From the NCBI GenBank assembly GCA_001898625.1, contig MKUP01000027.1, positions 62,001-126,000 on the forward strand: a DNA stretch of 64,000 bases, read 5' to 3'. Below, in pieces: positions 1-64,000 of the stretch (position 1 is the stretch's first letter; each line of letters begins with the position of its first letter). This DNA comes from Burkholderiales bacterium 67-32 (GTDB taxonomy: Bacteria; Pseudomonadota; Gammaproteobacteria; Burkholderiales; Burkholderiaceae_B). Position numbers and translations under genes: made by a program. Under the pieces are notes generated by a model. The model was not told the origin of the DNA. It worked only from the letters and a program-made list of their open reading frames with translations, and ran no database searches.

Positions 1-231
1 CTGGAGATCGCCATCGTCATCCTGATCGAAGCGGCGCTGTCCTTCCTCGGCCTGGGGGTGCAGCCGCCCACGCCGTCCTGGGGCCTGATGGTCTCGGAAG
101 GGCGCGCCATGATGTTCTTCAAGCCTTATCTGATCGTGCTGCCCGGCATGGCGATCTTCCTGCTGGTCATGGCGATCAACCTGGCGGGCGACGGACTGCG
201 CGACATCACGGCGCCGGAGGGCAGGGCATGA
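1..231 (+). CDS. ABC transporter permease (DppC/OppC-like), C-terminal part; 5' end outside window
   Basis: Frame 1 reads LEIAIVILIEAALSFLGLGVQPPTPSWG...[13 protein letters not shown], typical of DppC C-termini; ATGA overlap with the next gene. Confidence 0.9.
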   Translation: MEIAIVILIEAALSFLGLGVQPPTPSWGLMVSEGRAMMFFKPYLIVLPGMAIFLLVMAINLAGDGLRDITAPEGRA

Positions 232-1250
232 GCGCGCATTCGCAACCCCTGCTGCAGGTCGACGGCCTGTCGGTCGAAATGGACGTGGCGGCTGGCCAGC
301 TGCGCGCGGTCAGCGACGTCAGCTTCGAGGTCGGGTCGGGCCGGACTTTTTGCCTGGTGGGCGAGTCGGGCTGCGGCAAGACCATGACCTCGCTGGCGCT
401 GATGCAACTGCTGCCCCGCAAGGCGCGACTGTCGGCGCGGCGCATCCTGTTCGAGGGACGCGACCTGGCGCGGATGCCGCCGCGCGAGGTCGCGCGGCTG
501 CGCGGAGACCGGATGGGCATGATCTTCCAGGATCCCATGACGGCGCTCAATCCCGTCTACACCATCGGCGACCAACTGGCCGAGGTCTACGTGCGCCATC
601 GGCGCGCCAGCCGCAAGCAGGCGCGCGAGCGGGCGGTCGAGCTGCTCGAGCGCGTCGGCATCATGTCGGCGGGACAGCGGTTGGCGCAGTATCCGCATCA
701 GTTGTCCGGCGGCCTGCGGCAGCGGGTCATGATCGCCATGACGCTGATGTGCGAGCCTTCGCTGGTGATCGCCGACGAACCCACGACTGCGCTGGACGTG
801 ACTGTGCAGGTGCAGATCCTGCAACTGCTCAAGAAACTGCAGGCCGAGATGGGCATGGCCATCATCCTGATCACCCACAACCTGGGCGTGGTGGCGCGCA
901 TGGCCGACGACGTGGCCGTCATGTACGGCGGGCGCATCGTGGAGTCCGGCTCGCCGGCGCAGGTCTTCGGCCGCGCCAGCCATCCCTATACGCGCGGGCT
1001 CATGGCCTGCATGCCCACGCGGGGCGAGGCGGGCCCCGGCCAGCGCCTGGGCTCCATACCGGGCACGGTGCCCTCGCTGGTGGGCGAACTCCAGGGCTGT
1101 GCGTTCCGCAATCGCTGTGCCCATGCGGGAGATGACTGCGGGCACGGCGTCATCGCGATGCGGGATGCCGGTGGGGGGCACCACTACCGCTGCGTCCTGG
1201 CCGCCGGGGCCGAAAGCGGACGCCATGCCGTACAGGAGGCGCTGCAATGA
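228..1250 (+). CDS. ABC transporter ATP-binding protein, oligopeptide/dipeptide/nickel family (DppD-like)
   Basis: Walker A GESGCGKT, signature LSGGLRQR, Walker [14 protein letters not shown]-terminal oligopeptide-type Cys region. Confidence 0.95.
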
Positions 1251-2284
1251 ACACGGTTTCCCTGGATACCGCGCGTCCCGCCGTGGCCGCGGGCAAGGCC
1301 CCGGTGTTGTCGGTGGAGCATCTGTGCAAGACCTATCCGGTGGGCGGCGGTCTGTTCAAGGCGCCCCGTCCGCTGCGCGCGGTGGACGACGTCTGCCTGA
1401 CGGTGCAGCGGGGCGAGACGCTGGGCATCGTGGGCGAATCGGGCAGCGGCAAGACCACGCTGAGCTGGATGATGCTGGGCCTGCTGCGGCCCAGTTCGGG
1501 CGAGATGGCGGTGGAGGGCCGCCCGATCGCCTCGTTCGACCGGCTGGAGATCGCCCGCAAGATCCAGCCCATCTTCCAGGATCCCTATTCGTCGCTCAAT
1601 CCCCGCCAGACCATAGGCGAGATCGTCGGCGCGCCGCTGGCCGTGCACCGGGTCGGCGACGCCGCCCAGCGCGCGCGGCTGGTGCGCGAGATCATGGACA
1701 AGGTCGGCCTGCCTGCGCGCTTCGCCCATGCCTACCCCAGCCAGATGTCGGGCGGGCAGCGCCAGCGCGTGGCCATCGCCCGCGCCCTGGTGCTCAAGCC
1801 CGAGATCGTGGTGTGCGACGAACCGACATCGGCGCTGGACGTTTCGGTGCAGGCGCAGATCCTGAACCTGCTCAAGGACCTGCGCCAGGAACTGGGGCTG
1901 ACTTACGTCTTCGTGAGCCATGACCTGGGGGTCGTCGAATACATCTCGGACCGGGTCGCCGTCATGTACATGGGGCGGGTAGTGGAAACCGGCAAGGCCT
2001 CGCGCCTGATGTCCGCGCCGCGCCATCCGTACACCCAGGCGCTGATGGGGTCCATCCTGACGCCGGATCCGGCGCTGGGGCTGCCCGAGCTGCACCTGGG
2101 CCGGGGTTTTCCGGATCCGCTGAACGCGCCGTCGGGATGCCACTTCCACCCCCGCTGCCCGGAGGCCGCCGATATCTGCCGCACGACGGCGCCGTCCCAG
2201 CGCCACGACGAACAGGGCATGGTGGAGTGCCACCTGCGGGGCGGCGCGCCCGCGCAGGTCATTTCCTGGAAGACGGGCACCTAG
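1247..2284 (+). CDS. ABC transporter ATP-binding protein (DppF-like)
   Basis: GESGSGKTT, MSGGQRQRVAIARAL, VVCDEPTSALD; ATGA overlap with upstream gene. Confidence 0.95.
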   Translation: MNTVSLDTARPAVAAGKAPVLSVEHLCKTYPVGGGLFKAPRPLRAVDDVCLTVQRGETLGIVGESGSGKTTLSWMMLGLLRPSSGEMAVEGRPIASFDRLEIARKIQPIFQDPYSSLNPRQTIGEIVGAPLAVHRVGDAAQRARLVREIMDKVGLPARFAHAYPSQMSGGQRQRVAIARALVLKPEIVVCDEPTSALDVSVQAQILNLLKDLRQELGLTYVFVSHDLGVVEYISDRVAVMYMGRVVETGKASRLMSAPRHPYTQALMGSILTPDPALGLPELHLGRGFPDPLNAPSGCHFHPRCPEAADICRTTAPSQRHDEQGMVECHLRGGAPAQVISWKTGT

Positions 2285-2329
2285 ATCATTTCCACAGCAT
2301 CTTTTCCATCACTCACGCGGAGTCACATC

Positions 2330-3790
2330 ATGGGTCATTCTCAGGCAGCGGCGGCGAACGCCCCCGGCCTTTCCCGGTTCGGCGAGTTCTTCCACACCAT
2401 AGACGGCAAGGCGGAAAGCAGCGGCGCGCATTTCGACGTCGTCAATCCCTCCACGGGCCAGCCCTTCGCCCGCTGTCCCGACGCCTCGCGCGCGCAGCTC
2501 GACAGCGCGGTGGCGGCGGCCCGCCGGGCGTTCGTGCCATGGCGCGAGCTGTCGTTCGCCCAGCGCCGCGACTACCTGCTCAAGCTGGGGCAGGCGCTCA
2601 AGGAGTCGATCGAGGAGCTGGCGCCCCTGCTGACCTCGGAACAAGGCAAGCCGCTGGCGCGCGCCCGCGAGGAACTGAACCGGGCGGTGGCGCAGTTCGA
2701 CCTGCTGTCGCGCATCGAGATCAAGCCGGAGGTGCTGCGCGACGACGCCCAGGGCCGTACCGAGCTGCGCTATCGCCCGCTGGGCGTCGTGGGCGCGATC
2801 ACGCCCTGGAACGTGCCCATCGTGCTGGCCGTGCCCAAGATCACGCAGGCGCTGTACGTGGGCGATACCGTGGTCGTCAAGCCTTCGCCGTACACGCCGC
2901 TGACCACGTTGAAGCTGGGCGAGCTGGCCCAGCGGGTGCTGCCGCCCGGCGTGCTGAACGTGGTGGCGGGCGGCAACGATCTGGGCCAGTGGATCACCGA
3001 GCATCCTGGCATCGACAAGATCTCGTTCACCGGCTCGGTGCCCACCGGCAAGCGCGTTCTGGCCAGCGCCGCCGGCACGCTCAAGCGGGTGACGCTGGAG
3101 TTGGGCGGCAACGATGCGGCCATCGTGCTCGACGACGTCAAGCCGGCGGAAGTCGCGCCGCGCCTGTTCCAGGCGGCGTTCGTCAACAGCGGCCAGGTGT
3201 GCATGGCCATCAAGCGCCTGTACGTGCACGACAGCATCTACGACGCCATGTGCGACGAGTTGGCCGCACTGGCCCGCAAGGCGCGCGTGGGCGACGGTTT
3301 CGATCCGGATGTGACGATGGGACCGGTGCAGAACAAGATGCAGTACGAGCGGGTGCTGGGCATCCTGGATGACACCCGGCAGACCGGCGCGCGCATCCTG
3401 GCCGGCGGCCAGGCCCGTCCCGGCGACGGATATTTCATCGAACCCACCATCGTCGCCGATATCGCCGAGGGTACGCGCCTGGTGGACGAGGAACCCTTCG
3501 GCCCGGTGCTGCCCGTGATCCGCTACACCGACGTCGACGACGCTATCCGGCGCGCCAACGACACGCGCTTCGGGCTGGGCGGCTCGATATGGACCAACGA
3601 CCTGGAGCGCGGCGAAGCGCTGGCCTCGCGGCTGGAAGCAGGCACGACCTGGGTCAACCAGCACGTCGGCACCGAGCCGGGCGTGCCCTTCGGCGGCTGC
3701 AAGGAATCGGGCCTCGGGCGGGAATACTCGGAGCTGGGCCTGAAGGGCTACATGGAGGCGCAAGTGGTCAAGGTAGCCCGCGCTGGCTGA
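2330..3790 (+). CDS. NAD(P)+-dependent aldehyde dehydrogenase
   Basis: ALDH motifs TLELGGNDAAIVLDD and NSGQVCMAIKR (catalytic Cys), GVVGAITPWNVP. Confidence 0.93.
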   Translation: MGHSQAAAANAPGLSRFGEFFHTIDGKAESSGAHFDVVNPSTGQPFARCPDASRAQLDSAVAAARRAFVPWRELSFAQRRDYLLKLGQALKESIEELAPLLTSEQGKPLARAREELNRAVAQFDLLSRIEIKPEVLRDDAQGRTELRYRPLGVVGAITPWNVPIVLAVPKITQALYVGDTVVVKPSPYTPLTTLKLGELAQRVLPPGVLNVVAGGNDLGQWITEHPGIDKISFTGSVPTGKRVLASAAGTLKRVTLELGGNDAAIVLDDVKPAEVAPRLFQAAFVNSGQVCMAIKRLYVHDSIYDAMCDELAALARKARVGDGFDPDVTMGPVQNKMQYERVLGILDDTRQTGARILAGGQARPGDGYFIEPTIVADIAEGTRLVDEEPFGPVLPVIRYTDVDDAIRRANDTRFGLGGSIWTNDLERGEALASRLEAGTTWVNQHVGTEPGVPFGGCKESGLGREYSELGLKGYMEAQVVKVARAG

Positions 3791-3861
3791 CGGGGAAACG
3801 CAGGCCGGAGGCGGGGTTGGGCCCCGCGGCCGGCGTGTACAATTTTGCATCCACTTTTCCC

Positions 3862-4704
3862 ATGCTCCGCCTCATGACCGATTCCAAGCGCACCAGGCAA
3901 GGCCGCGCGGACGCCGAGACCGCATCGGCCACGCCCGCGTGGGAACCGGTCCACATCGAGACGCTGTCCAACCAGCTCATCCAGCAGATCCGCGACTCCT
4001 TCCTGGCCGGCCGGCTCAAGACGGGCGACTACCTGGGCAGCGAGCGTTCGCTGGCCGAGCAGTTCGGCGTCTCGCGGGTGGCCATCCGGGACACGCTGCG
4101 TTCGCTGGTGGCCATCGGCCTGATCGAGGTGCGCACCGGCAAGGCGGGTGGCGCCTGGATCGCCGCCGGCAACATCTCGCACTACGCCGATCTGCTGTCC
4201 ATCCAGTTGCGGATGATGGGAGTGACCGAACTGGAGATGGTCGACGCCCAGGCGGCCATCGAGATCCAGGCGACCGAGCTTGCCGTGCTGCATGCCGGTC
4301 CGGACGACCTGGCGCGGCTGGAGGAGTTCGTCGCGCGCCTGCGCGCCTCGATGAACGAGCCGGAAGTGTTCACCGGCCTGGCGATGGATTTCCACGCCCT
4401 GGTGGTGCAGGCCTCGAAGAACCGCGCGTTGTCCGCGCAGTTCCTGGCCATCCGGCAGATCCTGCAATCGAACTACAGCCTGCACGCGCGGCAGGACCGG
4501 GCCGAGCGTACGGTGGCATTCGCCCAGAAGATGCTGGCGCATTTCCGCGCGCGGGACGCGGTGGCGGCACGCAACGAGATGGCCGCGCGCCTGGCCCACA
4601 TCCGCACGGCGACACTGGACCTGACCGGCGCCTATTGGCTGGAGCCCGAACCGCAGGCGGCCCTGGCGCCGGTACCGGCGCCGCGCCGCGCGCGCCGAGC
4701 CTGA
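3862..4704 (+). CDS. GntR-family regulator, FadR/FCD subfamily
   Basis: wHTH GDYLGSERSLAEQFGVSRVAIRDTLRSL plus FCD-like C-terminal domain. Confidence 0.88.
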   Translation: MLRLMTDSKRTRQGRADAETASATPAWEPVHIETLSNQLIQQIRDSFLAGRLKTGDYLGSERSLAEQFGVSRVAIRDTLRSLVAIGLIEVRTGKAGGAWIAAGNISHYADLLSIQLRMMGVTELEMVDAQAAIEIQATELAVLHAGPDDLARLEEFVARLRASMNEPEVFTGLAMDFHALVVQASKNRALSAQFLAIRQILQSNYSLHARQDRAERTVAFAQKMLAHFRARDAVAARNEMAARLAHIRTATLDLTGAYWLEPEPQAALAPVPAPRRARRA

Positions 4705-4713
4705 TCCCTCCGC

Positions 4714-5064
4714 CTACATCCCCACCCATACCCGGCCGGCATCGACCTTCGTGGCGAAGGTCCGCACGCCTTTCTTGCAGGGCGCGGACAGCGCCTGCCC
4801 GGTCCGGATGTCGAATCTGCCGAAGTGCAGCGGGCACTGCACGGTGCCGTTCTTGACGTAGCCGTCGGACAGGCGCGAACGCATGTGCGTACAGATGTCC
4901 GACGTGGCGTGATAGCCGTCGTCCAGGCGGAAGAGCGCCAACTCCAGCCCTCCCGTTTCCACGTGCAGCACTCCGCCGGTCTCCAGGTCGTTCGCGCCGC
5001 ATACCGGATGCCAGGACAGCGCCTGGTCGGCTTCGGTCTCCATTGCCGCAATACGCGCTTGCAT
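4714..5064 (-). CDS. Rieske [2Fe-2S] ferredoxin component
   Basis: CTHMRSRLSDGYVKNGTVQCPLHFGRFD, i.e. CxH...CxxH Rieske ligands in a 116-aa protein. Confidence 0.88.
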   Translation of the reverse strand: MQARIAAMETEADQALSWHPVCGANDLETGGVLHVETGGLELALFRLDDGYHATSDICTHMRSRLSDGYVKNGTVQCPLHFGRFDIRTGQALSAPCKKGVRTFATKVDAGRVWVGM

Positions 5065-5123
5065 GTTCCACCTTCTTCGTCGGTTATCGATGGGCTTTCT
5101 TTTCTTCGTATGGTAGCATGGTA

Positions 5124-5140
5124 AAACAGTATGCGTGTTT
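5124..5140 (+). promoter_or_regulatory. operator-like motif A, divergent promoter of Rieske ferredoxin / amidohydrolase
   Basis: AAACAGTATGCGTGTTT. Confidence 0.65.
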
Positions 5141-5178
5141 GTGGGCGCAAGAAAAACGTCCGTAGAGAGGAGAGCATC

Positions 5179-6618
5179 GTGTCAGGATTCGCAGACTATC
5201 CGGGAGACCAGGTGCGGGCCAAGGTCCGCCATCCCATCATCGACAGCGACGCGCACATCATCGAGTGCGAATTCGTGCTGAACGACTACGTCAAGGAGAT
5301 CGGCGGCGCCGAACTGATGGAGCGGTCGCGCCAGCGCGGCCGCAAGGGGCCGGCGTTCTCCGACAACGCCACCAAGGGCCTGTGGTGGGGCGCGCCTTCG
5401 GGCAGGAACACCAGCGATCGCGCCATGGCCATGCTGCCCAAGTACTTCCGGTCGCAGATGGACCGCGCGGGGCTGGACTTCGCCCACATGCTGACCACCA
5501 ACGGCATAGGCGGCCTGTACATCCCCGACGACGAACTGCGCCAAGTCCGCTGCCGCGCGCTCAACACCATGTATGCGGACATGTTCAAGGACGTGGGCGA
5601 CCGCATCCGTCCGGTGGCCGTCATTCCCACCTATACGCCAGAGGAAGCCATACGCGAGCTGGACCACGCGGTGCTCGAACTGGGGCACAAGGCGGTGATG
5701 ATAGGCACGGAGATCCGCGCGCCGCATCCCGACGTCGCCGCGGCCGCGCCGGAACTGGCGGCGCATGCGCAGAAGGTGACCTCCATCGCCATCGACAGCC
5801 CGCACGACTACGATCCGTTCTGGCGCCGATGCGTCGAACTGGGCGTGGCGCCGCTGTGCCACACCTCGGCCCACGGCGCCCGCACGCGCAATTCGCCCAC
5901 GAACTACGTTTTCAACCACCTGGGCAGTTTCGCGTCGGGTTCCGAATATTTCTGTCGCTCGCTGTTCCTGGGCGGCGTGACGAATCGCTTCCCCACGCTG
6001 AAGTTCGGTTTCCTGGAGTGCGGGGCGGGTTGGGCATTGACCCTGTTGAACGACATCGTCGAGCACTGGGAGAAGCGCAACGTGCGCTATCTGCAAAGCA
6101 GCCTGGACCCGGACAAGCTGGATATCGCGCTGATGACCGAGCTGTTCGAGAAGTTCGGCGACGCGCGCCACACGGCGGAACGCTTTCTGCAGAATCCCCA
6201 TCACGGACTGGCCAGGCCCGGGCGGCCGGCGCTGTTCGACGAGTTCGGCGCGGCCGGCATGACCGAGGTGCGCGACCTGCGCCGGTTGTTCTGCGACAAC
6301 TTCTATTTCGGCTGCGAGGCCGACGACCGGATGCTGTCGGTGGCGTTCAGCCGGCGCCTGAACCCGGTGGGGGCGACGTTGAAGGCCATGTTCGGATCCG
6401 ACATCGGGCACTGGGACGTGATGGATGCGCGCAGCATCCTGTCCGAAGCCTACAACCTGATCCAGGCCGAGCTGATCACGGAAGAGGATTTCAAGGCGCT
6501 GACCTTCGACAACTGCGCGGAAATGATGCTGTCGATGAATCCCGCCTATTTCGACGGGACGGTCATCCAGGACGCGGCGCACGCATTCCTGCGGGAGCGC
6601 ACGCCGGCGGCGGCCTGA
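5179..6618 (+). CDS. amidohydrolase-2 family metal-dependent hydrolase
   Basis: HPIIDSDAHIIE N-terminus, metal-hydrolase fold residues; GTG start at 5179 preferred over ATG 5131 because of RBS-like AGAGAGGAGAG and because the operator-like motif lies at 5124-5140. Confidence 0.82.
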   Translation: MSGFADYPGDQVRAKVRHPIIDSDAHIIECEFVLNDYVKEIGGAELMERSRQRGRKGPAFSDNATKGLWWGAPSGRNTSDRAMAMLPKYFRSQMDRAGLDFAHMLTTNGIGGLYIPDDELRQVRCRALNTMYADMFKDVGDRIRPVAVIPTYTPEEAIRELDHAVLELGHKAVMIGTEIRAPHPDVAAAAPELAAHAQKVTSIAIDSPHDYDPFWRRCVELGVAPLCHTSAHGARTRNSPTNYVFNHLGSFASGSEYFCRSLFLGGVTNRFPTLKFGFLECGAGWALTLLNDIVEHWEKRNVRYLQSSLDPDKLDIALMTELFEKFGDARHTAERFLQNPHHGLARPGRPALFDEFGAAGMTEVRDLRRLFCDNFYFGCEADDRMLSVAFSRRLNPVGATLKAMFGSDIGHWDVMDARSILSEAYNLIQAELITEEDFKALTFDNCAEMMLSMNPAYFDGTVIQDAAHAFLRERTPAAA

Positions 6619-6657
6619 TCCGCCGGCGCTCCGGACGCGGTCCGGAGCGCGCCGTGT

Positions 6658-7668
6658 TCAGGCCAGCGCCGCCAGGCGCTCGCGCCAGCGCGGCAGCACC
6701 TCGGGGTTGCGCACGTGCAGCGGCGTTTCCCCCCGCAGCGCGCGCAGGGTGTTTTCCAGCGCGACCCCGGGCATGCGGGCATACAGCTCTTCGGAATGGC
6801 CGACGACGTGGCCGGTGCCTATCACCGCCGGGTGCCTGCGCAGCGCATCGTCCGCCGGCAGCGGTTCGGTCTCCCAGGTATCGATGGCGGCGCCCGAGAG
6901 CCGTCCCGACTCCAGCGCGGCCAGCAGCGCCGCCTCGTCCACGCAGCCGCCGCGGCCGACGTTGATCAGGCTGGCGCCGGCTTTCATCTTCGCGATCGCG
7001 GCCGCGTCGATCAGATGATGGGTTTCCCGGGTCAGCGTGACGAGGACGACGGTTGTATCGGACTCCTCCAGCAAGGTGTCCAGCGATACCAGTTCGGCGC
7101 CGTGGTCCCGGACCACGTCGGCCTGCATGTAGGGGTCGGCGACGAGAATGCGGCAGCCCCAGGGTGCCAGCATCCGGGCAACGGTGCGGCCGATATTGCC
7201 GAAGCCCACCAGGCCAACCGTGGAGCCATGCACCATGCCGCCCAGCGGCGCGGGGCGCCAGACGCCGTCGGCCAGCGTACGCATCTTCGCCAGCAGCCGC
7301 TTGCGCAGCGCCGCGATCAGCATGACCGAAGCCTCGGCCATGCCGACGAAGTTCTCGGCTGCGGCGCCGTGCGCCACCACGATGCCGAGTTCGGTGGCCC
7401 GGGCGACGTCGATGTGCTCGGTGCCGATGATGGGGGAGGTGACCACCTTCAGCCGAGGCGAAGCCTCCAGCACTTCCGCCGGAATGCGGATGCCGTTGAA
7501 CATGCCGACGTAGGCGTCGGCCTCGGGACAGAAGCGGGCCATGAGCTCCGGGGTCCAGTGCCGCGCCTCCAGCGGCAGCCGGCTGACCGCGCAGCCCGCC
7601 GATGCCAGCAGGTCGGCCAGGCTTTCGTAGGGCCCCAGGCGGGCCGAGATGACCACGTTGTATGCCAT
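6658..7668 (-). CDS. D-isomer-specific 2-hydroxyacid dehydrogenase
   Basis: VGLVGFGNIGRTVARML, INVGRGGCVDEAAL, VIGTGHVVGHSEE motifs. Confidence 0.9.
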   Translation of the reverse strand: MAYNVVISARLGPYESLADLLASAGCAVSRLPLEARHWTPELMARFCPEADAYVGMFNGIRIPAEVLEASPRLKVVTSPIIGTEHIDVARATELGIVVAHGAAAENFVGMAEASVMLIAALRKRLLAKMRTLADGVWRPAPLGGMVHGSTVGLVGFGNIGRTVARMLAPWGCRILVADPYMQADVVRDHGAELVSLDTLLEESDTTVVLVTLTRETHHLIDAAAIAKMKAGASLINVGRGGCVDEAALLAALESGRLSGAAIDTWETEPLPADDALRRHPAVIGTGHVVGHSEELYARMPGVALENTLRALRGETPLHVRNPEVLPRWRERLAALA

Positions 7669-7709
7669 TGCTTTGCTCCTCTCTTCCGGTTGCCAATCGT
7701 TTTATACAG

Positions 7710-7747
7710 CTATACCATTATACTAATTATTTGGTAATACCAAATAA
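7710..7747. promoter_or_regulatory. operator-like motif B (TGGTATTACCA-type) between D-hydroxyacid dehydrogenase and ring-hydroxylating dioxygenase
   Basis: Perfect palindrome TTATTTGGT-AAT-ACCAAATAA (7727-7747) preceded by CTATACCATTATACTA (7710-7725). Confidence 0.7.
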
Positions 7748-7771
7748 GCAAACCCCCGGTAGGAGAGAGAC

Positions 7772-9199
7772 ATGAGCAAGAAAGACATTGCTTCGCTGGT
7801 GGACGACCGTCCCGAGGACGGCGTCTTCCGCCTGCATCGCAGCGTGTTCAGCGACCCCGAGATCTTCGAGATGGAAATGAAGTACATCTTCGAGCGGAAC
7901 TGGGTCTTCCTGGGCCTGGACTCGCAGGTTCCCCATCCCCACGACTACATGACGACGACGGTGGGCCGCCATCCGGTCGTTGTCATGCGCGATGGGGAAG
8001 GAAACCTGAATGCCTTCATCAACAGCTGTCCGCACAAGGGGGCCAAGCTGTGCCACCTTGCGCAGGGCAACCGCAAGATCCACGTTTGCCAATACCACAG
8101 CTGGTCGTTCGACAGCGCGGGCCGGATACGGGGGTTGAAGTTCAAGGACGACGGCCAGTACAGCCCCGCCTTCGACGACGACAGCCACGACCTGGCGGCG
8201 CTGCCGCGCTTCGAGGTCTACCGGGGCTTCATGTTCGGCGCCCTGTCCGCCGACGTCCTGCCGCTGTCCGAGTACCTGGGCGAGGCCAGGACCTTCATCG
8301 ACATCGCGGTCGACACCAGTCCGCGGGGCCTGGAGCTGGTACCGGGCGTGGTCGGCTTCACCTTCGAAGGCAACTGGAAGCTGCAACTGGAGAACTGCTC
8401 GGACCAGTATCACTTCACCTCCACCCACCCGTCCTATCTCAAGGTGCTGGACCGGCGCGCCGAGAAGGGCTGGGAAGGCACCGTGCGCGCCAACGTGCGG
8501 GGGCGGGGCGGGCGCAAGGCCATGCAGTTTCCGGCCGACGGGCTCGAGCACATCGCCGGCGGCTCCACCTCGTTCGAGCACGGCCACAACCTGAACTGGA
8601 ACCGGCGCACCGTCAACGATAGCCATCCGCTGTTCGAGCGCGCGGAGGAACTCAAGGAACGGTTTGGCGAAGCCCGGCGGGACTGGATGTTCAACACCCG
8701 CAACCTGACGTTGTTCCCCAATGTGCAGGTGGCCGAGAACGCCTCCAGCCAGTTGCGCATCATCCGGCCGATCTCGGTGGACAAGACCGAGATGCTGACC
8801 TACTGCATCGCCCCGGTCGGCGAAAGCGCCGCGGCGCGGGCCCAGCGCATCCGGCAGTACGAGGACTTCTTCAATCCCAGCGGCCTGGCCACGCCCGACG
8901 ACACCATCAACTATGAAGACTGCCAGGACGGCCACCTGAATCCGGTCGCCCCCTGGCTGCAAGGCCATGCGCGCGGCATGATGCTCGCCGGTCCCGACGG
9001 CGATCCGTTCATCGACCGGCTGGGCGTCAAGGCCTTGTCGTCGGTCATCGGCGGCGTGGAACTGGGCGACGAGACCATCTTCCACACCTATTACCGTTCC
9101 TGGCGGGCCTTGCTGCAGGCGGGCCAGCGCGCCGACGAGGCCGCCGCACGCAGCCAGCCCGCCCCCGTATCCGCCCGCCTCGTGGAGACCGTACGATGA
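7772..9199 (+). CDS. aromatic-ring-hydroxylating dioxygenase, alpha subunit (anthranilate/benzoate-dioxygenase-like)
   Basis: Rieske CPH-X17-CQYH, mononuclear Fe site ENCSDQYHFTSTH. Confidence 0.92.
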   Translation: MSKKDIASLVDDRPEDGVFRLHRSVFSDPEIFEMEMKYIFERNWVFLGLDSQVPHPHDYMTTTVGRHPVVVMRDGEGNLNAFINSCPHKGAKLCHLAQGNRKIHVCQYHSWSFDSAGRIRGLKFKDDGQYSPAFDDDSHDLAALPRFEVYRGFMFGALSADVLPLSEYLGEARTFIDIAVDTSPRGLELVPGVVGFTFEGNWKLQLENCSDQYHFTSTHPSYLKVLDRRAEKGWEGTVRANVRGRGGRKAMQFPADGLEHIAGGSTSFEHGHNLNWNRRTVNDSHPLFERAEELKERFGEARRDWMFNTRNLTLFPNVQVAENASSQLRIIRPISVDKTEMLTYCIAPVGESAAARAQRIRQYEDFFNPSGLATPDDTINYEDCQDGHLNPVAPWLQGHARGMMLAGPDGDPFIDRLGVKALSSVIGGVELGDETIFHTYYRSWRALLQAGQRADEAAARSQPAPVSARLVETVR

Positions 9200-9696
9200 A
9201 CCAAGCCCTGACGCCTGCCCACGCGGCGGAATACCTGTACCGCGAGGCCCACCTGCTGGACCGGCAGCGCTTTGACGAGTGGGTCGACCTGTACACCGGC
9301 GACGCGGTCTACTGGATCCCGGCCTGGAAGAGCGAGCACCAGCCCACGGAGAATCCCGAGACCGAGCTGTCCCTGGTGTATTGCGCGTCGCGCAATGCGC
9401 TGGTGGACCGCGTCTGGCGCCTGACCTCGAACCTGTCGGTCGCCTCGATGCCGCTGGCGCGCACGGCCCACGCCGTGTCCAACGTCATCGTCGAACAGGC
9501 CGGCGACGATACGATGGATCTGCGGTCGAGCTGGACCTCGCATGTCTACAATCCCAAGTACAAGTCGCAGCACGTCTATTTCGGATCGTACGAGCACCGG
9601 CTCCGGCGCGTGGACGAGGGCTGGAAGATCGCGCGCAAGAAGATCACGTTGATGAACGACTTCATCCCCACGGTCCTGGACTTGTACATGGTGTGA
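9196..9696 (+). CDS. aromatic-ring-hydroxylating dioxygenase, beta subunit
   Basis: LLDRQRFDEWVDLYTGDAVYWIP...RRVDEGWKIARKKITLMND; ATGA overlap with alpha subunit. Confidence 0.92.
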   Translation: MNQALTPAHAAEYLYREAHLLDRQRFDEWVDLYTGDAVYWIPAWKSEHQPTENPETELSLVYCASRNALVDRVWRLTSNLSVASMPLARTAHAVSNVIVEQAGDDTMDLRSSWTSHVYNPKYKSQHVYFGSYEHRLRRVDEGWKIARKKITLMNDFIPTVLDLYMV

Positions 9697-9732
9697 GCGC
9701 AAGCAGGCGGGAATCCCCCGGATGCCCGCCGA

Positions 9733-10536
9733 TCACCGCGCGGCCGCATAGCGCGGCGCGACGGTGCCGCTGGACAGGTGGCTGGCCATGGCTTGGCGCG
9801 CGGCTTCGTAGGCATTCCACTTCTCGCCGTCTTGCAGCGAAGGGATGGTCACTTTCTCGCCGCGCTCGAAACCCAGCAAAGCGGCCTCGACCAGGTCTTC
9901 GGCACGCATGACGATGCGCGGGTCCAGTTGCTCGACCGGCAGGCCGCCGATGGCCCAGAAGTCGGTGGCCGTGGCTCCGGGCAGCACTGCCTGCACCTGC
10001 ACGCCCTTGTCGGCCAGCTCGTGCTGCAGCGACTGGCTGAAAGCCAGCACGAAAGCCTTGCTGGCACCATAGACGCCGTTCAGGACCTCTGGCGCGAGAG
10101 CGACGATGGACGCGATATTGATGATCGCGCCCCGGCCACGCGCCACGAAACCCGGCACCGCGGCGTAGGCCAACCGCATCGGCGCGGTGGCGTTCAACTC
10201 GACCATGCGGGTCATCCGCTCCACGTCGGTTTGCAGCAACTGCGTATGCGTGCCGATGCCCGCGTTGTTCACGAGCAGGGTAATGCTGGCATCCCGGCGC
10301 AACGAGTCTTCCACCCGGGCCAGCTCGGAGCGGTCGTTCAGGTCGGCCGGCAGCACCTCCACCGAGCGGCCGGTACGGGTACTGATATCGCGGGCCAGCG
10401 CATTCAGCCGCTCGCGATTGCGGGCAACCAGAATCAGGTCGTAGCCGCGCCGTGCCAACCGGTCGGCGTACAGTGCGCCGATGCCGCTGGAGGCGCCGGT
10501 GATGAGCGCGGTGCCGGGGTGGGGGTGTTGTGCCAT
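9733..10536 (-). CDS. short-chain dehydrogenase/reductase
   Basis: ALITGASSGIGALYA, NNAGIG, YGASKAF. Confidence 0.92.
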   Translation of the reverse strand: MAQHPHPGTALITGASSGIGALYADRLARRGYDLILVARNRERLNALARDISTRTGRSVEVLPADLNDRSELARVEDSLRRDASITLLVNNAGIGTHTQLLQTDVERMTRMVELNATAPMRLAYAAVPGFVARGRGAIINIASIVALAPEVLNGVYGASKAFVLAFSQSLQHELADKGVQVQAVLPGATATDFWAIGGLPVEQLDPRIVMRAEDLVEAALLGFERGEKVTIPSLQDGEKWNAYEAARQAMASHLSSGTVAPRYAAAR

Positions 10537-10652
10537 GGTGAAACTCCTTGGGTTGACAGTAGGTCGACGGGGTCGATGCTGCGCTTGCCGAGAGGTGTCG
10601 TAAATGACGTATATAGTTATGAATCAGGACATACGCATCAAGGACGGACTCC

Positions 10653-11597
10653 ATGCATCGCGTCGGTTACGTGTTGCCCGAGGGCTTCCAGGTCATGGGC
10701 CTGGGTACTCAGGCCGTGTTCGAATTCGCCAACCTGGTGGCGGGTGAGCCTTTCTATGCCGTGGAAAACTACGCGCTGGACGGTACGGTGCGCGCGTCGA
10801 CCGGTCTGACGGTTCAGGCGCGCGCATTCACCGCGCGCAGCCACGCCGATACCTGGCTGGTGGCCGGCGTCATCTCTCCGCTCGAGACTCCCGTGGCGTC
10901 CGGACTGCTACAGCCGCTGAGGAAGATCGCCGCGCGTGCGCGACGCATCGCCGGCTTGTGTACCGGTGCTTTCGTGCTGGCCGACGCGGGTTTGCTCGAT
11001 GGGAGGCGCGCGACCACGCATTGGTACTGGGCCGAGGCATTGCAACAGCGCCATCCTCGCGTCCAGATCGAGGCCGACCGCATCTATATCGCGGATGGAG
11101 CCATGTGGACTTCCGCCGGCATGACCGCGGAGCTGGACTTGGCGCTGGCGATGGTGGAGAAGGACCTGGGGGCCGAGGCGGCGCGCTCGGTCGCGCATCG
11201 GCTGGTCATGCATCAGCGCCGCTCCGGAGGGCAGTCGCAGCATTCAGAGATGCTCAAGCTCGCTCCCAAATCCGATCGCATCCAGCGAGCGTTAGAGCAT
11301 GCGCGGCGCAACCTTTCGCACTCGCTGAGTGTGGAGGAGTTGGCCGACGCCGCCAGCCTGAGTCCGCGCCAGTTCAGCCGGGTGTTCACGGCCGAGACCG
11401 GTCAGTCGCCGGCCAAGGCCATCGAGGGGTTGCGGCTCGAGGCTGCTCGACTGATGATCGAAGGCAGCCGGCATCCGCTCGAGGTCGTTGCCAGGGAGAC
11501 CGGGTTTCGCGACCGGCGCCACATGCGCGAGGCTTTCATGCGGGGCTTCGGCCTGCCTCCCCAGGCTGTTCGGCGCGAAGCCCGCGCAGCGTCGTGA
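10653..11597 (+). CDS. GlxA-type transcriptional regulator (DJ-1/PfpI domain + AraC HTH)
   Basis: N-terminal IAGLCTGAFVLADAGLLDGRRATTHW and C-terminal AraC DNA-binding domain DAASLSPRQFSRVFTAETGQSP. Confidence 0.92.
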   Translation: MHRVGYVLPEGFQVMGLGTQAVFEFANLVAGEPFYAVENYALDGTVRASTGLTVQARAFTARSHADTWLVAGVISPLETPVASGLLQPLRKIAARARRIAGLCTGAFVLADAGLLDGRRATTHWYWAEALQQRHPRVQIEADRIYIADGAMWTSAGMTAELDLALAMVEKDLGAEAARSVAHRLVMHQRRSGGQSQHSEMLKLAPKSDRIQRALEHARRNLSHSLSVEELADAASLSPRQFSRVFTAETGQSPAKAIEGLRLEAARLMIEGSRHPLEVVARETGFRDRRHMREAFMRGFGLPPQAVRREARAAS

Positions 11598-11611
11598 GTC
11601 ATCCGCCGGCC

Positions 11612-12865
11612 TCAGAAGCGGTGCATGATCCCTATGCCCACGAGCTGCGGATCGGCGCCCACCGGCAGGCCGGACGGCGCCGAACTCATGTTGTTGCCGT
11701 TCCAGTCCAGGTTGTAGTTCCTGTCGTTCAGAATCTTCTGGTAGTTGACGTACAGGTTGGTGCGCTTGGACAAGAGGTAGCGGAAGGCCAACAGGTAGCC
11801 GTGGGCACCCGTGTCGTCACAGCGCGAGGCCACGTTGCAGCCGCTGATGTTGGCCAGGTGCATGTACTCGGCGATGAAGTGGTAGCGCTTGCCTTCGCCG
11901 AAATACTGCGACATGCCCAGGACCAGGCCGCGCTGCCGCAGCTTGTGGGCGCTGGGGTCGGCGGTGGCGCCCACGTTGAGCGAGGCGCCGCCGTTGGTGA
12001 CCTGGCTTTGCAGCAGGATCAGGCTGACCTGGCCCGAGTCCGAATACGAATAGCGCAGCCTGAGCTTGTGTCCCTCGCTCTGGCCCTGGGTGCCGGCAGG
12101 CAGCGCTCCGCTGGGCGCCGTCAGCTCGTTGCCGCGGTTGCGGGCATAGTCGTAGCCGTAGCCGAAGGGGCCCTTGGTGCCTTGCAGGGTCACGGCCCAC
12201 AGCGAGCCGTTGTTGCGGGTGGTCGGAGTGATCGTTTCCCGGTTGGTGGTGGAGGCCCCGACGATGACCTCGAACAGGCCGAACAGGCGCGGGGAGATGT
12301 ACTTGACCGTGTCATTCACGCGGACCACGCCCACCGCCATGCCGCGTCCGATTCCCCCGCTCTGCACGCCGAAGCCGCTGGAAACCCAGTCCGAGCCGGT
12401 CTGGTTGATGTAGGGGCTGGTCCAGAACAGGTCCTGCCGGCCGAAGCGCAGCGTGCCCAGCGCGTCGCTCTTCAGGCCGACGTACGTGGTGCGCGAGCCC
12501 AGGGTGCCGGTGGACGTGTTCGGCCTGCCGTTGGGGCCGATGTTGCCGCCGTTGTCCATGTTGAAGCCGCCTTCGATGACGAAGTGCGCGCTCAAGCCGT
12601 TGCCCAGCGATTCCGTGCCCCGGAAGCCCAGGCGCGATCCCGCGTCGTACAGGCGGCGCACGCGGGGGATGTCCGAGGCGGGGCCGGCGGTGGCTCCGGC
12701 CGCCTTGTACATGTCCAGGCCCACCGAGGCCTTGCCGTAGATCTGCACGCCGCTGCCGCCTGCCGCCTGGGCATGCGCCTGGCCGATGCATGCCGCGGCC
12801 AGGGCGGCCACGGTACAGGACAGATGCAGGCGATTGCCGTTACGGCCACGATCCGGTTTCATCAT
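11612..12865 (-). CDS. Gram-negative porin
   Basis: Signal peptide, SGVQIYGKASVGLDMYKAAG, RLGFRGTESLGNGLSAHFVIE, C-terminal ...VGIGIMHRF. Confidence 0.95.
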   Translation of the reverse strand: MMKPDRGRNGNRLHLSCTVAALAAACIGQAHAQAAGGSGVQIYGKASVGLDMYKAAGATAGPASDIPRVRRLYDAGSRLGFRGTESLGNGLSAHFVIEGGFNMDNGGNIGPNGRPNTSTGTLGSRTTYVGLKSDALGTLRFGRQDLFWTSPYINQTGSDWVSSGFGVQSGGIGRGMAVGVVRVNDTVKYISPRLFGLFEVIVGASTTNRETITPTTRNNGSLWAVTLQGTKGPFGYGYDYARNRGNELTAPSGALPAGTQGQSEGHKLRLRYSYSDSGQVSLILLQSQVTNGGASLNVGATADPSAHKLRQRGLVLGMSQYFGEGKRYHFIAEYMHLANISGCNVASRCDDTGAHGYLLAFRYLLSKRTNLYVNYQKILNDRNYNLDWNGNNMSSAPSGLPVGADPQLVGIGIMHRF

Positions 12866-12884
12866 TGTCTCCTCCTTTTTTGAT

Positions 12885-12928
12885 ATTACTGTATGCGTGT
12901 TATTGTTTTGCGCATACTGTATGAGTTA
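12885..12928. promoter_or_regulatory. two tandem operator-like motif A copies upstream of porin
   Basis: ATTACTGTATGCGTGTTA (12885-12902) and CATACTGTATGAGTTA (12913-12928). Confidence 0.7.
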
Positions 12929-12950
12929 AAGAAGGAGGTGTCAACGAAGA

Positions 12951-12973
12951 AAAACCCGGTCATGCCGGGTTTT
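12951..12973 (-). terminator. Rho-independent terminator-like hairpin downstream of the Rieske gene at 12996-14273
   Basis: AAAACCCGG-TCATG-CCGGGTTTT; T-run on the minus strand. Confidence 0.75.
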
Positions 12974-12995
12974 CTCTGGCGGGCGCGCGAGCAGG

Positions 12996-14273
12996 CTAGC
13001 GCGTCTGGACATCCTCGTCGCTCAGGCCCATCGCCTGGCGGTACGCGGCCTTGACCTCGTCCGGCTGGCCGGCCTGGAACGGATAGTCGGCCAAGTGCTT
13101 GCCGAGTATGGGATGCGCCAGAAGTTGCTCGCGGGTCAGGCCCTCGGTGAACAGGTGGCGCGCGGCGATGGGCAGCTCGATGCATTCGTTGGCGGCCGGG
13201 TCGCGGATCAGTCCGCTGGGATCGCGCCCGTCGGCCACGGCGTCCATGTCCTCGCCGAAGCGCTTGCGCAGCATGGCGATGCCACGGTCGCTGGAGGCCA
13301 GGTTCTCCTTGGTGCGGTCGGCCACCGTGCCTTGTCCGACCCAGGCCACGAAGTCCTGGTTCATGACGTGGCTGGAGATCCAGCGGCCGGTGTCGGGGTC
13401 CATCACGGGCCCGTGCCAGGCCGGGATGGGGCCTTGTTCATAGGGGTCCTGTTCCTTGGGGACGCGCGAGAACGCCCAGGCGATGCTGAGCGTATTTTCG
13501 TCGTCGATGGGGATGCGCCACTCGATGTGGTCGCCCAGGCAGAAGGCCTGCGGCCACAGGCAGACGCGGCCCACGGTCCACAGCGGATGGCGTTCGCTGG
13601 TGTCCTCGCGCAGCCGCTTGTAGATGATGCCGTAGTCGAATTCCTCGAAATCCACCTTGACGTGCGTGGGGGAGTAGGGGCCGGTCTCTCCCTTCAGTCG
13701 GATGCTCCAGTTCGAGTGCATCCATTCGAAGTGCACCGGGTCGATGGAGTTCTCCTGGCATTGCAGCCAGTTGCAGGGGATCTCGGAGATGACGATCTGC
13801 GCGAAGCCGTTCTTCCAGGTGAAGGGTTCCCAGTTGGGAACCAGCGGCGCGGGCTGCGGGCCGAGATAGGCCCACAGCATGCCGGCCTTCTGTTCCACGG
13901 GGTAGGCGGTGATGCGCAAGCGTTCTTTCATGCGCGCGTGCGGAGCCGCGATGTCCTCGTAGGGCTGCTCGGTACAGCGTCCGTCGCGGTCGAACAGCCA
14001 GCCGTGGTAGTTGCAGCGCAGGCCCGACTGCTCGACGAAGCCGTAGGACAGGTCCGCGCGGCGATGGGCGCAGCGCCGGTCGATCAGGCCAAAGTTGCCG
14101 CCCAGGTCCTTGTACAGAACGAGATCTTCCCCCAGCAGCCGGATGGGCTTGGTGTCCATCTTGTCGAATTCGCTGACCGCCGCGATGGGGTGCCAGTAGC
14201 GCCTCAGCAATTCCCCCATGGGGGTGCCGGGCCCCACCTGGGTCAATTGGCGGTTCTTCGCTTCGCTAAGCAT
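12996..14273 (-). CDS. Rieske (2Fe-2S) oxygenase, phthalate 4,5-dioxygenase/vanillate O-demethylase-like (paralogue A)
   Basis: CAHRRADLSYGFVEQSGLRCNYHGW; CQENSIDPVHFEWMH; start MLSEAKNRQLTQVGPGTPMG. Confidence 0.9.
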   Translation of the reverse strand: MLSEAKNRQLTQVGPGTPMGELLRRYWHPIAAVSEFDKMDTKPIRLLGEDLVLYKDLGGNFGLIDRRCAHRRADLSYGFVEQSGLRCNYHGWLFDRDGRCTEQPYEDIAAPHARMKERLRITAYPVEQKAGMLWAYLGPQPAPLVPNWEPFTWKNGFAQIVISEIPCNWLQCQENSIDPVHFEWMHSNWSIRLKGETGPYSPTHVKVDFEEFDYGIIYKRLREDTSERHPLWTVGRVCLWPQAFCLGDHIEWRIPIDDENTLSIAWAFSRVPKEQDPYEQGPIPAWHGPVMDPDTGRWISSHVMNQDFVAWVGQGTVADRTKENLASSDRGIAMLRKRFGEDMDAVADGRDPSGLIRDPAANECIELPIAARHLFTEGLTREQLLAHPILGKHLADYPFQAGQPDEVKAAYRQAMGLSDEDVQTR

Positions 14274-14358
14274 GTGTCGTCTCCCTCTGCGTCCGGCGAC
14301 CACCATGCGGGTCTGCCTGCAAGTCGTTCATTGTTGGTGAATCAAGTCTGCTATTTAA

Positions 14359-14376
14359 CATACAGTATGCGTGTTA
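14359..14376 (+). promoter_or_regulatory. operator-like motif A upstream of Rieske paralogue A
   Basis: CATACAGTATGCGTGTTA. Confidence 0.7.
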
Positions 14377-14480
14377 GGGCGTTCGTGTCAAGTTGGAACG
14401 GCGCGGACTGTCGTGGCGCACAAGCGTGTCTGGCGATGTTCCTCGGGAAATCCCTGGCCATGATTATAGACTTAATCTAT

Positions 14481-14495
14481 ATAATGGTATTACAG
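14481..14495 (+). promoter_or_regulatory. operator-like motif B upstream of TPP enzyme-reductase operon
   Basis: ATAATGGTATTACAG. Confidence 0.5.
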
Positions 14496-14543
14496 TTAGT
14501 GCAAATGAAGATCGCGACCACTCACTCGAAGCCAGGAACCAAA

Positions 14544-16295
14544 ATGAGACAAGACCAAGCGAATGCCGCCCCCCAGGACGGCGAAGTCATTCCGGCGCAA
14601 TCGGTAGGCGAGGCCTACCTGGCGCTGCTCAAGCAACGCGGGATCGACTACTTCTACGTCGGCGCCGGCACGGATACGGTGTCCATCGTCGAGGCCTACG
14701 CCCGAGCGGACCAGTCCGGCATCGCTTTTCCGACGCCCGTGCTGTGTACGCACGAGAACCTGGCCGTGGGCATGGCGCATGGCTACTACATGATTTCGCA
14801 GAAGCCCCAGGTCGTGATGCTGCACGTCAGCGTGGGCGCGGCCAATGCGGTGTGCGGAATCATGAACGCCTCGCGCAGCCAGGTTCCGATGCTGTTCACG
14901 GCCGGCCGTACGCCCCTGTTCCAGGACGGCAAGCGCGGTTCGCGCAATGGCGAGATCCATTGGGCGCAGGAAATGCTCGACCAGGGCGGCATGGTGCGCG
15001 AGCTGGTCAAGTGGGACTATGAGCTGCGGGACGGCTGCAACATGGAGCAGGTGGTCGACCGCGCCATCGGCATCAGCATGGCCGAGCCGCGCGGCCCCGT
15101 CTATCTGATGCTGCCGCGCGAGATCCTGGCTCAGGAAGTGGACGGCTTCCGGCCGTCCAAGCCCGTGGCCATCCCCGCGCCGCCCCATCCGGACGTCCAG
15201 GCCGTGCGCGAACTCGCCCGGCGGATCGCCGCGGCCAGCCATCCGGTCATCGTCACCACCGCCAGCGGCGCGGATCCGGAAACCGTGGGCCTGCTGGTCA
15301 AGCTGGCAGAGCGCTTCGGCGTGGGCGTGGCCGAGGCCAAGGCCCGCCACACCAATTTTCCGTCCAGCCACGCGCTGCACCTGGGGCACGATGCGGACGC
15401 GGTCTTCGCCCAGGCTGACGCGCTGCTGTTCCTGGAGACCGATGTGCCCTGGATCCCGGGCAAGACGCGGCCGCGCGACGAGGCCTTCGTCGCCCATGCC
15501 GGCACCGATCCGTTGTTCAACCGCTACGCGGTGCGCAGCTTCCGCTCCGATCTGACGCTGACGACCAACGCCCGCGCGTTGATCGAGGCGCTGCATGCGG
15601 CGCTGGAAGAGCTGGGCGCGGCCGCTGGCGCGGCCGCCCGCCGGACCGCCCTGGAAGCGTCGGCCGCCGCCACGCGGCAGGCCGCGGCCGGCGTGATGCA
15701 GCGCGTGCTGGCCAAGGACGGCCCCATCACCAAGTTGTTCCTGACGCACTGCCTGGACGAGGTGCGCCCGCAGGACGCGATCCTCGTCAACGAGTATTCG
15801 GCCATCCGGCCGCAGATGGGCTTCGACGAGCCCGGCACCTACTTCGGCAATCCGTCCGCCGCGGGTCTGGGCTGGGGCCTGCCTGCCGCGCTGGGGGCGC
15901 AGCAGGCGGCACCCGACAAGACCGTCATCTGCGTGGTGGGCGACGGCGCGTACATCTTCGCCAACCCGGCTGCCTGCCACCATGCCGCCGCGGCGCACAA
16001 GCTGCCGGTGCTGACCGTGGTGTTCAACAATGCCCGCTGGGAAGCGGTGTATCGGTCGACGCTCACGGTGTATCCCGGCACGCATGCCGCCCGCTACGCG
16101 GAGGAGCATGAGACCAGGACCGGTCCGCTGTCGTCGCTGGATCCGGTGCCGGACTTCGAGAAGTACGCCGAGGCCTCAGGCGGCTGGGCCGAGCGCGTGA
16201 CGCGCCGCGAAGACCTGGTTCCGGCGCTGAGACGTGCGCTGGAAGTGGTCACCAAGGAAAAGCGCCACGCGCTGTTGAACGTGATCGCCGCCTGA
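14544..16295 (+). CDS. thiamine-pyrophosphate-dependent enzyme (acetolactate synthase/benzoylformate decarboxylase superfamily)
   Basis: THENLAVGMAHGYY (catalytic Glu region), VVGDGAYIFANPAACHHAAAAHKLPVLTVVFNN (TPP-binding motif). Alternative in-frame start at 14505. Confidence 0.9.
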   Translation: MRQDQANAAPQDGEVIPAQSVGEAYLALLKQRGIDYFYVGAGTDTVSIVEAYARADQSGIAFPTPVLCTHENLAVGMAHGYYMISQKPQVVMLHVSVGAANAVCGIMNASRSQVPMLFTAGRTPLFQDGKRGSRNGEIHWAQEMLDQGGMVRELVKWDYELRDGCNMEQVVDRAIGISMAEPRGPVYLMLPREILAQEVDGFRPSKPVAIPAPPHPDVQAVRELARRIAAASHPVIVTTASGADPETVGLLVKLAERFGVGVAEAKARHTNFPSSHALHLGHDADAVFAQADALLFLETDVPWIPGKTRPRDEAFVAHAGTDPLFNRYAVRSFRSDLTLTTNARALIEALHAALEELGAAAGAAARRTALEASAAATRQAAAGVMQRVLAKDGPITKLFLTHCLDEVRPQDAILVNEYSAIRPQMGFDEPGTYFGNPSAAGLGWGLPAALGAQQAAPDKTVICVVGDGAYIFANPAACHHAAAAHKLPVLTVVFNNARWEAVYRSTLTVYPGTHAARYAEEHETRTGPLSSLDPVPDFEKYAEASGGWAERVTRREDLVPALRRALEVVTKEKRHALLNVIAA

Positions 16296-16311
16296 TCCGG
16301 GGACCCGTACC

Positions 16312-17283
16312 GTGAGCGCCAGCCTTGACGTGCACATCCGCGCCATTCGCTACGAAGCGCAGGGCATTCTTTCGTACGAACTGCGGCCGCCGCCGGACCA
16401 GGGCGGCGCGGAGCTGCCGCCCTTCACCGCGGGCGCCCATGTCGACGTCCACCTGCGGGACGGCATGGTGCGCAGCTATTCCCTGCTCAACGACGATGCC
16501 GAGCGCGGACGCTATGTCATCGCCGTGAACAAGGATCCCGCCGGCCGAGGCGGATCGCGCTACATGCACGAAGCCTTGAAGGTCGGCGACAGCCTGGCGA
16601 TCAGCGCGCCGCGCAACCACTTTGCCCTGGACGAAGGGGCCCGGCATTCGATCATGATCGCCGGGGGCATAGGCATTACGCCGCTGTGGTCCATGGTCCA
16701 GAAGCTCGAGCGCCTGGGCCGTTCGTGGGAGCTCCACTACAGCGCGCGGACCCGCCAGCATGCCGCGCTGCTGGACCGGCTGGAGCAATTGCCGGCGGAC
16801 GCGCGGCGGCGCGTGCACGTCAATTTCGACCACGAGCCGGGCGCGCGGATGCTGGACCTCGCGGCCATCGTATCCGCGGCGGCGCCGGATGCGCATTTCT
16901 ATTGCTGCGGTCCCGCCGGCATGCTGCGGGCCTTCGAAGCGGCCACCGCGTGCCGCGACGCGGGCTTCGTCCATCTGGAGCACTTCGGCGCCGACGCCGC
17001 GCCGGCGCCGGCACAGGGCGCATTCACGGTCCATCTGGCGAAGGCCGGCCGCGACGTGGCGGTGCCGGCCGGCTCCTCCATCCTCGACGCCTTGCTCGCG
17101 GCCGGCGTGGACGTGGGCCATTCCTGCCTGGAAGGGGTGTGCGGCAGCTGCGAGGTGGCGGTGCTGGAAGGCGTGCCGGAACATCGCGACCTGGTCCTGA
17201 CCCGGGCCGAGAAGGCCGGCAACCGGAGCATCATGGTCTGCTGCTCCGGCTGCAAGGGCGAGCGCCTGGTCCTGGATCTTTGA
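16312..17283 (+). CDS. ferredoxin-NAD(P)H reductase, VanB/phthalate dioxygenase reductase type
   Basis: RSYSLLND, MIAGGIGITPL, C-terminal plant-type [2Fe-2S] CLEGVCGSCEVAVLEG...C. Confidence 0.93.
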   Translation: MSASLDVHIRAIRYEAQGILSYELRPPPDQGGAELPPFTAGAHVDVHLRDGMVRSYSLLNDDAERGRYVIAVNKDPAGRGGSRYMHEALKVGDSLAISAPRNHFALDEGARHSIMIAGGIGITPLWSMVQKLERLGRSWELHYSARTRQHAALLDRLEQLPADARRRVHVNFDHEPGARMLDLAAIVSAAAPDAHFYCCGPAGMLRAFEAATACRDAGFVHLEHFGADAAPAPAQGAFTVHLAKAGRDVAVPAGSSILDALLAAGVDVGHSCLEGVCGSCEVAVLEGVPEHRDLVLTRAEKAGNRSIMVCCSGCKGERLVLDL

Positions 17284-17305
17284 CCGGGGCGCCGCCCCGC
17301 CGGCT

Positions 17306-17968
17306 TCAACCGCCCGCCAGCCGCTTTTCCACCAGGCCCTGCACCGCCTTGTCGTAGCCCGCCGCGAATTCCGCGAACACCGGGTCCGATTCCATCGTCT
17401 TCCACCAGCGCGCGATCCGACCCGTGCCCGCGGTCGGATCCGCGAGCCCGAACATGGGCGCGGCCACGCGGCGGATCTGGACCATGGGCGGCAGCAGCGC
17501 GCAGTCGGCCAGGGACGGCTGCGCGCTGGCGGCATACGGCGCATCGGCCATGTGGCGCTCGACATGGGCCAGCCCCGCAGCCAGGCCTTCGAGCGCCGCC
17601 GCGCGGGCCTTCAGGTCGGCGTCGGCCGCGCCCACCTGCCGCATCAGCGTGGTGCTGTGCGCCGCGGCATACAGGTCGTAGACGCGCGCGATGAGACGCG
17701 CCCGCGCCTTGTCCTGTGGCGTGCCCGGCAGCCCGGGGCGCTCCGGATGCATGTCCTCCAGGTAGTCGCAGATGACGCTCGATTCGGGCAGCGACTGGCC
17801 GTCGTCCGTTTGCAGCACCGGTATCTTGCCGATCGGATTGATGGCCTTGAACTCCGGCGAATGCAGGCCGCCGGGTGGCGACTCGCGCGTCAGGTCCAGG
17901 CCCTTGAGCCGCGCGAACAGCATGACGCGGGCGGTATAGGGCGAAGGGGGAAAACCGATGAGTTTCAT
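17306..17968 (-). CDS. glutathione S-transferase family protein
   Basis: MKLIGFPPSPYTARVML, GKIPVLQTDDGQSLPESSVICDYLE. Confidence 0.92.
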   Translation of the reverse strand: MKLIGFPPSPYTARVMLFARLKGLDLTRESPPGGLHSPEFKAINPIGKIPVLQTDDGQSLPESSVICDYLEDMHPERPGLPGTPQDKARARLIARVYDLYAAAHSTTLMRQVGAADADLKARAAALEGLAAGLAHVERHMADAPYAASAQPSLADCALLPPMVQIRRVAAPMFGLADPTAGTGRIARWWKTMESDPVFAEFAAGYDKAVQGLVEKRLAGG

Positions 17969-18022
17969 GAAGTCTCCTTGGGTGGGCGAGTGGTGCAAGG
18001 CTTGCACCATTGTGTATATAGT

Positions 18023-18041
18023 AATACAGTATGCGTAATTA
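18023..18041 (+). promoter_or_regulatory. operator-like motif A in GST / LldD-like divergent promoter
   Basis: AATACAGTATGCGTAATTA. Confidence 0.7.
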
Positions 18042-18069
18042 AGAATCCAAGTCAAGGCAAGGGACAGCC

Positions 18070-19248
18070 ATGCATATCGAGTCGGTGTCGTGCATCGACG
18101 ACCTGCGGCGCGCCGCGCTGGCGCGGATCCCGCGATTTGCCTACACCTTCCTGGCCGGCGGTGCCGGCAACGACGCCGGGGTGCGCCGCAACGAGGAAGC
18201 GCTGGCACGCCTGCTGTTCGCGCCGCGCGGCATGGCGACGGGACGGGTGGACACGAGCGTGCGGCTGTTCGGCCGCGTCTATGCGCAGCCCTTCGGCTTC
18301 GCGCCGGTCGGCATGGCCAACCTGGCCTGGGCCGGATGCGATCTCATGCTGGCCGAGACGGCCCAGCGTGAATCGTTGCCTTATGTGATCAGCACGGCCG
18401 CGTCCACCGAGCTGGAGGAACTGGCCGGGCACGCGCCCGACAGCTGCTGGTTCCAGCTCTACATGCTGCGCGACGATGAACTGAACTTCGCGCTGCTGGA
18501 TCGGGTGGCGGCGGCGGGTATCGAGGTCCTGGTCGTGACTGTGGATACCCCGGTGCGCTCGCGGCGCAACGGTTCCATACGCGAGCGCTTCGAGCAGCCG
18601 TTCCAGCCGCATCCCCGCTTCGTGCTGGACGTGGCGCGGCATCCGCGCTGGGCCCTGCGCACGGCGCGCGCCGGCATGCCCAACCTGATGAATTATTCGC
18701 GCTATGTGGAAGGCGGCGACATCCACCGGGTGGCCGCTTTCATGAAGGCGCAGTCGCGCGGCGGAGTGAGCTGGGACGACATCGCCATGCTGCGCCGGAA
18801 GTGGAAGGGGCCGCTGGTGATCAAGGGCATCCTGGATGCCGGCGATGCTTCGCGCGCGGCCCGGGAGGGCGCCGATGCCGTCTGGGTATCCAACCACGGC
18901 GGCCGGCAGCTCGAATCCGCGCCGGCCTCCATTGCGGTACTGCCGGCGGTAAAAGAGGCGGTGGGGGCGCTGCCGGTGCTGTTCGACAGCGGCGTGCGCG
19001 GCGGCGAGGACATCGTCAAGGCCGGCGCGCTGGGCGCCGCGATGGCCTTCTGCGGGCGCGCGCCCATCTTCGGCGCGGCGGCATTCGGCGCCGCCGGCGT
19101 GGCCAAGGCGCACGCGGTACTGGCCGACGAGGTACGGACGACGCTGGCGCAGATCGGCTGCCGCCGCTTCGGGGATTTGTCGCCGGCTTTCATCCACCGC
19201 GGCGAACCCGCGCAGGGCGAGCCCGCCGTGGCGGCCCGCGCGGCCTGA
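18070..19248 (+). CDS. FMN-dependent alpha-hydroxyacid dehydrogenase/oxidase (LldD/MdlB family)
   Basis: FAPVGMANLAW, CWFQLYMLRD, VIKGILDAGDA, VWVSNHGGRQLES, DSGVRGGEDIVKA. Confidence 0.94.
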   Translation: MHIESVSCIDDLRRAALARIPRFAYTFLAGGAGNDAGVRRNEEALARLLFAPRGMATGRVDTSVRLFGRVYAQPFGFAPVGMANLAWAGCDLMLAETAQRESLPYVISTAASTELEELAGHAPDSCWFQLYMLRDDELNFALLDRVAAAGIEVLVVTVDTPVRSRRNGSIRERFEQPFQPHPRFVLDVARHPRWALRTARAGMPNLMNYSRYVEGGDIHRVAAFMKAQSRGGVSWDDIAMLRRKWKGPLVIKGILDAGDASRAAREGADAVWVSNHGGRQLESAPASIAVLPAVKEAVGALPVLFDSGVRGGEDIVKAGALGAAMAFCGRAPIFGAAAFGAAGVAKAHAVLADEVRTTLAQIGCRRFGDLSPAFIHRGEPAQGEPAVAARAA

Positions 19249-19271
19249 CGGGCCTCCCACGAGACCGTGGA

Positions 19272-20267
19272 TTATTCCGGGCTGATGCCTTCGGCCTTGA
19301 TGACCTGCTTCCAGCGATCGAATTCGGAGCGGGTGAGACGGCCCAGGTCCTCGGGCGGGCCCAGGACCACGTTGAAGCCTGTATCGGCCAGCGCGGTGCG
19401 CATCGCCGGCGCATCGAAGATGGCCTTCAGCTCGCGGTTGAGCCGAGCCACGACGGGCGCCGGCGTGCCCGCGGGCGCGTACAACCCGACCCAGACCGCG
19501 AGCCGGTAGCCGGGATAGCCCAGTTCCTCCAGAGTGGGCACGTCGGCCATCAGCGGCGAGCGCGCGCCGCCCGTCTGCGCGATGGCCTTGAGCTTGCCGG
19601 AGGCCACCAGCGGCCGCGCCGCCTCGATGGGCGCGATCATCATGGTCACGCTGCCCTGGACCACGTCCATGATCGCGGTGTTCAGGCCGCTGGCGGGGAT
19701 GTGGCGCATCTTCACCCCCACCATGTTCTGCAGCACGGTCGTGTACAGGTGGGCGGTGGAAGCGATGCCCGGCGAGGCATAGGACGCATCGTCGGGGCGG
19801 GCCTTGAGCAGGGCCACCAGTTCCTTGAAGTTGCCGGCCGGCGTGTTCGCGCCGGTGACGACGACCTGGGCGCTTTCGGCGATCTGGCCCACGGGCACGA
19901 AGCTCTTGACCGGATCGTAGGGCGTGGGGCGGAAAGCGGGCGTGATGACCAGCGTGGTGGGACCGACCATGAGCGTGTGGCCGTCCGGCGCGGCGCCGGC
20001 GGCATAGGCCGTACCGATGATGCCGCTGGCGCCCGAGCGGTTCTCGACGTAGGTGTTCTGCCCCAGCCGCTGCGACAGTTGTTCGGCCGCGCGCCGGGCG
20101 ATGGCGTCCGCGCTGGTGCCCGGGCTGTAGGGAACGACGATCTTGACCGCGCGGCGGGGGTAGGGCGACGAGGCGGCCGGGTCGGACTGCGCCTGGACGC
20201 CGGTGCAACAGACGAGCAGCCCGACCGCGAGCGGCAGTCCGGCTGAAAACGGGAACGCGTGAATCAT
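19272..20267 (-). CDS. Bug/TctC-family tripartite tricarboxylate transporter substrate-binding protein
   Basis: YPRRAVKIVVPYSPGTSADAIARRAAEQLSQRLGQ; start at 20267 supported by GGAGAC RBS. Confidence 0.93.
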   Translation of the reverse strand: MIHAFPFSAGLPLAVGLLVCCTGVQAQSDPAASSPYPRRAVKIVVPYSPGTSADAIARRAAEQLSQRLGQNTYVENRSGASGIIGTAYAAGAAPDGHTLMVGPTTLVITPAFRPTPYDPVKSFVPVGQIAESAQVVVTGANTPAGNFKELVALLKARPDDASYASPGIASTAHLYTTVLQNMVGVKMRHIPASGLNTAIMDVVQGSVTMMIAPIEAARPLVASGKLKAIAQTGGARSPLMADVPTLEELGYPGYRLAVWVGLYAPAGTPAPVVARLNRELKAIFDAPAMRTALADTGFNVVLGPPEDLGRLTRSEFDRWKQVIKAEGISPE

Positions 20268-20428
20268 GGCTGTCTCCATATCGGGTGGGGCCGGCTTTCT
20301 GTGCGCCGGGCTCTATATATAATATATAATATATATAAATCTTGAAAAGAGAAAGCGTGATGCGCACGTGACGGAGCCCGCGACCTTTTGACAAAGGCCG
20401 CGGGCGGGTCCGGAGAAAAGTGAGTGCG

Positions 20429-21175
20429 TCAGTCCTCGCGCGAGGCGGGGTCCGCTTCCTGGGACAGCGTCCTGGCGCGCTGGTAGGCCAGCCGTTCCTG
20501 CATGAGCCGGGCCGCTTCCACGCCGTTGCCGGACTCGATGGCCTCGAGCAGCAGCTTGTGGTGGCGCACGATGCGGACCGCCGAGGCCGAGGTCAGGTTG
20601 GGGCGCAGCACCGGTTCGAGCACGAAGCTCAGGGCATGGAACTGGGCCAGCAGGATGCGGCTGTGGGAGGCGCGCACGATGGCTTCGTGAAAGCGCATGG
20701 CCGCATCGGCGAAGCGGTCGAGTTCGTTCTTCAGCGAAGACAGTTCGGCCAGGACGGCGCGCAGATGTTCCAGGTCGGGTTCGTCGCGCCGTTCGGCCGC
20801 CAGCCTGGCGGCCATTTCCTCGATCGCCATCTGGGCGTCGAATACTTCGCCCGAGGTGATGCCGATGAGCTTCAGGTGGATGGCGAGCGCGTCGGCCAGC
20901 CGGTCCGGGTTGCCCTGGGCGACCCAGACGCCGCCGCGGGCGCCCATGCGGATCTCGACGACGCCGAGGCCTTCCAGGGTGCGCAGGGCATCGCGCGCCG
21001 CCATGCGGCTGACGCCGAACTGCTCGGACAGCGCGGCTTCGCTGCCCAGGAATTGCCCGGCGACGATTTCCCGGTTCAGGACCGCCGCCCGTATCTGCGC
21101 CACGATTCCGCCCGACAGCGTGGTGTTGGGGACGGCTGCCCACGAGGGGGGCGACGAAAGGGACTTGCTGGCCAA
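20429..21175 (-). CDS. GntR-family regulator, FadR/FCD subfamily
   Basis: FLGSEAALSEQFGVSRMAARDALRTLEGLGVVEIRMGARGG plus FCD domain. Confidence 0.9.
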   Translation of the reverse strand: MASKSLSSPPSWAAVPNTTLSGGIVAQIRAAVLNREIVAGQFLGSEAALSEQFGVSRMAARDALRTLEGLGVVEIRMGARGGVWVAQGNPDRLADALAIHLKLIGITSGEVFDAQMAIEEMAARLAAERRDEPDLEHLRAVLAELSSLKNELDRFADAAMRFHEAIVRASHSRILLAQFHALSFVLEPVLRPNLTSASAVRIVRHHKLLLEAIESGNGVEAARLMQERLAYQRARTLSQEADPASRED

Positions 21176-21318
21176 TCCGGTTCCTTTGAGCGCAAAGCGT
21201 GATGGCGGTGGACCGCATTATAGGGCGCCATGCCTTGCCTCGTTTAAGTATGATATATAATATAGATAAGCCGTGGAGCCTCGCGCTCTTCCTTTCGATC
21301 CTTAGACACTGGCTGATC

Positions 21319-22587
21319 ATGCTGAACCAAGAGAAGAACGAGTTGCTGACCCGCGTGGGACGGGGCACGCCCATGGGGGACCTGCTGCGGCGCTACTGGA
21401 TGCCGATCGCGGGTGTCACGGAGTTCGACCGCCGCGCCACCAAGCCCATGCGCCTGTTCGGCGAAGACCTGGTGCTTTATCGCGACCTGGAAGGCAATTG
21501 GGGGCTGGTCGATCGCCATTGCCCCCACCGCCGGGCAGACCTCGCCTACGGCTTCCCGGAATCCGAGGGCCTGCGCTGCAACTACCACGGGTGGCGCTTC
21601 GGCGCGGACGGCTCCTGCCTGGAGCAGCCCTACGAGGACGTCGCGCACCCCGAGGCCCGGATGAAGGACCGCATCCGGATCACGGCCTATCCCGTGCAGG
21701 AAAAGGCGGGCCTCCTATGGGCCTACATGGGGCCGGCGCCCGCGCCGCTCGTGCCGGACTGGGAAGCCTTTTCCTGGCCCAACGGCTTTCGCCAGATCGT
21801 CATTTCGGAGATCCCCTGCAACTGGTTCCAGTGCCAGGAAAACTCCATCGATCCGGTGCACTTCGAATGGATGCACAACAACTGGAGCCTGCGCCAGCAG
21901 GGCGTGCTGCAACCCTATTCGCCCGCGCACAAGGAGATCGGCTTCGAGGAGTTCGAGCACGGTTTCCTGTACCGGCGGGTCCGGGGCAACGGCAGGAAGG
22001 AGGATCCGATGTGGGCGGTGGGGCGCGTGTGCCTGTGGCCCAACGCCGTCTTCCTGGGCGACCACTTCGAATGGCGCGTACCCATCGACGACGAGAACAC
22101 GCTCAGCGTGTGCTGGTCCTACACCCGCGTTCCCCGTGAAAGCGAGCCCTACGTGCAGGCGTCCATTCCCGCCTGGCACGGTCCCATCCGCGACGAGCAC
22201 GGCGACTGGATCTCGTCGCACGTGATGAACCAGGACTTCGTGGCCTGGGTGGGGCAGGGGCGGATCGCCGACCGCAGCCTGGAAAACCTGAGCGCCAGCG
22301 ACCGGGGCATCACCATGATCCGCAAGAAATTCTTCGAGGAACTGGACGCCGTGGCGGCGGGCGCCGACCCGAAGGGGGTGCTGCGCGATCCGGACCGGAA
22401 CCACGAGGTGGAACTGCCGCTGGCCTTTCGCGAAATCCTGACCGGCGGCATGCCGCTGGCGGAACTGAAGGCCCATCCGATATTCGGCCGGCACCTGCAC
22501 GACTATGTCTTCCAGGCTGGCCAGCCCGAGCCGGTGGCGCGCGCCTATCGCGAGGCCATGGGGCTGGAGGAAGGCGGGGGCCACTGA
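21319..22587 (+). CDS. Rieske (2Fe-2S) oxygenase, phthalate 4,5-dioxygenase/vanillate O-demethylase-like (paralogue B)
   Basis: CPHRRADLAYGFPESEGLRCNYHGW; CQENSIDPVHFEWMH; aligns along its length with the 12996-14273 product. Confidence 0.92.
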   Translation: MLNQEKNELLTRVGRGTPMGDLLRRYWMPIAGVTEFDRRATKPMRLFGEDLVLYRDLEGNWGLVDRHCPHRRADLAYGFPESEGLRCNYHGWRFGADGSCLEQPYEDVAHPEARMKDRIRITAYPVQEKAGLLWAYMGPAPAPLVPDWEAFSWPNGFRQIVISEIPCNWFQCQENSIDPVHFEWMHNNWSLRQQGVLQPYSPAHKEIGFEEFEHGFLYRRVRGNGRKEDPMWAVGRVCLWPNAVFLGDHFEWRVPIDDENTLSVCWSYTRVPRESEPYVQASIPAWHGPIRDEHGDWISSHVMNQDFVAWVGQGRIADRSLENLSASDRGITMIRKKFFEELDAVAAGADPKGVLRDPDRNHEVELPLAFREILTGGMPLAELKAHPIFGRHLHDYVFQAGQPEPVARAYREAMGLEEGGGH

Positions 22588-22616
22588 GCCCTGGTCCAAA
22601 CGCGGTGGATATGTAT

Positions 22617-22634
22617 AATACTGTATGAGTGTTA
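22617..22634 (+). promoter_or_regulatory. operator-like motif A upstream of ligJ-like/cobW/ligB/rraA operon
   Basis: AATACTGTATGAGTGTTA. Confidence 0.7.
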
Positions 22635-22659
22635 TAGCGAGGATGGAGGAGACCCACCC

Positions 22660-23667
22660 ATGATCATCGATTGCCATGCCCACGTAAGCGCGCCCACGGA
22701 ACTGTGGGCCTACAAGGCGAGCCTGCTCGCCAGCCGCGGCAGCCACGGCCGCGGCAAGGTGAAAGTCACGGACGACGAGATCCGGGCCGCCGCCAACAAG
22801 GCCGAGACCTGGCCGATGGGGCACCTGGACTACCTGAAGAAGCACGGCACCGACCTGCAACTGGTGTCGCCCCGGCCTTTCCAGTTGATGCAGTCCGAGC
22901 GTCCGGCGCGGATCATCGACTGGTTCACGGAAGAGTGCAACAACATCATCTACCGGCAGACCCAGCTTTTTCCGGAGACCTTCGCCGGCGTGGCGGGTCT
23001 GCCTCAGGTGGCGGGCGAGCCGGTCGAGCGGGTGCTGCCCGAGCTGGAGCGCTGCATCCGCGAACTGGGTTTCGGCGGCTGCCTGCTGAACCCCGATCCG
23101 TTCGAGAACGGCTCGGAAGAGGCGCCGCCGCTGGGCGACCGCTACTGGTATCCGCTGTACGAGAAGCTGTGCGAGCTGGACGTGCCGGCGCACATCCATG
23201 GCACGGGCTCGCGTTCCGAGCGGGTGCCGTATTCGCTGCACTTCATCAATGAAGAAACGGTGGCGGTGTTCGGCCTGCTGAACTCCAACGTCTACAAGGA
23301 CTTCCCCGACCTGAAGGTGGTGGTGAGCCACGGCGGCGGCGCCATCCCCTATCAGCTGGGCCGCTTCCAGGCGCCCTCGCTGCGGCGGCCGGAAGGCGAC
23401 CGCTTCACGGACCGCATGGAAAAGCTCTACTTCGACACGGTGCTGTATACCGAAGAGGCGCTGCGTCTGCTGATCAAGACGGTGGGCGTGGATCGTTGTC
23501 TGTTCGGCACGGAATGCCCGGGGGTAGGGTCGTCGGTGAACCCGGCCACCGGCCGGTCGATGGACGACGTCAAGCCCATGATCGAGGGCTTCGACTGGCT
23601 GAGCGCGTCCGACAAGAAGAAGATCTTCGAGGACAACGCCCGCAAGGTCTTCAAGCTGCGGCAGTAG
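22660..23667 (+). CDS. amidohydrolase family, 4-oxalomesaconate hydratase (LigJ)-like
   Basis: MIIDCHAHVSAP, VVVSHGGGAIPYQLGRF, CLFGTECPGVGSSVNPATG; gene context with LigB/RraA. Confidence 0.8.
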   Translation: MIIDCHAHVSAPTELWAYKASLLASRGSHGRGKVKVTDDEIRAAANKAETWPMGHLDYLKKHGTDLQLVSPRPFQLMQSERPARIIDWFTEECNNIIYRQTQLFPETFAGVAGLPQVAGEPVERVLPELERCIRELGFGGCLLNPDPFENGSEEAPPLGDRYWYPLYEKLCELDVPAHIHGTGSRSERVPYSLHFINEETVAVFGLLNSNVYKDFPDLKVVVSHGGGAIPYQLGRFQAPSLRRPEGDRFTDRMEKLYFDTVLYTEEALRLLIKTVGVDRCLFGTECPGVGSSVNPATGRSMDDVKPMIEGFDWLSASDKKKIFEDNARKVFKLRQ

Positions 23668-23717
23668 GAACCAGGACGGGGCCGCCGCCGGCGCGCCCCG
23701 CGCCCGAAGGGACGGAC

Positions 23718-24776
23718 ATGAGCACGACCGCCATCGCGCCCGCGCTGCGCACCCCCGTATCGCTGCTGACGGGTTTCCTGGGCAGTGGCAAGACCACGCT
23801 GCTGGGTCGCCTGATCCGCCATCCGGGCGTGGCCGACACCGCGGTCATCATCAACGAGTTCGGCCAGATCGGCCTGGACCATCACCTGGTCGAGGCCGTC
23901 AGCGGCGAGGCCGTGCTGCTGGCCAGCGGCTGCGTCTGCTGCACGATACGCGACGACCTGGCCGCCACGCTGTGCGAACTGCACGACAAGCGCGAACGGG
24001 GCGAGATCCCGGCCTTTCGCCGGGTCGTGATCGAAACCACCGGACTGGCCGATCCCGCGCCCATCATCCACTCGCTGCTCAAGCATGCCGATGTCCGCCG
24101 GTTGTATGCGCTGGACAGCGTCATCTCGACCATCGATGCCGTCAACGGGGAGGCCCAGCTCGATCGCCAGCCCGAATCCGTGAAGCAGGCGGCGGTGGCC
24201 GACCGGCTGGTGCTGACCAAGACCGACCTGGCGGACGAGGCCCGGACCGAGGCGCTGCTGCGGCGGCTGGCGCAACTGAACCCCGAGGCCGACGTAGTGC
24301 GCGCCGACCGCGGCGAGGTGGATCCGGCGCGCCTGTTCGAGGTGGACGCGCTGCCGCGGCACCGCGCGGCCGAATCCGGCGATGGGCCGGAATCGGGCGA
24401 CTACCTGGCCGACTCCATGCGCCACGTCTGCGGCCCGGACTGCGGCCATGCGGGCAGGCCGGGCCGGCACGACGCCGGCATACGCACGCATGCCTTCCGT
24501 TTCGCGCAGCCCCTGGACTGGGAGCGCGTCAGCGCCTGGCTGGGCGGGCTGGCCTATTTCCATGGCGATGCCCTGCTGCGGATGAAGGGCCTGCTGAATC
24601 TGCGGAACGAAAGCGCGCCGGTTGCCGTGCACGCGGTGCAGCACCTGTTCCACGATCCCGTCACGTTGGCGCGGTGGCCCGACGAGGATCGCGATTCCCG
24701 CCTGGTGTTCATCACCCAGGGCCTGGACCGGGAGGTGATCGCCGATGCGCTCGCCCTGGCCATGGCCGAGGATTGA
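23718..24776 (+). CDS. CobW/COG0523 G3E GTPase (putative metallochaperone)
   Basis: TGFLGSGKTTLL, CVCCTI metal-binding motif, ETTGLADPAP, TKTDL, C-terminal CobW domain. Confidence 0.94.
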   Translation: MSTTAIAPALRTPVSLLTGFLGSGKTTLLGRLIRHPGVADTAVIINEFGQIGLDHHLVEAVSGEAVLLASGCVCCTIRDDLAATLCELHDKRERGEIPAFRRVVIETTGLADPAPIIHSLLKHADVRRLYALDSVISTIDAVNGEAQLDRQPESVKQAAVADRLVLTKTDLADEARTEALLRRLAQLNPEADVVRADRGEVDPARLFEVDALPRHRAAESGDGPESGDYLADSMRHVCGPDCGHAGRPGRHDAGIRTHAFRFAQPLDWERVSAWLGGLAYFHGDALLRMKGLLNLRNESAPVAVHAVQHLFHDPVTLARWPDEDRDSRLVFITQGLDREVIADALALAMAED

Positions 24777-24821
24777 CCATGACAACGTATCGAACGCACG
24801 CCGTGATCCAAGGAGAAGAAA

Positions 24822-25829
24822 ATGGCTGAGGTAGTGTGCGCGCTGGCGTGCTCGCACGGCCCCCTGCTGGCGACGCCGCCGGACATGTGGGACCTGCGCG
24901 CGGGCGCCGACCGCGAAAACAAGCGGCATTGGTATCGCGGCAGGCAGATGGACTATGCCGCGCTGCTGGCCGAACGGCAGCCGGGTTTCCACGACGAGGC
25001 CGGCCTGCCGCAGCGGCAGGTGCGCTACGACGCCTGCCAGCGAGCGCTGGACGAGATGGCGCGGCGCTTCCGCGCCGCGCGGGCGGACGTGGCCATCATC
25101 CTGGGCAACGACCAGCGCGAGGTCTTCCGCGAGGACCTGACCGCCGGTTTCACCATTTATGCCGGTGACGAGATCCCCAACACCCCCTTGTCCGAAGAGC
25201 AGGTCCGGCGCCTGCCGCCCGGCGTCGCGGTGGCCGAGGAAGGCCACTGCCCGCCGGGGGGCGCGGTTTATCCGGGCGACAAGCGGACCGCCGAGAGCCT
25301 GGTGCAGACGCTGGTGGCCGAGTCCTTCGACGTGGCGGTCTCGTACCGGCTGCCCGGCGGCGTGGACCGCCAGCACGGCATCCCCCACGCCTTCGGCTTC
25401 ATCTACCGCCGCATCATGGAAGACGCGCCGCCGCCGTCGGTGCCCGTCTTCACCAACGTGGGCGTACCGCCCAACCGGCCGCTCACGCGGCGCTGCCTGC
25501 AGATGGGGCACGCGCTGGCCAAGGGCATCGCGGCGCTGCCGTCCGATCTGCGGGTGGCCATCGTGGCCTCGGGCGGCTTCACCCATTTCGTCGTGGACGA
25601 GGAACTGGACCGCCGGATCCTGGACGCCATGCGCCGGGGCGACGAGGCGGCGCTGGCCGCGGTGCCCGAGTCGCATTTCGAGGGCAATACCTGCGAGATC
25701 AAGAGCTGGTATCCGCTGGTGGCGGCCATGAACGACCTGGGCCGCAAGATGGAAGTGATCGACTACGTGCCGTGCTACCGGACCGAGGCCGGGACGGGCA
25801 GCGGCATGGCCTTCGCGTCGTGGCAGTGA
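24822..25829 (+). CDS. LigB-type class III extradiol ring-cleavage dioxygenase (PCA 4,5-/3-O-methylgallate dioxygenase-like)
   Basis: ACSHGPLLATPPDMW, VAIILGNDQREVF, HGIPHAFGFIYRRI, VAIVASGGFTHFVVDEELDR. Confidence 0.88.
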   Translation: MAEVVCALACSHGPLLATPPDMWDLRAGADRENKRHWYRGRQMDYAALLAERQPGFHDEAGLPQRQVRYDACQRALDEMARRFRAARADVAIILGNDQREVFREDLTAGFTIYAGDEIPNTPLSEEQVRRLPPGVAVAEEGHCPPGGAVYPGDKRTAESLVQTLVAESFDVAVSYRLPGGVDRQHGIPHAFGFIYRRIMEDAPPPSVPVFTNVGVPPNRPLTRRCLQMGHALAKGIAALPSDLRVAIVASGGFTHFVVDEELDRRILDAMRRGDEAALAAVPESHFEGNTCEIKSWYPLVAAMNDLGRKMEVIDYVPCYRTEAGTGSGMAFASWQ

Positions 25830-25850
25830 CGCGGCGCAAGAACCAAGGGA

Positions 25851-26528
25851 ATGCAAGACATGGATAGCAAGGACATCGTGCGGCGCATGCAGCGCATCGA
25901 CAGCTGCGCCTTTTCGGATGCGCTGGACAAGCTGGGATTGAAAGGGACGGTGACGGGCCTGCCCCGGCGCGCCGCGAGTCGCCGCATCGCCGGGCGGGTG
26001 GTGACGCTCAAGCTGGTCGAGGCATCGCAGGCGCCCCGCCACGACGGGCCGCCCCGGCATCTGGGCACGACCGCCATCGAGTCGGCCGAGCCGGGCGACA
26101 TCGTCGTCGTCGAGCAGCGCACGGGCGTGGACGCGGGGTCGTGGGGCGGCATCCTGTCGCTGGGCGCGAAGCTGCGCGGCCTGGCGGGCGTGATCGCCGA
26201 CGGTCCGGTGCGCGACGCCGACGAGGCGCACGAGTACGACTTCCCCATTTATGCGCGCGCCACCACCGCGTTCACCGCGCGCGGCCGCGTGGCCGAGGCG
26301 GGCACCAACGTGCCGGTGCGGATCGGCGACGTGACCGTCGAGGCCGGCGACTACGCGGTCGCCGACAGCAGCGGCGCGGTGTTCATTCCCGCCGCCCAGG
26401 CCGAGGCCGTGCTGCGCGTGGCCGAGGAGATCGCCGCGCGCGAGGCCGCCATGGCCCGGGCGCTGATGGCCGGCCGCCGCATTACCGACGTGATGGGCGC
26501 CAACTACGAGAACATGCTGGCCCGCTGA
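25851..26528 (+). CDS. RraA/4-hydroxy-4-methyl-2-oxoglutarate aldolase family, copy 1
   Basis: WGGILSLGAKLRGLAGVIADGPVRDADE; alternative start at 25860. Confidence 0.87.
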   Translation: MQDMDSKDIVRRMQRIDSCAFSDALDKLGLKGTVTGLPRRAASRRIAGRVVTLKLVEASQAPRHDGPPRHLGTTAIESAEPGDIVVVEQRTGVDAGSWGGILSLGAKLRGLAGVIADGPVRDADEAHEYDFPIYARATTAFTARGRVAEAGTNVPVRIGDVTVEAGDYAVADSSGAVFIPAAQAEAVLRVAEEIAAREAAMARALMAGRRITDVMGANYENMLAR

Positions 26529-26563
26529 GCGCGGACCGGCAACCAGGAACAACCGGAGAAGAC

Positions 26564-27214
26564 ATGGACAAGAACGTAGAACGCATCGCCAGGCTGGATA
26601 CCGCCACGCTGAGCGACGCGCTGGACCGGCTGGGCATCCCGGGCCAGTGCCATGGCATCAAGCCCCGCACCGCGGGCTTTCGCCTGGCGGGGCGTGCCTT
26701 CACCATCCTGTATGGCCCCGCCTCCACGCCGCCGGGCACGGTGGGCGACTTCATCGACGACGTGCCCGACGGCCACGTCGTCGTGCTGGACAACGGCGGG
26801 CGGGTGGACTGCACCGTGTGGGGCGACATCATGACCGAGATCGCCCATCGCCGGAAACTGGGCGGCACCGTGATCGACGGCATCTGCCGCGACGTGTCGC
26901 TGTGCATGGACCTGGGCTACCCGGTCTTCAGCCGCGACCACTGGATGCGCACCGGCAAGGATCGCGTGCAGGTCGAGGCCACCAACGTGCCGGTCAACAT
27001 CGGCAATGCCCGCGTCGCGCCGGGCGACCTGCTGCGCGGCGACGCCGACGGACTGATCGTGGTGCCGCAGGCGCACGAGGAAGCCGTGCTGGCGGCGGCC
27101 GAGGAAATCGAGAAGGTGGAGGACCGCATCCGCGAGGCGGTGCGGGGCGGCATGCGCCTGGACGACGCGCGGCGCGAGTTCGGTTACCACACCCTGCAGA
27201 CGAGGAAGAAATGA
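26564..27214 (+). CDS. RraA/HMG-aldolase family, copy 2
   Basis: WGDIMTEIAHRRKLGGTVIDGICRD. Confidence 0.87.
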   Translation: MDKNVERIARLDTATLSDALDRLGIPGQCHGIKPRTAGFRLAGRAFTILYGPASTPPGTVGDFIDDVPDGHVVVLDNGGRVDCTVWGDIMTEIAHRRKLGGTVIDGICRDVSLCMDLGYPVFSRDHWMRTGKDRVQVEATNVPVNIGNARVAPGDLLRGDADGLIVVPQAHEEAVLAAAEEIEKVEDRIREAVRGGMRLDDARREFGYHTLQTRKK

Positions 27215-27888
27215 GCCAGAGCCGTTTTCCGTTCATGTCGCTGCCCACCGTGACGGTGGACATCGAGCGGCCCAGCCCGGCCCAGCTGGAGCAGGCCTCG
27301 GCGCTGCCCAGTTCGACCCTGCACGAAGCCGCCGGCAAGATCGGCGCGCTGCCGTCGGCGATCAAGCCGGTCCATCCCTCGTTCCGCATCTGCGGCGCCG
27401 CCGTGACGGTGCAGTCGCCGCCGGCCGACAACCTGTGGCTGCATCGCGCCATCGTCGCCGCCCGGCCGGGCGACGTGCTGGTGGTCCACGTCGGCGGGCA
27501 TTACGAGGCGGGCTACTGGGGCGAGGTCATGTCGCAGGCGGCCCGCGCCCGCGGCCTGGCGGGGCTGGTCATCGACGGCTGCGTGCGCGATGGCGCCATC
27601 CTGGAACGCTTCGGCTTTCCCGTCTTCGCGCGCGGCCTGTGCATACGGGGCACGGGCAAGGACTTCGATGCGCGCGGCTGGATCAACGCGCCGACGCTGT
27701 TCGGTGACGTGACCGTGCAGCCGGGCGACCTGATCGTCGGCGACACCGACGGCGTCGTCGCCATCCCCCGGGCCCGCGTCGACGAGGTCCTGGCCAAGGC
27801 CCGCCAGCGCGAGGAGGATGAAGCCCGCATCATCGAGCGCCTGGCGGCAGGTGAAAACTCCCTGGACATCTATAACTGGAACCGGTGA
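27211..27888 (+). CDS. RraA/HMG-CHA aldolase family, copy 3 (LigK-like)
   Basis: YWGEVMSQAARARGLAGLVIDGCVRDGAILERFGFPVFARG; ATGA overlap with copy 2. Confidence 0.88.
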   Translation: MSQSRFPFMSLPTVTVDIERPSPAQLEQASALPSSTLHEAAGKIGALPSAIKPVHPSFRICGAAVTVQSPPADNLWLHRAIVAARPGDVLVVHVGGHYEAGYWGEVMSQAARARGLAGLVIDGCVRDGAILERFGFPVFARGLCIRGTGKDFDARGWINAPTLFGDVTVQPGDLIVGDTDGVVAIPRARVDEVLAKARQREEDEARIIERLAAGENSLDIYNWNR

Positions 27889-27892
27889 CCAG

Positions 27893-29362
27893 CTATAGGA
27901 GGAAGAGCGTCGCCAGGCCCAGGAAGATAAAGAACCCCATGGTGTCGGTCGCGAAGGTCAGCAGGACCGAGGAGCCGATGGCCGGGTCCTTGCCGAAGCG
28001 GCTGCGGGTCAGGGGGACCAGCATGCCTATGCAGGCGCCGACCAGCAGGTTCAGGACCATGGCGGCCATCATGACCAGGCCGAGCGAATAGCGGCCGGAG
28101 ATCGCCCAGGCGAACAGGGCGGCCACCGCGCCGCCGCCCAATCCGACCGTCAGTGCGATTTCCAGTTCGCGGCGTACCAGCTTGCCGACGTTGGCCGCGT
28201 TGATGCGGCCCACCGCCAGCGCCCGGATGATCAGGGTCATGGTCTGGTTGCCCGAGTTGCCGCCGATGCCGGCGACGATGGACATCAGGAAGGCCAGGAT
28301 GACGATGTGGCCCACGGTGTCCTCGAAGCGCGAGGCGACGAAGGCGGCGGTCGAGGCGGTGCACAGGTTGACCAGCAGCCAGGGCGCGCGGTTGCGGATG
28401 GCCTGCGGGATGGGCGCGAAGATGTCCTCTTCCTGCAGACCGGCCTTGGACAGCGCCTGCTCGTCCGAGGCCTCGCGGATCACGTCCACCACCTCGTTCA
28501 CGGTCACGCGCCCGATCAGGCGGCCCACGGCGTCCACCACCGGCGCCGACACCAGGTCGTAGCGCTCGAACGCGGCGGCGGCCTCGTCGGCCTCGTCCAG
28601 CGGCGCCAGGGTCAGGATTTCGGTTTCCATGACGTCGACCACCTGCGTGTCGGGGTCGCTGACGATGAGGCGGTTGATGGCCAGGCTGCCCATCAGCTTG
28701 TCGTGCCGGTCGACCACGAAGATCTGGTCGGTGTGGTCGGGCAGTTCCTGCAGGCGCCGCAGGTAGCGCAGCACCACTTCCAGCGTGACGTCGTTGCGCA
28801 CGCGGACCATCTCGAAGTCCATGATGGCCCCGACCGAATCCTCGGGGTAGCTCATGACTTCGGTCAGGCGCGCGCGTTCCTCGTCGGTCAGGCCCTTCTG
28901 GACCTCGGCCACCACCTCGGGCGGCAGGTCGGGGGCCAGGTCGGCCAGCTCGTCGGCCTCGAGGTTCTCGGTCGCGGCGACCAGTTCCTCCTGGTCCATG
29001 GTCGAGATGAGCGACTCGCGGACCCAGTCGGCCACTTCGAGCAGGATCTCGCCGGCCCGTTCGGGGCGGACCAACTGCCAGACTGCCTGCCGGTCTTCCT
29101 TGGGCAGCGATTCGAGGATGAAGGCGATGTCGGCCGGATGCAGGTCCTCGAGCAGCGCGCCGAGTTCGGCGTCATGCTGGCGATGGACCAGGGCCTCGAC
29201 CAGCGGGGCGCGGGTATCGCCGGCTTCCTGCCGGTGGACCAGTTCTTCGACCAGGTGCTGGCGTCGCAGCAGTTCCTGGACATGCTCCAGGGCTTCCTGG
29301 GCATCTTCGGGCTCGAGCCGGTTGCGCTCGAGGGATTTGAGTTGGGTTGCTTGTTCGACCAT
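27893..29362 (-). CDS. mgtE: magnesium transporter MgtE
   Basis: N-domain, two CBS domains (MDFEMVRVRNDVTLEVVLRYLRRLQ), C-terminal TM helices GIGGNSGNQTMTLIIRALA. Confidence 0.95.
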   Translation of the reverse strand: MVEQATQLKSLERNRLEPEDAQEALEHVQELLRRQHLVEELVHRQEAGDTRAPLVEALVHRQHDAELGALLEDLHPADIAFILESLPKEDRQAVWQLVRPERAGEILLEVADWVRESLISTMDQEELVAATENLEADELADLAPDLPPEVVAEVQKGLTDEERARLTEVMSYPEDSVGAIMDFEMVRVRNDVTLEVVLRYLRRLQELPDHTDQIFVVDRHDKLMGSLAINRLIVSDPDTQVVDVMETEILTLAPLDEADEAAAAFERYDLVSAPVVDAVGRLIGRVTVNEVVDVIREASDEQALSKAGLQEEDIFAPIPQAIRNRAPWLLVNLCTASTAAFVASRFEDTVGHIVILAFLMSIVAGIGGNSGNQTMTLIIRALAVGRINAANVGKLVRRELEIALTVGLGGGAVAALFAWAISGRYSLGLVMMAAMVLNLLVGACIGMLVPLTRSRFGKDPAIGSSVLLTFATDTMGFFIFLGLATLFLL

Positions 29363-29616
29363 CGCGCGGGAAAACACAAGACGGCCCCGCACGGGCCTTG
29401 GGTCTGGCGCCTGACGCGGGCGGACTCAGATGGGGCTCGAACGGAGGCCGGGGAACAAAAGGCCGGCTGGTAGTAAGGGTCTAGGTCGTGGCTGTGAGGC
29501 CATACCGGGAAAGCAGCACGCATGCACTGCGAAGTTGACGACGCCGCAATTGTACGCGCGCCACATGACATTCGTCCGCGCGGCCCCGCCGGTTGGCGCG
29601 CTTGGTTGCAATTGCG

Positions 29617-30402
29617 TCACGGAATGGCCGCGCCCGGCATCCAGCGCAGCAGGCGGTCGGTGCGCGAGGCGAGATAGGCCGAGCCCCGGTTCTTGTCGTA
29701 GAAACGGGGGCGGGGCAGCATGGAAGCCAGCCGCGCGGCCTGGTAGGACGACAGGTTGGCGGCCGAGGTATTGAAATAGTGGCGTGCCGCGGCCTCGGCG
29801 CCGAAGACGCCCTCGCCCCACTCGGCGATGTTCAGGTACAGCTCCAGGATGCGCTGCTTGGTCATGACCAGCTCGATCATGTAGGTGATGACCACTTCCT
29901 GGCCCTTGCGCAGGTAGTTGCGGGAGTTGGACAGGAACAGGTTCTTGGCGACTTGCTGGGTGATGGTGGAGCCGCCGCGCATGGGCCGCGAAGGCGGCTT
30001 GCGGCCGCGCGCCATCGCGCGTTCGGTCGCTTCGGCCAACTGGCGGTTGTGGTCGTAGGCCTTCTCGACCGCGTTCCAGTCTATGCCGCCATGTTCCAGG
30101 AAATTGGCGTCCTCGGCGGCCACGGCGGCGCGCTTGAGGTTGTTGCTGATGCGGCCGTAGTCCGCCCACTGGTAGCTCAGGCGCCGGTGGGGATCGCGCT
30201 CCTGCAAGCGCGACAGCTCGCTGCGCATGACCGAGGTCGTGCCCGGCGGCATATAGGCATACCAGAGCACCCAGCCGAACAGCCAGACCTGATATAGCAG
30301 CACCAGCGCCACCGCGGCCAGCACCAGGCGCATGGCCATGCCCGTGGCACGGACGGCCAGCGAGCGGCGGCGGATGGGGCGCGCGGGGCGGCGGGGAGGC
30401 AT
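29617..30402 (-). CDS. mtgA: monofunctional biosynthetic peptidoglycan transglycosylase
   Basis: AAVAAEDANFLEHGGIDWNAVEKA, GGSTITQQVAKNLFLS. Confidence 0.95.
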   Translation of the reverse strand: MPPRRPARPIRRRSLAVRATGMAMRLVLAAVALVLLYQVWLFGWVLWYAYMPPGTTSVMRSELSRLQERDPHRRLSYQWADYGRISNNLKRAAVAAEDANFLEHGGIDWNAVEKAYDHNRQLAEATERAMARGRKPPSRPMRGGSTITQQVAKNLFLSNSRNYLRKGQEVVITYMIELVMTKQRILELYLNIAEWGEGVFGAEAAARHYFNTSAANLSSYQAARLASMLPRPRFYDKNRGSAYLASRTDRLLRWMPGAAIP

Positions 30403-30403
30403 G

Positions 30404-31243
30404 TCAGGACGATAGCAGCTGGCGCAGCGCGGCCAGCACCGGCGCCGGATCGGGCCGCACGCCGCGCCAGATGTGGAAGCTCTCGGCTGCCTGGCCGACC
30501 AGCATGCCCAGGCCGTCGGCGGTGGCCGAGGCGCCGTCGGCCACCGCCTGGCGTAGGAAGGCGGTGGGGCGGGCGGCGTACATCAGGTCGTAGGCCATCG
30601 CGCCCGGGGCGTAGGCGCCGGCGGGCAGGGGCGGGGCCTGGTCGTCCAGGCTGCTGGCGGTGGCGTTGATCACGAGGTCCCAGCCACCGCTGGCCGGCAG
30701 GTCGGCATAGCCGCTGCCTCGCAGCGTGGCCTGCCCGGCCGGGAACGCGGCCGCCAGTTCCTCGGCGCGGGCCGCCGTGCGGTTGGCGATGTCGATGCGG
30801 GCGCAGCCGGCCTCGATCAGCGGCAGCAGGATGCCGCGCGCGGCGCCGCCAGCCCCGGCCAGCAGCACGCGCGCACCGGCCAGGCGCGCGCCCAGCCGCC
30901 GCAGGTCGGCGATCAGGCCGACGCCGTCGGTATTGCAGCCGTGCAGCCGTCCGTCGGCCATCCACAGCGTGTTGACCGCCCCGGCCGCCATGGCGCGGGG
31001 GCTCAGGTGGGCGCGGGCCAGTTCGAAGGCCTGCAGCTTGAAGGGGACGGTCACGTTCAGCCCGCCGCCGCCCGCCGCGAAGAATCCGGCCACCTGGGCG
31101 GCGAAGTCGTCGACGGGCGCGCAGATGGCCTCGTAGGTGAGGTCCTGGCCGGTCTGCTGGGCGAACCGCGCGTGTATCCAGGGCGATTTGCTGTGGGCAA
31201 CGGGGTTGCCGATGACGGCGTAGCGGGTGGGAGCGGAGGACAT
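30404..31243 (-). CDS. aroE: shikimate dehydrogenase
   Basis: YAVIGNPVAHSKSPWIH, GGGGLNVTVPFK, NTDGVGL. Confidence 0.96.
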   Translation of the reverse strand: MSSAPTRYAVIGNPVAHSKSPWIHARFAQQTGQDLTYEAICAPVDDFAAQVAGFFAAGGGGLNVTVPFKLQAFELARAHLSPRAMAAGAVNTLWMADGRLHGCNTDGVGLIADLRRLGARLAGARVLLAGAGGAARGILLPLIEAGCARIDIANRTAARAEELAAAFPAGQATLRGSGYADLPASGGWDLVINATASSLDDQAPPLPAGAYAPGAMAYDLMYAARPTAFLRQAVADGASATADGLGMLVGQAAESFHIWRGVRPDPAPVLAALRQLLSS

Positions 31244-32229
31244 CAGCCGGGTTTCGCGAGTAGCTTGTCGTTGGTGAAGTACCAGGTGCGCGTGATGGCC
31301 AGTACGTCGGTGTCGCGCGCGACCTGGGGCGGAAACGGAGCGAACGGCGTGGCCAGCGCGACGATGCGCCTGGCCGCGTCGTTGAGTATTTTATGTTCCG
31401 AAGGCTTGTCGATGTCCATGCGTTCGACGGTGCCGTCGCTGCGTATATATACCGTCATGCGCAGGGAGCCGTACACCTTGCCGCGGGCCGCCGCCGGATA
31501 GTTCTGGTTGCCCAGCGTCTCGACCCGCTGCCGCCATTGCTCGACGTACACCGCGAAGCGGTATTCCGAGGTGGACGGGGCGAAGAAGTGCCGGCGCGGG
31601 CGCTTGTTGTAATCGTCGACGCGCTGGGAGATCTCGGCGAACTGGCGGGCGAGCTGCTCCGCCCGGACCTGGGTGGGATTGCGCTCGGCGGCGGGGGCGC
31701 CCAGCGGGCCGGGAGGCGTGGGTGCCTGGCCGTGGTCGCGCGACAGCGAGGCGGTCAGGCGGCGCTGCTCGGCTTCCAGCGCGGCCTGGCGCTGCTGCAG
31801 TTCGGCCAGCAGCTTGCCGTCGCGGCTGGCGGCCGCGTGCGGCACCGGCGCCTTGGCATGCCCGGACGCGGCATCGCCGCCGCCATCGCTGGCGACCTGG
31901 GCCCGCAGTTGGGCCTGGGCCGGGGCGTGGCCGGTGCCGGCGTTGAGCAGCACCACTTCCAGTCCGTCGTCGCGCTCGGGGCGCGTGGGCCGGGGCGCGG
32001 TGAAATGCAGCGCGAACAGGATGAGGTGGGCGAACAGCGAGATCGCCAGGGCACTCATCAGATAACGCCGGTCGGGGCGGGTGGTCCAGTCCTCGGCCAG
32101 TTGGTCGAGGACGCGCGCGCCGGCGCGCCGAAGCCGGCGCGGCAGCGGATCCTGCGTGGAAGAAGGCCGGGGGCCGGAGGCCGCGGGCTTGCCGTCAGGG
32201 GGGAGGGGGGGGGCGGGGGGATGCGACAC
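31243..32229 (-). CDS. TonB-family C-terminal domain protein (energy transducer-like)
   Basis: Single N-terminal TM, coiled-coil middle, C-terminal NYPAAARGKVYGSLRMTVYIRSDGTVERMDIDKPSEHKILNDAA. Confidence 0.8.
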   Translation of the reverse strand: MSHPPAPPLPPDGKPAASGPRPSSTQDPLPRRLRRAGARVLDQLAEDWTTRPDRRYLMSALAISLFAHLILFALHFTAPRPTRPERDDGLEVVLLNAGTGHAPAQAQLRAQVASDGGGDAASGHAKAPVPHAAASRDGKLLAELQQRQAALEAEQRRLTASLSRDHGQAPTPPGPLGAPAAERNPTQVRAEQLARQFAEISQRVDDYNKRPRRHFFAPSTSEYRFAVYVEQWRQRVETLGNQNYPAAARGKVYGSLRMTVYIRSDGTVERMDIDKPSEHKILNDAARRIVALATPFAPFPPQVARDTDVLAITRTWYFTNDKLLAKPG

Positions 32230-32246
32230 CCCGCGATTGTAAAGCG

Positions 32247-33197
32247 TCAGGCGGGAGCGGATGGCCGCACGGCGTAGCGCGGCGGGCGGCCCGCAAGGCC
32301 GTCTTCCAGGCTCTCGAGCATCATGTCGAGCTGCACCAGGATGGCGGCGGGCGAGCGGCCCGAGATGTGGGGCGTCAGCACGACGTTGTCCATGCCCGCC
32401 AGCTCGGCCAGCAGCGCGGCGGGCGGCTCGGGCTCTTCCTCGAGCACGTCCAGGCCGGCGCCGGCCAGTTGTCCGGCGCGCAGCGCCTCCAGCAGGTCGT
32501 CGGTCTTGAGCACCGATCCGCGCGCGACGTTGATGACGACGCCGCCGGGCCCCAGAGCCTGGAACATCTCGCGGTTCAACAGGTGGCGCGTGCGCGGGCC
32601 GCCAGGGCAGCAGGCGAACAGGAAATCGCTGTTGCGGGCGAGTTCCAGCGGGTCGGCGTAGTAGGTCCCCGGCGCGCCGGGCTTGGGGGACGGGTTGTGG
32701 TAGCCGATGTCGGCCCCGCAGGCGGCGGCGCGGTCGGCCACCATCCGGCCGATCTGGCCCAGGCCGATGACGCCCACCCGGGACTTGTTCAGGCTGGGGC
32801 GGGGCGCGCGCAGCGAGGTCCAGGCTTCGCCGCGGGCCAGCCGGTTGCCCAGGGCGCGCAGGCCGCGCGCGACCGCGAGGGCGAGGCCGATCGCATGGTC
32901 GGCCACCGTGGCGGCATTGGCGCCGGGGGCGTTCGTGACCACGATGCCCCGGGCATGGGCGCCGGCGATGTCGATGTTCTCGGTGCCCGCGCCCATGGAA
33001 CAGATCACGCGCAGCCGGGGCAGCTTGTCCATTTGCGCGGCGGTCAGGCCGATCGATCCATTGGTGACCACCGCTTCGACGTCGGCGGTGGCGCCGTCGC
33101 CGAAGTCCGATGCGCTTTCGTGCAGGTGATAGTGGCGCGCGATACCGTCGCGCAGCGCGGGCGGCAGGGGAATGGTGGTCAGGACGTGTCGGGTCAT
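32247..33197 (-). CDS. D-isomer-specific 2-hydroxyacid dehydrogenase
   Basis: VGVIGLGQIGRMVADRA, VINVARGSVLKTDDLLEAL, NVVLTPHISGRS. Confidence 0.93.
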   Translation of the reverse strand: MTRHVLTTIPLPPALRDGIARHYHLHESASDFGDGATADVEAVVTNGSIGLTAAQMDKLPRLRVICSMGAGTENIDIAGAHARGIVVTNAPGANAATVADHAIGLALAVARGLRALGNRLARGEAWTSLRAPRPSLNKSRVGVIGLGQIGRMVADRAAACGADIGYHNPSPKPGAPGTYYADPLELARNSDFLFACCPGGPRTRHLLNREMFQALGPGGVVINVARGSVLKTDDLLEALRAGQLAGAGLDVLEEEPEPPAALLAELAGMDNVVLTPHISGRSPAAILVQLDMMLESLEDGLAGRPPRYAVRPSAPA

Positions 33198-33248
33198 GGG
33201 GGGTTCCAGGGATGGGCGGTGCGCCGCGCGCGGCGCATGGGGACCGTT

Positions 33249-33656
33249 TCAGCCGGCCGGCTTGACTTCCTTCACGGCGCCCTTCCAGCCATTTTCCGTG
33301 ATGTCGAAGACCGTGCCGTCCGGCATCCGGTATTTGACCTCATAAAACACGTTGGGGTCGGTTTCCTTGCGGCCGGTCAGGTAGGTGCCGCCGGCTTCGG
33401 TGATGCGCTTCTCGGCGGCTTCCAGGTCGTCGACCCACATGCCGAAGTGGATCACGCCGCGCACGTCCTTCAGGCCCGCGTAGCCGGGCACGGTCTCGTT
33501 GGCGAAGTTCAGCAGCGCCACGTTCATGACGCCGTCCGTCATGTAGACGCCCCGCATGGCCTTGCCGGCGCGCGTCATGCCAAAGGCTTTTTCGAAGAAT
33601 TGGGCGGCGGCTTCGGGATCTTCCACCGAGAGGGCGATGTGCCTGAGTTTTTCCAT
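33249..33656 (-). CDS. VOC/glyoxalase-family protein
   Basis: LRHIALSVEDPEAAAQFFEKAFGM ... GVIHFGMWVDDLEAAEKRI. Confidence 0.9.
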   Translation of the reverse strand: MEKLRHIALSVEDPEAAAQFFEKAFGMTRAGKAMRGVYMTDGVMNVALLNFANETVPGYAGLKDVRGVIHFGMWVDDLEAAEKRITEAGGTYLTGRKETDPNVFYEVKYRMPDGTVFDITENGWKGAVKEVKPAG

Positions 33657-33701
33657 GAGTGCTCCTGGTCGTTCAAGGGATCAAAAATGGGGCTTCCCAT
33701 T

Positions 33702-33738
33702 TTTTGGTGTTCCATTCTATATTACAGGTATACCAAAA
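33702..33738. promoter_or_regulatory. operator-like motif B region between VOC gene and Bug gene
   Basis: TTTTGGT (33702-33708) ... GGTATACCAAAA (33727-33738). Confidence 0.5.
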
Positions 33739-33874
33739 TTAGAAAAGGATTTTTGTTGTTGGTTTATTGAATACCTAAAATTGATTTGGCATGTAAGTTG
33801 CATCGAATGTCTCCGTGTGACCCGGCGCCTCGGGCGAGTGCGTCATGGGCCACCCCACCAATCTGGAGCTCGGA

Positions 33875-34867
33875 ATGAAAAAGCAACGCAGGTCTTGCAT
33901 GAAGGCGGGGGCCGTGGCCCTGGCCATGGCGGCATCGGGGGCGGCGTTCACGGCCGGCGCGGCCGCACCCTCCTGGCCGGTGCGGCCGATCACCATCGTG
34001 GTGCCCTATGCACCGGGCGGCAACACCGATCTGATGGCGCGCCTGATCGGCGATCAGCTCGCCAAGGCCCTGCACGTGCCGGTGGTGGTCGACAACAAGG
34101 CGGGGGCGGCGGGCCTGATCGCGGCGGAGTACGTGGCGCGTTCGCCGGCCGACGGCTACACCTTGTTCATGGGCACGCTCACGCAGATATCCACGGCGCC
34201 GTTCACCAACAAGATCCGCTATGACCCGGTGAAGGACTTCGTGCCCATCGCCAACGTGGGCGGCAATCCGTTCGTGATCACGGTCAACGCGCGCGTGCCG
34301 GCACGGGACGTGCAGGAACTGATCGCCTATGCCAAGAAGAATCCCGGCAAGCTCAACATGGGGAACGCCGGCGTGGGCGGGCTGACGCACCTGTCGGCCC
34401 TGGTCTTCGCCAAGTACACGGGCATCGACGTGGTGGAAGTGCCGTACAAGGGGGCGTCGCTGGCGCTGGGCGACGTGGTGGCCGGCCAGATCGACATGTA
34501 TTCCGGCAACCTGTCCGAGGTCGTACCCTATGCCCGCGATCCGCGCGTGCGGCTGCTGGGCGTGTCCAGCAGGAACCGGGTCAAGCAGCTGCCGGACGTG
34601 CCGGCGCTGGCCGAATCGGTGTCAGGCATTCCGGAGGTCGAGACCTGGAACGGGCTGCTGGGGCCTGCCGGGATGCCGGCGGAGGCCGTGGACCGGATCG
34701 CCGGCGCGGTGCTGGCGGCCCTGGCCGAGCCCGCCTTCCGCAAGAAGCTGGAAGATGCCGGCATCACCCCGTTGCCCGAAGCCAAGGAGCAGTTCGCCCA
34801 GCGCATCCGGCGCGACATCGAAGTGTGGAAGCCGATGATCGAAATGGCCGGCATCAAACCCGAATAA
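33875..34867 (+). CDS. Bug/TctC-family substrate-binding protein
   Basis: PVRPITIVVPYAPGGNTDLMARLIGDQLAKAL; C-terminal AGIKPE; start may alternatively be 33845. Confidence 0.93.
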   Translation: MKKQRRSCMKAGAVALAMAASGAAFTAGAAAPSWPVRPITIVVPYAPGGNTDLMARLIGDQLAKALHVPVVVDNKAGAAGLIAAEYVARSPADGYTLFMGTLTQISTAPFTNKIRYDPVKDFVPIANVGGNPFVITVNARVPARDVQELIAYAKKNPGKLNMGNAGVGGLTHLSALVFAKYTGIDVVEVPYKGASLALGDVVAGQIDMYSGNLSEVVPYARDPRVRLLGVSSRNRVKQLPDVPALAESVSGIPEVETWNGLLGPAGMPAEAVDRIAGAVLAALAEPAFRKKLEDAGITPLPEAKEQFAQRIRRDIEVWKPMIEMAGIKPE

Positions 34868-34885
34868 CCCAGGAGGAGGATCATC

Positions 34886-36103
34886 ATGCAAGCAGACAAG
34901 CAGCGCGTTCTCATTGTCGGGGCCGGCCCCGTGGGCATGGTGTGCGCGCTGGCGCTGAACCGGCAGGGCATACCGGTGACCGTGTTCGAGCAGGAGCCAG
35001 GCCCGGTCAAGGACCAGCGCGCCGCGTCCATCCACCCGACCACGCTGGAAATGCTGGATGAACTGGACGTGACCCGGACCATCGTGCCGCGCGGTCTGGT
35101 TTCCGAGACCTACCAGTACCACGACCGGGTCAGCGGGAAGCTGATCGCGGAGTTCGACCTGCGCGGGATGGCGGATGTCTTCCGCTTCCCCTTCGTGCTG
35201 CAGTACGAGCAGTACAAGCTGACGGGCGATATCGCGCAGCAGTATGCCGACGAGTCGGATTTCGACGTACGCTACGGGCATGCGGTCGAGCAGGTCGAGG
35301 AGCATGCCGACCACGTCGAGATCATGGCCCGGGGGCCCGACGGCATCCGGCGCTATCGCGGCGCCTACCTGATCGGCGCCGACGGCGGTCGCAGCACGGT
35401 GCGCAAGGCGGCCGGCATCCCGTTCGAAGGCTTCACCTACCAGGAACGTTTCATCAAGATCGCCACCAGCTTCGATTTCCAGGGGGCCCATCCTGACTAC
35501 GCCTATCGCAACTATTTCTCCGACCCGGACGAGTGGTGCAACCTGTTCAAGGTCAGGGGCGAGGCCGGGGAAGGGCTATGGCGTGCCATCTTCCCGACCC
35601 GCGTGGACGAGTCCGAGGAAGAGGCGCTGAGCGAGCGGGGGGTCGAGGCCAGGCTGCAGAAGTTCTTTCCCAAGGCCGGGCGCTATGAGGTCGCCTATTG
35701 CAACGTGTACGGCGTGAACCAGCGCGTGGCGCAGACCTTCCGGCGCGGCCGGCTGCTGTTGGCCGGCGACGCCGCGCACGTCAACAATCCCATCGGCGGC
35801 ATGGGCATGAACGGCGGCATCCACGACGCCATCAACCTGGCCGGCAAGCTGGGCTCGGTGCTGCGGGGGGCGGACGACGCGCTCCTGGATCAGTACAGCC
35901 GCCAGCGGCGCCATGCCGCGGTGGCCTTCGTGCAGGCGCAGACCATCGCCAACAAGAAAATGCTGGAAGAAAAAGACGAGCCCAGCCGCCAGAAGAAATT
36001 CGAAGAGCTGGCTCGCATCGCGGAGGATCCGGCGGGCGCGCGGCAGTACATGCGCCGCGCCTCGCTGCTGGAGAGCCTGGAAACCGCCAATGCCATCACC
36101 TGA
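34886..36103 (+). CDS. FAD-dependent aromatic monooxygenase (class A, MhpA/PheA-like)
   Basis: VLIVGAGPVGMVCALALNRQGIPVTVFE; LIGADGGRSTVRK; LLAGDAAHVNNPIGGMGMNGGIHDAINLAGKL. Confidence 0.93.
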   Translation: MQADKQRVLIVGAGPVGMVCALALNRQGIPVTVFEQEPGPVKDQRAASIHPTTLEMLDELDVTRTIVPRGLVSETYQYHDRVSGKLIAEFDLRGMADVFRFPFVLQYEQYKLTGDIAQQYADESDFDVRYGHAVEQVEEHADHVEIMARGPDGIRRYRGAYLIGADGGRSTVRKAAGIPFEGFTYQERFIKIATSFDFQGAHPDYAYRNYFSDPDEWCNLFKVRGEAGEGLWRAIFPTRVDESEEEALSERGVEARLQKFFPKAGRYEVAYCNVYGVNQRVAQTFRRGRLLLAGDAAHVNNPIGGMGMNGGIHDAINLAGKLGSVLRGADDALLDQYSRQRRHAAVAFVQAQTIANKKMLEEKDEPSRQKKFEELARIAEDPAGARQYMRRASLLESLETANAIT

Positions 36104-36110
36104 GGACACC

Positions 36111-37028
36111 ATGATCGATCCCACCCGCACGCTGGGCAGCCTGCCGCCCGAGCAGGCCGCCGAACTCGAGCGCGCCGGCCCTATCTGGGGCACCGACATC
36201 AATCGCTTCCGCGACCTGGTCGTCAAGCTGTATTCGCCGCTGGTCGCGGCGGCGCCCAAGGATGGGATCGCCGTCGCGCGCGACCTGCCCTACGGGGACA
36301 GCGCGCGCCAGGTGCTGGACATCTTCACGCCCGACGGCGCGCGCGATGCCGATGTCGTGGTCTTCGTTCACGGCGGCGCTTTCATCCGCGGGTCCAAGAG
36401 CTCCAACGGCCATATCTACGACAACGTGTCGTACTGGTTCGCGCGCCAGGGCATGGTGGCGATCAACATGGAATACCGCCTGGCGGGCGAGGCACCGTTC
36501 CCGGGTGGCGCCGACGACGTGGCCGCCGCCGTGCGCTGGCTGGCGGAGCACGTGTCCGCCTACGGCGGCAATCCGCGCCGCATGTTCCTGATCGGACACT
36601 CGGCGGGCGGCACCCACGTGGCCACCTATTGCTTCGATCCTCGCCGGGGCTACCGGCCCGATCCCGGCGTGCTGGGCGCGGTACTGGTCAGCGCGCGGCT
36701 GCGGGCCGACACGCTGCCGGGCAATCCCAACGCCCGGGCGGTCGAGGCCTACTTCGGCACCGATCCGGCCCGCCACGAAGCCGACTCGCCCATGGCCTAC
36801 GCCGCCGAGGCGGATCTGCCGGTGATGATCGCCATCGCGCAATACGAGAATCCCTACCTGGACCTGTACGGGTTGGAGTTCTGCCAGCGCGTGGCCCGCG
36901 CGCGCGGCCATGTTCCCCGCTTCGTGCAGATGATGCGGCACAACCACACGTCCATCGTGGCCCATTTCGACAGCGGCGAGGAAACGCTGGGTCGCGAGAT
37001 CCTGGACTTCTTCCGCGGCATCGCCTGA
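36111..37028 (+). CDS. alpha/beta hydrolase (HSL/kynurenine-formamidase-like)
   Basis: VVVFVHGGAFIRG, LIGHSAGGTHVA, MRHNHTSIVAHF. Confidence 0.9.
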   Translation: MIDPTRTLGSLPPEQAAELERAGPIWGTDINRFRDLVVKLYSPLVAAAPKDGIAVARDLPYGDSARQVLDIFTPDGARDADVVVFVHGGAFIRGSKSSNGHIYDNVSYWFARQGMVAINMEYRLAGEAPFPGGADDVAAAVRWLAEHVSAYGGNPRRMFLIGHSAGGTHVATYCFDPRRGYRPDPGVLGAVLVSARLRADTLPGNPNARAVEAYFGTDPARHEADSPMAYAAEADLPVMIAIAQYENPYLDLYGLEFCQRVARARGHVPRFVQMMRHNHTSIVAHFDSGEETLGREILDFFRGIA

Positions 37029-37050
37029 TTTTCCCTTCTTCGAGGTTCCC

Positions 37051-37467
37051 ATGAGTGATTCCGCCACGCTTGCCACCCGCGCCCAGCCGCTGGGCAAGTA
37101 TCCCCACTACAAGACGATGGGCGACAGCATCTACCTGTCGGGCATCAGCGCCCGGCTGCCCGACGGCTCCATCGCCGGCACCACCCGCCATGCCGACGGC
37201 AGCGTGACGCGCGACATCGAGGTCCAGACCCGGGTGGTGATCGAAAATGTGCGGGCCACGCTGGCCGAGGCCGGGGCGACCCTGGCCGATTGCATCGACA
37301 TCCTGGTATTCCTGACCGATATGAAGGACTTCCCGAAATACAATGCGGTCTACGGCGAGTATTTCGATGCAGGCGGCCCCACCCGCACCACGGTGGCGGT
37401 CAGCGAGCTTCCGCGTCCCGACATGATCGTCGAGATGAAAGTGGTGGCATGCCGGCCCCGGCCGTGA
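37051..37467 (+). CDS. RidA/YjgF family, 2-aminomuconate deaminase-like
   Basis: YLSGISARLPDGSI, QTRVVIENVRATLAEAGATLADCIDILVFLTDMKDFPKYNAVYGEYF, RTTVAVSELPRPDMIVEMKVVA. Confidence 0.85.
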   Translation: MSDSATLATRAQPLGKYPHYKTMGDSIYLSGISARLPDGSIAGTTRHADGSVTRDIEVQTRVVIENVRATLAEAGATLADCIDILVFLTDMKDFPKYNAVYGEYFDAGGPTRTTVAVSELPRPDMIVEMKVVACRPRP

Positions 37468-37499
37468 CCGCATGCGGCCTACTGACCAATCGGGTAGTC

Positions 37500-38153
37500 A
37501 TGTCCACGATTTCTTCCAAGATCTCCAAGCAACTGGCTGAACAAATCATCGACGGCACCTATCCGCCGGGCACCAAGCTCGAGGAACGGTCGCTGGCCGA
37601 GAAGTTCAACGTGTCCCGTACGCCCATCCGCGAGGCCCTGCGCGAGCTGGGCAGCCGGGGACTGGTGGAGGTGATGCCGCGCCGGGGCGTGGTGGTCGCC
37701 TCCATCGGCGTCAAGGAACTGGCCAAGCTGCTGGAGGCCGATTGCGAGCTGGAGGCGCTGTGCGCGCGCCGCGCCGCCGAATGCATGACGGCCATGGAGA
37801 AGAAGGAGCTCGAATTCATCTACGAACAGAGCGCCGAGTTCGCCCGGAACGAGGATCTTGCCGGCTATCTGAACAACAACCGCCAGTTCCATGCGCAGAT
37901 CCTGGCCGGCGCCCACAACGAGGTGCTGGCTTCGATGGTGGCCGACCTGCGCGAGCGGCTGGCGCCGTTCCGCCAGGCCCAGGCCCACGTGAACGACCGG
38001 CTGTCGGTGTCGCACGACGAGCACGAGCCCATCGTCAAGGCCATCCTGGGCGGCGACTGCGAGGCGGCGTACAACGCCATGCGCAGCCACCATGCCCGCC
38101 TCAGCAATCACGTGCTGAGGCTGATCCGTTCGCGCCAGGACGAGGACGCCTGA
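37500..38153 (+). CDS. GntR-family regulator, FadR/FCD subfamily
   Basis: GTKLEERSLAEKFNVSRTPIREALRELGSRGLVEVMPRRGVVVA. Confidence 0.92.
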   Translation: MSTISSKISKQLAEQIIDGTYPPGTKLEERSLAEKFNVSRTPIREALRELGSRGLVEVMPRRGVVVASIGVKELAKLLEADCELEALCARRAAECMTAMEKKELEFIYEQSAEFARNEDLAGYLNNNRQFHAQILAGAHNEVLASMVADLRERLAPFRQAQAHVNDRLSVSHDEHEPIVKAILGGDCEAAYNAMRSHHARLSNHVLRLIRSRQDEDA

Positions 38154-38193
38154 GCCCGCGGAGCCGGCCGGCGGCTGCCGCGGCCAGGGGGCC

Positions 38194-40245
38194 TCAGGCC
38201 CCTTCTTCCGGCTTCGGCCCGTCGTCCGGGGCGGGTGAGCCCGCGTCGTCCAGGCGCAGGTCGGTGGCGTCGGGGCCGTCCGCCGCGTCCGTCTCGGCGA
38301 TTTCCACCGCGGCTTCGGCCGTTGCCGGCTCGTCCTCGATGTCCTCGGTTTCCCCCTGCGCATCCACCACGTCCAGGAAGCGGCAGTCCAGGCTCAGGTC
38401 GAGCTCGTCGTCGCCCATGACTTCCAGCAGGACGTGCCGGCCGCGCTCCAGTTCCGGCAGCGTGCCCACGCGGGTGTAGAAGGGCGCGTCCTTCAACCTG
38501 ACCAGGTCCTCGCGCAGGACCACGGCCTCGATCCGGCGCAGGCCCTGCTGCTTGACCCAGCGCAGGCACCAGAAGCGTTCCATGGCCTGCTGGAAATCGG
38601 CATAGGCGCCATACTTGGCCTCGAAGGCGCTGATGACAGCGTACAGGTCGGCCTCGCGCGGCTTGAAGGGGGCGACCAGGCGGGCCGATACGCCGTGCTC
38701 GATGGCGGCGATCAACTGGCCCTGGTTGACCAGGTCCACATAGCGCCGCAGCGGCGACGTGCACCAGGCGTACTGCGGCACGCCTATCGAGTCGTGGGGC
38801 GCCGCGGCGGTCCCCATCCGTACCCGGCCCATCTGCTGCGAGCGGTAGATGCCCGGCACCCCGCAGGACGACAGCAGTCCGCCCCAGAGGTTGTTGGCCA
38901 GGATCATGTACTCGGCCACCAGCCGGTCCAGCGGCGCGTTGCGCTTGCGCTGCTCGATGCGCACGTGGGCCGATTCGGGGTGGTCGGCGTCGCCGTCCAC
39001 GTAGAAGCTGAAATCGACCCGGTTGTTCGACTCGGGCTTGCCGCGGACTTCGTCGCGGCGCCGGGACAGGGCCTTGGCCAGCCGCCACAGCGGACGGAAG
39101 ACGTGGCCGTAGGGCAGCTCGGCGGCGGGGTCGTCCAGTTGCTCTTCGCCGACCTGGTCGTCCAGCGTGTTGTGGCGCAGGTTCTCGCGCACGACGATGC
39201 GCTCGAGGCGCGACTCGTGCGACAGGATCTCGCCGGTGTCGGGATGGGCGACGACGTACAGCGACAGGGCGGGCACGGGCCGCCCGGCATCCAGCGAGAA
39301 GGCGGCGATCACCTCGTCGGGCTGCATCGGGATCTTGGCGCCCGGCATGTAGACGGTGGACATGCGCGCGCGGGCCAGCGCGTCCAGGTCGCTGTCGCGC
39401 GTGACGGCCAGGGCCGGGGCGGCGATGTGGATGCCGACCCGAAGCGTGCCGTCGTCCAGCGCTTGTACCGACAGCGCATCGTCGATCTCGGTGGTCGTGA
39501 TGTCGTCCACCGAATAGGCTTCGACGTCGGCCAGCGGCAGTTCGCGCGTGACGGCGGGCACCTCGGCCGGGGCGAAGCCCGTGCCGCGCGGGAATTGCTG
39601 GGTGTAGAAGCGGCGCTTGTGGATGGCGATCGCGCTGGGGAAGGCACCCAGGTTCATCAGCAGCCGTTCGGGACGCATCTGCAGCTGGGTGCAGGCGGCG
39701 TCCAGCGCCTTCCATTCCAGGGTGTTCTTGTCGGGCTTGAACAGCAGGGTCTCGGCCTGCCGGGCCAGCGGCTCGGGCAGGGTGCCGGCCTTGATCTCGT
39801 CCACCCAGGCCTGCTGCTGTTCGGCCTGGCGCTTCTTCTTTTCCAGGGCGGCCAGTGCGGCCGCCAGGATGTCGGGCGGGGCGGGACGGTACTTGCCCTT
39901 GCCGCGGCGGTGGAAATAGACCGGGGCGCCGTGCACGCGCAGCAGCATGGCGGCCTGTTCCACCGGGGTGGGCGGGTGGCCGTAGTATTCCTCGGCCAGC
40001 ACGGGGATGTCGAAGTCGTCCTTGGGCGCGCATGCCCACAGGAATTCCAGGTCCAGGTCCTGCGAGGACGCGTCGGCCTCCTTCAGCAGGGCCTCGGGCG
40101 ATGGCTGCTCGAAACGCACGATGACCGCGGATTTCTTGATCTTGCTGCGCTTGCCGCTGGCCGCCTCGACCTGCAGGCTGGTGTCGGTTTCGCTCAGGAC
40201 AGTGGCGGCCTTGAATCCGCCGTCATCCTCGTAGAGGACATGCAT
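38194..40245 (-). CDS. ribonuclease II family exoribonuclease (RNB domain)
   Basis: TTEIDDALSVQALDDGTLRVGIHIAAPALAVTRDSDLDALARARMSTVYMPG; IGVPQYAWCTSPLRRYVDLVNQGQL. Confidence 0.93.
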   Translation of the reverse strand: MHVLYEDDGGFKAATVLSETDTSLQVEAASGKRSKIKKSAVIVRFEQPSPEALLKEADASSQDLDLEFLWACAPKDDFDIPVLAEEYYGHPPTPVEQAAMLLRVHGAPVYFHRRGKGKYRPAPPDILAAALAALEKKKRQAEQQQAWVDEIKAGTLPEPLARQAETLLFKPDKNTLEWKALDAACTQLQMRPERLLMNLGAFPSAIAIHKRRFYTQQFPRGTGFAPAEVPAVTRELPLADVEAYSVDDITTTEIDDALSVQALDDGTLRVGIHIAAPALAVTRDSDLDALARARMSTVYMPGAKIPMQPDEVIAAFSLDAGRPVPALSLYVVAHPDTGEILSHESRLERIVVRENLRHNTLDDQVGEEQLDDPAAELPYGHVFRPLWRLAKALSRRRDEVRGKPESNNRVDFSFYVDGDADHPESAHVRIEQRKRNAPLDRLVAEYMILANNLWGGLLSSCGVPGIYRSQQMGRVRMGTAAAPHDSIGVPQYAWCTSPLRRYVDLVNQGQLIAAIEHGVSARLVAPFKPREADLYAVISAFEAKYGAYADFQQAMERFWCLRWVKQQGLRRIEAVVLREDLVRLKDAPFYTRVGTLPELERGRHVLLEVMGDDELDLSLDCRFLDVVDAQGETEDIEDEPATAEAAVEIAETDAADGPDATDLRLDDAGSPAPDDGPKPEEGA

Positions 40246-40252
40246 CGTGTGT

Positions 40253-40867
40253 TTACCCAGGGAGTGATTCGTCGTCTGCCGCGGCGTCGGCGAAAGCCAG
40301 GACGCCGGGCAGGTAATGCTCGAAGTCGGAGATACCGTGGTCGCCGCCTTCGATGATGTGCTGCCGCGCGCCCGCATAGTGGTCGCGCATTTCGCGCCAA
40401 TCCAGCACTTCATCGCCGGTGGCCGCCAATAGATAGTAGCGGGAGGGACGGGTGATGTGCGCGACGGCGTAGGCGCGCAGCTCGTCCACGTGGCCGGCCG
40501 TGAAGAGGAATGGCTGGCCGTCGTGGTAGGACAGGTGTTCGCCCACCTGCGTGGCCAGGTCGCGCGGCGCATGCACGGCCGGGTTGAGCAGCGCGGCGCG
40601 GCAGCCCAGCCGTTCGGCCAGCCAGGTGGCGTAGTAACCGCCCAGCGAGGATCCGACCAGGGTCAGTTCCTGCCCGTTCGCCCGGGCATGGCGCTGCATG
40701 TCGCGCGCCAGCGGCTCGGCCAGTTCCATGGTTTCCCGAGGGCTGGCCGGCAATTGCGGGCAGGCCCATTCGCGCCGGCGCCCGCGCTCGGCCATGGCCT
40801 GGGCCAGGAGCCGCGCCTTGGTCGAGGCGGGCGAGGACCGGAACCCATGCAGGTAGAGGATCATCAT
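40253..40867 (-). CDS. YqiA-type esterase (alpha/beta hydrolase)
   Basis: MILYLHGFRSSPASTKA, LTLVGSSLGGYYATWLAE. Confidence 0.9.
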   Translation of the reverse strand: MMILYLHGFRSSPASTKARLLAQAMAERGRRREWACPQLPASPRETMELAEPLARDMQRHARANGQELTLVGSSLGGYYATWLAERLGCRAALLNPAVHAPRDLATQVGEHLSYHDGQPFLFTAGHVDELRAYAVAHITRPSRYYLLAATGDEVLDWREMRDHYAGARQHIIEGGDHGISDFEHYLPGVLAFADAAADDESLPG

Positions 40868-42264
40868 GCGGACCCGGCGCCGGAAGCGCGCTCGCGCAGC
40901 GCCCGCAGCAGCTTGTCGTGCACGCCGCCGAAGCCGCCGTTGCTCATCACCACGACGTGGTCGCCGGGGCGCGCGGCGGCGGCAATGGCCGCGACCATGG
41001 CCGGCAGGTCCGACCAGCCGCTGGCCCGGCCGCCCAGCGGCGCCAGGGCCTCGGCCGGGTCCCAGCCCAGCGCGTGCTTGCCGTCCTGGGTGCCGAAGCA
41101 GAACACCAGGTCGGCGTCCTGCAGCGAACCGGGAAGCTGGGCTTTCATGGCACCCAGCTTCATGGTGTTCGAGCGGGGTTCCAGCACGGCCAGGATGCGC
41201 TCGCCCGGTACCCGGGCGCGCAGGCCGGCCAGGGTGGTGGCGATGGCGGTGGGGTGGTGGGCGAAGTCGTCGTAGACCCGCACGCCGTCCACGGTGCCGC
41301 GCAGTTCCATGCGGCGCTTGACCCCCGCGAAGCGGCTCAGGGCCGCCACGGCGTCAGCCGGGGCGACACCCGCGTGCTCAGCCGCGGCGATGGCCGCCAG
41401 GGCGTTCATCCGGTTGTGTTCGCCGCTCAGCGTCCAGGCCACGCGGCCCGCGGACGTGCCCCGGTGGATGACTTCGAAGGTGCCCGAGGCGTCCTCCGGG
41501 CCCGCCTGCCAGTTGCCTTCGGCGCCGAACGTGACCGTTTCCGACCAGCATCCACGCGCCAGCACCCGGTCGATGGCGGGCGTGCGGGTGGGGGCGACGA
41601 CCCGCCCCTGGCTGGGGATGGTCCGCACCAGATGGTGGAATTGGGTTTCGATCGCAGCCAGATCCGGGAAGATGTCGGCGTGATCGTATTCCAGGTTGTT
41701 CAGGATGGCGGTGCGAGGCCGGTAGTGGACGAATTTCGAGCGCTTGTCGAAGAAGGCCGTGTCGTACTCGTCGGCCTCGATCGCGAACACCGGCCGCGCG
41801 GCGCCCCGGCCGGGCAGGAGGCGCGCCGACACGCCGAAGTCCTGCGGCACGCCGCCCACCAGGAAGGACGGCTGCAATCCGGCCGATTCCAGGATCCAGG
41901 CCAGCATCGACGTCGTGGTCGTCTTGCCGTGCGTGCCGGCCACGGCCAGCACATGGTGGCCGGGCAGGACGTGCTCGCCCAGCCATTGCGGGCCGGACGT
42001 GTAGGGCAGGCCCTCGTTCAGGATGGCTTCCATCAGCGGGTTGCCGCGGCTCACCACGTTGCCGACCACGAACAGGTCCGGCCGCAGCGCCGTCTGGCTG
42101 GCGTCGAAGCCTTCGATGAGTTCGATGCCCTGTTCCATGAGCTGGGTGCTCATGGGCGGGTAGACGCCGGCGTCGCAGCCGGTGACGCGGTGCCCGGCCG
42201 CCCGCGCGATCAGCGCCAGGCCGCCCATGAAGGTGCCGCAGATGCCGAGTATGTGTAGATGCAT
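40864..42264 (-). CDS. mpl: UDP-N-acetylmuramate:L-alanyl-gamma-D-glutamyl-meso-diaminopimelate ligase
   Basis: MHLHILGICGTFMGGLALIARAAGHRVTGCDAGVYPPMSTQL; VAGTHGKTTTTSMLAWILE; DDFAHHPTAI. Confidence 0.95.
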   Translation of the reverse strand: MHLHILGICGTFMGGLALIARAAGHRVTGCDAGVYPPMSTQLMEQGIELIEGFDASQTALRPDLFVVGNVVSRGNPLMEAILNEGLPYTSGPQWLGEHVLPGHHVLAVAGTHGKTTTTSMLAWILESAGLQPSFLVGGVPQDFGVSARLLPGRGAARPVFAIEADEYDTAFFDKRSKFVHYRPRTAILNNLEYDHADIFPDLAAIETQFHHLVRTIPSQGRVVAPTRTPAIDRVLARGCWSETVTFGAEGNWQAGPEDASGTFEVIHRGTSAGRVAWTLSGEHNRMNALAAIAAAEHAGVAPADAVAALSRFAGVKRRMELRGTVDGVRVYDDFAHHPTAIATTLAGLRARVPGERILAVLEPRSNTMKLGAMKAQLPGSLQDADLVFCFGTQDGKHALGWDPAEALAPLGGRASGWSDLPAMVAAIAAAARPGDHVVVMSNGGFGGVHDKLLRALRERASGAGSA

Positions 42265-42371
42265 GGTTGCCTGCTTCCGGTCGGGGTATGGATTGTAGAC
42301 GCCCGGGCCGGTCCGCCGCGGGCCGGGGCGGGGACGAAGTATGATGTCGGGGTCACCTCCTCGGAGCAATC

Positions 42372-42989
42372 ATGTCGTTTTCTTCTTTGCGCCAGGAAAT
42401 CGCCGCCGCCGCGGCCCGGATGATCGCCGAGGACGGGCTGGACTACAGCACGGCCAAGCGCAAGGCGGTCAAGCAACTGGTGGGGGCGGGCAGCCTGCCC
42501 CGCGGCGACGTACTGCCGGACAATGACGAAATAGAGAGCGAGGTCCGCGAATATCAGGCCTTGTTCATGGGGGACACCCAGCCCGCGCGCCTGGCACGGC
42601 TGCGGCGGGTGGCGCTGTCGGTCATGGACCTGCTGGAACGATTCCAGCCCTACCTGGTCGGTCCTGTCTGGAACGGCACCGCGGGCGAGCATTCCGACAT
42701 CGCCCTGCAGTGCTTCGCCGACTCATCCAAGGAAGTCGAGATATTCCTCCTGAACCGTGGCATCAAATACGAAGTGGGCGAGCGCCCGGATTTCCGCGGC
42801 CGCGGCAAGGTCGAGGCCCTGTACTTCCTCTGGCAGGAGGAAGGTGTCATGTTGAGCATCTATGATGGCCTGGCGCTGCGTGGCGCCTTGAAGCCGGGCC
42901 CGGACGGCCGTGCCGAGCGCGGCGACGCGCGGGCCGTGGCCCGGCTGCTGGACGACGTCGAGGGGCGGGTGCAGGGGGAAACGGCATGA
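42372..42989 (+). CDS. conserved hypothetical protein
   Basis: 205-aa ORF divergent from mpl; no family recognised with certainty. Confidence 0.75.
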   Translation: MSFSSLRQEIAAAAARMIAEDGLDYSTAKRKAVKQLVGAGSLPRGDVLPDNDEIESEVREYQALFMGDTQPARLARLRRVALSVMDLLERFQPYLVGPVWNGTAGEHSDIALQCFADSSKEVEIFLLNRGIKYEVGERPDFRGRGKVEALYFLWQEEGVMLSIYDGLALRGALKPGPDGRAERGDARAVARLLDDVEGRVQGETA

Positions 42990-43516
42990 GCGAATTTTCT
43001 CGCCGCCGGCTGTTGGCATACGGCGGCACGGGCGTCGCGGCGGCCCTGGTGGGCGGCGGCGTGGCCTGGTGGCGCCTGGCGCCCACCGCCGCGTCCGACC
43101 GTGCGGTGAACATCCTGTATGCGCAGACGCTGGAGGGGCTGGACGGCCGTTCCTATCCGTTCCAGCAATGGCGGGGACAGCGCTTGGTGGTGAATTTCTG
43201 GGCGACCTGGTGCCCGCCCTGCGTGGACGAGATGCCTGAACTGGACATGCTGCACAAGGAATTCGTCAATACGGCGCAGTTTGTCGGGATCGGCATCGAT
43301 TCGGCCGCCAACATGCAGAAATTCGTCGAAAAAGTGCCCGTGGGTTATCCTTTGCTGATCGCCGGCAATGTCGGTACGGAACTGGCGCGCGAGCTGGGCA
43401 ATGCCAGCGGCGGCTTGCCGTATACGGTAGTGATCGACGAAAAAGGGGGAGTAATCCATCAGTATTCCGGCCGGATCAAGCCCGACACCCTGCGGGGCGT
43501 GCTCAAGCCTGCCTGA
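42986..43516 (+). CDS. TlpA-like thioredoxin-fold lipoprotein/redoxin
   Basis: VVNFWATWCPPCVDEMPELD. Confidence 0.93.
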   Translation: MSEFSRRRLLAYGGTGVAAALVGGGVAWWRLAPTAASDRAVNILYAQTLEGLDGRSYPFQQWRGQRLVVNFWATWCPPCVDEMPELDMLHKEFVNTAQFVGIGIDSAANMQKFVEKVPVGYPLLIAGNVGTELARELGNASGGLPYTVVIDEKGGVIHQYSGRIKPDTLRGVLKPA

Positions 43517-43654
43517 ATGCCGTCCGGATCCCCCGGGCATCCCCGGGGCGGGATGTTCCCGACATAGGCAGAATCGTCGAATTCGTTACAATTGATAGAC
43601 AATATGGCGTGTTTTGCGTAAAAATCGCGCCCTTCCGTATCGCATCGCAGGCAT

Positions 43655-44089
43655 ATGGCCCATCGCATCCTGGTTTTGCACGGCCCGAATCTGAATCTGC
43701 TCGGCACGCGCGAGCCTGGTATCTATGGTGCGACGACGCTGGCCGACATCGATGCCCGGCTGCTGGCCCTGGCACAGCAGCACGGCGCATCGCTCGCCTC
43801 GTTCCAGAGCAACCACGAAGGTGCGCTGGTCGACCGCATTCAGGCGGCCGCGGGCGAAGGTGTCGATTTCATCGTGATCAATCCGGCGGCCTACACGCAC
43901 ACCAGCGTGGCGGTCAGGGATGCGCTTGCGGCGGTAGCGGTGCCGTTCATCGAAGTCCATTTGTCGAACGTGCACAAGCGGGAAGCCTTCAGGCACCGTT
44001 CTTATTTTTCCGACCTGGCCGTGGGCGTGATCGCCGGGCTGGGCGTCGATGGCTATGAAGCGGCCGTGCGCTACGCGCTGTCGCATTGA
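43655..44089 (+). CDS. aroQ: 3-dehydroquinate dehydratase type II
   Basis: [43 protein letters not shown]. Confidence 0.97.
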
Positions 44090-44110
44090 AGAAAATTACG
44101 GGGAAGCCCC

Positions 44111-44572
44111 ATGGATCTTAGAAAACTGAAAACCTTGATCGACCTGGTTGCCGAGTCCGGCATCGCCGAGCTCGAGATCACCGAGGGCGAAGGCAAGGTG
44201 CGCATCGTCAAGTTCGCGCAGGGTGGCCAGTTCACCGCCGCGCCGGGGGTCCAGGCCTACCAGGTCATGCCGCAGGCCGCGGCCACGCCGGCTCCGGCCG
44301 CCGAAGCCGCGCCCGCCCCGGCGCCCGTCGTGGCCCAGGGCCACATCGTCAAGTCGCCCATGGTCGGCACCTTCTACCGTGCGCCCAACCCCGGCGCCGC
44401 GGCGTTCGTGGACGTCGGCCAGGCGGTCAAGGAAGGCGATCCCCTGTGCATCATCGAGGCCATGAAGCTGCTCAACGAGATCGAGGCGGACAAGGCCGGC
44501 ACCATCAAGGAAATCCTGGTCGAGAACGGCCAGCCGGTCGAATTCGGCCAACCTCTGTTCGTGATCGGCTGA
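44111..44572 (+). CDS. accB: acetyl-CoA carboxylase biotin carboxyl carrier protein
   Basis: C-terminal [15 protein letters not shown] biotinylation motif. Confidence 0.97.
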
Positions 44573-44740
44573 CCGGTCGACACCATGCGCATCGACACCT
44601 TGCCCGTTGATGCGCTCCACACCGTGTTATCAGTCGGGCGCAGGGACCGGCGCGCCAGTCCCGGCAAGGCATCGTCCGCCGCGACGCCGCCGGAGGAAAC
44701 CGTCCCGACCAGCCGTCCGACTTTTTCAGGACATTCGTTC

Positions 44741-46090
44741 ATGTTTGAAAAGATCCTGATCGCGAATCGCGGGGAAATCGCCCTGCGCATCCAGCGCGCC
44801 TGCCGCGAGCTGGGGATCAAGAGCGTGGTCGTGCACTCCGAGGCCGACCGCGAGGCGAAGTACGTCAAGCTGGCCGACGAGTCGGTCTGCATCGGGCCCG
44901 CGCCCTCGCGCGAGAGCTACCTGAACATGCCGGCCATCATCTCGGCGGCCGAAGTGACCGACGCCGAGGCCATCCACCCGGGTTACGGCTTCCTGTCCGA
45001 GAATGCCGATTTCGCCGAGCGGGTCGAGAAAAGCGGCTTCGTGTTCATCGGCCCCAAGCCCGAGTCCATCCGCATGATGGGCGACAAGGTCAGCGCCAAG
45101 CAGGCCATGATCGCGGCCGGAGTTCCTGTGGTGCCCGGTTCCGACGGCGCGCTGCCCGAGGACTCCAAGGAAATCATCCAGACCGCCCGCAAGGTCGGCT
45201 ATCCGGTCATCATCAAGGCCGCCGGCGGCGGTGGCGGCCGGGGCATGCGCGTGGTCCACACCGAGGCCGCGCTGCTCAACGCCGTGACCATGACACGGTC
45301 CGAAGCCGCGGCCGCGTTCAACAATCCCGACGTGTACATGGAGAAGTTCCTCGAGAATCCCCGCCACGTCGAGATCCAGATCCTGGCCGACGGCCAGCGC
45401 AGCGCGATCTGGCTGGGCGAGCGCGACTGCTCGATGCAGCGCCGCCACCAGAAGATCATCGAGGAAGCGCCGGCGCCGCACATCCCGCGCCGGCTGATCG
45501 ACCGCATCGGCGACCGCTGCGCCGATGCCTGCCGCAAGATCGGCTATCGCGGCGCGGGCACGTTCGAGTTCCTGTACGAGAACGGCGAGTTCTATTTCAT
45601 CGAAATGAACACCCGCATCCAGGTCGAGCACCCGGTTACCGAGGCGATCACCGGCGTGGACCTGGTGCAGGAGCAGATCCGTATCGCCGCCGGCGAGAAG
45701 CTGCGGCTGCGCCAGCGCGACGTCGTGTTCCGCGGCCATGCCATCGAATGCCGGATCAACGCCGAGGATCCGTTCCGCTTCACCCCCAGCCCGGGCCGCA
45801 TCACCAACTGGCACGTCCCCGGGGGCCCCGGCATCCGCGTCGACTCGCACGTCTACAACGGCTATTTCGTGCCGCCGAACTACGATTCCATGATCGCCAA
45901 GGTCATCGCCTACGGCGATACGCGCGACCAGGCGCTGGCGCGCATGCGCATCGCCCTGTCGGAAATGGCGGTCGACGGCATTTCGACCAACATCGCGCTG
46001 CATCGCGAACTGCTCCAGGATGCCCGCTTCATCGAAGGCGGAACCAACATCCATTATCTGGAGCATCGCCTGTCCCAGCGTCCGGACTGA
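44741..46090 (+). CDS. accC: acetyl-CoA carboxylase biotin carboxylase subunit
   Basis: [40 protein letters not shown]. Confidence 0.98.
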
Positions 46091-46105
46091 AGGTAGCGAG
46101 TCCGT

Positions 46106-46999
46106 ATGCGCGAACTGGTGTTCGACTGCCCCGAGCAATTGGCCGAGCCGCTGTCCGACGCGCTGCTGGAAGCGGGCGTGTTGTCGGTGTCGGTCGAGGA
46201 TGCCGACTTCGGCACCGAGGCCGAGCGGCCCTTGTTCGGTGAACCCGGCCTCGAACCGGAAACCCAGGCGTGGTCGCGCAATCGCGTCGTGGCGCTGCTG
46301 CCCGACGGCGAGGATCCGGCCCAACTGCTGGCGGTCGCCTGCGCGGCCTGCGGCATCGACGAACTCCCCGTCTGGCAATTGCGCGACGTGCCGGATGCCG
46401 ACTGGGTCCGCCTGACGCAGTCGCAGTTCGAGCCCATCGAGGTCGATGCCCGTATCTGGATCGTGCCGACCTGGCACGAAGTGCCGGATCGTCCGGGCAC
46501 CATCTCCATCCGCCTGGACCCGGGCCTGGCCTTCGGTACCGGCAGCCATCCCACCACCCATCTGTGCCTGGCCTGGCTGGCCGCCAACCTGCAGGCCGGC
46601 CGCAGCGTACTGGACTACGGCTGCGGGTCGGGCATCCTGGCGATTGCCGCGCGCAAGCTCGGTGCCGGCGAAACCGTGGGCATCGACATCGACCCGCAGG
46701 CGGTCCAGTCCGCCCAGGCCAACGCCCAGGCCAACGAGGTCGAGGTCCTGACCGGCCTGCCCGACGTGCGCCAGGGCTGGCGCGCCGACGTGGTGGTCGC
46801 CAACATCCTGTCCAATCCGCTCAAGGTGCTCGCGCCCATGTTGTGCGACCGCGTGCTGCCGGGCGGCGACCTGATCCTGTCGGGCGTGCTCGAGCGGCAG
46901 GCCGACGAAGTCGCGCAGGCGTACGCGCCGTGGATCGCGATGAAGGTCTGGCGCGCGCTGGACGGCTGGGTCTGCCTGCACGGGCAGCGTCCCGCCTGA
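46106..46999 (+). CDS. prmA: ribosomal protein L11 methyltransferase
   Basis: [58 protein letters not shown]. Confidence 0.97.
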
Positions 47000-47011
47000 C
47001 GGACGCCCGGC

Positions 47012-48193
47012 ATGACGCTCGCCACTCGCTGCCCCCAGTGCGCCACAGCGTTCCGGGTGGCTCCCGACCAGATCAAGCTGCGCGGCGGCTGGGTGCGGTG
47101 CGGGGTCTGCAATGAAGTCTTCGATAGCAGCCAGAGCCTGATCGAGCTGGACCCGGCCGGAGGCACGCCGCGCCCGGTGGCCGCCGGTCCGGCCTCGCTG
47201 TCCGAGGCGCCGGCCGAGCCGCACGTGCTGCGTCGGCGCGGGGAAGGGCTGACCGCACCCGCGCAGGATGGCGAAGAGCCGTCTTTCGCACCGGAATCCG
47301 CGCCGCCGTTTTTCGCGTTGCCGGACGTCGTCGGCAACGAATCCGTCGACCCGCCTACCCGTGCGCCATCGCCGTCCGGGGTCGAGTCCTCTTCGGTTTC
47401 GGGCGACGTCGCGCCGCCGCTTGCTTCGGACGAGGGCCTGCCTTCGGTGCTGCGATCCCGCCGCCCCGCGCCGGCCGGCCTGCCGGACGAAGCCCGGGCC
47501 GAGCCGGAGGTGGAGGCCGAGCGGCAACCCGCCGCCGATAACCTGCATGCTCCCATCGTGAGCGAGTCCCGTCCACGCGCGCAGGAACCGCGAAGCGACG
47601 AGGCGCCCGATTTCCTCGACCAGGACGTCCGCCGGCGCCGTCGGCGTGCCCTGTGGCTGTGGAGCCTGGCCGCGCTGATCGCGCTGCTGGTCCTGCTGGC
47701 GCAGGCGGCGTGGATCTTCCGTGCCGAGATCGCGACCCGCGTGCCCATGCTCCGGCCCGGCATGGAACGGCTGTGCCAGCGGTGGCAGTGCACCGTGGGC
47801 TATCCCCGCGCGCCCGAACTGCTGGTCATCGAATCTTCGTCCGTCGAGCCCTGGTCGCCCGAGTCGCCGGGATTCGCGCCGCCGATCGCCGACATGGCCG
47901 AGTCGGCGCCGGGCGAATCCTCGGAAGTCGTCCTGCCGACGCGCCAACTGGCGCTGCGGATGGTGCTGCGCAACCGCGCCACGTTCCCGCAGTCCTGGCC
48001 CGCCATCGAACTGTCGTTGATGGACCTGTCCGACGCGGTAGCCGCCCGCCGGGTGCTGCTGCCGTCGGTCTATCTGTCGCCCCGCGATTTCGCCCAGCCC
48101 CTGGGGCCGCTCCAGGAGCGGGTCCTGCGGATTCCCATCGAAACCATCGACGCCCACGCCACCGGCTACCGCGTCGCCATCTTCTATCCGTGA
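47012..48193 (+). CDS. MJ0042-type zinc-ribbon / DUF3426 protein
   Basis: TLATRCPQCATAFRVAPDQIKLRGGWVRCGVCNEVFDS; one TM; C-terminal domain. Confidence 0.9.
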   Translation: MTLATRCPQCATAFRVAPDQIKLRGGWVRCGVCNEVFDSSQSLIELDPAGGTPRPVAAGPASLSEAPAEPHVLRRRGEGLTAPAQDGEEPSFAPESAPPFFALPDVVGNESVDPPTRAPSPSGVESSSVSGDVAPPLASDEGLPSVLRSRRPAPAGLPDEARAEPEVEAERQPAADNLHAPIVSESRPRAQEPRSDEAPDFLDQDVRRRRRRALWLWSLAALIALLVLLAQAAWIFRAEIATRVPMLRPGMERLCQRWQCTVGYPRAPELLVIESSSVEPWSPESPGFAPPIADMAESAPGESSEVVLPTRQLALRMVLRNRATFPQSWPAIELSLMDLSDAVAARRVLLPSVYLSPRDFAQPLGPLQERVLRIPIETIDAHATGYRVAIFYP

Positions 48194-48198
48194 CCGCC

Positions 48199-49155
48199 AT
48201 GGCCCATCCCGAAACCGCTCCCGTCATCATCTGCGGCTCCGTTGCGTTCGATACGATCATGGTGTTCGAAGGCAAGTTCCAGGAACACATCTTGCCGGAG
48301 CAGGTCCACGCGCTCAGCGTCTCCTTCCTGGTGCCGTCCATGCGCAAGGAGTACGGCGGTTGCGCGGGCAACATCGCCTACAACATGCGGCTGCTGGGCG
48401 GTACGCCCGTGCCGGTGGCCACCGTGGGCGAGGACGCGGGCGACTACCTGCGCCGCATGCGCGAGCAAGGCACCAACGTCGACTGGGTCAAGGTCGTTCC
48501 CGACACCTTCACCGCGCAGTGTTTCATCACGACCGACCTGGCGGACAACCAGATCACCGCTTTCCACCCCGGCGCCATGTCGGCGGCGGCCACCAACGAC
48601 CTGACCGGGGCGCCCGGCGTCTGGGGCATCGTCGCGCCCGACGCGAAGGACGGCATGTTCGCGCATGCCCGGCGGCTGCATGCGCAAGGCATTCCCTTCA
48701 TCTTCGATCTGGGCCAGGCCATGCCGCTGTTCAGCGGCGAGGACCTGGAGGAAATGCTGGCGCTCGCGCAAGTGCTGACGGTCAACGACTACGAGGCCCA
48801 TGTGGTCGAGCAGCGCACGGGCCGCAGCATGGCCGACATCGCCGCCGGCCTGCAGGCAGCCATCGTGACCCGGGGCGAGAAGGGCTCGACGCTGCTGACC
48901 GGCGGCCAGGAGATCCAGATCGATCCCGTCAAGGCCGAGGCGGTGGTGGATCCCACCGGCTGCGGCGATGCCTACCGGGCCGGCCTGCTGTACGGGCTGA
49001 CGGTGGGATGGCGCTGGGAAGACTGCTGCAAGCTGGCCAGCCTGATGGGTGCGATCAAGATCGCCTGGCGGGGCCCGCAGAACCACCAGATCAGCCGCGA
49101 AGAGATCTCGTCGCGCCTGGAGCGCAGCTACGGACTCTCGTTGCCCCAGGGCTGA
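48199..49155 (+). CDS. PfkB-family carbohydrate (adenosine/ribo-) kinase
   Basis: GGCAGNIAYNMRLLGG; VVDPTGCGDAYRAGLLYGL. Confidence 0.93.
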   Translation: MAHPETAPVIICGSVAFDTIMVFEGKFQEHILPEQVHALSVSFLVPSMRKEYGGCAGNIAYNMRLLGGTPVPVATVGEDAGDYLRRMREQGTNVDWVKVVPDTFTAQCFITTDLADNQITAFHPGAMSAAATNDLTGAPGVWGIVAPDAKDGMFAHARRLHAQGIPFIFDLGQAMPLFSGEDLEEMLALAQVLTVNDYEAHVVEQRTGRSMADIAAGLQAAIVTRGEKGSTLLTGGQEIQIDPVKAEAVVDPTGCGDAYRAGLLYGLTVGWRWEDCCKLASLMGAIKIAWRGPQNHQISREEISSRLERSYGLSLPQG

Positions 49156-49318
49156 CGCGCCCATCGCGGTCATGGTTTGAAACAACCTGGCCGGTCCGGG
49201 GCAGGCGCCCAAGGGCCGGGGGGCGAACCGACAGGGTATAAATCCAGTCCAAGACCTTTGTTTCATACCAAGAAGAGGGCGCTGCGGCGTTTCTCCGCTT
49301 TTCCATCAGGATGGCTCT

Positions 49319-49819
49319 ATGAATCCAAGCAATTCGTCTCTTTCCCTGGCTGCCGGACGCGGGCGCGTGCTGGCCGTGGCCGCCGCGCTGTCCGCGCTGG
49401 CGCTTCTGGCCGGATGCGCGACGGGCAGCAACTCGGCGTCGGTCTATGACCGCAACCAGGCGCAGCGCGAGCAGGTGGTGCGCATGGGGACGGTGGAGTC
49501 GGTGCGGCGCGTCACGATCGACCGCGGCCAGACCGGCGTGGGCACGGCCGGCGGCGCCATCGTCGGCGGCGTGGCGGGCAGCAGCATAGGCGGGGGCCGC
49601 GGCCAGATCATCACGTCGGTGCTGGGCGCGATCGCCGGCGGCATCGCCGGGCAAGCCGTGGAAGGCGGCATGTCCAAGCGCGACGGCCTGGAAATCACCG
49701 TTCGCTTCCAGAACGGAGAAATGCGCTCCATCGTGCAGGAAGCCGACGAGATGTTCTATGTCGGGGATCGTGTGCGCGTGCTGAGCGGAACCGGCGCCAC
49801 CCGCGTCACGCATCTGTAA
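49319..49819 (+). CDS. glycine-zipper 2TM-domain lipoprotein (SlyB/Pcp-like)
   Basis: Lipobox LLAGC; GTAGGAIVGGVAGSSIGGGRGQIITSVLGAIAGGIAGQAVE. Confidence 0.93.
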   Translation: MNPSNSSLSLAAGRGRVLAVAAALSALALLAGCATGSNSASVYDRNQAQREQVVRMGTVESVRRVTIDRGQTGVGTAGGAIVGGVAGSSIGGGRGQIITSVLGAIAGGIAGQAVEGGMSKRDGLEITVRFQNGEMRSIVQEADEMFYVGDRVRVLSGTGATRVTHL

Positions 49820-49892
49820 GGCAGAGAGGCCAGGCGCCGCTTGCCTGGCGGCGCTTCAGCGATGCCGGCGTGGGCCTTGAGCCCGCCTGGCA

Positions 49893-50450
49893 TCACAGCC
49901 CGAAGATGGGCAGGCCGATGCGGGACAGCACCATCAGCGCGATCTGCGTCAGCAGGAACAGGACTAGCGGCGACAGGTCCAGGCTTCCCAGCGAAGGCAG
50001 CACGCGCCGGATCGGATCCAGCAGCGGCGCCGTCAGCGCGTGAAGGACCGGCATGGCCGGCGCGCTGGGATTGACCCACGACAGGATCACCATCAGCAGC
50101 GTGACCCACATCACCAGGTTGATGGACCACTTCAGCATCAGCATCAGCGCGATCCACAGCCCCTCGGGCAGCATGGAAAGCGGATTGCCGCCCGCCACCA
50201 GCATGATGGCCACCAGATAGACCAGCGCCGTCAACCAGGCCGCCACCAGGCTGGCCCAATCCACGCCACCCCGCCCCCCCAGCACCCGCCGCAGCGGAAT
50301 CACCACCCAGTCGGTGACCTGGAACACGGTCCGCGAAATAGGGTTGTACGGCGGCATCCGCACGAACTGCAGCCACAGCCGCAGCAGCAGCACGGCCCCG
50401 TAAAGGGTGAAAACGACGTTGAGCAGAAAACGGGCGATATCGCCAACCAT
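49893..50450 (-). CDS. YggT-family membrane protein
   Basis: Two YggT repeats with PYNPISRTVFQVTDWVVIPLRRVL and ALTAPLLDPIRRVLP; RBS GGAG before ATG at 50450. Confidence 0.92.
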   Translation of the reverse strand: MVGDIARFLLNVVFTLYGAVLLLRLWLQFVRMPPYNPISRTVFQVTDWVVIPLRRVLGGRGGVDWASLVAAWLTALVYLVAIMLVAGGNPLSMLPEGLWIALMLMLKWSINLVMWVTLLMVILSWVNPSAPAMPVLHALTAPLLDPIRRVLPSLGSLDLSPLVLFLLTQIALMVLSRIGLPIFGL

Positions 50451-50536
50451 GGGAACTCCGAATGCCTGCACGACTTATTCAGCAGGCTGTAAGCAAAAGA
50501 TTATAGCTCCCTGCACAAGTCTCCCACCGACCCAGG

Positions 50537-50602
50537 ATGCGGTGGATCCGGCTTTGCCGGTCCACCCGCATCGCCCCCTGGGGGGGCGCGCGAAGCGCGT
50601 AG
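50537..50602. repeat. REP-like intergenic hairpin cluster
   Basis: ATGCGGTGGATCCGGC-TTT-GCCGGTCCACCCGCAT (50537-50571), then CGCCCCC-TGG-GGGGGCG (50572-50588), then GCGC-GAA-GCGC and a G6 run. Confidence 0.6.
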
Positions 50603-50613
50603 GGGGGACTAAA

Positions 50614-50647
50614 AAACCCCGCCAAAGCTTGCACCTTGGCGGGGTTT
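50614..50647 (-). terminator. strong Rho-independent (potentially bidirectional) terminator
   Basis: AAACCCCGCCAA-N10-TTGGCGGGGTTT, 12-bp perfect arms, A/T tracts on both sides; downstream of the histone-like gene. Confidence 0.88.
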
Positions 50648-50678
50648 GAACCAGAGCGCAAGGCGCTCCGATTAGGGC

Positions 50679-51209
50679 TTACGGGCGGCTGCCCGTAGGG
50701 AAGGGCCAAGCAGCGGCAGGGTTGAGCGCCGTTTTCGCGCCCGGCGCAGCCGCGGTCGAGGGCGCAGGGGCAGGCTTTTTGGCAGCAGGCTTCTTGGGAG
50801 CCGCCTTTTTGGCCGCAGGCTTCTTGGCAGCAGGCTTCTTGGCAGCAGGCTTCTTGGCGGCAGCTTTCTTGGCCGGGGCCTTCTTGGCTGCAACCTTCTT
50901 CACTGCGGCTTTCTTGGCCGGGGCCTTCTTGGCCGCAACCTTCTTCACTGCGGCTTTCTTGGCCGGGGCCTTCTTGGCCGCAACCTTCTTCACTGCGGCT
51001 TTCTTGGCCGGAGCCTTCTTGGCCGCGACCTTCTTCACTGCGGCTTTCTTGGCCGGGGCCTTCTTGGCCGCGACCTTCTTCACCGCGGCTTTCTTGGCCG
51101 GAGCCTTCTTCGCCGCAACCTTCTTCACTGCCGCCTTCTTGGCCGGGGCTTTCTTAGCCGGGGCTTTCTTGGCTACCGCTTTCTTCGCGGCCTTCTTGGC
51201 TGTCGCCAT
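50679..51209 (-). CDS. histone H1-like DNA-binding protein (BpH1-type Lys/Ala/Pro-rich)
   Basis: [35 protein letters not shown]..., AKKA/PAKK repeats. Confidence 0.93.
50865..51140 (-). repeat. 45-bp in-frame tandem repeats inside the histone H1-like gene (15-aa unit [15 protein letters not shown])
   Basis: ttcttcactgcggctttcttggccggggccttcttggccgcaacc repeated about six times with point variants. Confidence 0.9.
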
Positions 51210-51588
51210 GGTCTGCTCCTTTACGAGACGTTCAGGGACCCAGAACACGAACCCGCTCGGACCATCCTCACGGGCTATTCATCGGCGCAAACCCTGCTGG
51301 TGAACGAAACCTCAACAGCGGAATCAGTTTGCGCTAATGAATGCTTTACACAGCCATTCGACATACCCCGCACCGTGTGCGACCCATGTCGAATGACTTG
51401 GCAGGCGGTTTCCCGCCTGCCGGATGACACCTCCGTTTGCCCGGCCGCCCATGCTTCGTCTTCGACAAAGCAACAGGCGCAGGGGCCGGATGGTGCGCTG
51501 GGCGAGGGGGCCTGCCCCAACCGCCGCGTCTGAACTCATCCGGGCCCTGCCGGGCGCCCGAGGGCGCCTGATCCTGTCTACGTGCGGT

Positions 51589-52752
51589 CTAGTCCCAGCT
51601 CAGCGCTCCGCCGGTCTGGTACTCGATCACACGCGTTTCAAAGAAATTGCGTTCTTTCTTCAAGTCGATCATTTCCGCCATCCACGGGAAGGGGTTTTCT
51701 TCCTGGGGGTACAGCGGCTCGATGCCGATCTGCTGGCAGCGGCGGTTGGCGATGAAGCGCAGATACGATTTGAACATCGGCGCATTCAGGCCCAGCACGC
51801 CACGCGGCATGGTGTCTTCGGCGTAAGCGTATTCGAGTTCGACCGCCTTGCGGAAGAGGCCGCGGATTTCCTCGCGGAATTCCGGCGTCCACAGATGCGG
51901 GTTCTCGAGCTTGATCGTGTTGATGAGGTCGATGCCGAAATTGCAGTGCATGGACTCGTCCCGCAGGATGTACATGTACTGCTCGGCCGCGCCGGTCATC
52001 TTGTTCTGCCGGCCCAGCGCCAGGATCTGGGTGAAGCCGACGTAGAAGAACAGGCCTTCCATCAGGCATGCGAAGACGATCAGCGACTTCAGCAGGGTCT
52101 GGTCGGCCTCCGGCGTGCCCGTCTTGAAGTTCGGGTCGGCGATGGCGTCGATGAAGGGGATCAGGAATTCGTCCTTGGCGCGGATGGACGGAACTTCATT
52201 GTAGGCATTGAAGATTTCCGACTCGTCCAGGTCCAGGCTTTCGACGATGTACTGGTAGGCGTGGGTGTGGATCGCTTCCTCGAAAGCCTGGCGCAGCAGG
52301 AACTGCCGGCACTCCGGGGCGGTGATGTGGCGATACGTGCCCAGCACGATGTTGTTCGCGGCGAGCGAGTCGGCCGTGACGAAGAACCCCAGGTTGCGCT
52401 TGATGATGCGGCGCTCGTCCTCGGTCAGGCCCTCGGGGTTCTTCCACAGCGCGATGTCGCGCGACATGTTGATTTCCTGCGGCATCCAGTGGTTGGCGCA
52501 GGTGGCCAGGTATTTTTCCCAAGCCCACTTGTACTTGAACGGGACCAGCTGGTTGACGTCCGTCTGGCCGTTGATGATGCGCTTGTCCGCGATGTTGACG
52601 CGGCTTGAGGAGGCGCCGCCGGACGCGGCAGCGCCCGAGGCCAGCGCGACCTCGTCGAACGCGCCGGCGTGTTCGCGCGGCGCGGCGGCGCCCACCGGCT
52701 GCAGGGCCGGCGTGGCGGAGGGGGTGGATACTTCTTCGTCCCAAGACAACAT
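51589..52752 (-). CDS. nrdB: ribonucleoside-diphosphate reductase class Ia, beta subunit
   Basis: Metal ligands [28 protein letters not shown]; start MLSWDEEVS. Confidence 0.97.
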
Positions 52753-52778
52753 AGATCGACTCCGGTGTTCAGCGGGGG

Positions 52779-55676
<2,898 letters not shown>

Positions 55677-55883
55677 AAGGCCTCCTGGATGCATGAAGGC
55701 GCGGGGGGCCGCGCCGGTACTCGGTGTTCTGGGATTTGCAGCGAAATAATTCTGGATTACAAGGGCGTCAGGCCGCGCCGGAGCGCGGCTTGGGGCCTAA
55801 CGACGAAGCGCGGAGCGGCATGGGCCGCCGCACATCCGGGCTGGTATGGATAAGCCATGTTTTCCCCCTCCCTTGCAGCGCGG

Positions 55884-55930
55884 GCACTACATCTAGTGGT
55901 GTGTGACCGGCAAGGCACTAATTCTAGGGG
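55884..55930 (-). promoter_or_regulatory. candidate tandem NrdR boxes upstream of nrdAB
   Basis: GCACTACATCTAGTGG (55884-55899) and GCACTAATTCTAGGGG (55915-55930), starts 31 bp apart. Confidence 0.6.
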
Positions 55931-56146
55931 GGTGCAGATTGTACGGCAAGTGTCAAAATGTTGCTGGCGGAGAGAATCCGGCGCTCACATAGGTAATCCG
56001 GGCTCTATTTGTTAGACAGCTAGCAATCATGCGTGTTTCACGCGGAAAGGTGCACGAGGCAGGCGTGAAATGCGGCGTTTGCAGCGCGTGAAACAGAGCG
56101 GGTGCGGGTTGAGCCTGGGCGGGCCGGGGTTGGCGAGGGCGAGATT

Positions 56147-56722
56147 CTACAGGAGGGGCAGGGCGGTCCAGCCGGTATCGCGGCCATACCGGCCCCAGTC
56201 GAAGGCGGGACCGGGGTCGGTCTTGCGGCCGGGGGCGATGTGTTCGTGGCCGCGGACGGCTTGCAGGGGGTGGCGGGCGCGCAGGGCGGGGGTGAGCCAG
56301 GCCAGGGCGCGGTACTGGGCGTCGGTGAAGGGCAAGGTGTCGCAGCCTTCGAGTTCGATGCCGATGGAGAAGTCGTTGCAGCGCTCGCGGCCGGCGTAGC
56401 AGGAGACGCCGGCGTGCCAGGCCCGCTGGTCGGTGCTGGCGAACTGGACGATGACGCCGCCGCGGTCGATCAGGAAGTGGGCCGAGACCTTCAGGCCGCG
56501 CAGGCAGTCGAACCAGGGGTGGGCGTCGCAGTCGAGGGTATTGGTGAACAGGGCCTCGACGTAGGGGCCGCCGAATTCGCCGGGCGGCAGGCTGATGTTG
56601 TGCAGGACCAGCAGCGAGACTTCCGTGCCGGCCGGCCGTTCGTCGGTGTTGGGGGAGGGGACGCGGCGCACGGCGGGGTGGTCGATCCAGCCCCGGTCGT
56701 CCAGCCGCGCGGCGGTGTTCAT
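56147..56722 (-). CDS. ampD: 1,6-anhydro-N-acetylmuramyl-L-alanine amidase
   Basis: SLLVLHNISLPPGEFGG, AHFLIDRGGVIVQFASTDQRAWHAGVS, NDFSIGIELEG. Confidence 0.95.
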   Translation of the reverse strand: MNTAARLDDRGWIDHPAVRRVPSPNTDERPAGTEVSLLVLHNISLPPGEFGGPYVEALFTNTLDCDAHPWFDCLRGLKVSAHFLIDRGGVIVQFASTDQRAWHAGVSCYAGRERCNDFSIGIELEGCDTLPFTDAQYRALAWLTPALRARHPLQAVRGHEHIAPGRKTDPGPAFDWGRYGRDTGWTALPLL

Positions 56723-56964
56723 TTGCCGGGGCCCTTCAGCGAATGGGCCAGGCTGCAATAGTTATAGCCCTTGCGCCGCACGGCTTCGGACGGCGGCAGG
56801 TGGATGCCGCAGTGGGCGCAGCGCACCATGCCGTCGGCCGGGAAGCGGCTGGCGTCGGCGCGGCGCGATTCGCGGCGGTGGCCCTTGACGGCGCTGCGGG
56901 CGGCGATGCGGGCCACGAGCAGCGCGGCCACGATGACGAACACCCAGAAAAGTAGCTTGCCCAT
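56719..56964 (-). CDS. small PP0621-family zinc-ribbon-like membrane protein
   Basis: 81 aa, one TM, MVRCAHCGIHLPPSEAV...YCSLAH. Confidence 0.85.
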   Translation of the reverse strand: MGKLLFWVFVIVAALLVARIAARSAVKGHRRESRRADASRFPADGMVRCAHCGIHLPPSEAVRRKGYNYCSLAHSLKGPGK

Positions 56965-56985
56965 GGTGGTTGGGGGTCCTGGTTT

Positions 56986-57837
56986 CTAGCGGTGCAGGAT
57001 GAACTCGAGCACGAACCGGGTGCCGGTGTAGGCCAGCAGCAGGAAGGCGAAGCCCACCAGCGTCCAGCGCAGCGCGATGCGGCCGCGCCAGCCCCAGACC
57101 TGGCGGCCCAGCAGCAGCAGGCCGAAGGTCAGCCACGAGAGCAGGGTGAAGACGGTCTTGTGGTCCAGCGGCAGGGCGGTGCCGGACAGCGACTCGGAAA
57201 TGACGATGCCGCTGATGACGGCCAGGGTCAGCAGCACGAAGCCGATCCAGATCAGCCGGAACAGCAGGCGCTCGAGCACCAGCAGGGGCGGCACGGCATC
57301 GAACAGACGGGCGTAGACCCGGGCCGAATGCCGGGGCTGGGGCGGATTGCTGGCCGAGATGTCGTGCAGGCGCCGGTCGGCCGAGGCCATCAGCAGCGCG
57401 TGCAGGGCGGCGATGGTGATCATGCTGTAGGCGGCCAGCGCGATGGCCAGGTGCACCCGTAGCCAGCCGCTGTCGGCGTGGGCGATGACGCGGCCCTCGG
57501 GAAAGACCACGGGCAGCACGGTGCCGATCACGCCCAGCGGCATCAACCAGAGCCGCAGGCCGCCGATCGCGACCCACAGGCTTTCGGCCCAGAAGACGAC
57601 CAGGCCCAGCCACAGCGCGGCCGAGATGCCCAGGGCGAAGCCCAGTTTCAGATTGCCGTCCCCCAGCATGGCCTGCTGGACCGCAAGGCCGTGCACGATC
57701 AGCACCAGCGCCAGCCCCAGGCGCTCGGCGGAGCCGGTCCGGGGTTCAGGGTGCGACGAGACGGCTCGCCACGCGAGTACCGTCAACAAGGCGTAACCGG
57801 CCGCGGCCAGTGCGTGCAATACAATTCCCATATCCAT
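56986..57837 (-). CDS. cytochrome c assembly/CcsA (YpjD/HemX-like) membrane protein
   Basis: Eight predicted TM stretches, GWLRVHLAIALAAYSMITIAALHALLM, DHKTVFTLLSWLTF. Confidence 0.9.
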   Translation of the reverse strand: MDMGIVLHALAAAGYALLTVLAWRAVSSHPEPRTGSAERLGLALVLIVHGLAVQQAMLGDGNLKLGFALGISAALWLGLVVFWAESLWVAIGGLRLWLMPLGVIGTVLPVVFPEGRVIAHADSGWLRVHLAIALAAYSMITIAALHALLMASADRRLHDISASNPPQPRHSARVYARLFDAVPPLLVLERLLFRLIWIGFVLLTLAVISGIVISESLSGTALPLDHKTVFTLLSWLTFGLLLLGRQVWGWRGRIALRWTLVGFAFLLLAYTGTRFVLEFILHR

Positions 57838-57860
57838 GGAAGTGTAAGCGAATCCCATTC

Positions 57861-59279
57861 ATGCTCGATAACCTTACCGCTCGCCTGTCGCGCGTCGTCA
57901 AGACCCTGAAGGGGGAAGCGCGCCTGACCGAGGCGAATACGCAGGAAATGCTGCGCGAAGTCCGTCTGGCGCTGCTGGAAGCCGACGTGTCCCTGCCGGT
58001 CGTGCGCGAGTTCGTCGCGCGGGTCAAGGAAAAGGCGCTGGGCGAGGACGTCACGGGCAGCCTGACGCCGGGCCAGGCCCTGGTGGGGGTGGTCCACAAG
58101 GAGCTGACCGCCCTCATGGGCGGCGACCTCGGGCCCCACGCCAGCGAGCTGTCGCTGGCCCAGCAGCCGCCGGCCGTGATCCTGATGGCGGGCCTGCAGG
58201 GGTCGGGCAAGACCACCACCACCGGCAAGCTGGCCCGCTGGCTGGCCGAAGGCGGCCATGTCCAGAACGGCCGCAAGACGGGCAAGAAGAAGGTGCTGGT
58301 GGTCAGCGCCGACGTCTACCGTCCCGCCGCCATCGAACAGTTGAAGACCGTGGCCGCGCAGGCCGGCGTCGATTTCCTGCCCTCGTCCACCGACCAGGCG
58401 CCCGAGGCCATCGCTCGCAGCGCGCTCGACCATGCCCGCAAGCACCATTACGACGTGCTGATCGTCGATACGGCCGGCCGCCTGGGCATCGACGAGGCGC
58501 TGATGAACGAGATCCGCGCGCTGCATGCCCTGCTCGACCCGATCGAGACCCTGTTCGTGGTCGACGCGATGCTGGGCCAGGACGCGGTCAACGTCGCCAA
58601 GGCCTTCAACGATGCCCTGCCGCTGACCGGCGTGGTCCTGACCAAGCTGGATGGCGATGCGCGCGGCGGCGCGGCGCTGTCGGTGCGCCACGTGACCGGC
58701 AAGCCGCTCAAGTTCGTCGGCGTGTCCGAGAAGCTGTCCGGCCTTGAGCCCTTCCATCCCGAGCGCATGGCGCAGCGGGTGCTGGGCATGGGCGACATCC
58801 TGTCGCTGGTGGAAGAGGCGCAGCGCGCGATCGACGTGGACGAGGCGCAGAAGCTGGCCGCCAAGCTCAAGTCGGGCGACAAGTTCGACCTGAACGATTT
58901 CCGCGCCCAGATCGCGCAGATGAAGAACCTGGGCGACATGGGCTCGTTGCTGGAGAAGCTGCCGGCGCAGTTCTCGCAGGCGGCTTCGCAAATCGACAGC
59001 AAGCAGGCCGGCAAGCAGATCCGCCGCATGGAGGGCATCCTGAACTCCATGACCGCGCTCGAGCGTGCCAAGCCCGAGCTGATCAAGGCCTCGCGCAAGC
59101 GCCGCATCGCCACCGGCGCCGGCGTGCAGGTGCAGGAGGTCAACCGCATGCTGTCGCAGTTCGAACAGATGCAGGCCATGATGAAGCAGATGAAGAAGGG
59201 CGGCATGGCCAAGATGATGCGCGCCATGGGCGGCATGAAGGCGCTGCGCGGCATGAAGGGCTTGCCTGGACTCAAGTAA
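57861..59279 (+). CDS. ffh: signal recognition particle protein (SRP54)
   Basis: MLDNLTARLSRVVKTLKGEARLTE; GLQGSGKTTTTGKLA; DTAGRLGIDE; Met-rich M domain. Confidence 0.98.
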   Translation: MLDNLTARLSRVVKTLKGEARLTEANTQEMLREVRLALLEADVSLPVVREFVARVKEKALGEDVTGSLTPGQALVGVVHKELTALMGGDLGPHASELSLAQQPPAVILMAGLQGSGKTTTTGKLARWLAEGGHVQNGRKTGKKKVLVVSADVYRPAAIEQLKTVAAQAGVDFLPSSTDQAPEAIARSALDHARKHHYDVLIVDTAGRLGIDEALMNEIRALHALLDPIETLFVVDAMLGQDAVNVAKAFNDALPLTGVVLTKLDGDARGGAALSVRHVTGKPLKFVGVSEKLSGLEPFHPERMAQRVLGMGDILSLVEEAQRAIDVDEAQKLAAKLKSGDKFDLNDFRAQIAQMKNLGDMGSLLEKLPAQFSQAASQIDSKQAGKQIRRMEGILNSMTALERAKPELIKASRKRRIATGAGVQVQEVNRMLSQFEQMQAMMKQMKKGGMAKMMRAMGGMKALRGMKGLPGLK

Positions 59280-59321
59280 AGCCCCGACAATCGCGGTTCC
59301 GTGGTCCCGTCTCCAGGAACG

Positions 59322-60464
59322 ATGAGCGTAGCTCCGCAGCCAGGCCGTCTAGTGTGGGATGCCGCAACCGGGGCCGGCCGCCTGTCGGTCGAAGGCGACT
59401 GGACGCTGGCGGGCTTCGATGCCCTGCGCCGCGAGGTGGCCCGCTTCGATGCGGGCGGCCGGGTGCGCGCGCTGGATCTCAGCCGGCTGGGGGCACTGGA
59501 TACCGCGGGCGCGTCGCTGCTGGTCGACCTGCTGGGCGCCGAGCGCCTGCCCGGGCTCCTGGCCACCGGGCCCCAGGTGGACGCCTCGCGCCGCGCGCTG
59601 CTCGACACCATCATCCGCGCCCAGGGCGCGGTCCAGCAATGCAAGCCGCCCGAGCCGCCTTCGCCGGTGGCCGAACTGCTGTGCCATGTGGGCGAGGCCG
59701 CCGAGCAGTTCTGGAAGCACGCCGTGGGCCTGTGCGGGTTCATCGGCCTGACGCTCGAAGGCCTGGGCCGTTCGCTGTTGCGTCCGCGTTCGTGGCGGAT
59801 CACGGCCACCGTCGCCCAGATCGAGCAGATCGGGCTGAACGCCGTCCCCATCGTCGCCCTGCTGACCTTCCTGGTCGGCGCCGTCGTGGCCTTCCTGGGC
59901 GCCACGGTGCTGAGGGACTTCGGCGCCACGCTGTATACGATCAACCTGGTCGGCTTCGCCTTCCTGCGCGAATTCGCGGTGCTGTTGACCGCCATCCTGA
60001 TGGCGGGCCGGACCGCCAGTGCCTTCACCGCGCAGATCGGTTCGATGAAGGCCAACGAGGAAATCGACGCCATCCGCGCGCTGGGCCTGGACCCCATCAA
60101 CATGCTGGTGTTGCCGCGCGTGCTGGCCATGCTGGTGTCGCTGCCGCTTCTGACCTTCATGTCCATGCTGACCGGCATCGCGGGCGGCATGGTGGTTTGC
60201 GCCTGGAGCCTGGACATCCCGCCGTCGCTGTTCCTGTCCACGCTGCGCGAGAGCCTGGACGTGAGGCATTTCTACGTGGGCATCGCCAAGGCGCCCATCC
60301 TGGCCTTCATCATCGCGGTGATCGGCTGCCTGGAAGGCTTCAAGGTCAGCGGCAGCGCCCAGTCCGTCGGCGAGCACACCACCTCCAGCGTGGTGCAGGC
60401 GATCTTCATGGTGATCCTGATCGACGCGCTGGCGGCGCTGTTCTTCATGGAGATGGGATGGTGA
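59322..60464 (+). CDS. MlaE-family permease with N-terminal fused STAS (MlaB-like) domain
   Basis: N-term RVRALDLSRLGALDTAGASLLVDLLG (STAS); C-term MlaE EIDAIRALGLDPINMLVLPRVLAM. Confidence 0.9.
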   Translation: MSVAPQPGRLVWDAATGAGRLSVEGDWTLAGFDALRREVARFDAGGRVRALDLSRLGALDTAGASLLVDLLGAERLPGLLATGPQVDASRRALLDTIIRAQGAVQQCKPPEPPSPVAELLCHVGEAAEQFWKHAVGLCGFIGLTLEGLGRSLLRPRSWRITATVAQIEQIGLNAVPIVALLTFLVGAVVAFLGATVLRDFGATLYTINLVGFAFLREFAVLLTAILMAGRTASAFTAQIGSMKANEEIDAIRALGLDPINMLVLPRVLAMLVSLPLLTFMSMLTGIAGGMVVCAWSLDIPPSLFLSTLRESLDVRHFYVGIAKAPILAFIIAVIGCLEGFKVSGSAQSVGEHTTSSVVQAIFMVILIDALAALFFMEMGW

Positions 60465-61252
60465 CGGCCGACGAACCCATCGTGCGCGTGCGCGGGCTGG
60501 TCAACCGTTTCGGGTCCCAGACCGTGCACGAGGGGCTGGACCTGGACATCCGCCGGGGCGAGATCCTGGGCGTGGTGGGCGGCTCGGGCTCGGGCAAGTC
60601 GGTGCTGCTGCGTTCGATCGTGGGGCTGCGGCGGCCGACCGCCGGCAGTGTGCAGGTATTCGGCCAGGTACTGGACGAGCTGTCCCCCGAGATGCGCTCG
60701 CGCCAGGAGCGCCGGATGGGCGTGCTGTTCCAGCGCGGCGCGCTGTTCTCCTCGCTGTCGGTGACCGAAAACGCGGCGCTGCCGCTGATCGAGCACGCGG
60801 GCCTGGCCCGGCCCGAGGCCGAGCGGCTGGCGCGGCTCAAGCTGGCGTTGGCGGGCCTGCCGGTCGAGGCCGGCGCCAAGTCCCCGGCCTCGCTGTCGGG
60901 CGGCATGGTCAAGCGGGCGGCGCTGGCGCGCGCCCTGGCGCTGGATCCCGACCTGCTGTTCCTGGACGAGCCCACGGCGGGGCTGGATCCGATCGGCGCA
61001 GCCGCCTTCGACGACCTGATCCGCACCTTGCGCGATGCGCTGGGGTTGACTGTGTTCCTGGTCACGCACGATCTGGACACGCTCTACGCCATCTGCGACC
61101 GGGTGGCGGTGCTGTCGCAGCGCAAGGTGCTGGTGGTGGACCGGCTGGAGGTGGTGGAGCGGGTCGACGATCCGTGGGTGCAGGAATATTTCCAGGGGCC
61201 GCGCGGACGCGCGGCGTCGCGGGCGGCCGAACGGTCGCGCAAGGAGGAGTAG
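60458..61252 (+). CDS. MlaF-family ABC ATP-binding protein
   Basis: GGSGSGKSVLLRSI, LSGGMVKRAALARALALDPDLLFLDEPTAGLDPI. Confidence 0.95.
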   Translation: MVTADEPIVRVRGLVNRFGSQTVHEGLDLDIRRGEILGVVGGSGSGKSVLLRSIVGLRRPTAGSVQVFGQVLDELSPEMRSRQERRMGVLFQRGALFSSLSVTENAALPLIEHAGLARPEAERLARLKLALAGLPVEAGAKSPASLSGGMVKRAALARALALDPDLLFLDEPTAGLDPIGAAAFDDLIRTLRDALGLTVFLVTHDLDTLYAICDRVAVLSQRKVLVVDRLEVVERVDDPWVQEYFQGPRGRAASRAAERSRKEE

Positions 61253-62191
61253 ATGGAAACCCGGGCGCATCATGTCGTGATCGGCCTGTTCCTCGTCATC
61301 GCGGTGACGGGAGCCCTGCTGTTCGCGCTGTGGCTGGCCAAAAGCCATTCGGACGCCAGCGTGGCGCAGTTCGACATCGTATTCAACGAAGCGGTCAACG
61401 GGCTGTCCGAGGGCAGCGCCGTCATGTACAGCGGCATCAAGGTCGGCGACGTGGCGCGGCTGCGGCTCGACCCCGTGGACCCGCGCAAGGTGGTGGCGCG
61501 GATCCGGATCGCCAGCGACGTGCCGGTCAAGGAGGACACGGTGGCGCGCCTGCGCCTGACCGGCGTGACGGGCACCTCGGTGATCCAGCTCGGCAGCGGC
61601 ACGCCGGAAAGCCCGCGCCTCCTGCCCAAGGGTGACGAGGTGCCGGTCATCGTGGCCCTGCCGTCGCCGATCACCCAGTTGCTGGCGGGCGGCGAGGACC
61701 TGATGCTGAACATCAACGAAATGGTCGCCAGCGCGCGCCAGATCATGTCGCCCCAGAATGCCCAGCAGATCAGCCGCATCCTGGAGCACCTCGAGGAAAG
61801 CACGGCCGAGCTGGCCGCGCAGCGGGAGGGGTTTGCGAAGCTGAGCGGGCAACTGGGCGAGATCGGCCGGCAGACATCCGAGGCGCTGGCCAAGGCCAAC
61901 TCGCTGATGACGCATACCGACGAATTGGTGGGCTCGCAGGGCAAGGAGACCATGCAGAGCGCCCAGCAGGCCATGAGTTCGCTGGCGCGCGCCAGCGACA
62001 GCATAGACCGGCTGGTGCAGGAGAATCGCGGCTCGCTGGGCAGCGGCGCCCAGAGCCTGAGCGAATTGGGCGGCGCGCTGCGCGAGATGCAGGCGACGAT
62101 GGCATCGCTGCGGGCCATCACCCGCCGCCTGGAGGACAATCCGGCCGATTACCTGCTGGGCCGCGAACAACCCAAGGAGTTCACCCCATGA
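61253..62191 (+). CDS. MCE-domain (MlaD-family) protein
   Basis: METRAHHVVIGLFLVIAVTGALLFALWL; FDIVFNEAVNGLSEGSAVMYSGIKVGDV. Confidence 0.94.
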   Translation: METRAHHVVIGLFLVIAVTGALLFALWLAKSHSDASVAQFDIVFNEAVNGLSEGSAVMYSGIKVGDVARLRLDPVDPRKVVARIRIASDVPVKEDTVARLRLTGVTGTSVIQLGSGTPESPRLLPKGDEVPVIVALPSPITQLLAGGEDLMLNINEMVASARQIMSPQNAQQISRILEHLEESTAELAAQREGFAKLSGQLGEIGRQTSEALAKANSLMTHTDELVGSQGKETMQSAQQAMSSLARASDSIDRLVQENRGSLGSGAQSLSELGGALREMQATMASLRAITRRLEDNPADYLLGREQPKEFTP

Positions 62192-62823
62192 GACGCGCGG
62201 GCGCAATCATCCGTTGGGCGGGCATGTCGCTGGCGGTGCTGGCTTCGGCGTGCACGCTGCTGCCGGAACAGAAGACGGTCGACATCTACCGGCTGCCGGC
62301 CGCGCAGGCGGCGGCTTCTCCGGGAGGGCAGGCCCAGGCCTGGTCGCTGCGCATACGCAGCCCCCATGCCAATGCCGTGCTGGACGGCGCGCGCATCGCC
62401 GTCATCGTCCAGGGCGACCAGATCAGTACCTATGGCGGGGCGCGCTGGACCGACGCGCCGCCGACGCTGGTGCGCAGCCGCCTGGCGCAGGCCTTCAGGC
62501 TGGACGGCCGCGTGGCCTCGGTGTCGACCACCGACAGCAACGTGCGCGCGGACCTGGAGCTGGACAGCGACCTGCGTGCCTTCCAGAGCGAATACCGCGG
62601 CGCGGCGCCCTATGCGGTCGTCAGCCTGGATGCGCGCCTGATCTCGACCTCGACGCGGCGCGTAGTGGCCTCGCGTAGCTTCGAGATCGCGCAGCCGGCC
62701 GGCGGCGTCGAGGTGCCGGCCGTGGTGTCGGCCTTCGGCCTGGCCTCCGACGCGCTGGCCGCGCAGGTGGTCCAGTGGGTGGTGGAGCAGGGCGCCGCCG
62801 TTCAGTCCAGCAAGTCGGAGTAG
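62188..62823 (+). CDS. ABC-type transport auxiliary lipoprotein (PqiC/DUF330-like)
   Basis: Lipoprotein signal SLAVLASACTLLPEQ; WSLRIRSPHANAVLDGARIAVIVQGDQISTYGGARWTDAPPTLVRSRL. Confidence 0.9.
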   Translation: MRRAGAIIRWAGMSLAVLASACTLLPEQKTVDIYRLPAAQAAASPGGQAQAWSLRIRSPHANAVLDGARIAVIVQGDQISTYGGARWTDAPPTLVRSRLAQAFRLDGRVASVSTTDSNVRADLELDSDLRAFQSEYRGAAPYAVVSLDARLISTSTRRVVASRSFEIAQPAGGVEVPAVVSAFGLASDALAAQVVQWVVEQGAAVQSSKSE

Positions 62824-63524
62824 TCGCCCCGTTCGTAGCCCTCGGTCGCCTTCCAGGGGAGGGCGGCCGGCGCGGGCACGGCGGTGGCCGTGATCCGGTT
62901 GACCGACAGGCCGTGCGGCCCGCGGGTCTCCACGCGGCGGGCGTACTGCCCCTTCACGTCCCAGTCCACGGTGATCAGCGATTCGCCGCGCGCCAGCCGA
63001 TAACGCTGTACGCCCTTGGCGGGCGCGCCGTCGGGCTGCATGCGCTTCAGGCTGGCCGGATCGACCACCCCGTAGGTGATGTCCCAGGACCCGTTGTAGC
63101 CGACGTTGCCGTAGTTGGCCTCGTCGATCTCGAGCACCTTGCGCTGCTTGCGCAGCACCATGCGCACGTCCACCTTGCCGGCGGCGTCCCGCTGCAGCCA
63201 CAGGGGCGAGCCCACCGTGTCGGCGTGGGCATGGCCGGCGTGCGGCTCGGGTCCGCCCTGCTCGTGCGCTTCGTGGCCGTGTTCGTCGCTGGCGCGCAGC
63301 GTGGCGGGGAAGTCCCGCTCGATCCACACCGTTCCCGCGCGGCGCACCATCAGGTCGGCGTAGCGGCTTTCCCGCTGCACGCCATCACGGCCGGTGGACG
63401 AGGCGTAGCGCTCGATGCGCAGGTTCAGGTCGGGCGCCGCCTGGGCCGGCTGCGCCGTCGCCTGTTGGGCGACGGCGGGGCCCAGGGGCAGCAGGGCCGC
63501 GAGGCACCAAGCCATCCGTTTCAT
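62802..63524 (-). CDS. exported hypothetical protein with His-rich segment
   Basis: Signal peptide MKRMAWCLAALLPLGPAVAQQ; DEHGHEAHEQGGPEPHAGHAHAD. Confidence 0.8.
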   Translation of the reverse strand: MKRMAWCLAALLPLGPAVAQQATAQPAQAAPDLNLRIERYASSTGRDGVQRESRYADLMVRRAGTVWIERDFPATLRASDEHGHEAHEQGGPEPHAGHAHADTVGSPLWLQRDAAGKVDVRMVLRKQRKVLEIDEANYGNVGYNGSWDITYGVVDPASLKRMQPDGAPAKGVQRYRLARGESLITVDWDVKGQYARRVETRGPHGLSVNRITATAVPAPAALPWKATEGYERGDYSDLLD

Positions 63525-63544
63525 CGCAGACTCCCGCCCGTGCA

Positions 63545-64000
63545 TCACAGACCGGCCGCTTCGCGGACCTTGCCGAACACCTTGGTGTTGTCCAGCGTGC
63601 CCTTGAAGACCTTCGAGCCGGCGCCGCCCGCGAACAGCATCACGTCGCCGCCGCCGTGGGTCTCGGCACCAGGCGTGCCCAGCACGATGCCCACTTCCTG
63701 CAGGAAGTTGTCGTCGAAGGTGTTGACGCCGCTCAGGTCGTCGCGCGAGGCGCCGCGGGCCGGCGCGATCCAGGGTTTGTTGCCGTCTTCCGGGTTGACC
63801 TGGCTGGAGCCACTGCCGTTGGGACGGCCGCCGTTGCCGAACACCAGCGTGGTGTAGGGCTTGCCGTCGGCCGCCAGGGCGGTCTTGTTGTCGCCGTAGC
63901 CCTTGACCGTGCCCAGGATGGGGTTGCCGATCCTGGGGTAGCCGTTGAACGCGATGGCGTGGTCATGGTCGGCCGTGACCACCACCAGCGTGTTCTTCAG
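63545..64000 (-). CDS. alkaline phosphatase, C-terminal part (N-terminus beyond window)
   Basis: LKNTLVVVTADHDHAIAFNGYP ... THGGGDVMLFAGGAGSKVFKGTLDNTKVFGKV; frame open to window edge. Confidence 0.9.
   Translation of the reverse strand: MKNTLVVVTADHDHAIAFNGYPRIGNPILGTVKGYGDNKTALAADGKPYTTLVFGNGGRPNGSGSSQVNPEDGNKPWIAPARGASRDDLSGVNTFDDNFLQEVGIVLGTPGAETHGGGDVMLFAGGAGSKVFKGTLDNTKVFGKVREAAGL

Follow-up and report, generated by a model that had tools for sequence, protein, structure and literature searches.

Motif A, a short sequence that recurs at six sites in a stretch of 64,000 nucleotides from Burkholderiales bacterium 67-32 (the window), very probably marks the sites of one repressor encoded just outside the window. 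The candidate regulator, G1, is a GntR/FCD protein of the FadR subfamily, and its gene (C27:55472-56218) lies about 6 kb to the left of the window. Taken as a whole, the best explanation is that G1 uses motif A as its operator, and we hold it with considerable confidence on the basis of the sequence comparisons described below. G1, presumably as a dimer, would bind the CATAC-W-GTATG dyad along with its two flanking A/T patches and the CGT extension that is found on one side only. The TACWGT of the operator would at most promoters double as the -10 hexamer, so that bound G1 would shut out RNA polymerase. Its release would be brought about by a metabolite of the pathway, probably an aromatic carboxylate.

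Motif A in the window and in the genome

The initial annotation had placed six copies of motif A in promoter gaps, and a sequence check found all six strings where the annotation had put them, each in a gap upstream of genes. The site at 5124..5140 (+; profile score 27.3), which is kept in P. kullae and G007, lies between two candidate target genes, encoding a Rieske ferredoxin (4714..5064, -; PF00355) and an amidohydrolase-family protein (5179..6618, +; PF04909). For the latter, a GTG start codon with an upstream GGAG seems likelier than an ATG inside the motif. Two sites precede the porin gene (11612..12865, -; PF13609). The nearer one, at 12885..12902 (+), has the best score in the window (35.2), and the second (the 12913 site, 12910..12928), a CATACTGTATG dyad that can be read on both strands, overlies the -10 box of the porin promoter. 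The site at 14359..14376 (+; score 34.4, E=0.002 genome-wide) is on the -10 box of a gene for a Rieske oxygenase alpha subunit of the phthalate dioxygenase/LigXa kind (12996..14306, -; PF00355, PF19301). The site at 18023..18041 (+; score 31.9) separates a glutathione S-transferase (GST) gene (17306..17968, -) from a gene for an FMN-dependent (LldD-like) dehydrogenase (18070..19248, +), and the site at 22617..22634 (+; score 32.6) lies upstream of a ligY-like operon.

With up to two mismatches, the pattern ATACWGTATGMGT had nine matches in the window, compared with 0.61 expected from shuffles (maximum of four in 100 shuffles). Eight of these fall at the six sites, some being overlapping opposite-strand readings of the dyad, and the ninth, at 43112, is the only one elsewhere. 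Because this sole other match has two mismatches, the earlier statement that no copy exists in the remaining 40 kb holds. Using a profile of 26 positions, whose training sites all came from other species or genera, the six sites scored 21-35 and were the top matches in the window; 40 simulated windows reached at most 16.8.

The alignment of 26 sites gave the consensus CATAC-W-GTATG(C)GTGTTA. The motif had been described as asymmetric, which is true of the CGT linker and the exact TT(A), its only one-sided parts, but not of the core CATAC-W-GTATG, which is a dyad, nor of the A/T positions 10-11 bp from the centre, which are kept on both sides. The outer A/T on the left side was present in 22/22 and 21/22 sites, counts that include related sites and therefore overstate independence.

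The contigs were scanned by pattern search and by profile/model search. The whole-genome profile scan yielded eight matches at E<=1, every one at a plausible target promoter, so a check for occurrence at background frequency did not refute the shared operator. Six of the eight are the window sites, and one each precedes an HD-domain gene and a TctC gene, both located on contigs other than that of the window. Further strong sites outside the window, at C27:56442 and C11:239149, contradict the initial view that the set is confined to an 18-kb region; regulon-type genes with motif A are spread across three contigs. Weaker profile matches were found at C25:47423, C11:233505 and C27:56243. Four weak matches (C25:6659, C25:269799, C26:138816 and C30:31847) were below or near the profile background, and no genes of the set were found there. 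One exception is C30:31847, which adjoins a distant TctC gene.

Co-occurrence of motif A and G1

G1 contains an N-terminal GntR winged HTH domain (PF00392, E=1e-15) and a C-terminal FCD domain (PF07729, E=6e-25). Motif clusters and G1 orthologues co-occur in eight Pigmentiphaga, four Pandoraea and two Rhodanobacteraceae genomes, and three Pigmentiphaga genomes that lack G1 have no motif A cluster. The genus of this genome is Pigmentiphaga, and not Bordetella or Achromobacter, which had been named as relatives. In a family-wide search, G1 was found in only 8 of 251 genomes, namely the eight motif-bearing Pigmentiphaga. In Pandoraea and Rhodanobacteraceae, motif clusters recur beside G1 orthologues that are 52-58% identical. 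The Pandoraea cluster holds orthologues of two distant C11 genes, the HD gene (78%) and an amine oxidase gene (69%), and the latter has an upstream motif A site in Pigmentiphaga and Pandoraea alike. At LigY-bearing loci that lack a G1 orthologue, in Aminobacter, Polymorphobacter and G635, no motif A cluster was found. A putative autoregulatory site is situated 25 bp before the start of G1 and is kept in G002, G003, G005 and G007.

Exact motif matches also occurred in G023, G030, G042, G045 and G048. They were taken as chance, because these belong to genera without G1 and no cluster genes were found alongside, apart from a Rieske similarity in G045 that was weak (29-34%).

In genomes that keep the motif, the recognition region of G1, SE[NS]xL...VSRLPIREA, is near-invariant, and it differs in the paralogues G0 and G2. 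In a comparison that covered the named paralogues out of 58 FCD helices, SEN..SRLPIRE of G1 stood against SEA..SRMAARD and SER..SRVAIRD in G2/G0. The variable residue of SE[N]xL is Asn in G1 (Ser in one orthologue) and Arg in G0.

Overlap of motif A with promoters

TTGACA, with at most one mismatch, was found 15-18 bp upstream of TACWGT at 17 of the 26 sites, a count that again takes in related sites. Eight of these -35 boxes share one single offset, compared with a mean of 0.3 per offset, and all 17 face target-type genes. Within the window, TTGACA at 12939..12944 (-) lies 17 bp upstream of TACAGT in the 12913 site and faces the porin gene, TTGACA at 14386..14391 (-) lies 18 bp upstream of TACTGT in the 14359 site, and TTGACT at 18050..18055 (-) faces the GST gene. 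At these sites motif A therefore overlies the -10 box, a coincidence that implies repression as the predicted mode of action.

It is unlikely that G1 acts at motif A as an activator or a dual regulator and not as a plain repressor. FadR-type proteins can both activate and repress, and 9 of the 26 sites, among them two of this genome (5124 and, at the ligY operon, 22617), have no recognisable -35 box at the expected spacing, as may be the case for activator-dependent promoters; at the 22617 site, TATAAT is located just upstream. However, the other 17 sites overlie the -10 box of promoters with a near-consensus TTGACA, and an operator placed there would normally keep polymerase out. Plain repression by G1 is the preferred reading.

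Other candidates for motif A

The initial annotation had assigned motif A to G2 (20429..21175, -) or G0 (3862..4704, +; presumably the last gene of a ligB-ligXa-opp operon), which we consider very improbable. Both are FCD-GntR proteins encoded within the cluster that are paralogous to G1 (38-40% identity), and G2 is found in all motif-bearing Pigmentiphaga genomes. However, G0 is present in only three of these eight genomes and missing from five, and neither the Pandoraea nor the two Rhodanobacteraceae genomes have it. Orthologues of G2 are likewise missing from Pandoraea, Rudaea and the second Rhodanobacteraceae genome; the motif is intact in all of these, and there G2 finds its best match in G1. 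In P. humi and the fragmented MAG G009, G2 is on another contig, accompanied only by the Rieske gene (and by TctC in P. humi), and no strong motif A was found near it; the P. humi locus (L122) contains no profile match of at least 18.5. The G2 promoter region has a different, AT-rich element in 8/8 genomes (TAAGTATGATATATAATATAGATAA, 21245..21269), which is conserved, distinct from motif A and a candidate operator of G2. The recognition-helix residues of both proteins are also unlike those of G1. Synteny within P. kullae, G007 and this genome alone cannot separate the three proteins, because G1, G0 and G2 are all in one region. Cross-binding to motif A by G0 and by a paralogue on C11 (37-38% identity with G1) is conceivable in this strain.

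The GntR protein adjoining the C11 site, G3, was rejected as the binder because G004 and G005 have G3 orthologues but neither the HD gene nor the site. Last, a promoter element, either a special -10 box or a sigma-factor site, is hardly credible in spite of the -10 spacing of TACWGT from TTGACA at most sites, since the core is a dyad, in two proteobacterial classes the motif tracks one GntR gene, and the one-sided flank, which lies upstream of the -10 box at some promoters and downstream at others and is therefore independent of promoter polarity, is ruled out as a promoter feature. Thus, the GntR proteins at 3862 and 20429 were probably the wrong choice, and the broader proposal of a shared operator for a dispersed catabolic regulon under a FadR-type (FCD) GntR protein appears well founded.

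Target genes

The gene at 22660..23667 (+) had been labelled LigJ, but it encodes a LigY-like meta-cleavage-compound hydrolase (PDB LigY 5vn5/6e6i). It has full-length similarity to LigY (6e-165, 552 bits, 71% identity), well above that to LigJ (6e-67, 229 bits). Its operon continues with genes for a CobW-type metallochaperone GTPase (23625..24776, +), a LigB-type class III extradiol dioxygenase (24822..25829, +) and two proteins of the RraA/HMG-CHA aldolase family (25851..27888, +). The Rieske oxygenase at 12996..14306 matches phthalate 4,5-dioxygenase in the PDB (2e-47), and LigB2 matches LigB there at only 6e-6. Genes for OppD- and OppF-like ABC ATPases and an aldehyde dehydrogenase (228..3790, +) would form the distal end of the ligB-ligXa-opp operon, with the site C27:56442 to the left of the window.

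The regulon would thus comprise parts of a LigXa/LigZ/LigY-like pathway: Rieske oxygenases and a ferredoxin, two extradiol dioxygenases, LigY, RraA-type aldolases, an aldehyde dehydrogenase, GST and the FMN dehydrogenase, together with CobW, a porin and an ABC importer and, on other contigs, the HD-domain protein, amine oxidase and TctC receptor. A LigXa-type Rieske oxygenase, a LigB-type extradiol dioxygenase and LigY occur together, linked by the shared motif A, and the substrate is probably a lignin biphenyl of the 5,5'-dehydrodivanillate type.

Discussion

In Sphingobium sp. SYK-6, a local repressor, DdvR, silences the genes of such a set without substrate (PMC6874591). The DdvR regulon (ligXa, ligZ, ligY, ddvK, ddvT) contains the same enzyme kinds, i.e. 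the Rieske oxygenase LigXa, the extradiol dioxygenase LigZ and the hydrolase LigY, as well as uptake genes. DdvR is of the MarR type, whereas the candidate here is an FCD-GntR protein, so the two would be unrelated regulators with comparable tasks; no MarR-type regulator was seen among the cluster genes scanned. Entry through the outer membrane looks porin-based here, for the presumed substrate, in contrast to the TonB-dependent route in SYK-6.

G1 has the same two domains as the FadR subfamily and its PDB relatives there (GntR-HTH and FCD; C. glutamicum LldR 2di3, E. coli PdhR, NanR). The local and divergon positions of its presumed sites match the habit of this subfamily, for which they are typical (PMC4494728). 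The subfamily consensus consists of GT-N2/3-AC boxes (TKGT/ACMA; NyGTM-N0-1-KACNy), with stated exceptions (PMC4494728). Motif A departs from it in all-site alignment (26 sites), having AC-N-GT and no GT-N2/3-AC, a point that counts against G1 as its binder. It resembles the operator of BioR (GntR family), which also belongs to the subfamily, TTATMKATAA (quoted in PMC4494728), as an AT-rich short palindrome outside the consensus, and differs from it in sequence and regulon.

In the literature, we found no description of the motif letters or of a GntR protein in connection with DDVA, 4-oxalomesaconate hydratase or Pigmentiphaga. The chances seem evenly balanced that this is an undescribed regulon, present in both Beta- and Gammaproteobacteria, for the LigXa/LigZ/LigY-type degradation of lignin dimers with a biphenyl structure. 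Its repressor would be a GntR/FCD protein with no relation to DdvR, acting through a dyad of non-canonical form (AC-N-GT, not GT-N3-AC) that would double as a -10 box and work in either direction.

One candidate regulator and its specific site thereby link a catabolic set that is scattered over three contigs, and the choice of GntR protein for purification is corrected to G1. The system also offers a test case of FadR-type proteins in which an altered recognition residue would read an altered operator. If the substrate assignment is true, degradation of lignin's 5-5 biphenyl unit would be known to have two control systems that are unrelated to each other, and the operator/-10 pair could be used as a sensor promoter. 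The regulon would then also provide transport and enzyme candidates, namely the HD-domain protein, amine oxidase, GST and FMN dehydrogenase, which are not among the SYK-6 genes of the published list considered here.

Motif A sites in the window and in the genome

The six copies of motif A proposed as shared operators in the initial annotation (5124, 12885, 12913, 14359, 18023 and 22617) were confirmed, each lying inside an intergenic promoter gap. Nine matches to ATACWGTATGMGT with at most two mismatches were found in the window, compared with 0.61 expected. Eight of these represent the six sites; the core of motif A is a dyad, so that some sites match in both orientations. The ninth, at 43112, is weak. 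A 26-position profile was built from 13 training sites, all of which come from other genera or from distant congeners. With this profile the six sites ranked top in the window, at 21-35 bits versus 16.8 bits for the best of 40 simulated windows.

The host genome belongs to Pigmentiphaga (Alcaligenaceae), with relatives including P. kullae and P. humi, and the window covers C27:62001-126000. The profile was recast as a sequence-only model and scanned over the entire 6.66-Mb genome. Eight matches were obtained at E<=1, and six of them were the window sites. The remaining two lie in front of an HD-domain gene on contig C11 and in front of a gene for a TctC-type solute receptor on contig C25 (C25:47423; 7424 in locus L023). 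Matches scoring equal to the latter were present outside the motif cluster in three congeners (G003, G005 and G007), suggesting, by score, that this site may be conserved. A further strong site, at C27:56442 to the left of the window, is located between the GntR/FCD gene G1 (C27:55472-56218) and a ligB-ligXa-like-opp operon. Because of the gene order and the overlapping ends, this operon appears to run into the window, where it would include OppD- and OppF-like ATPases, an aldehyde dehydrogenase and the GntR gene at 3862.

The HD-domain gene (L019 7319-8077, C11) has a 78% identical orthologue inside the Pandoraea motif cluster (L154 327-1073). In both genera the proteins gave only a weak Pfam HD match, and no PDB relative was found for them. 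Similarly, an amine-oxidase-family gene is encoded on C11 in Pigmentiphaga, like the HD-domain gene far from the window cluster, and inside the cluster in Pandoraea (69% identity), with a profile match upstream in both genera (L019 2506, C11:233505, and L154 20568, respectively). The position of both orthologues inside the Pandoraea cluster, together with the amine-oxidase sites, independently supports their membership in the regulon. We know of no role for an amine-oxidase-family enzyme in LigXa/LigY-type pathways.

The candidate regulator

The genome encodes 58 FCD proteins, among which G1, G0 (window 3862), G2 (window 20429) and one protein on C11 form one paralogue group. Another FCD-GntR gene, at about 37518-38093 (+) in the window, is not in this group. 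On sequence comparison, the paralogues are told apart by their presence across genomes. The motif cluster occurs in 8 of 11 Pigmentiphaga genomes, precisely those with G1, and is absent from the other three, all of which lack the paralogue group. In a sample of 251 genomes of the family, G1 was found only in those same eight. Four genomes of Pandoraea and two of Rhodanobacteraceae have G1 orthologues (52-58% identity), which likewise lie among motif A sites and genes for the same enzymes. As negative controls, the LigY-bearing loci of Aminobacter, Polymorphobacter and genome G635 showed no motif A cluster; the Aminobacter locus carries a 39% FCD paralogue.

The initial annotation had favoured G0 or G2 as the regulator, and neither assignment was supported. 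The best match of G2 in Pandoraea and Rhodanobacteraceae is G1 itself, and in P. humi G2 lies on a separate contig with only a Rieske gene and TctC beside it and no strong motif A site. Of the eight motif-bearing Pigmentiphaga genomes, only three contain G0.

The divergent promoter between G2 and the LigXa-like Rieske gene LigXa_B contains an AT-rich element resembling TAAGTATGATATATAATATA / TATGATATATAATATA (21245-21269), which is conserved in all eight Pigmentiphaga genomes. Given this conservation and a similar element at the TctC promoter in the window (around 20320-20350), G2 probably has an operator of its own, for which the AT-rich element is a candidate.

Operator form and promoter geometry

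The core of motif A, compared over 22 sites of this genome and its distant relatives, reads CATAC-W-GTATG, with C/A-GT following it on one side. The positions 10-11 bp from the centre are A/T on both sides (left, 22/22 and 21/22; right, TT). This core is unlike the FadR-subfamily consensus GT-N2/3-AC (PMC4494728); Arg-G and Asn-A are among the contacts predicted most often in that paper. G1 carries the residues SEN (SES in one orthologue) versus SER in G0, which is suggestive of changed operator contacts.

Of 26 sites examined, 17 have a TTGACA-like hexamer, with no more than one mismatch, at 15-18 bp upstream of the TACWGT of the operator core, and eight sites share one single offset, versus a mean of 0.3 per offset. 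Sites that are orthologous between close relatives do not count as independent observations. All 17 implied promoters point at a gene of the set, including a doubtful Pandoraea case pointing at an MFS transporter gene. The operator therefore overlies the -10 box, and the dyad symmetry of the core allows one word to act as -10 in both directions. The CGTGTTA flank, conserved on one side, precedes the -10 in some promoters and follows it in others, and thus goes with the regulator rather than with the promoter. No good -35 was present at the expected spacing for window sites 5124 and 22617; TATAAT directly precedes the latter. The simplest reading of this overlap is that the bound regulator would repress by excluding polymerase, and that a ligand would relieve repression. 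G1 may also regulate its own gene, as a weaker conserved motif A site lies 25 bp ahead of the G1 start.

Gene content and the predicted pathway

The gene at 22660, previously called LigJ, is instead LigY-like (LigY, 552 bits and 71% identity, versus LigJ, 229 bits). The cluster also encodes LigXa-like Rieske oxygenases, a ferredoxin, LigB-type extradiol dioxygenases and RraA-type aldolases; LigXa-like and LigB-type here denote similarity. The alpha and beta subunits of a ring-hydroxylating dioxygenase are also encoded in the cluster (7772-9696). No motif A site accompanies this pair here, although in the compared genome G008 the beta-subunit gene has one. Two very long open frames, 13095-16295 (+) and 23427-26552 (-), are products of high G+C: the former contains a real thiamine-diphosphate enzyme gene (14544-16295, +), and the latter is antisense to the ligY operon.

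Together, the LigY-like gene and its accompanying enzymes look like a 5,5'-dehydrodivanillate-type route. LigY would yield 4-carboxy-2-hydroxypenta-2,4-dienoate, the hydrated form of which an HMG/CHA (RraA-type) aldolase could cleave. The corresponding genes of SYK-6 are under repression by DdvR, a MarR-type protein (PMC6874591). Plasmids of Polymorphobacter and Aminobacter (L255 and L256) carry modules of LigY, a dioxygenase, two RraA proteins and an aldolase, with MarR, LysR, FCD and IclR regulators beside them and motif A absent. These modules share the metabolic core but differ in its control.
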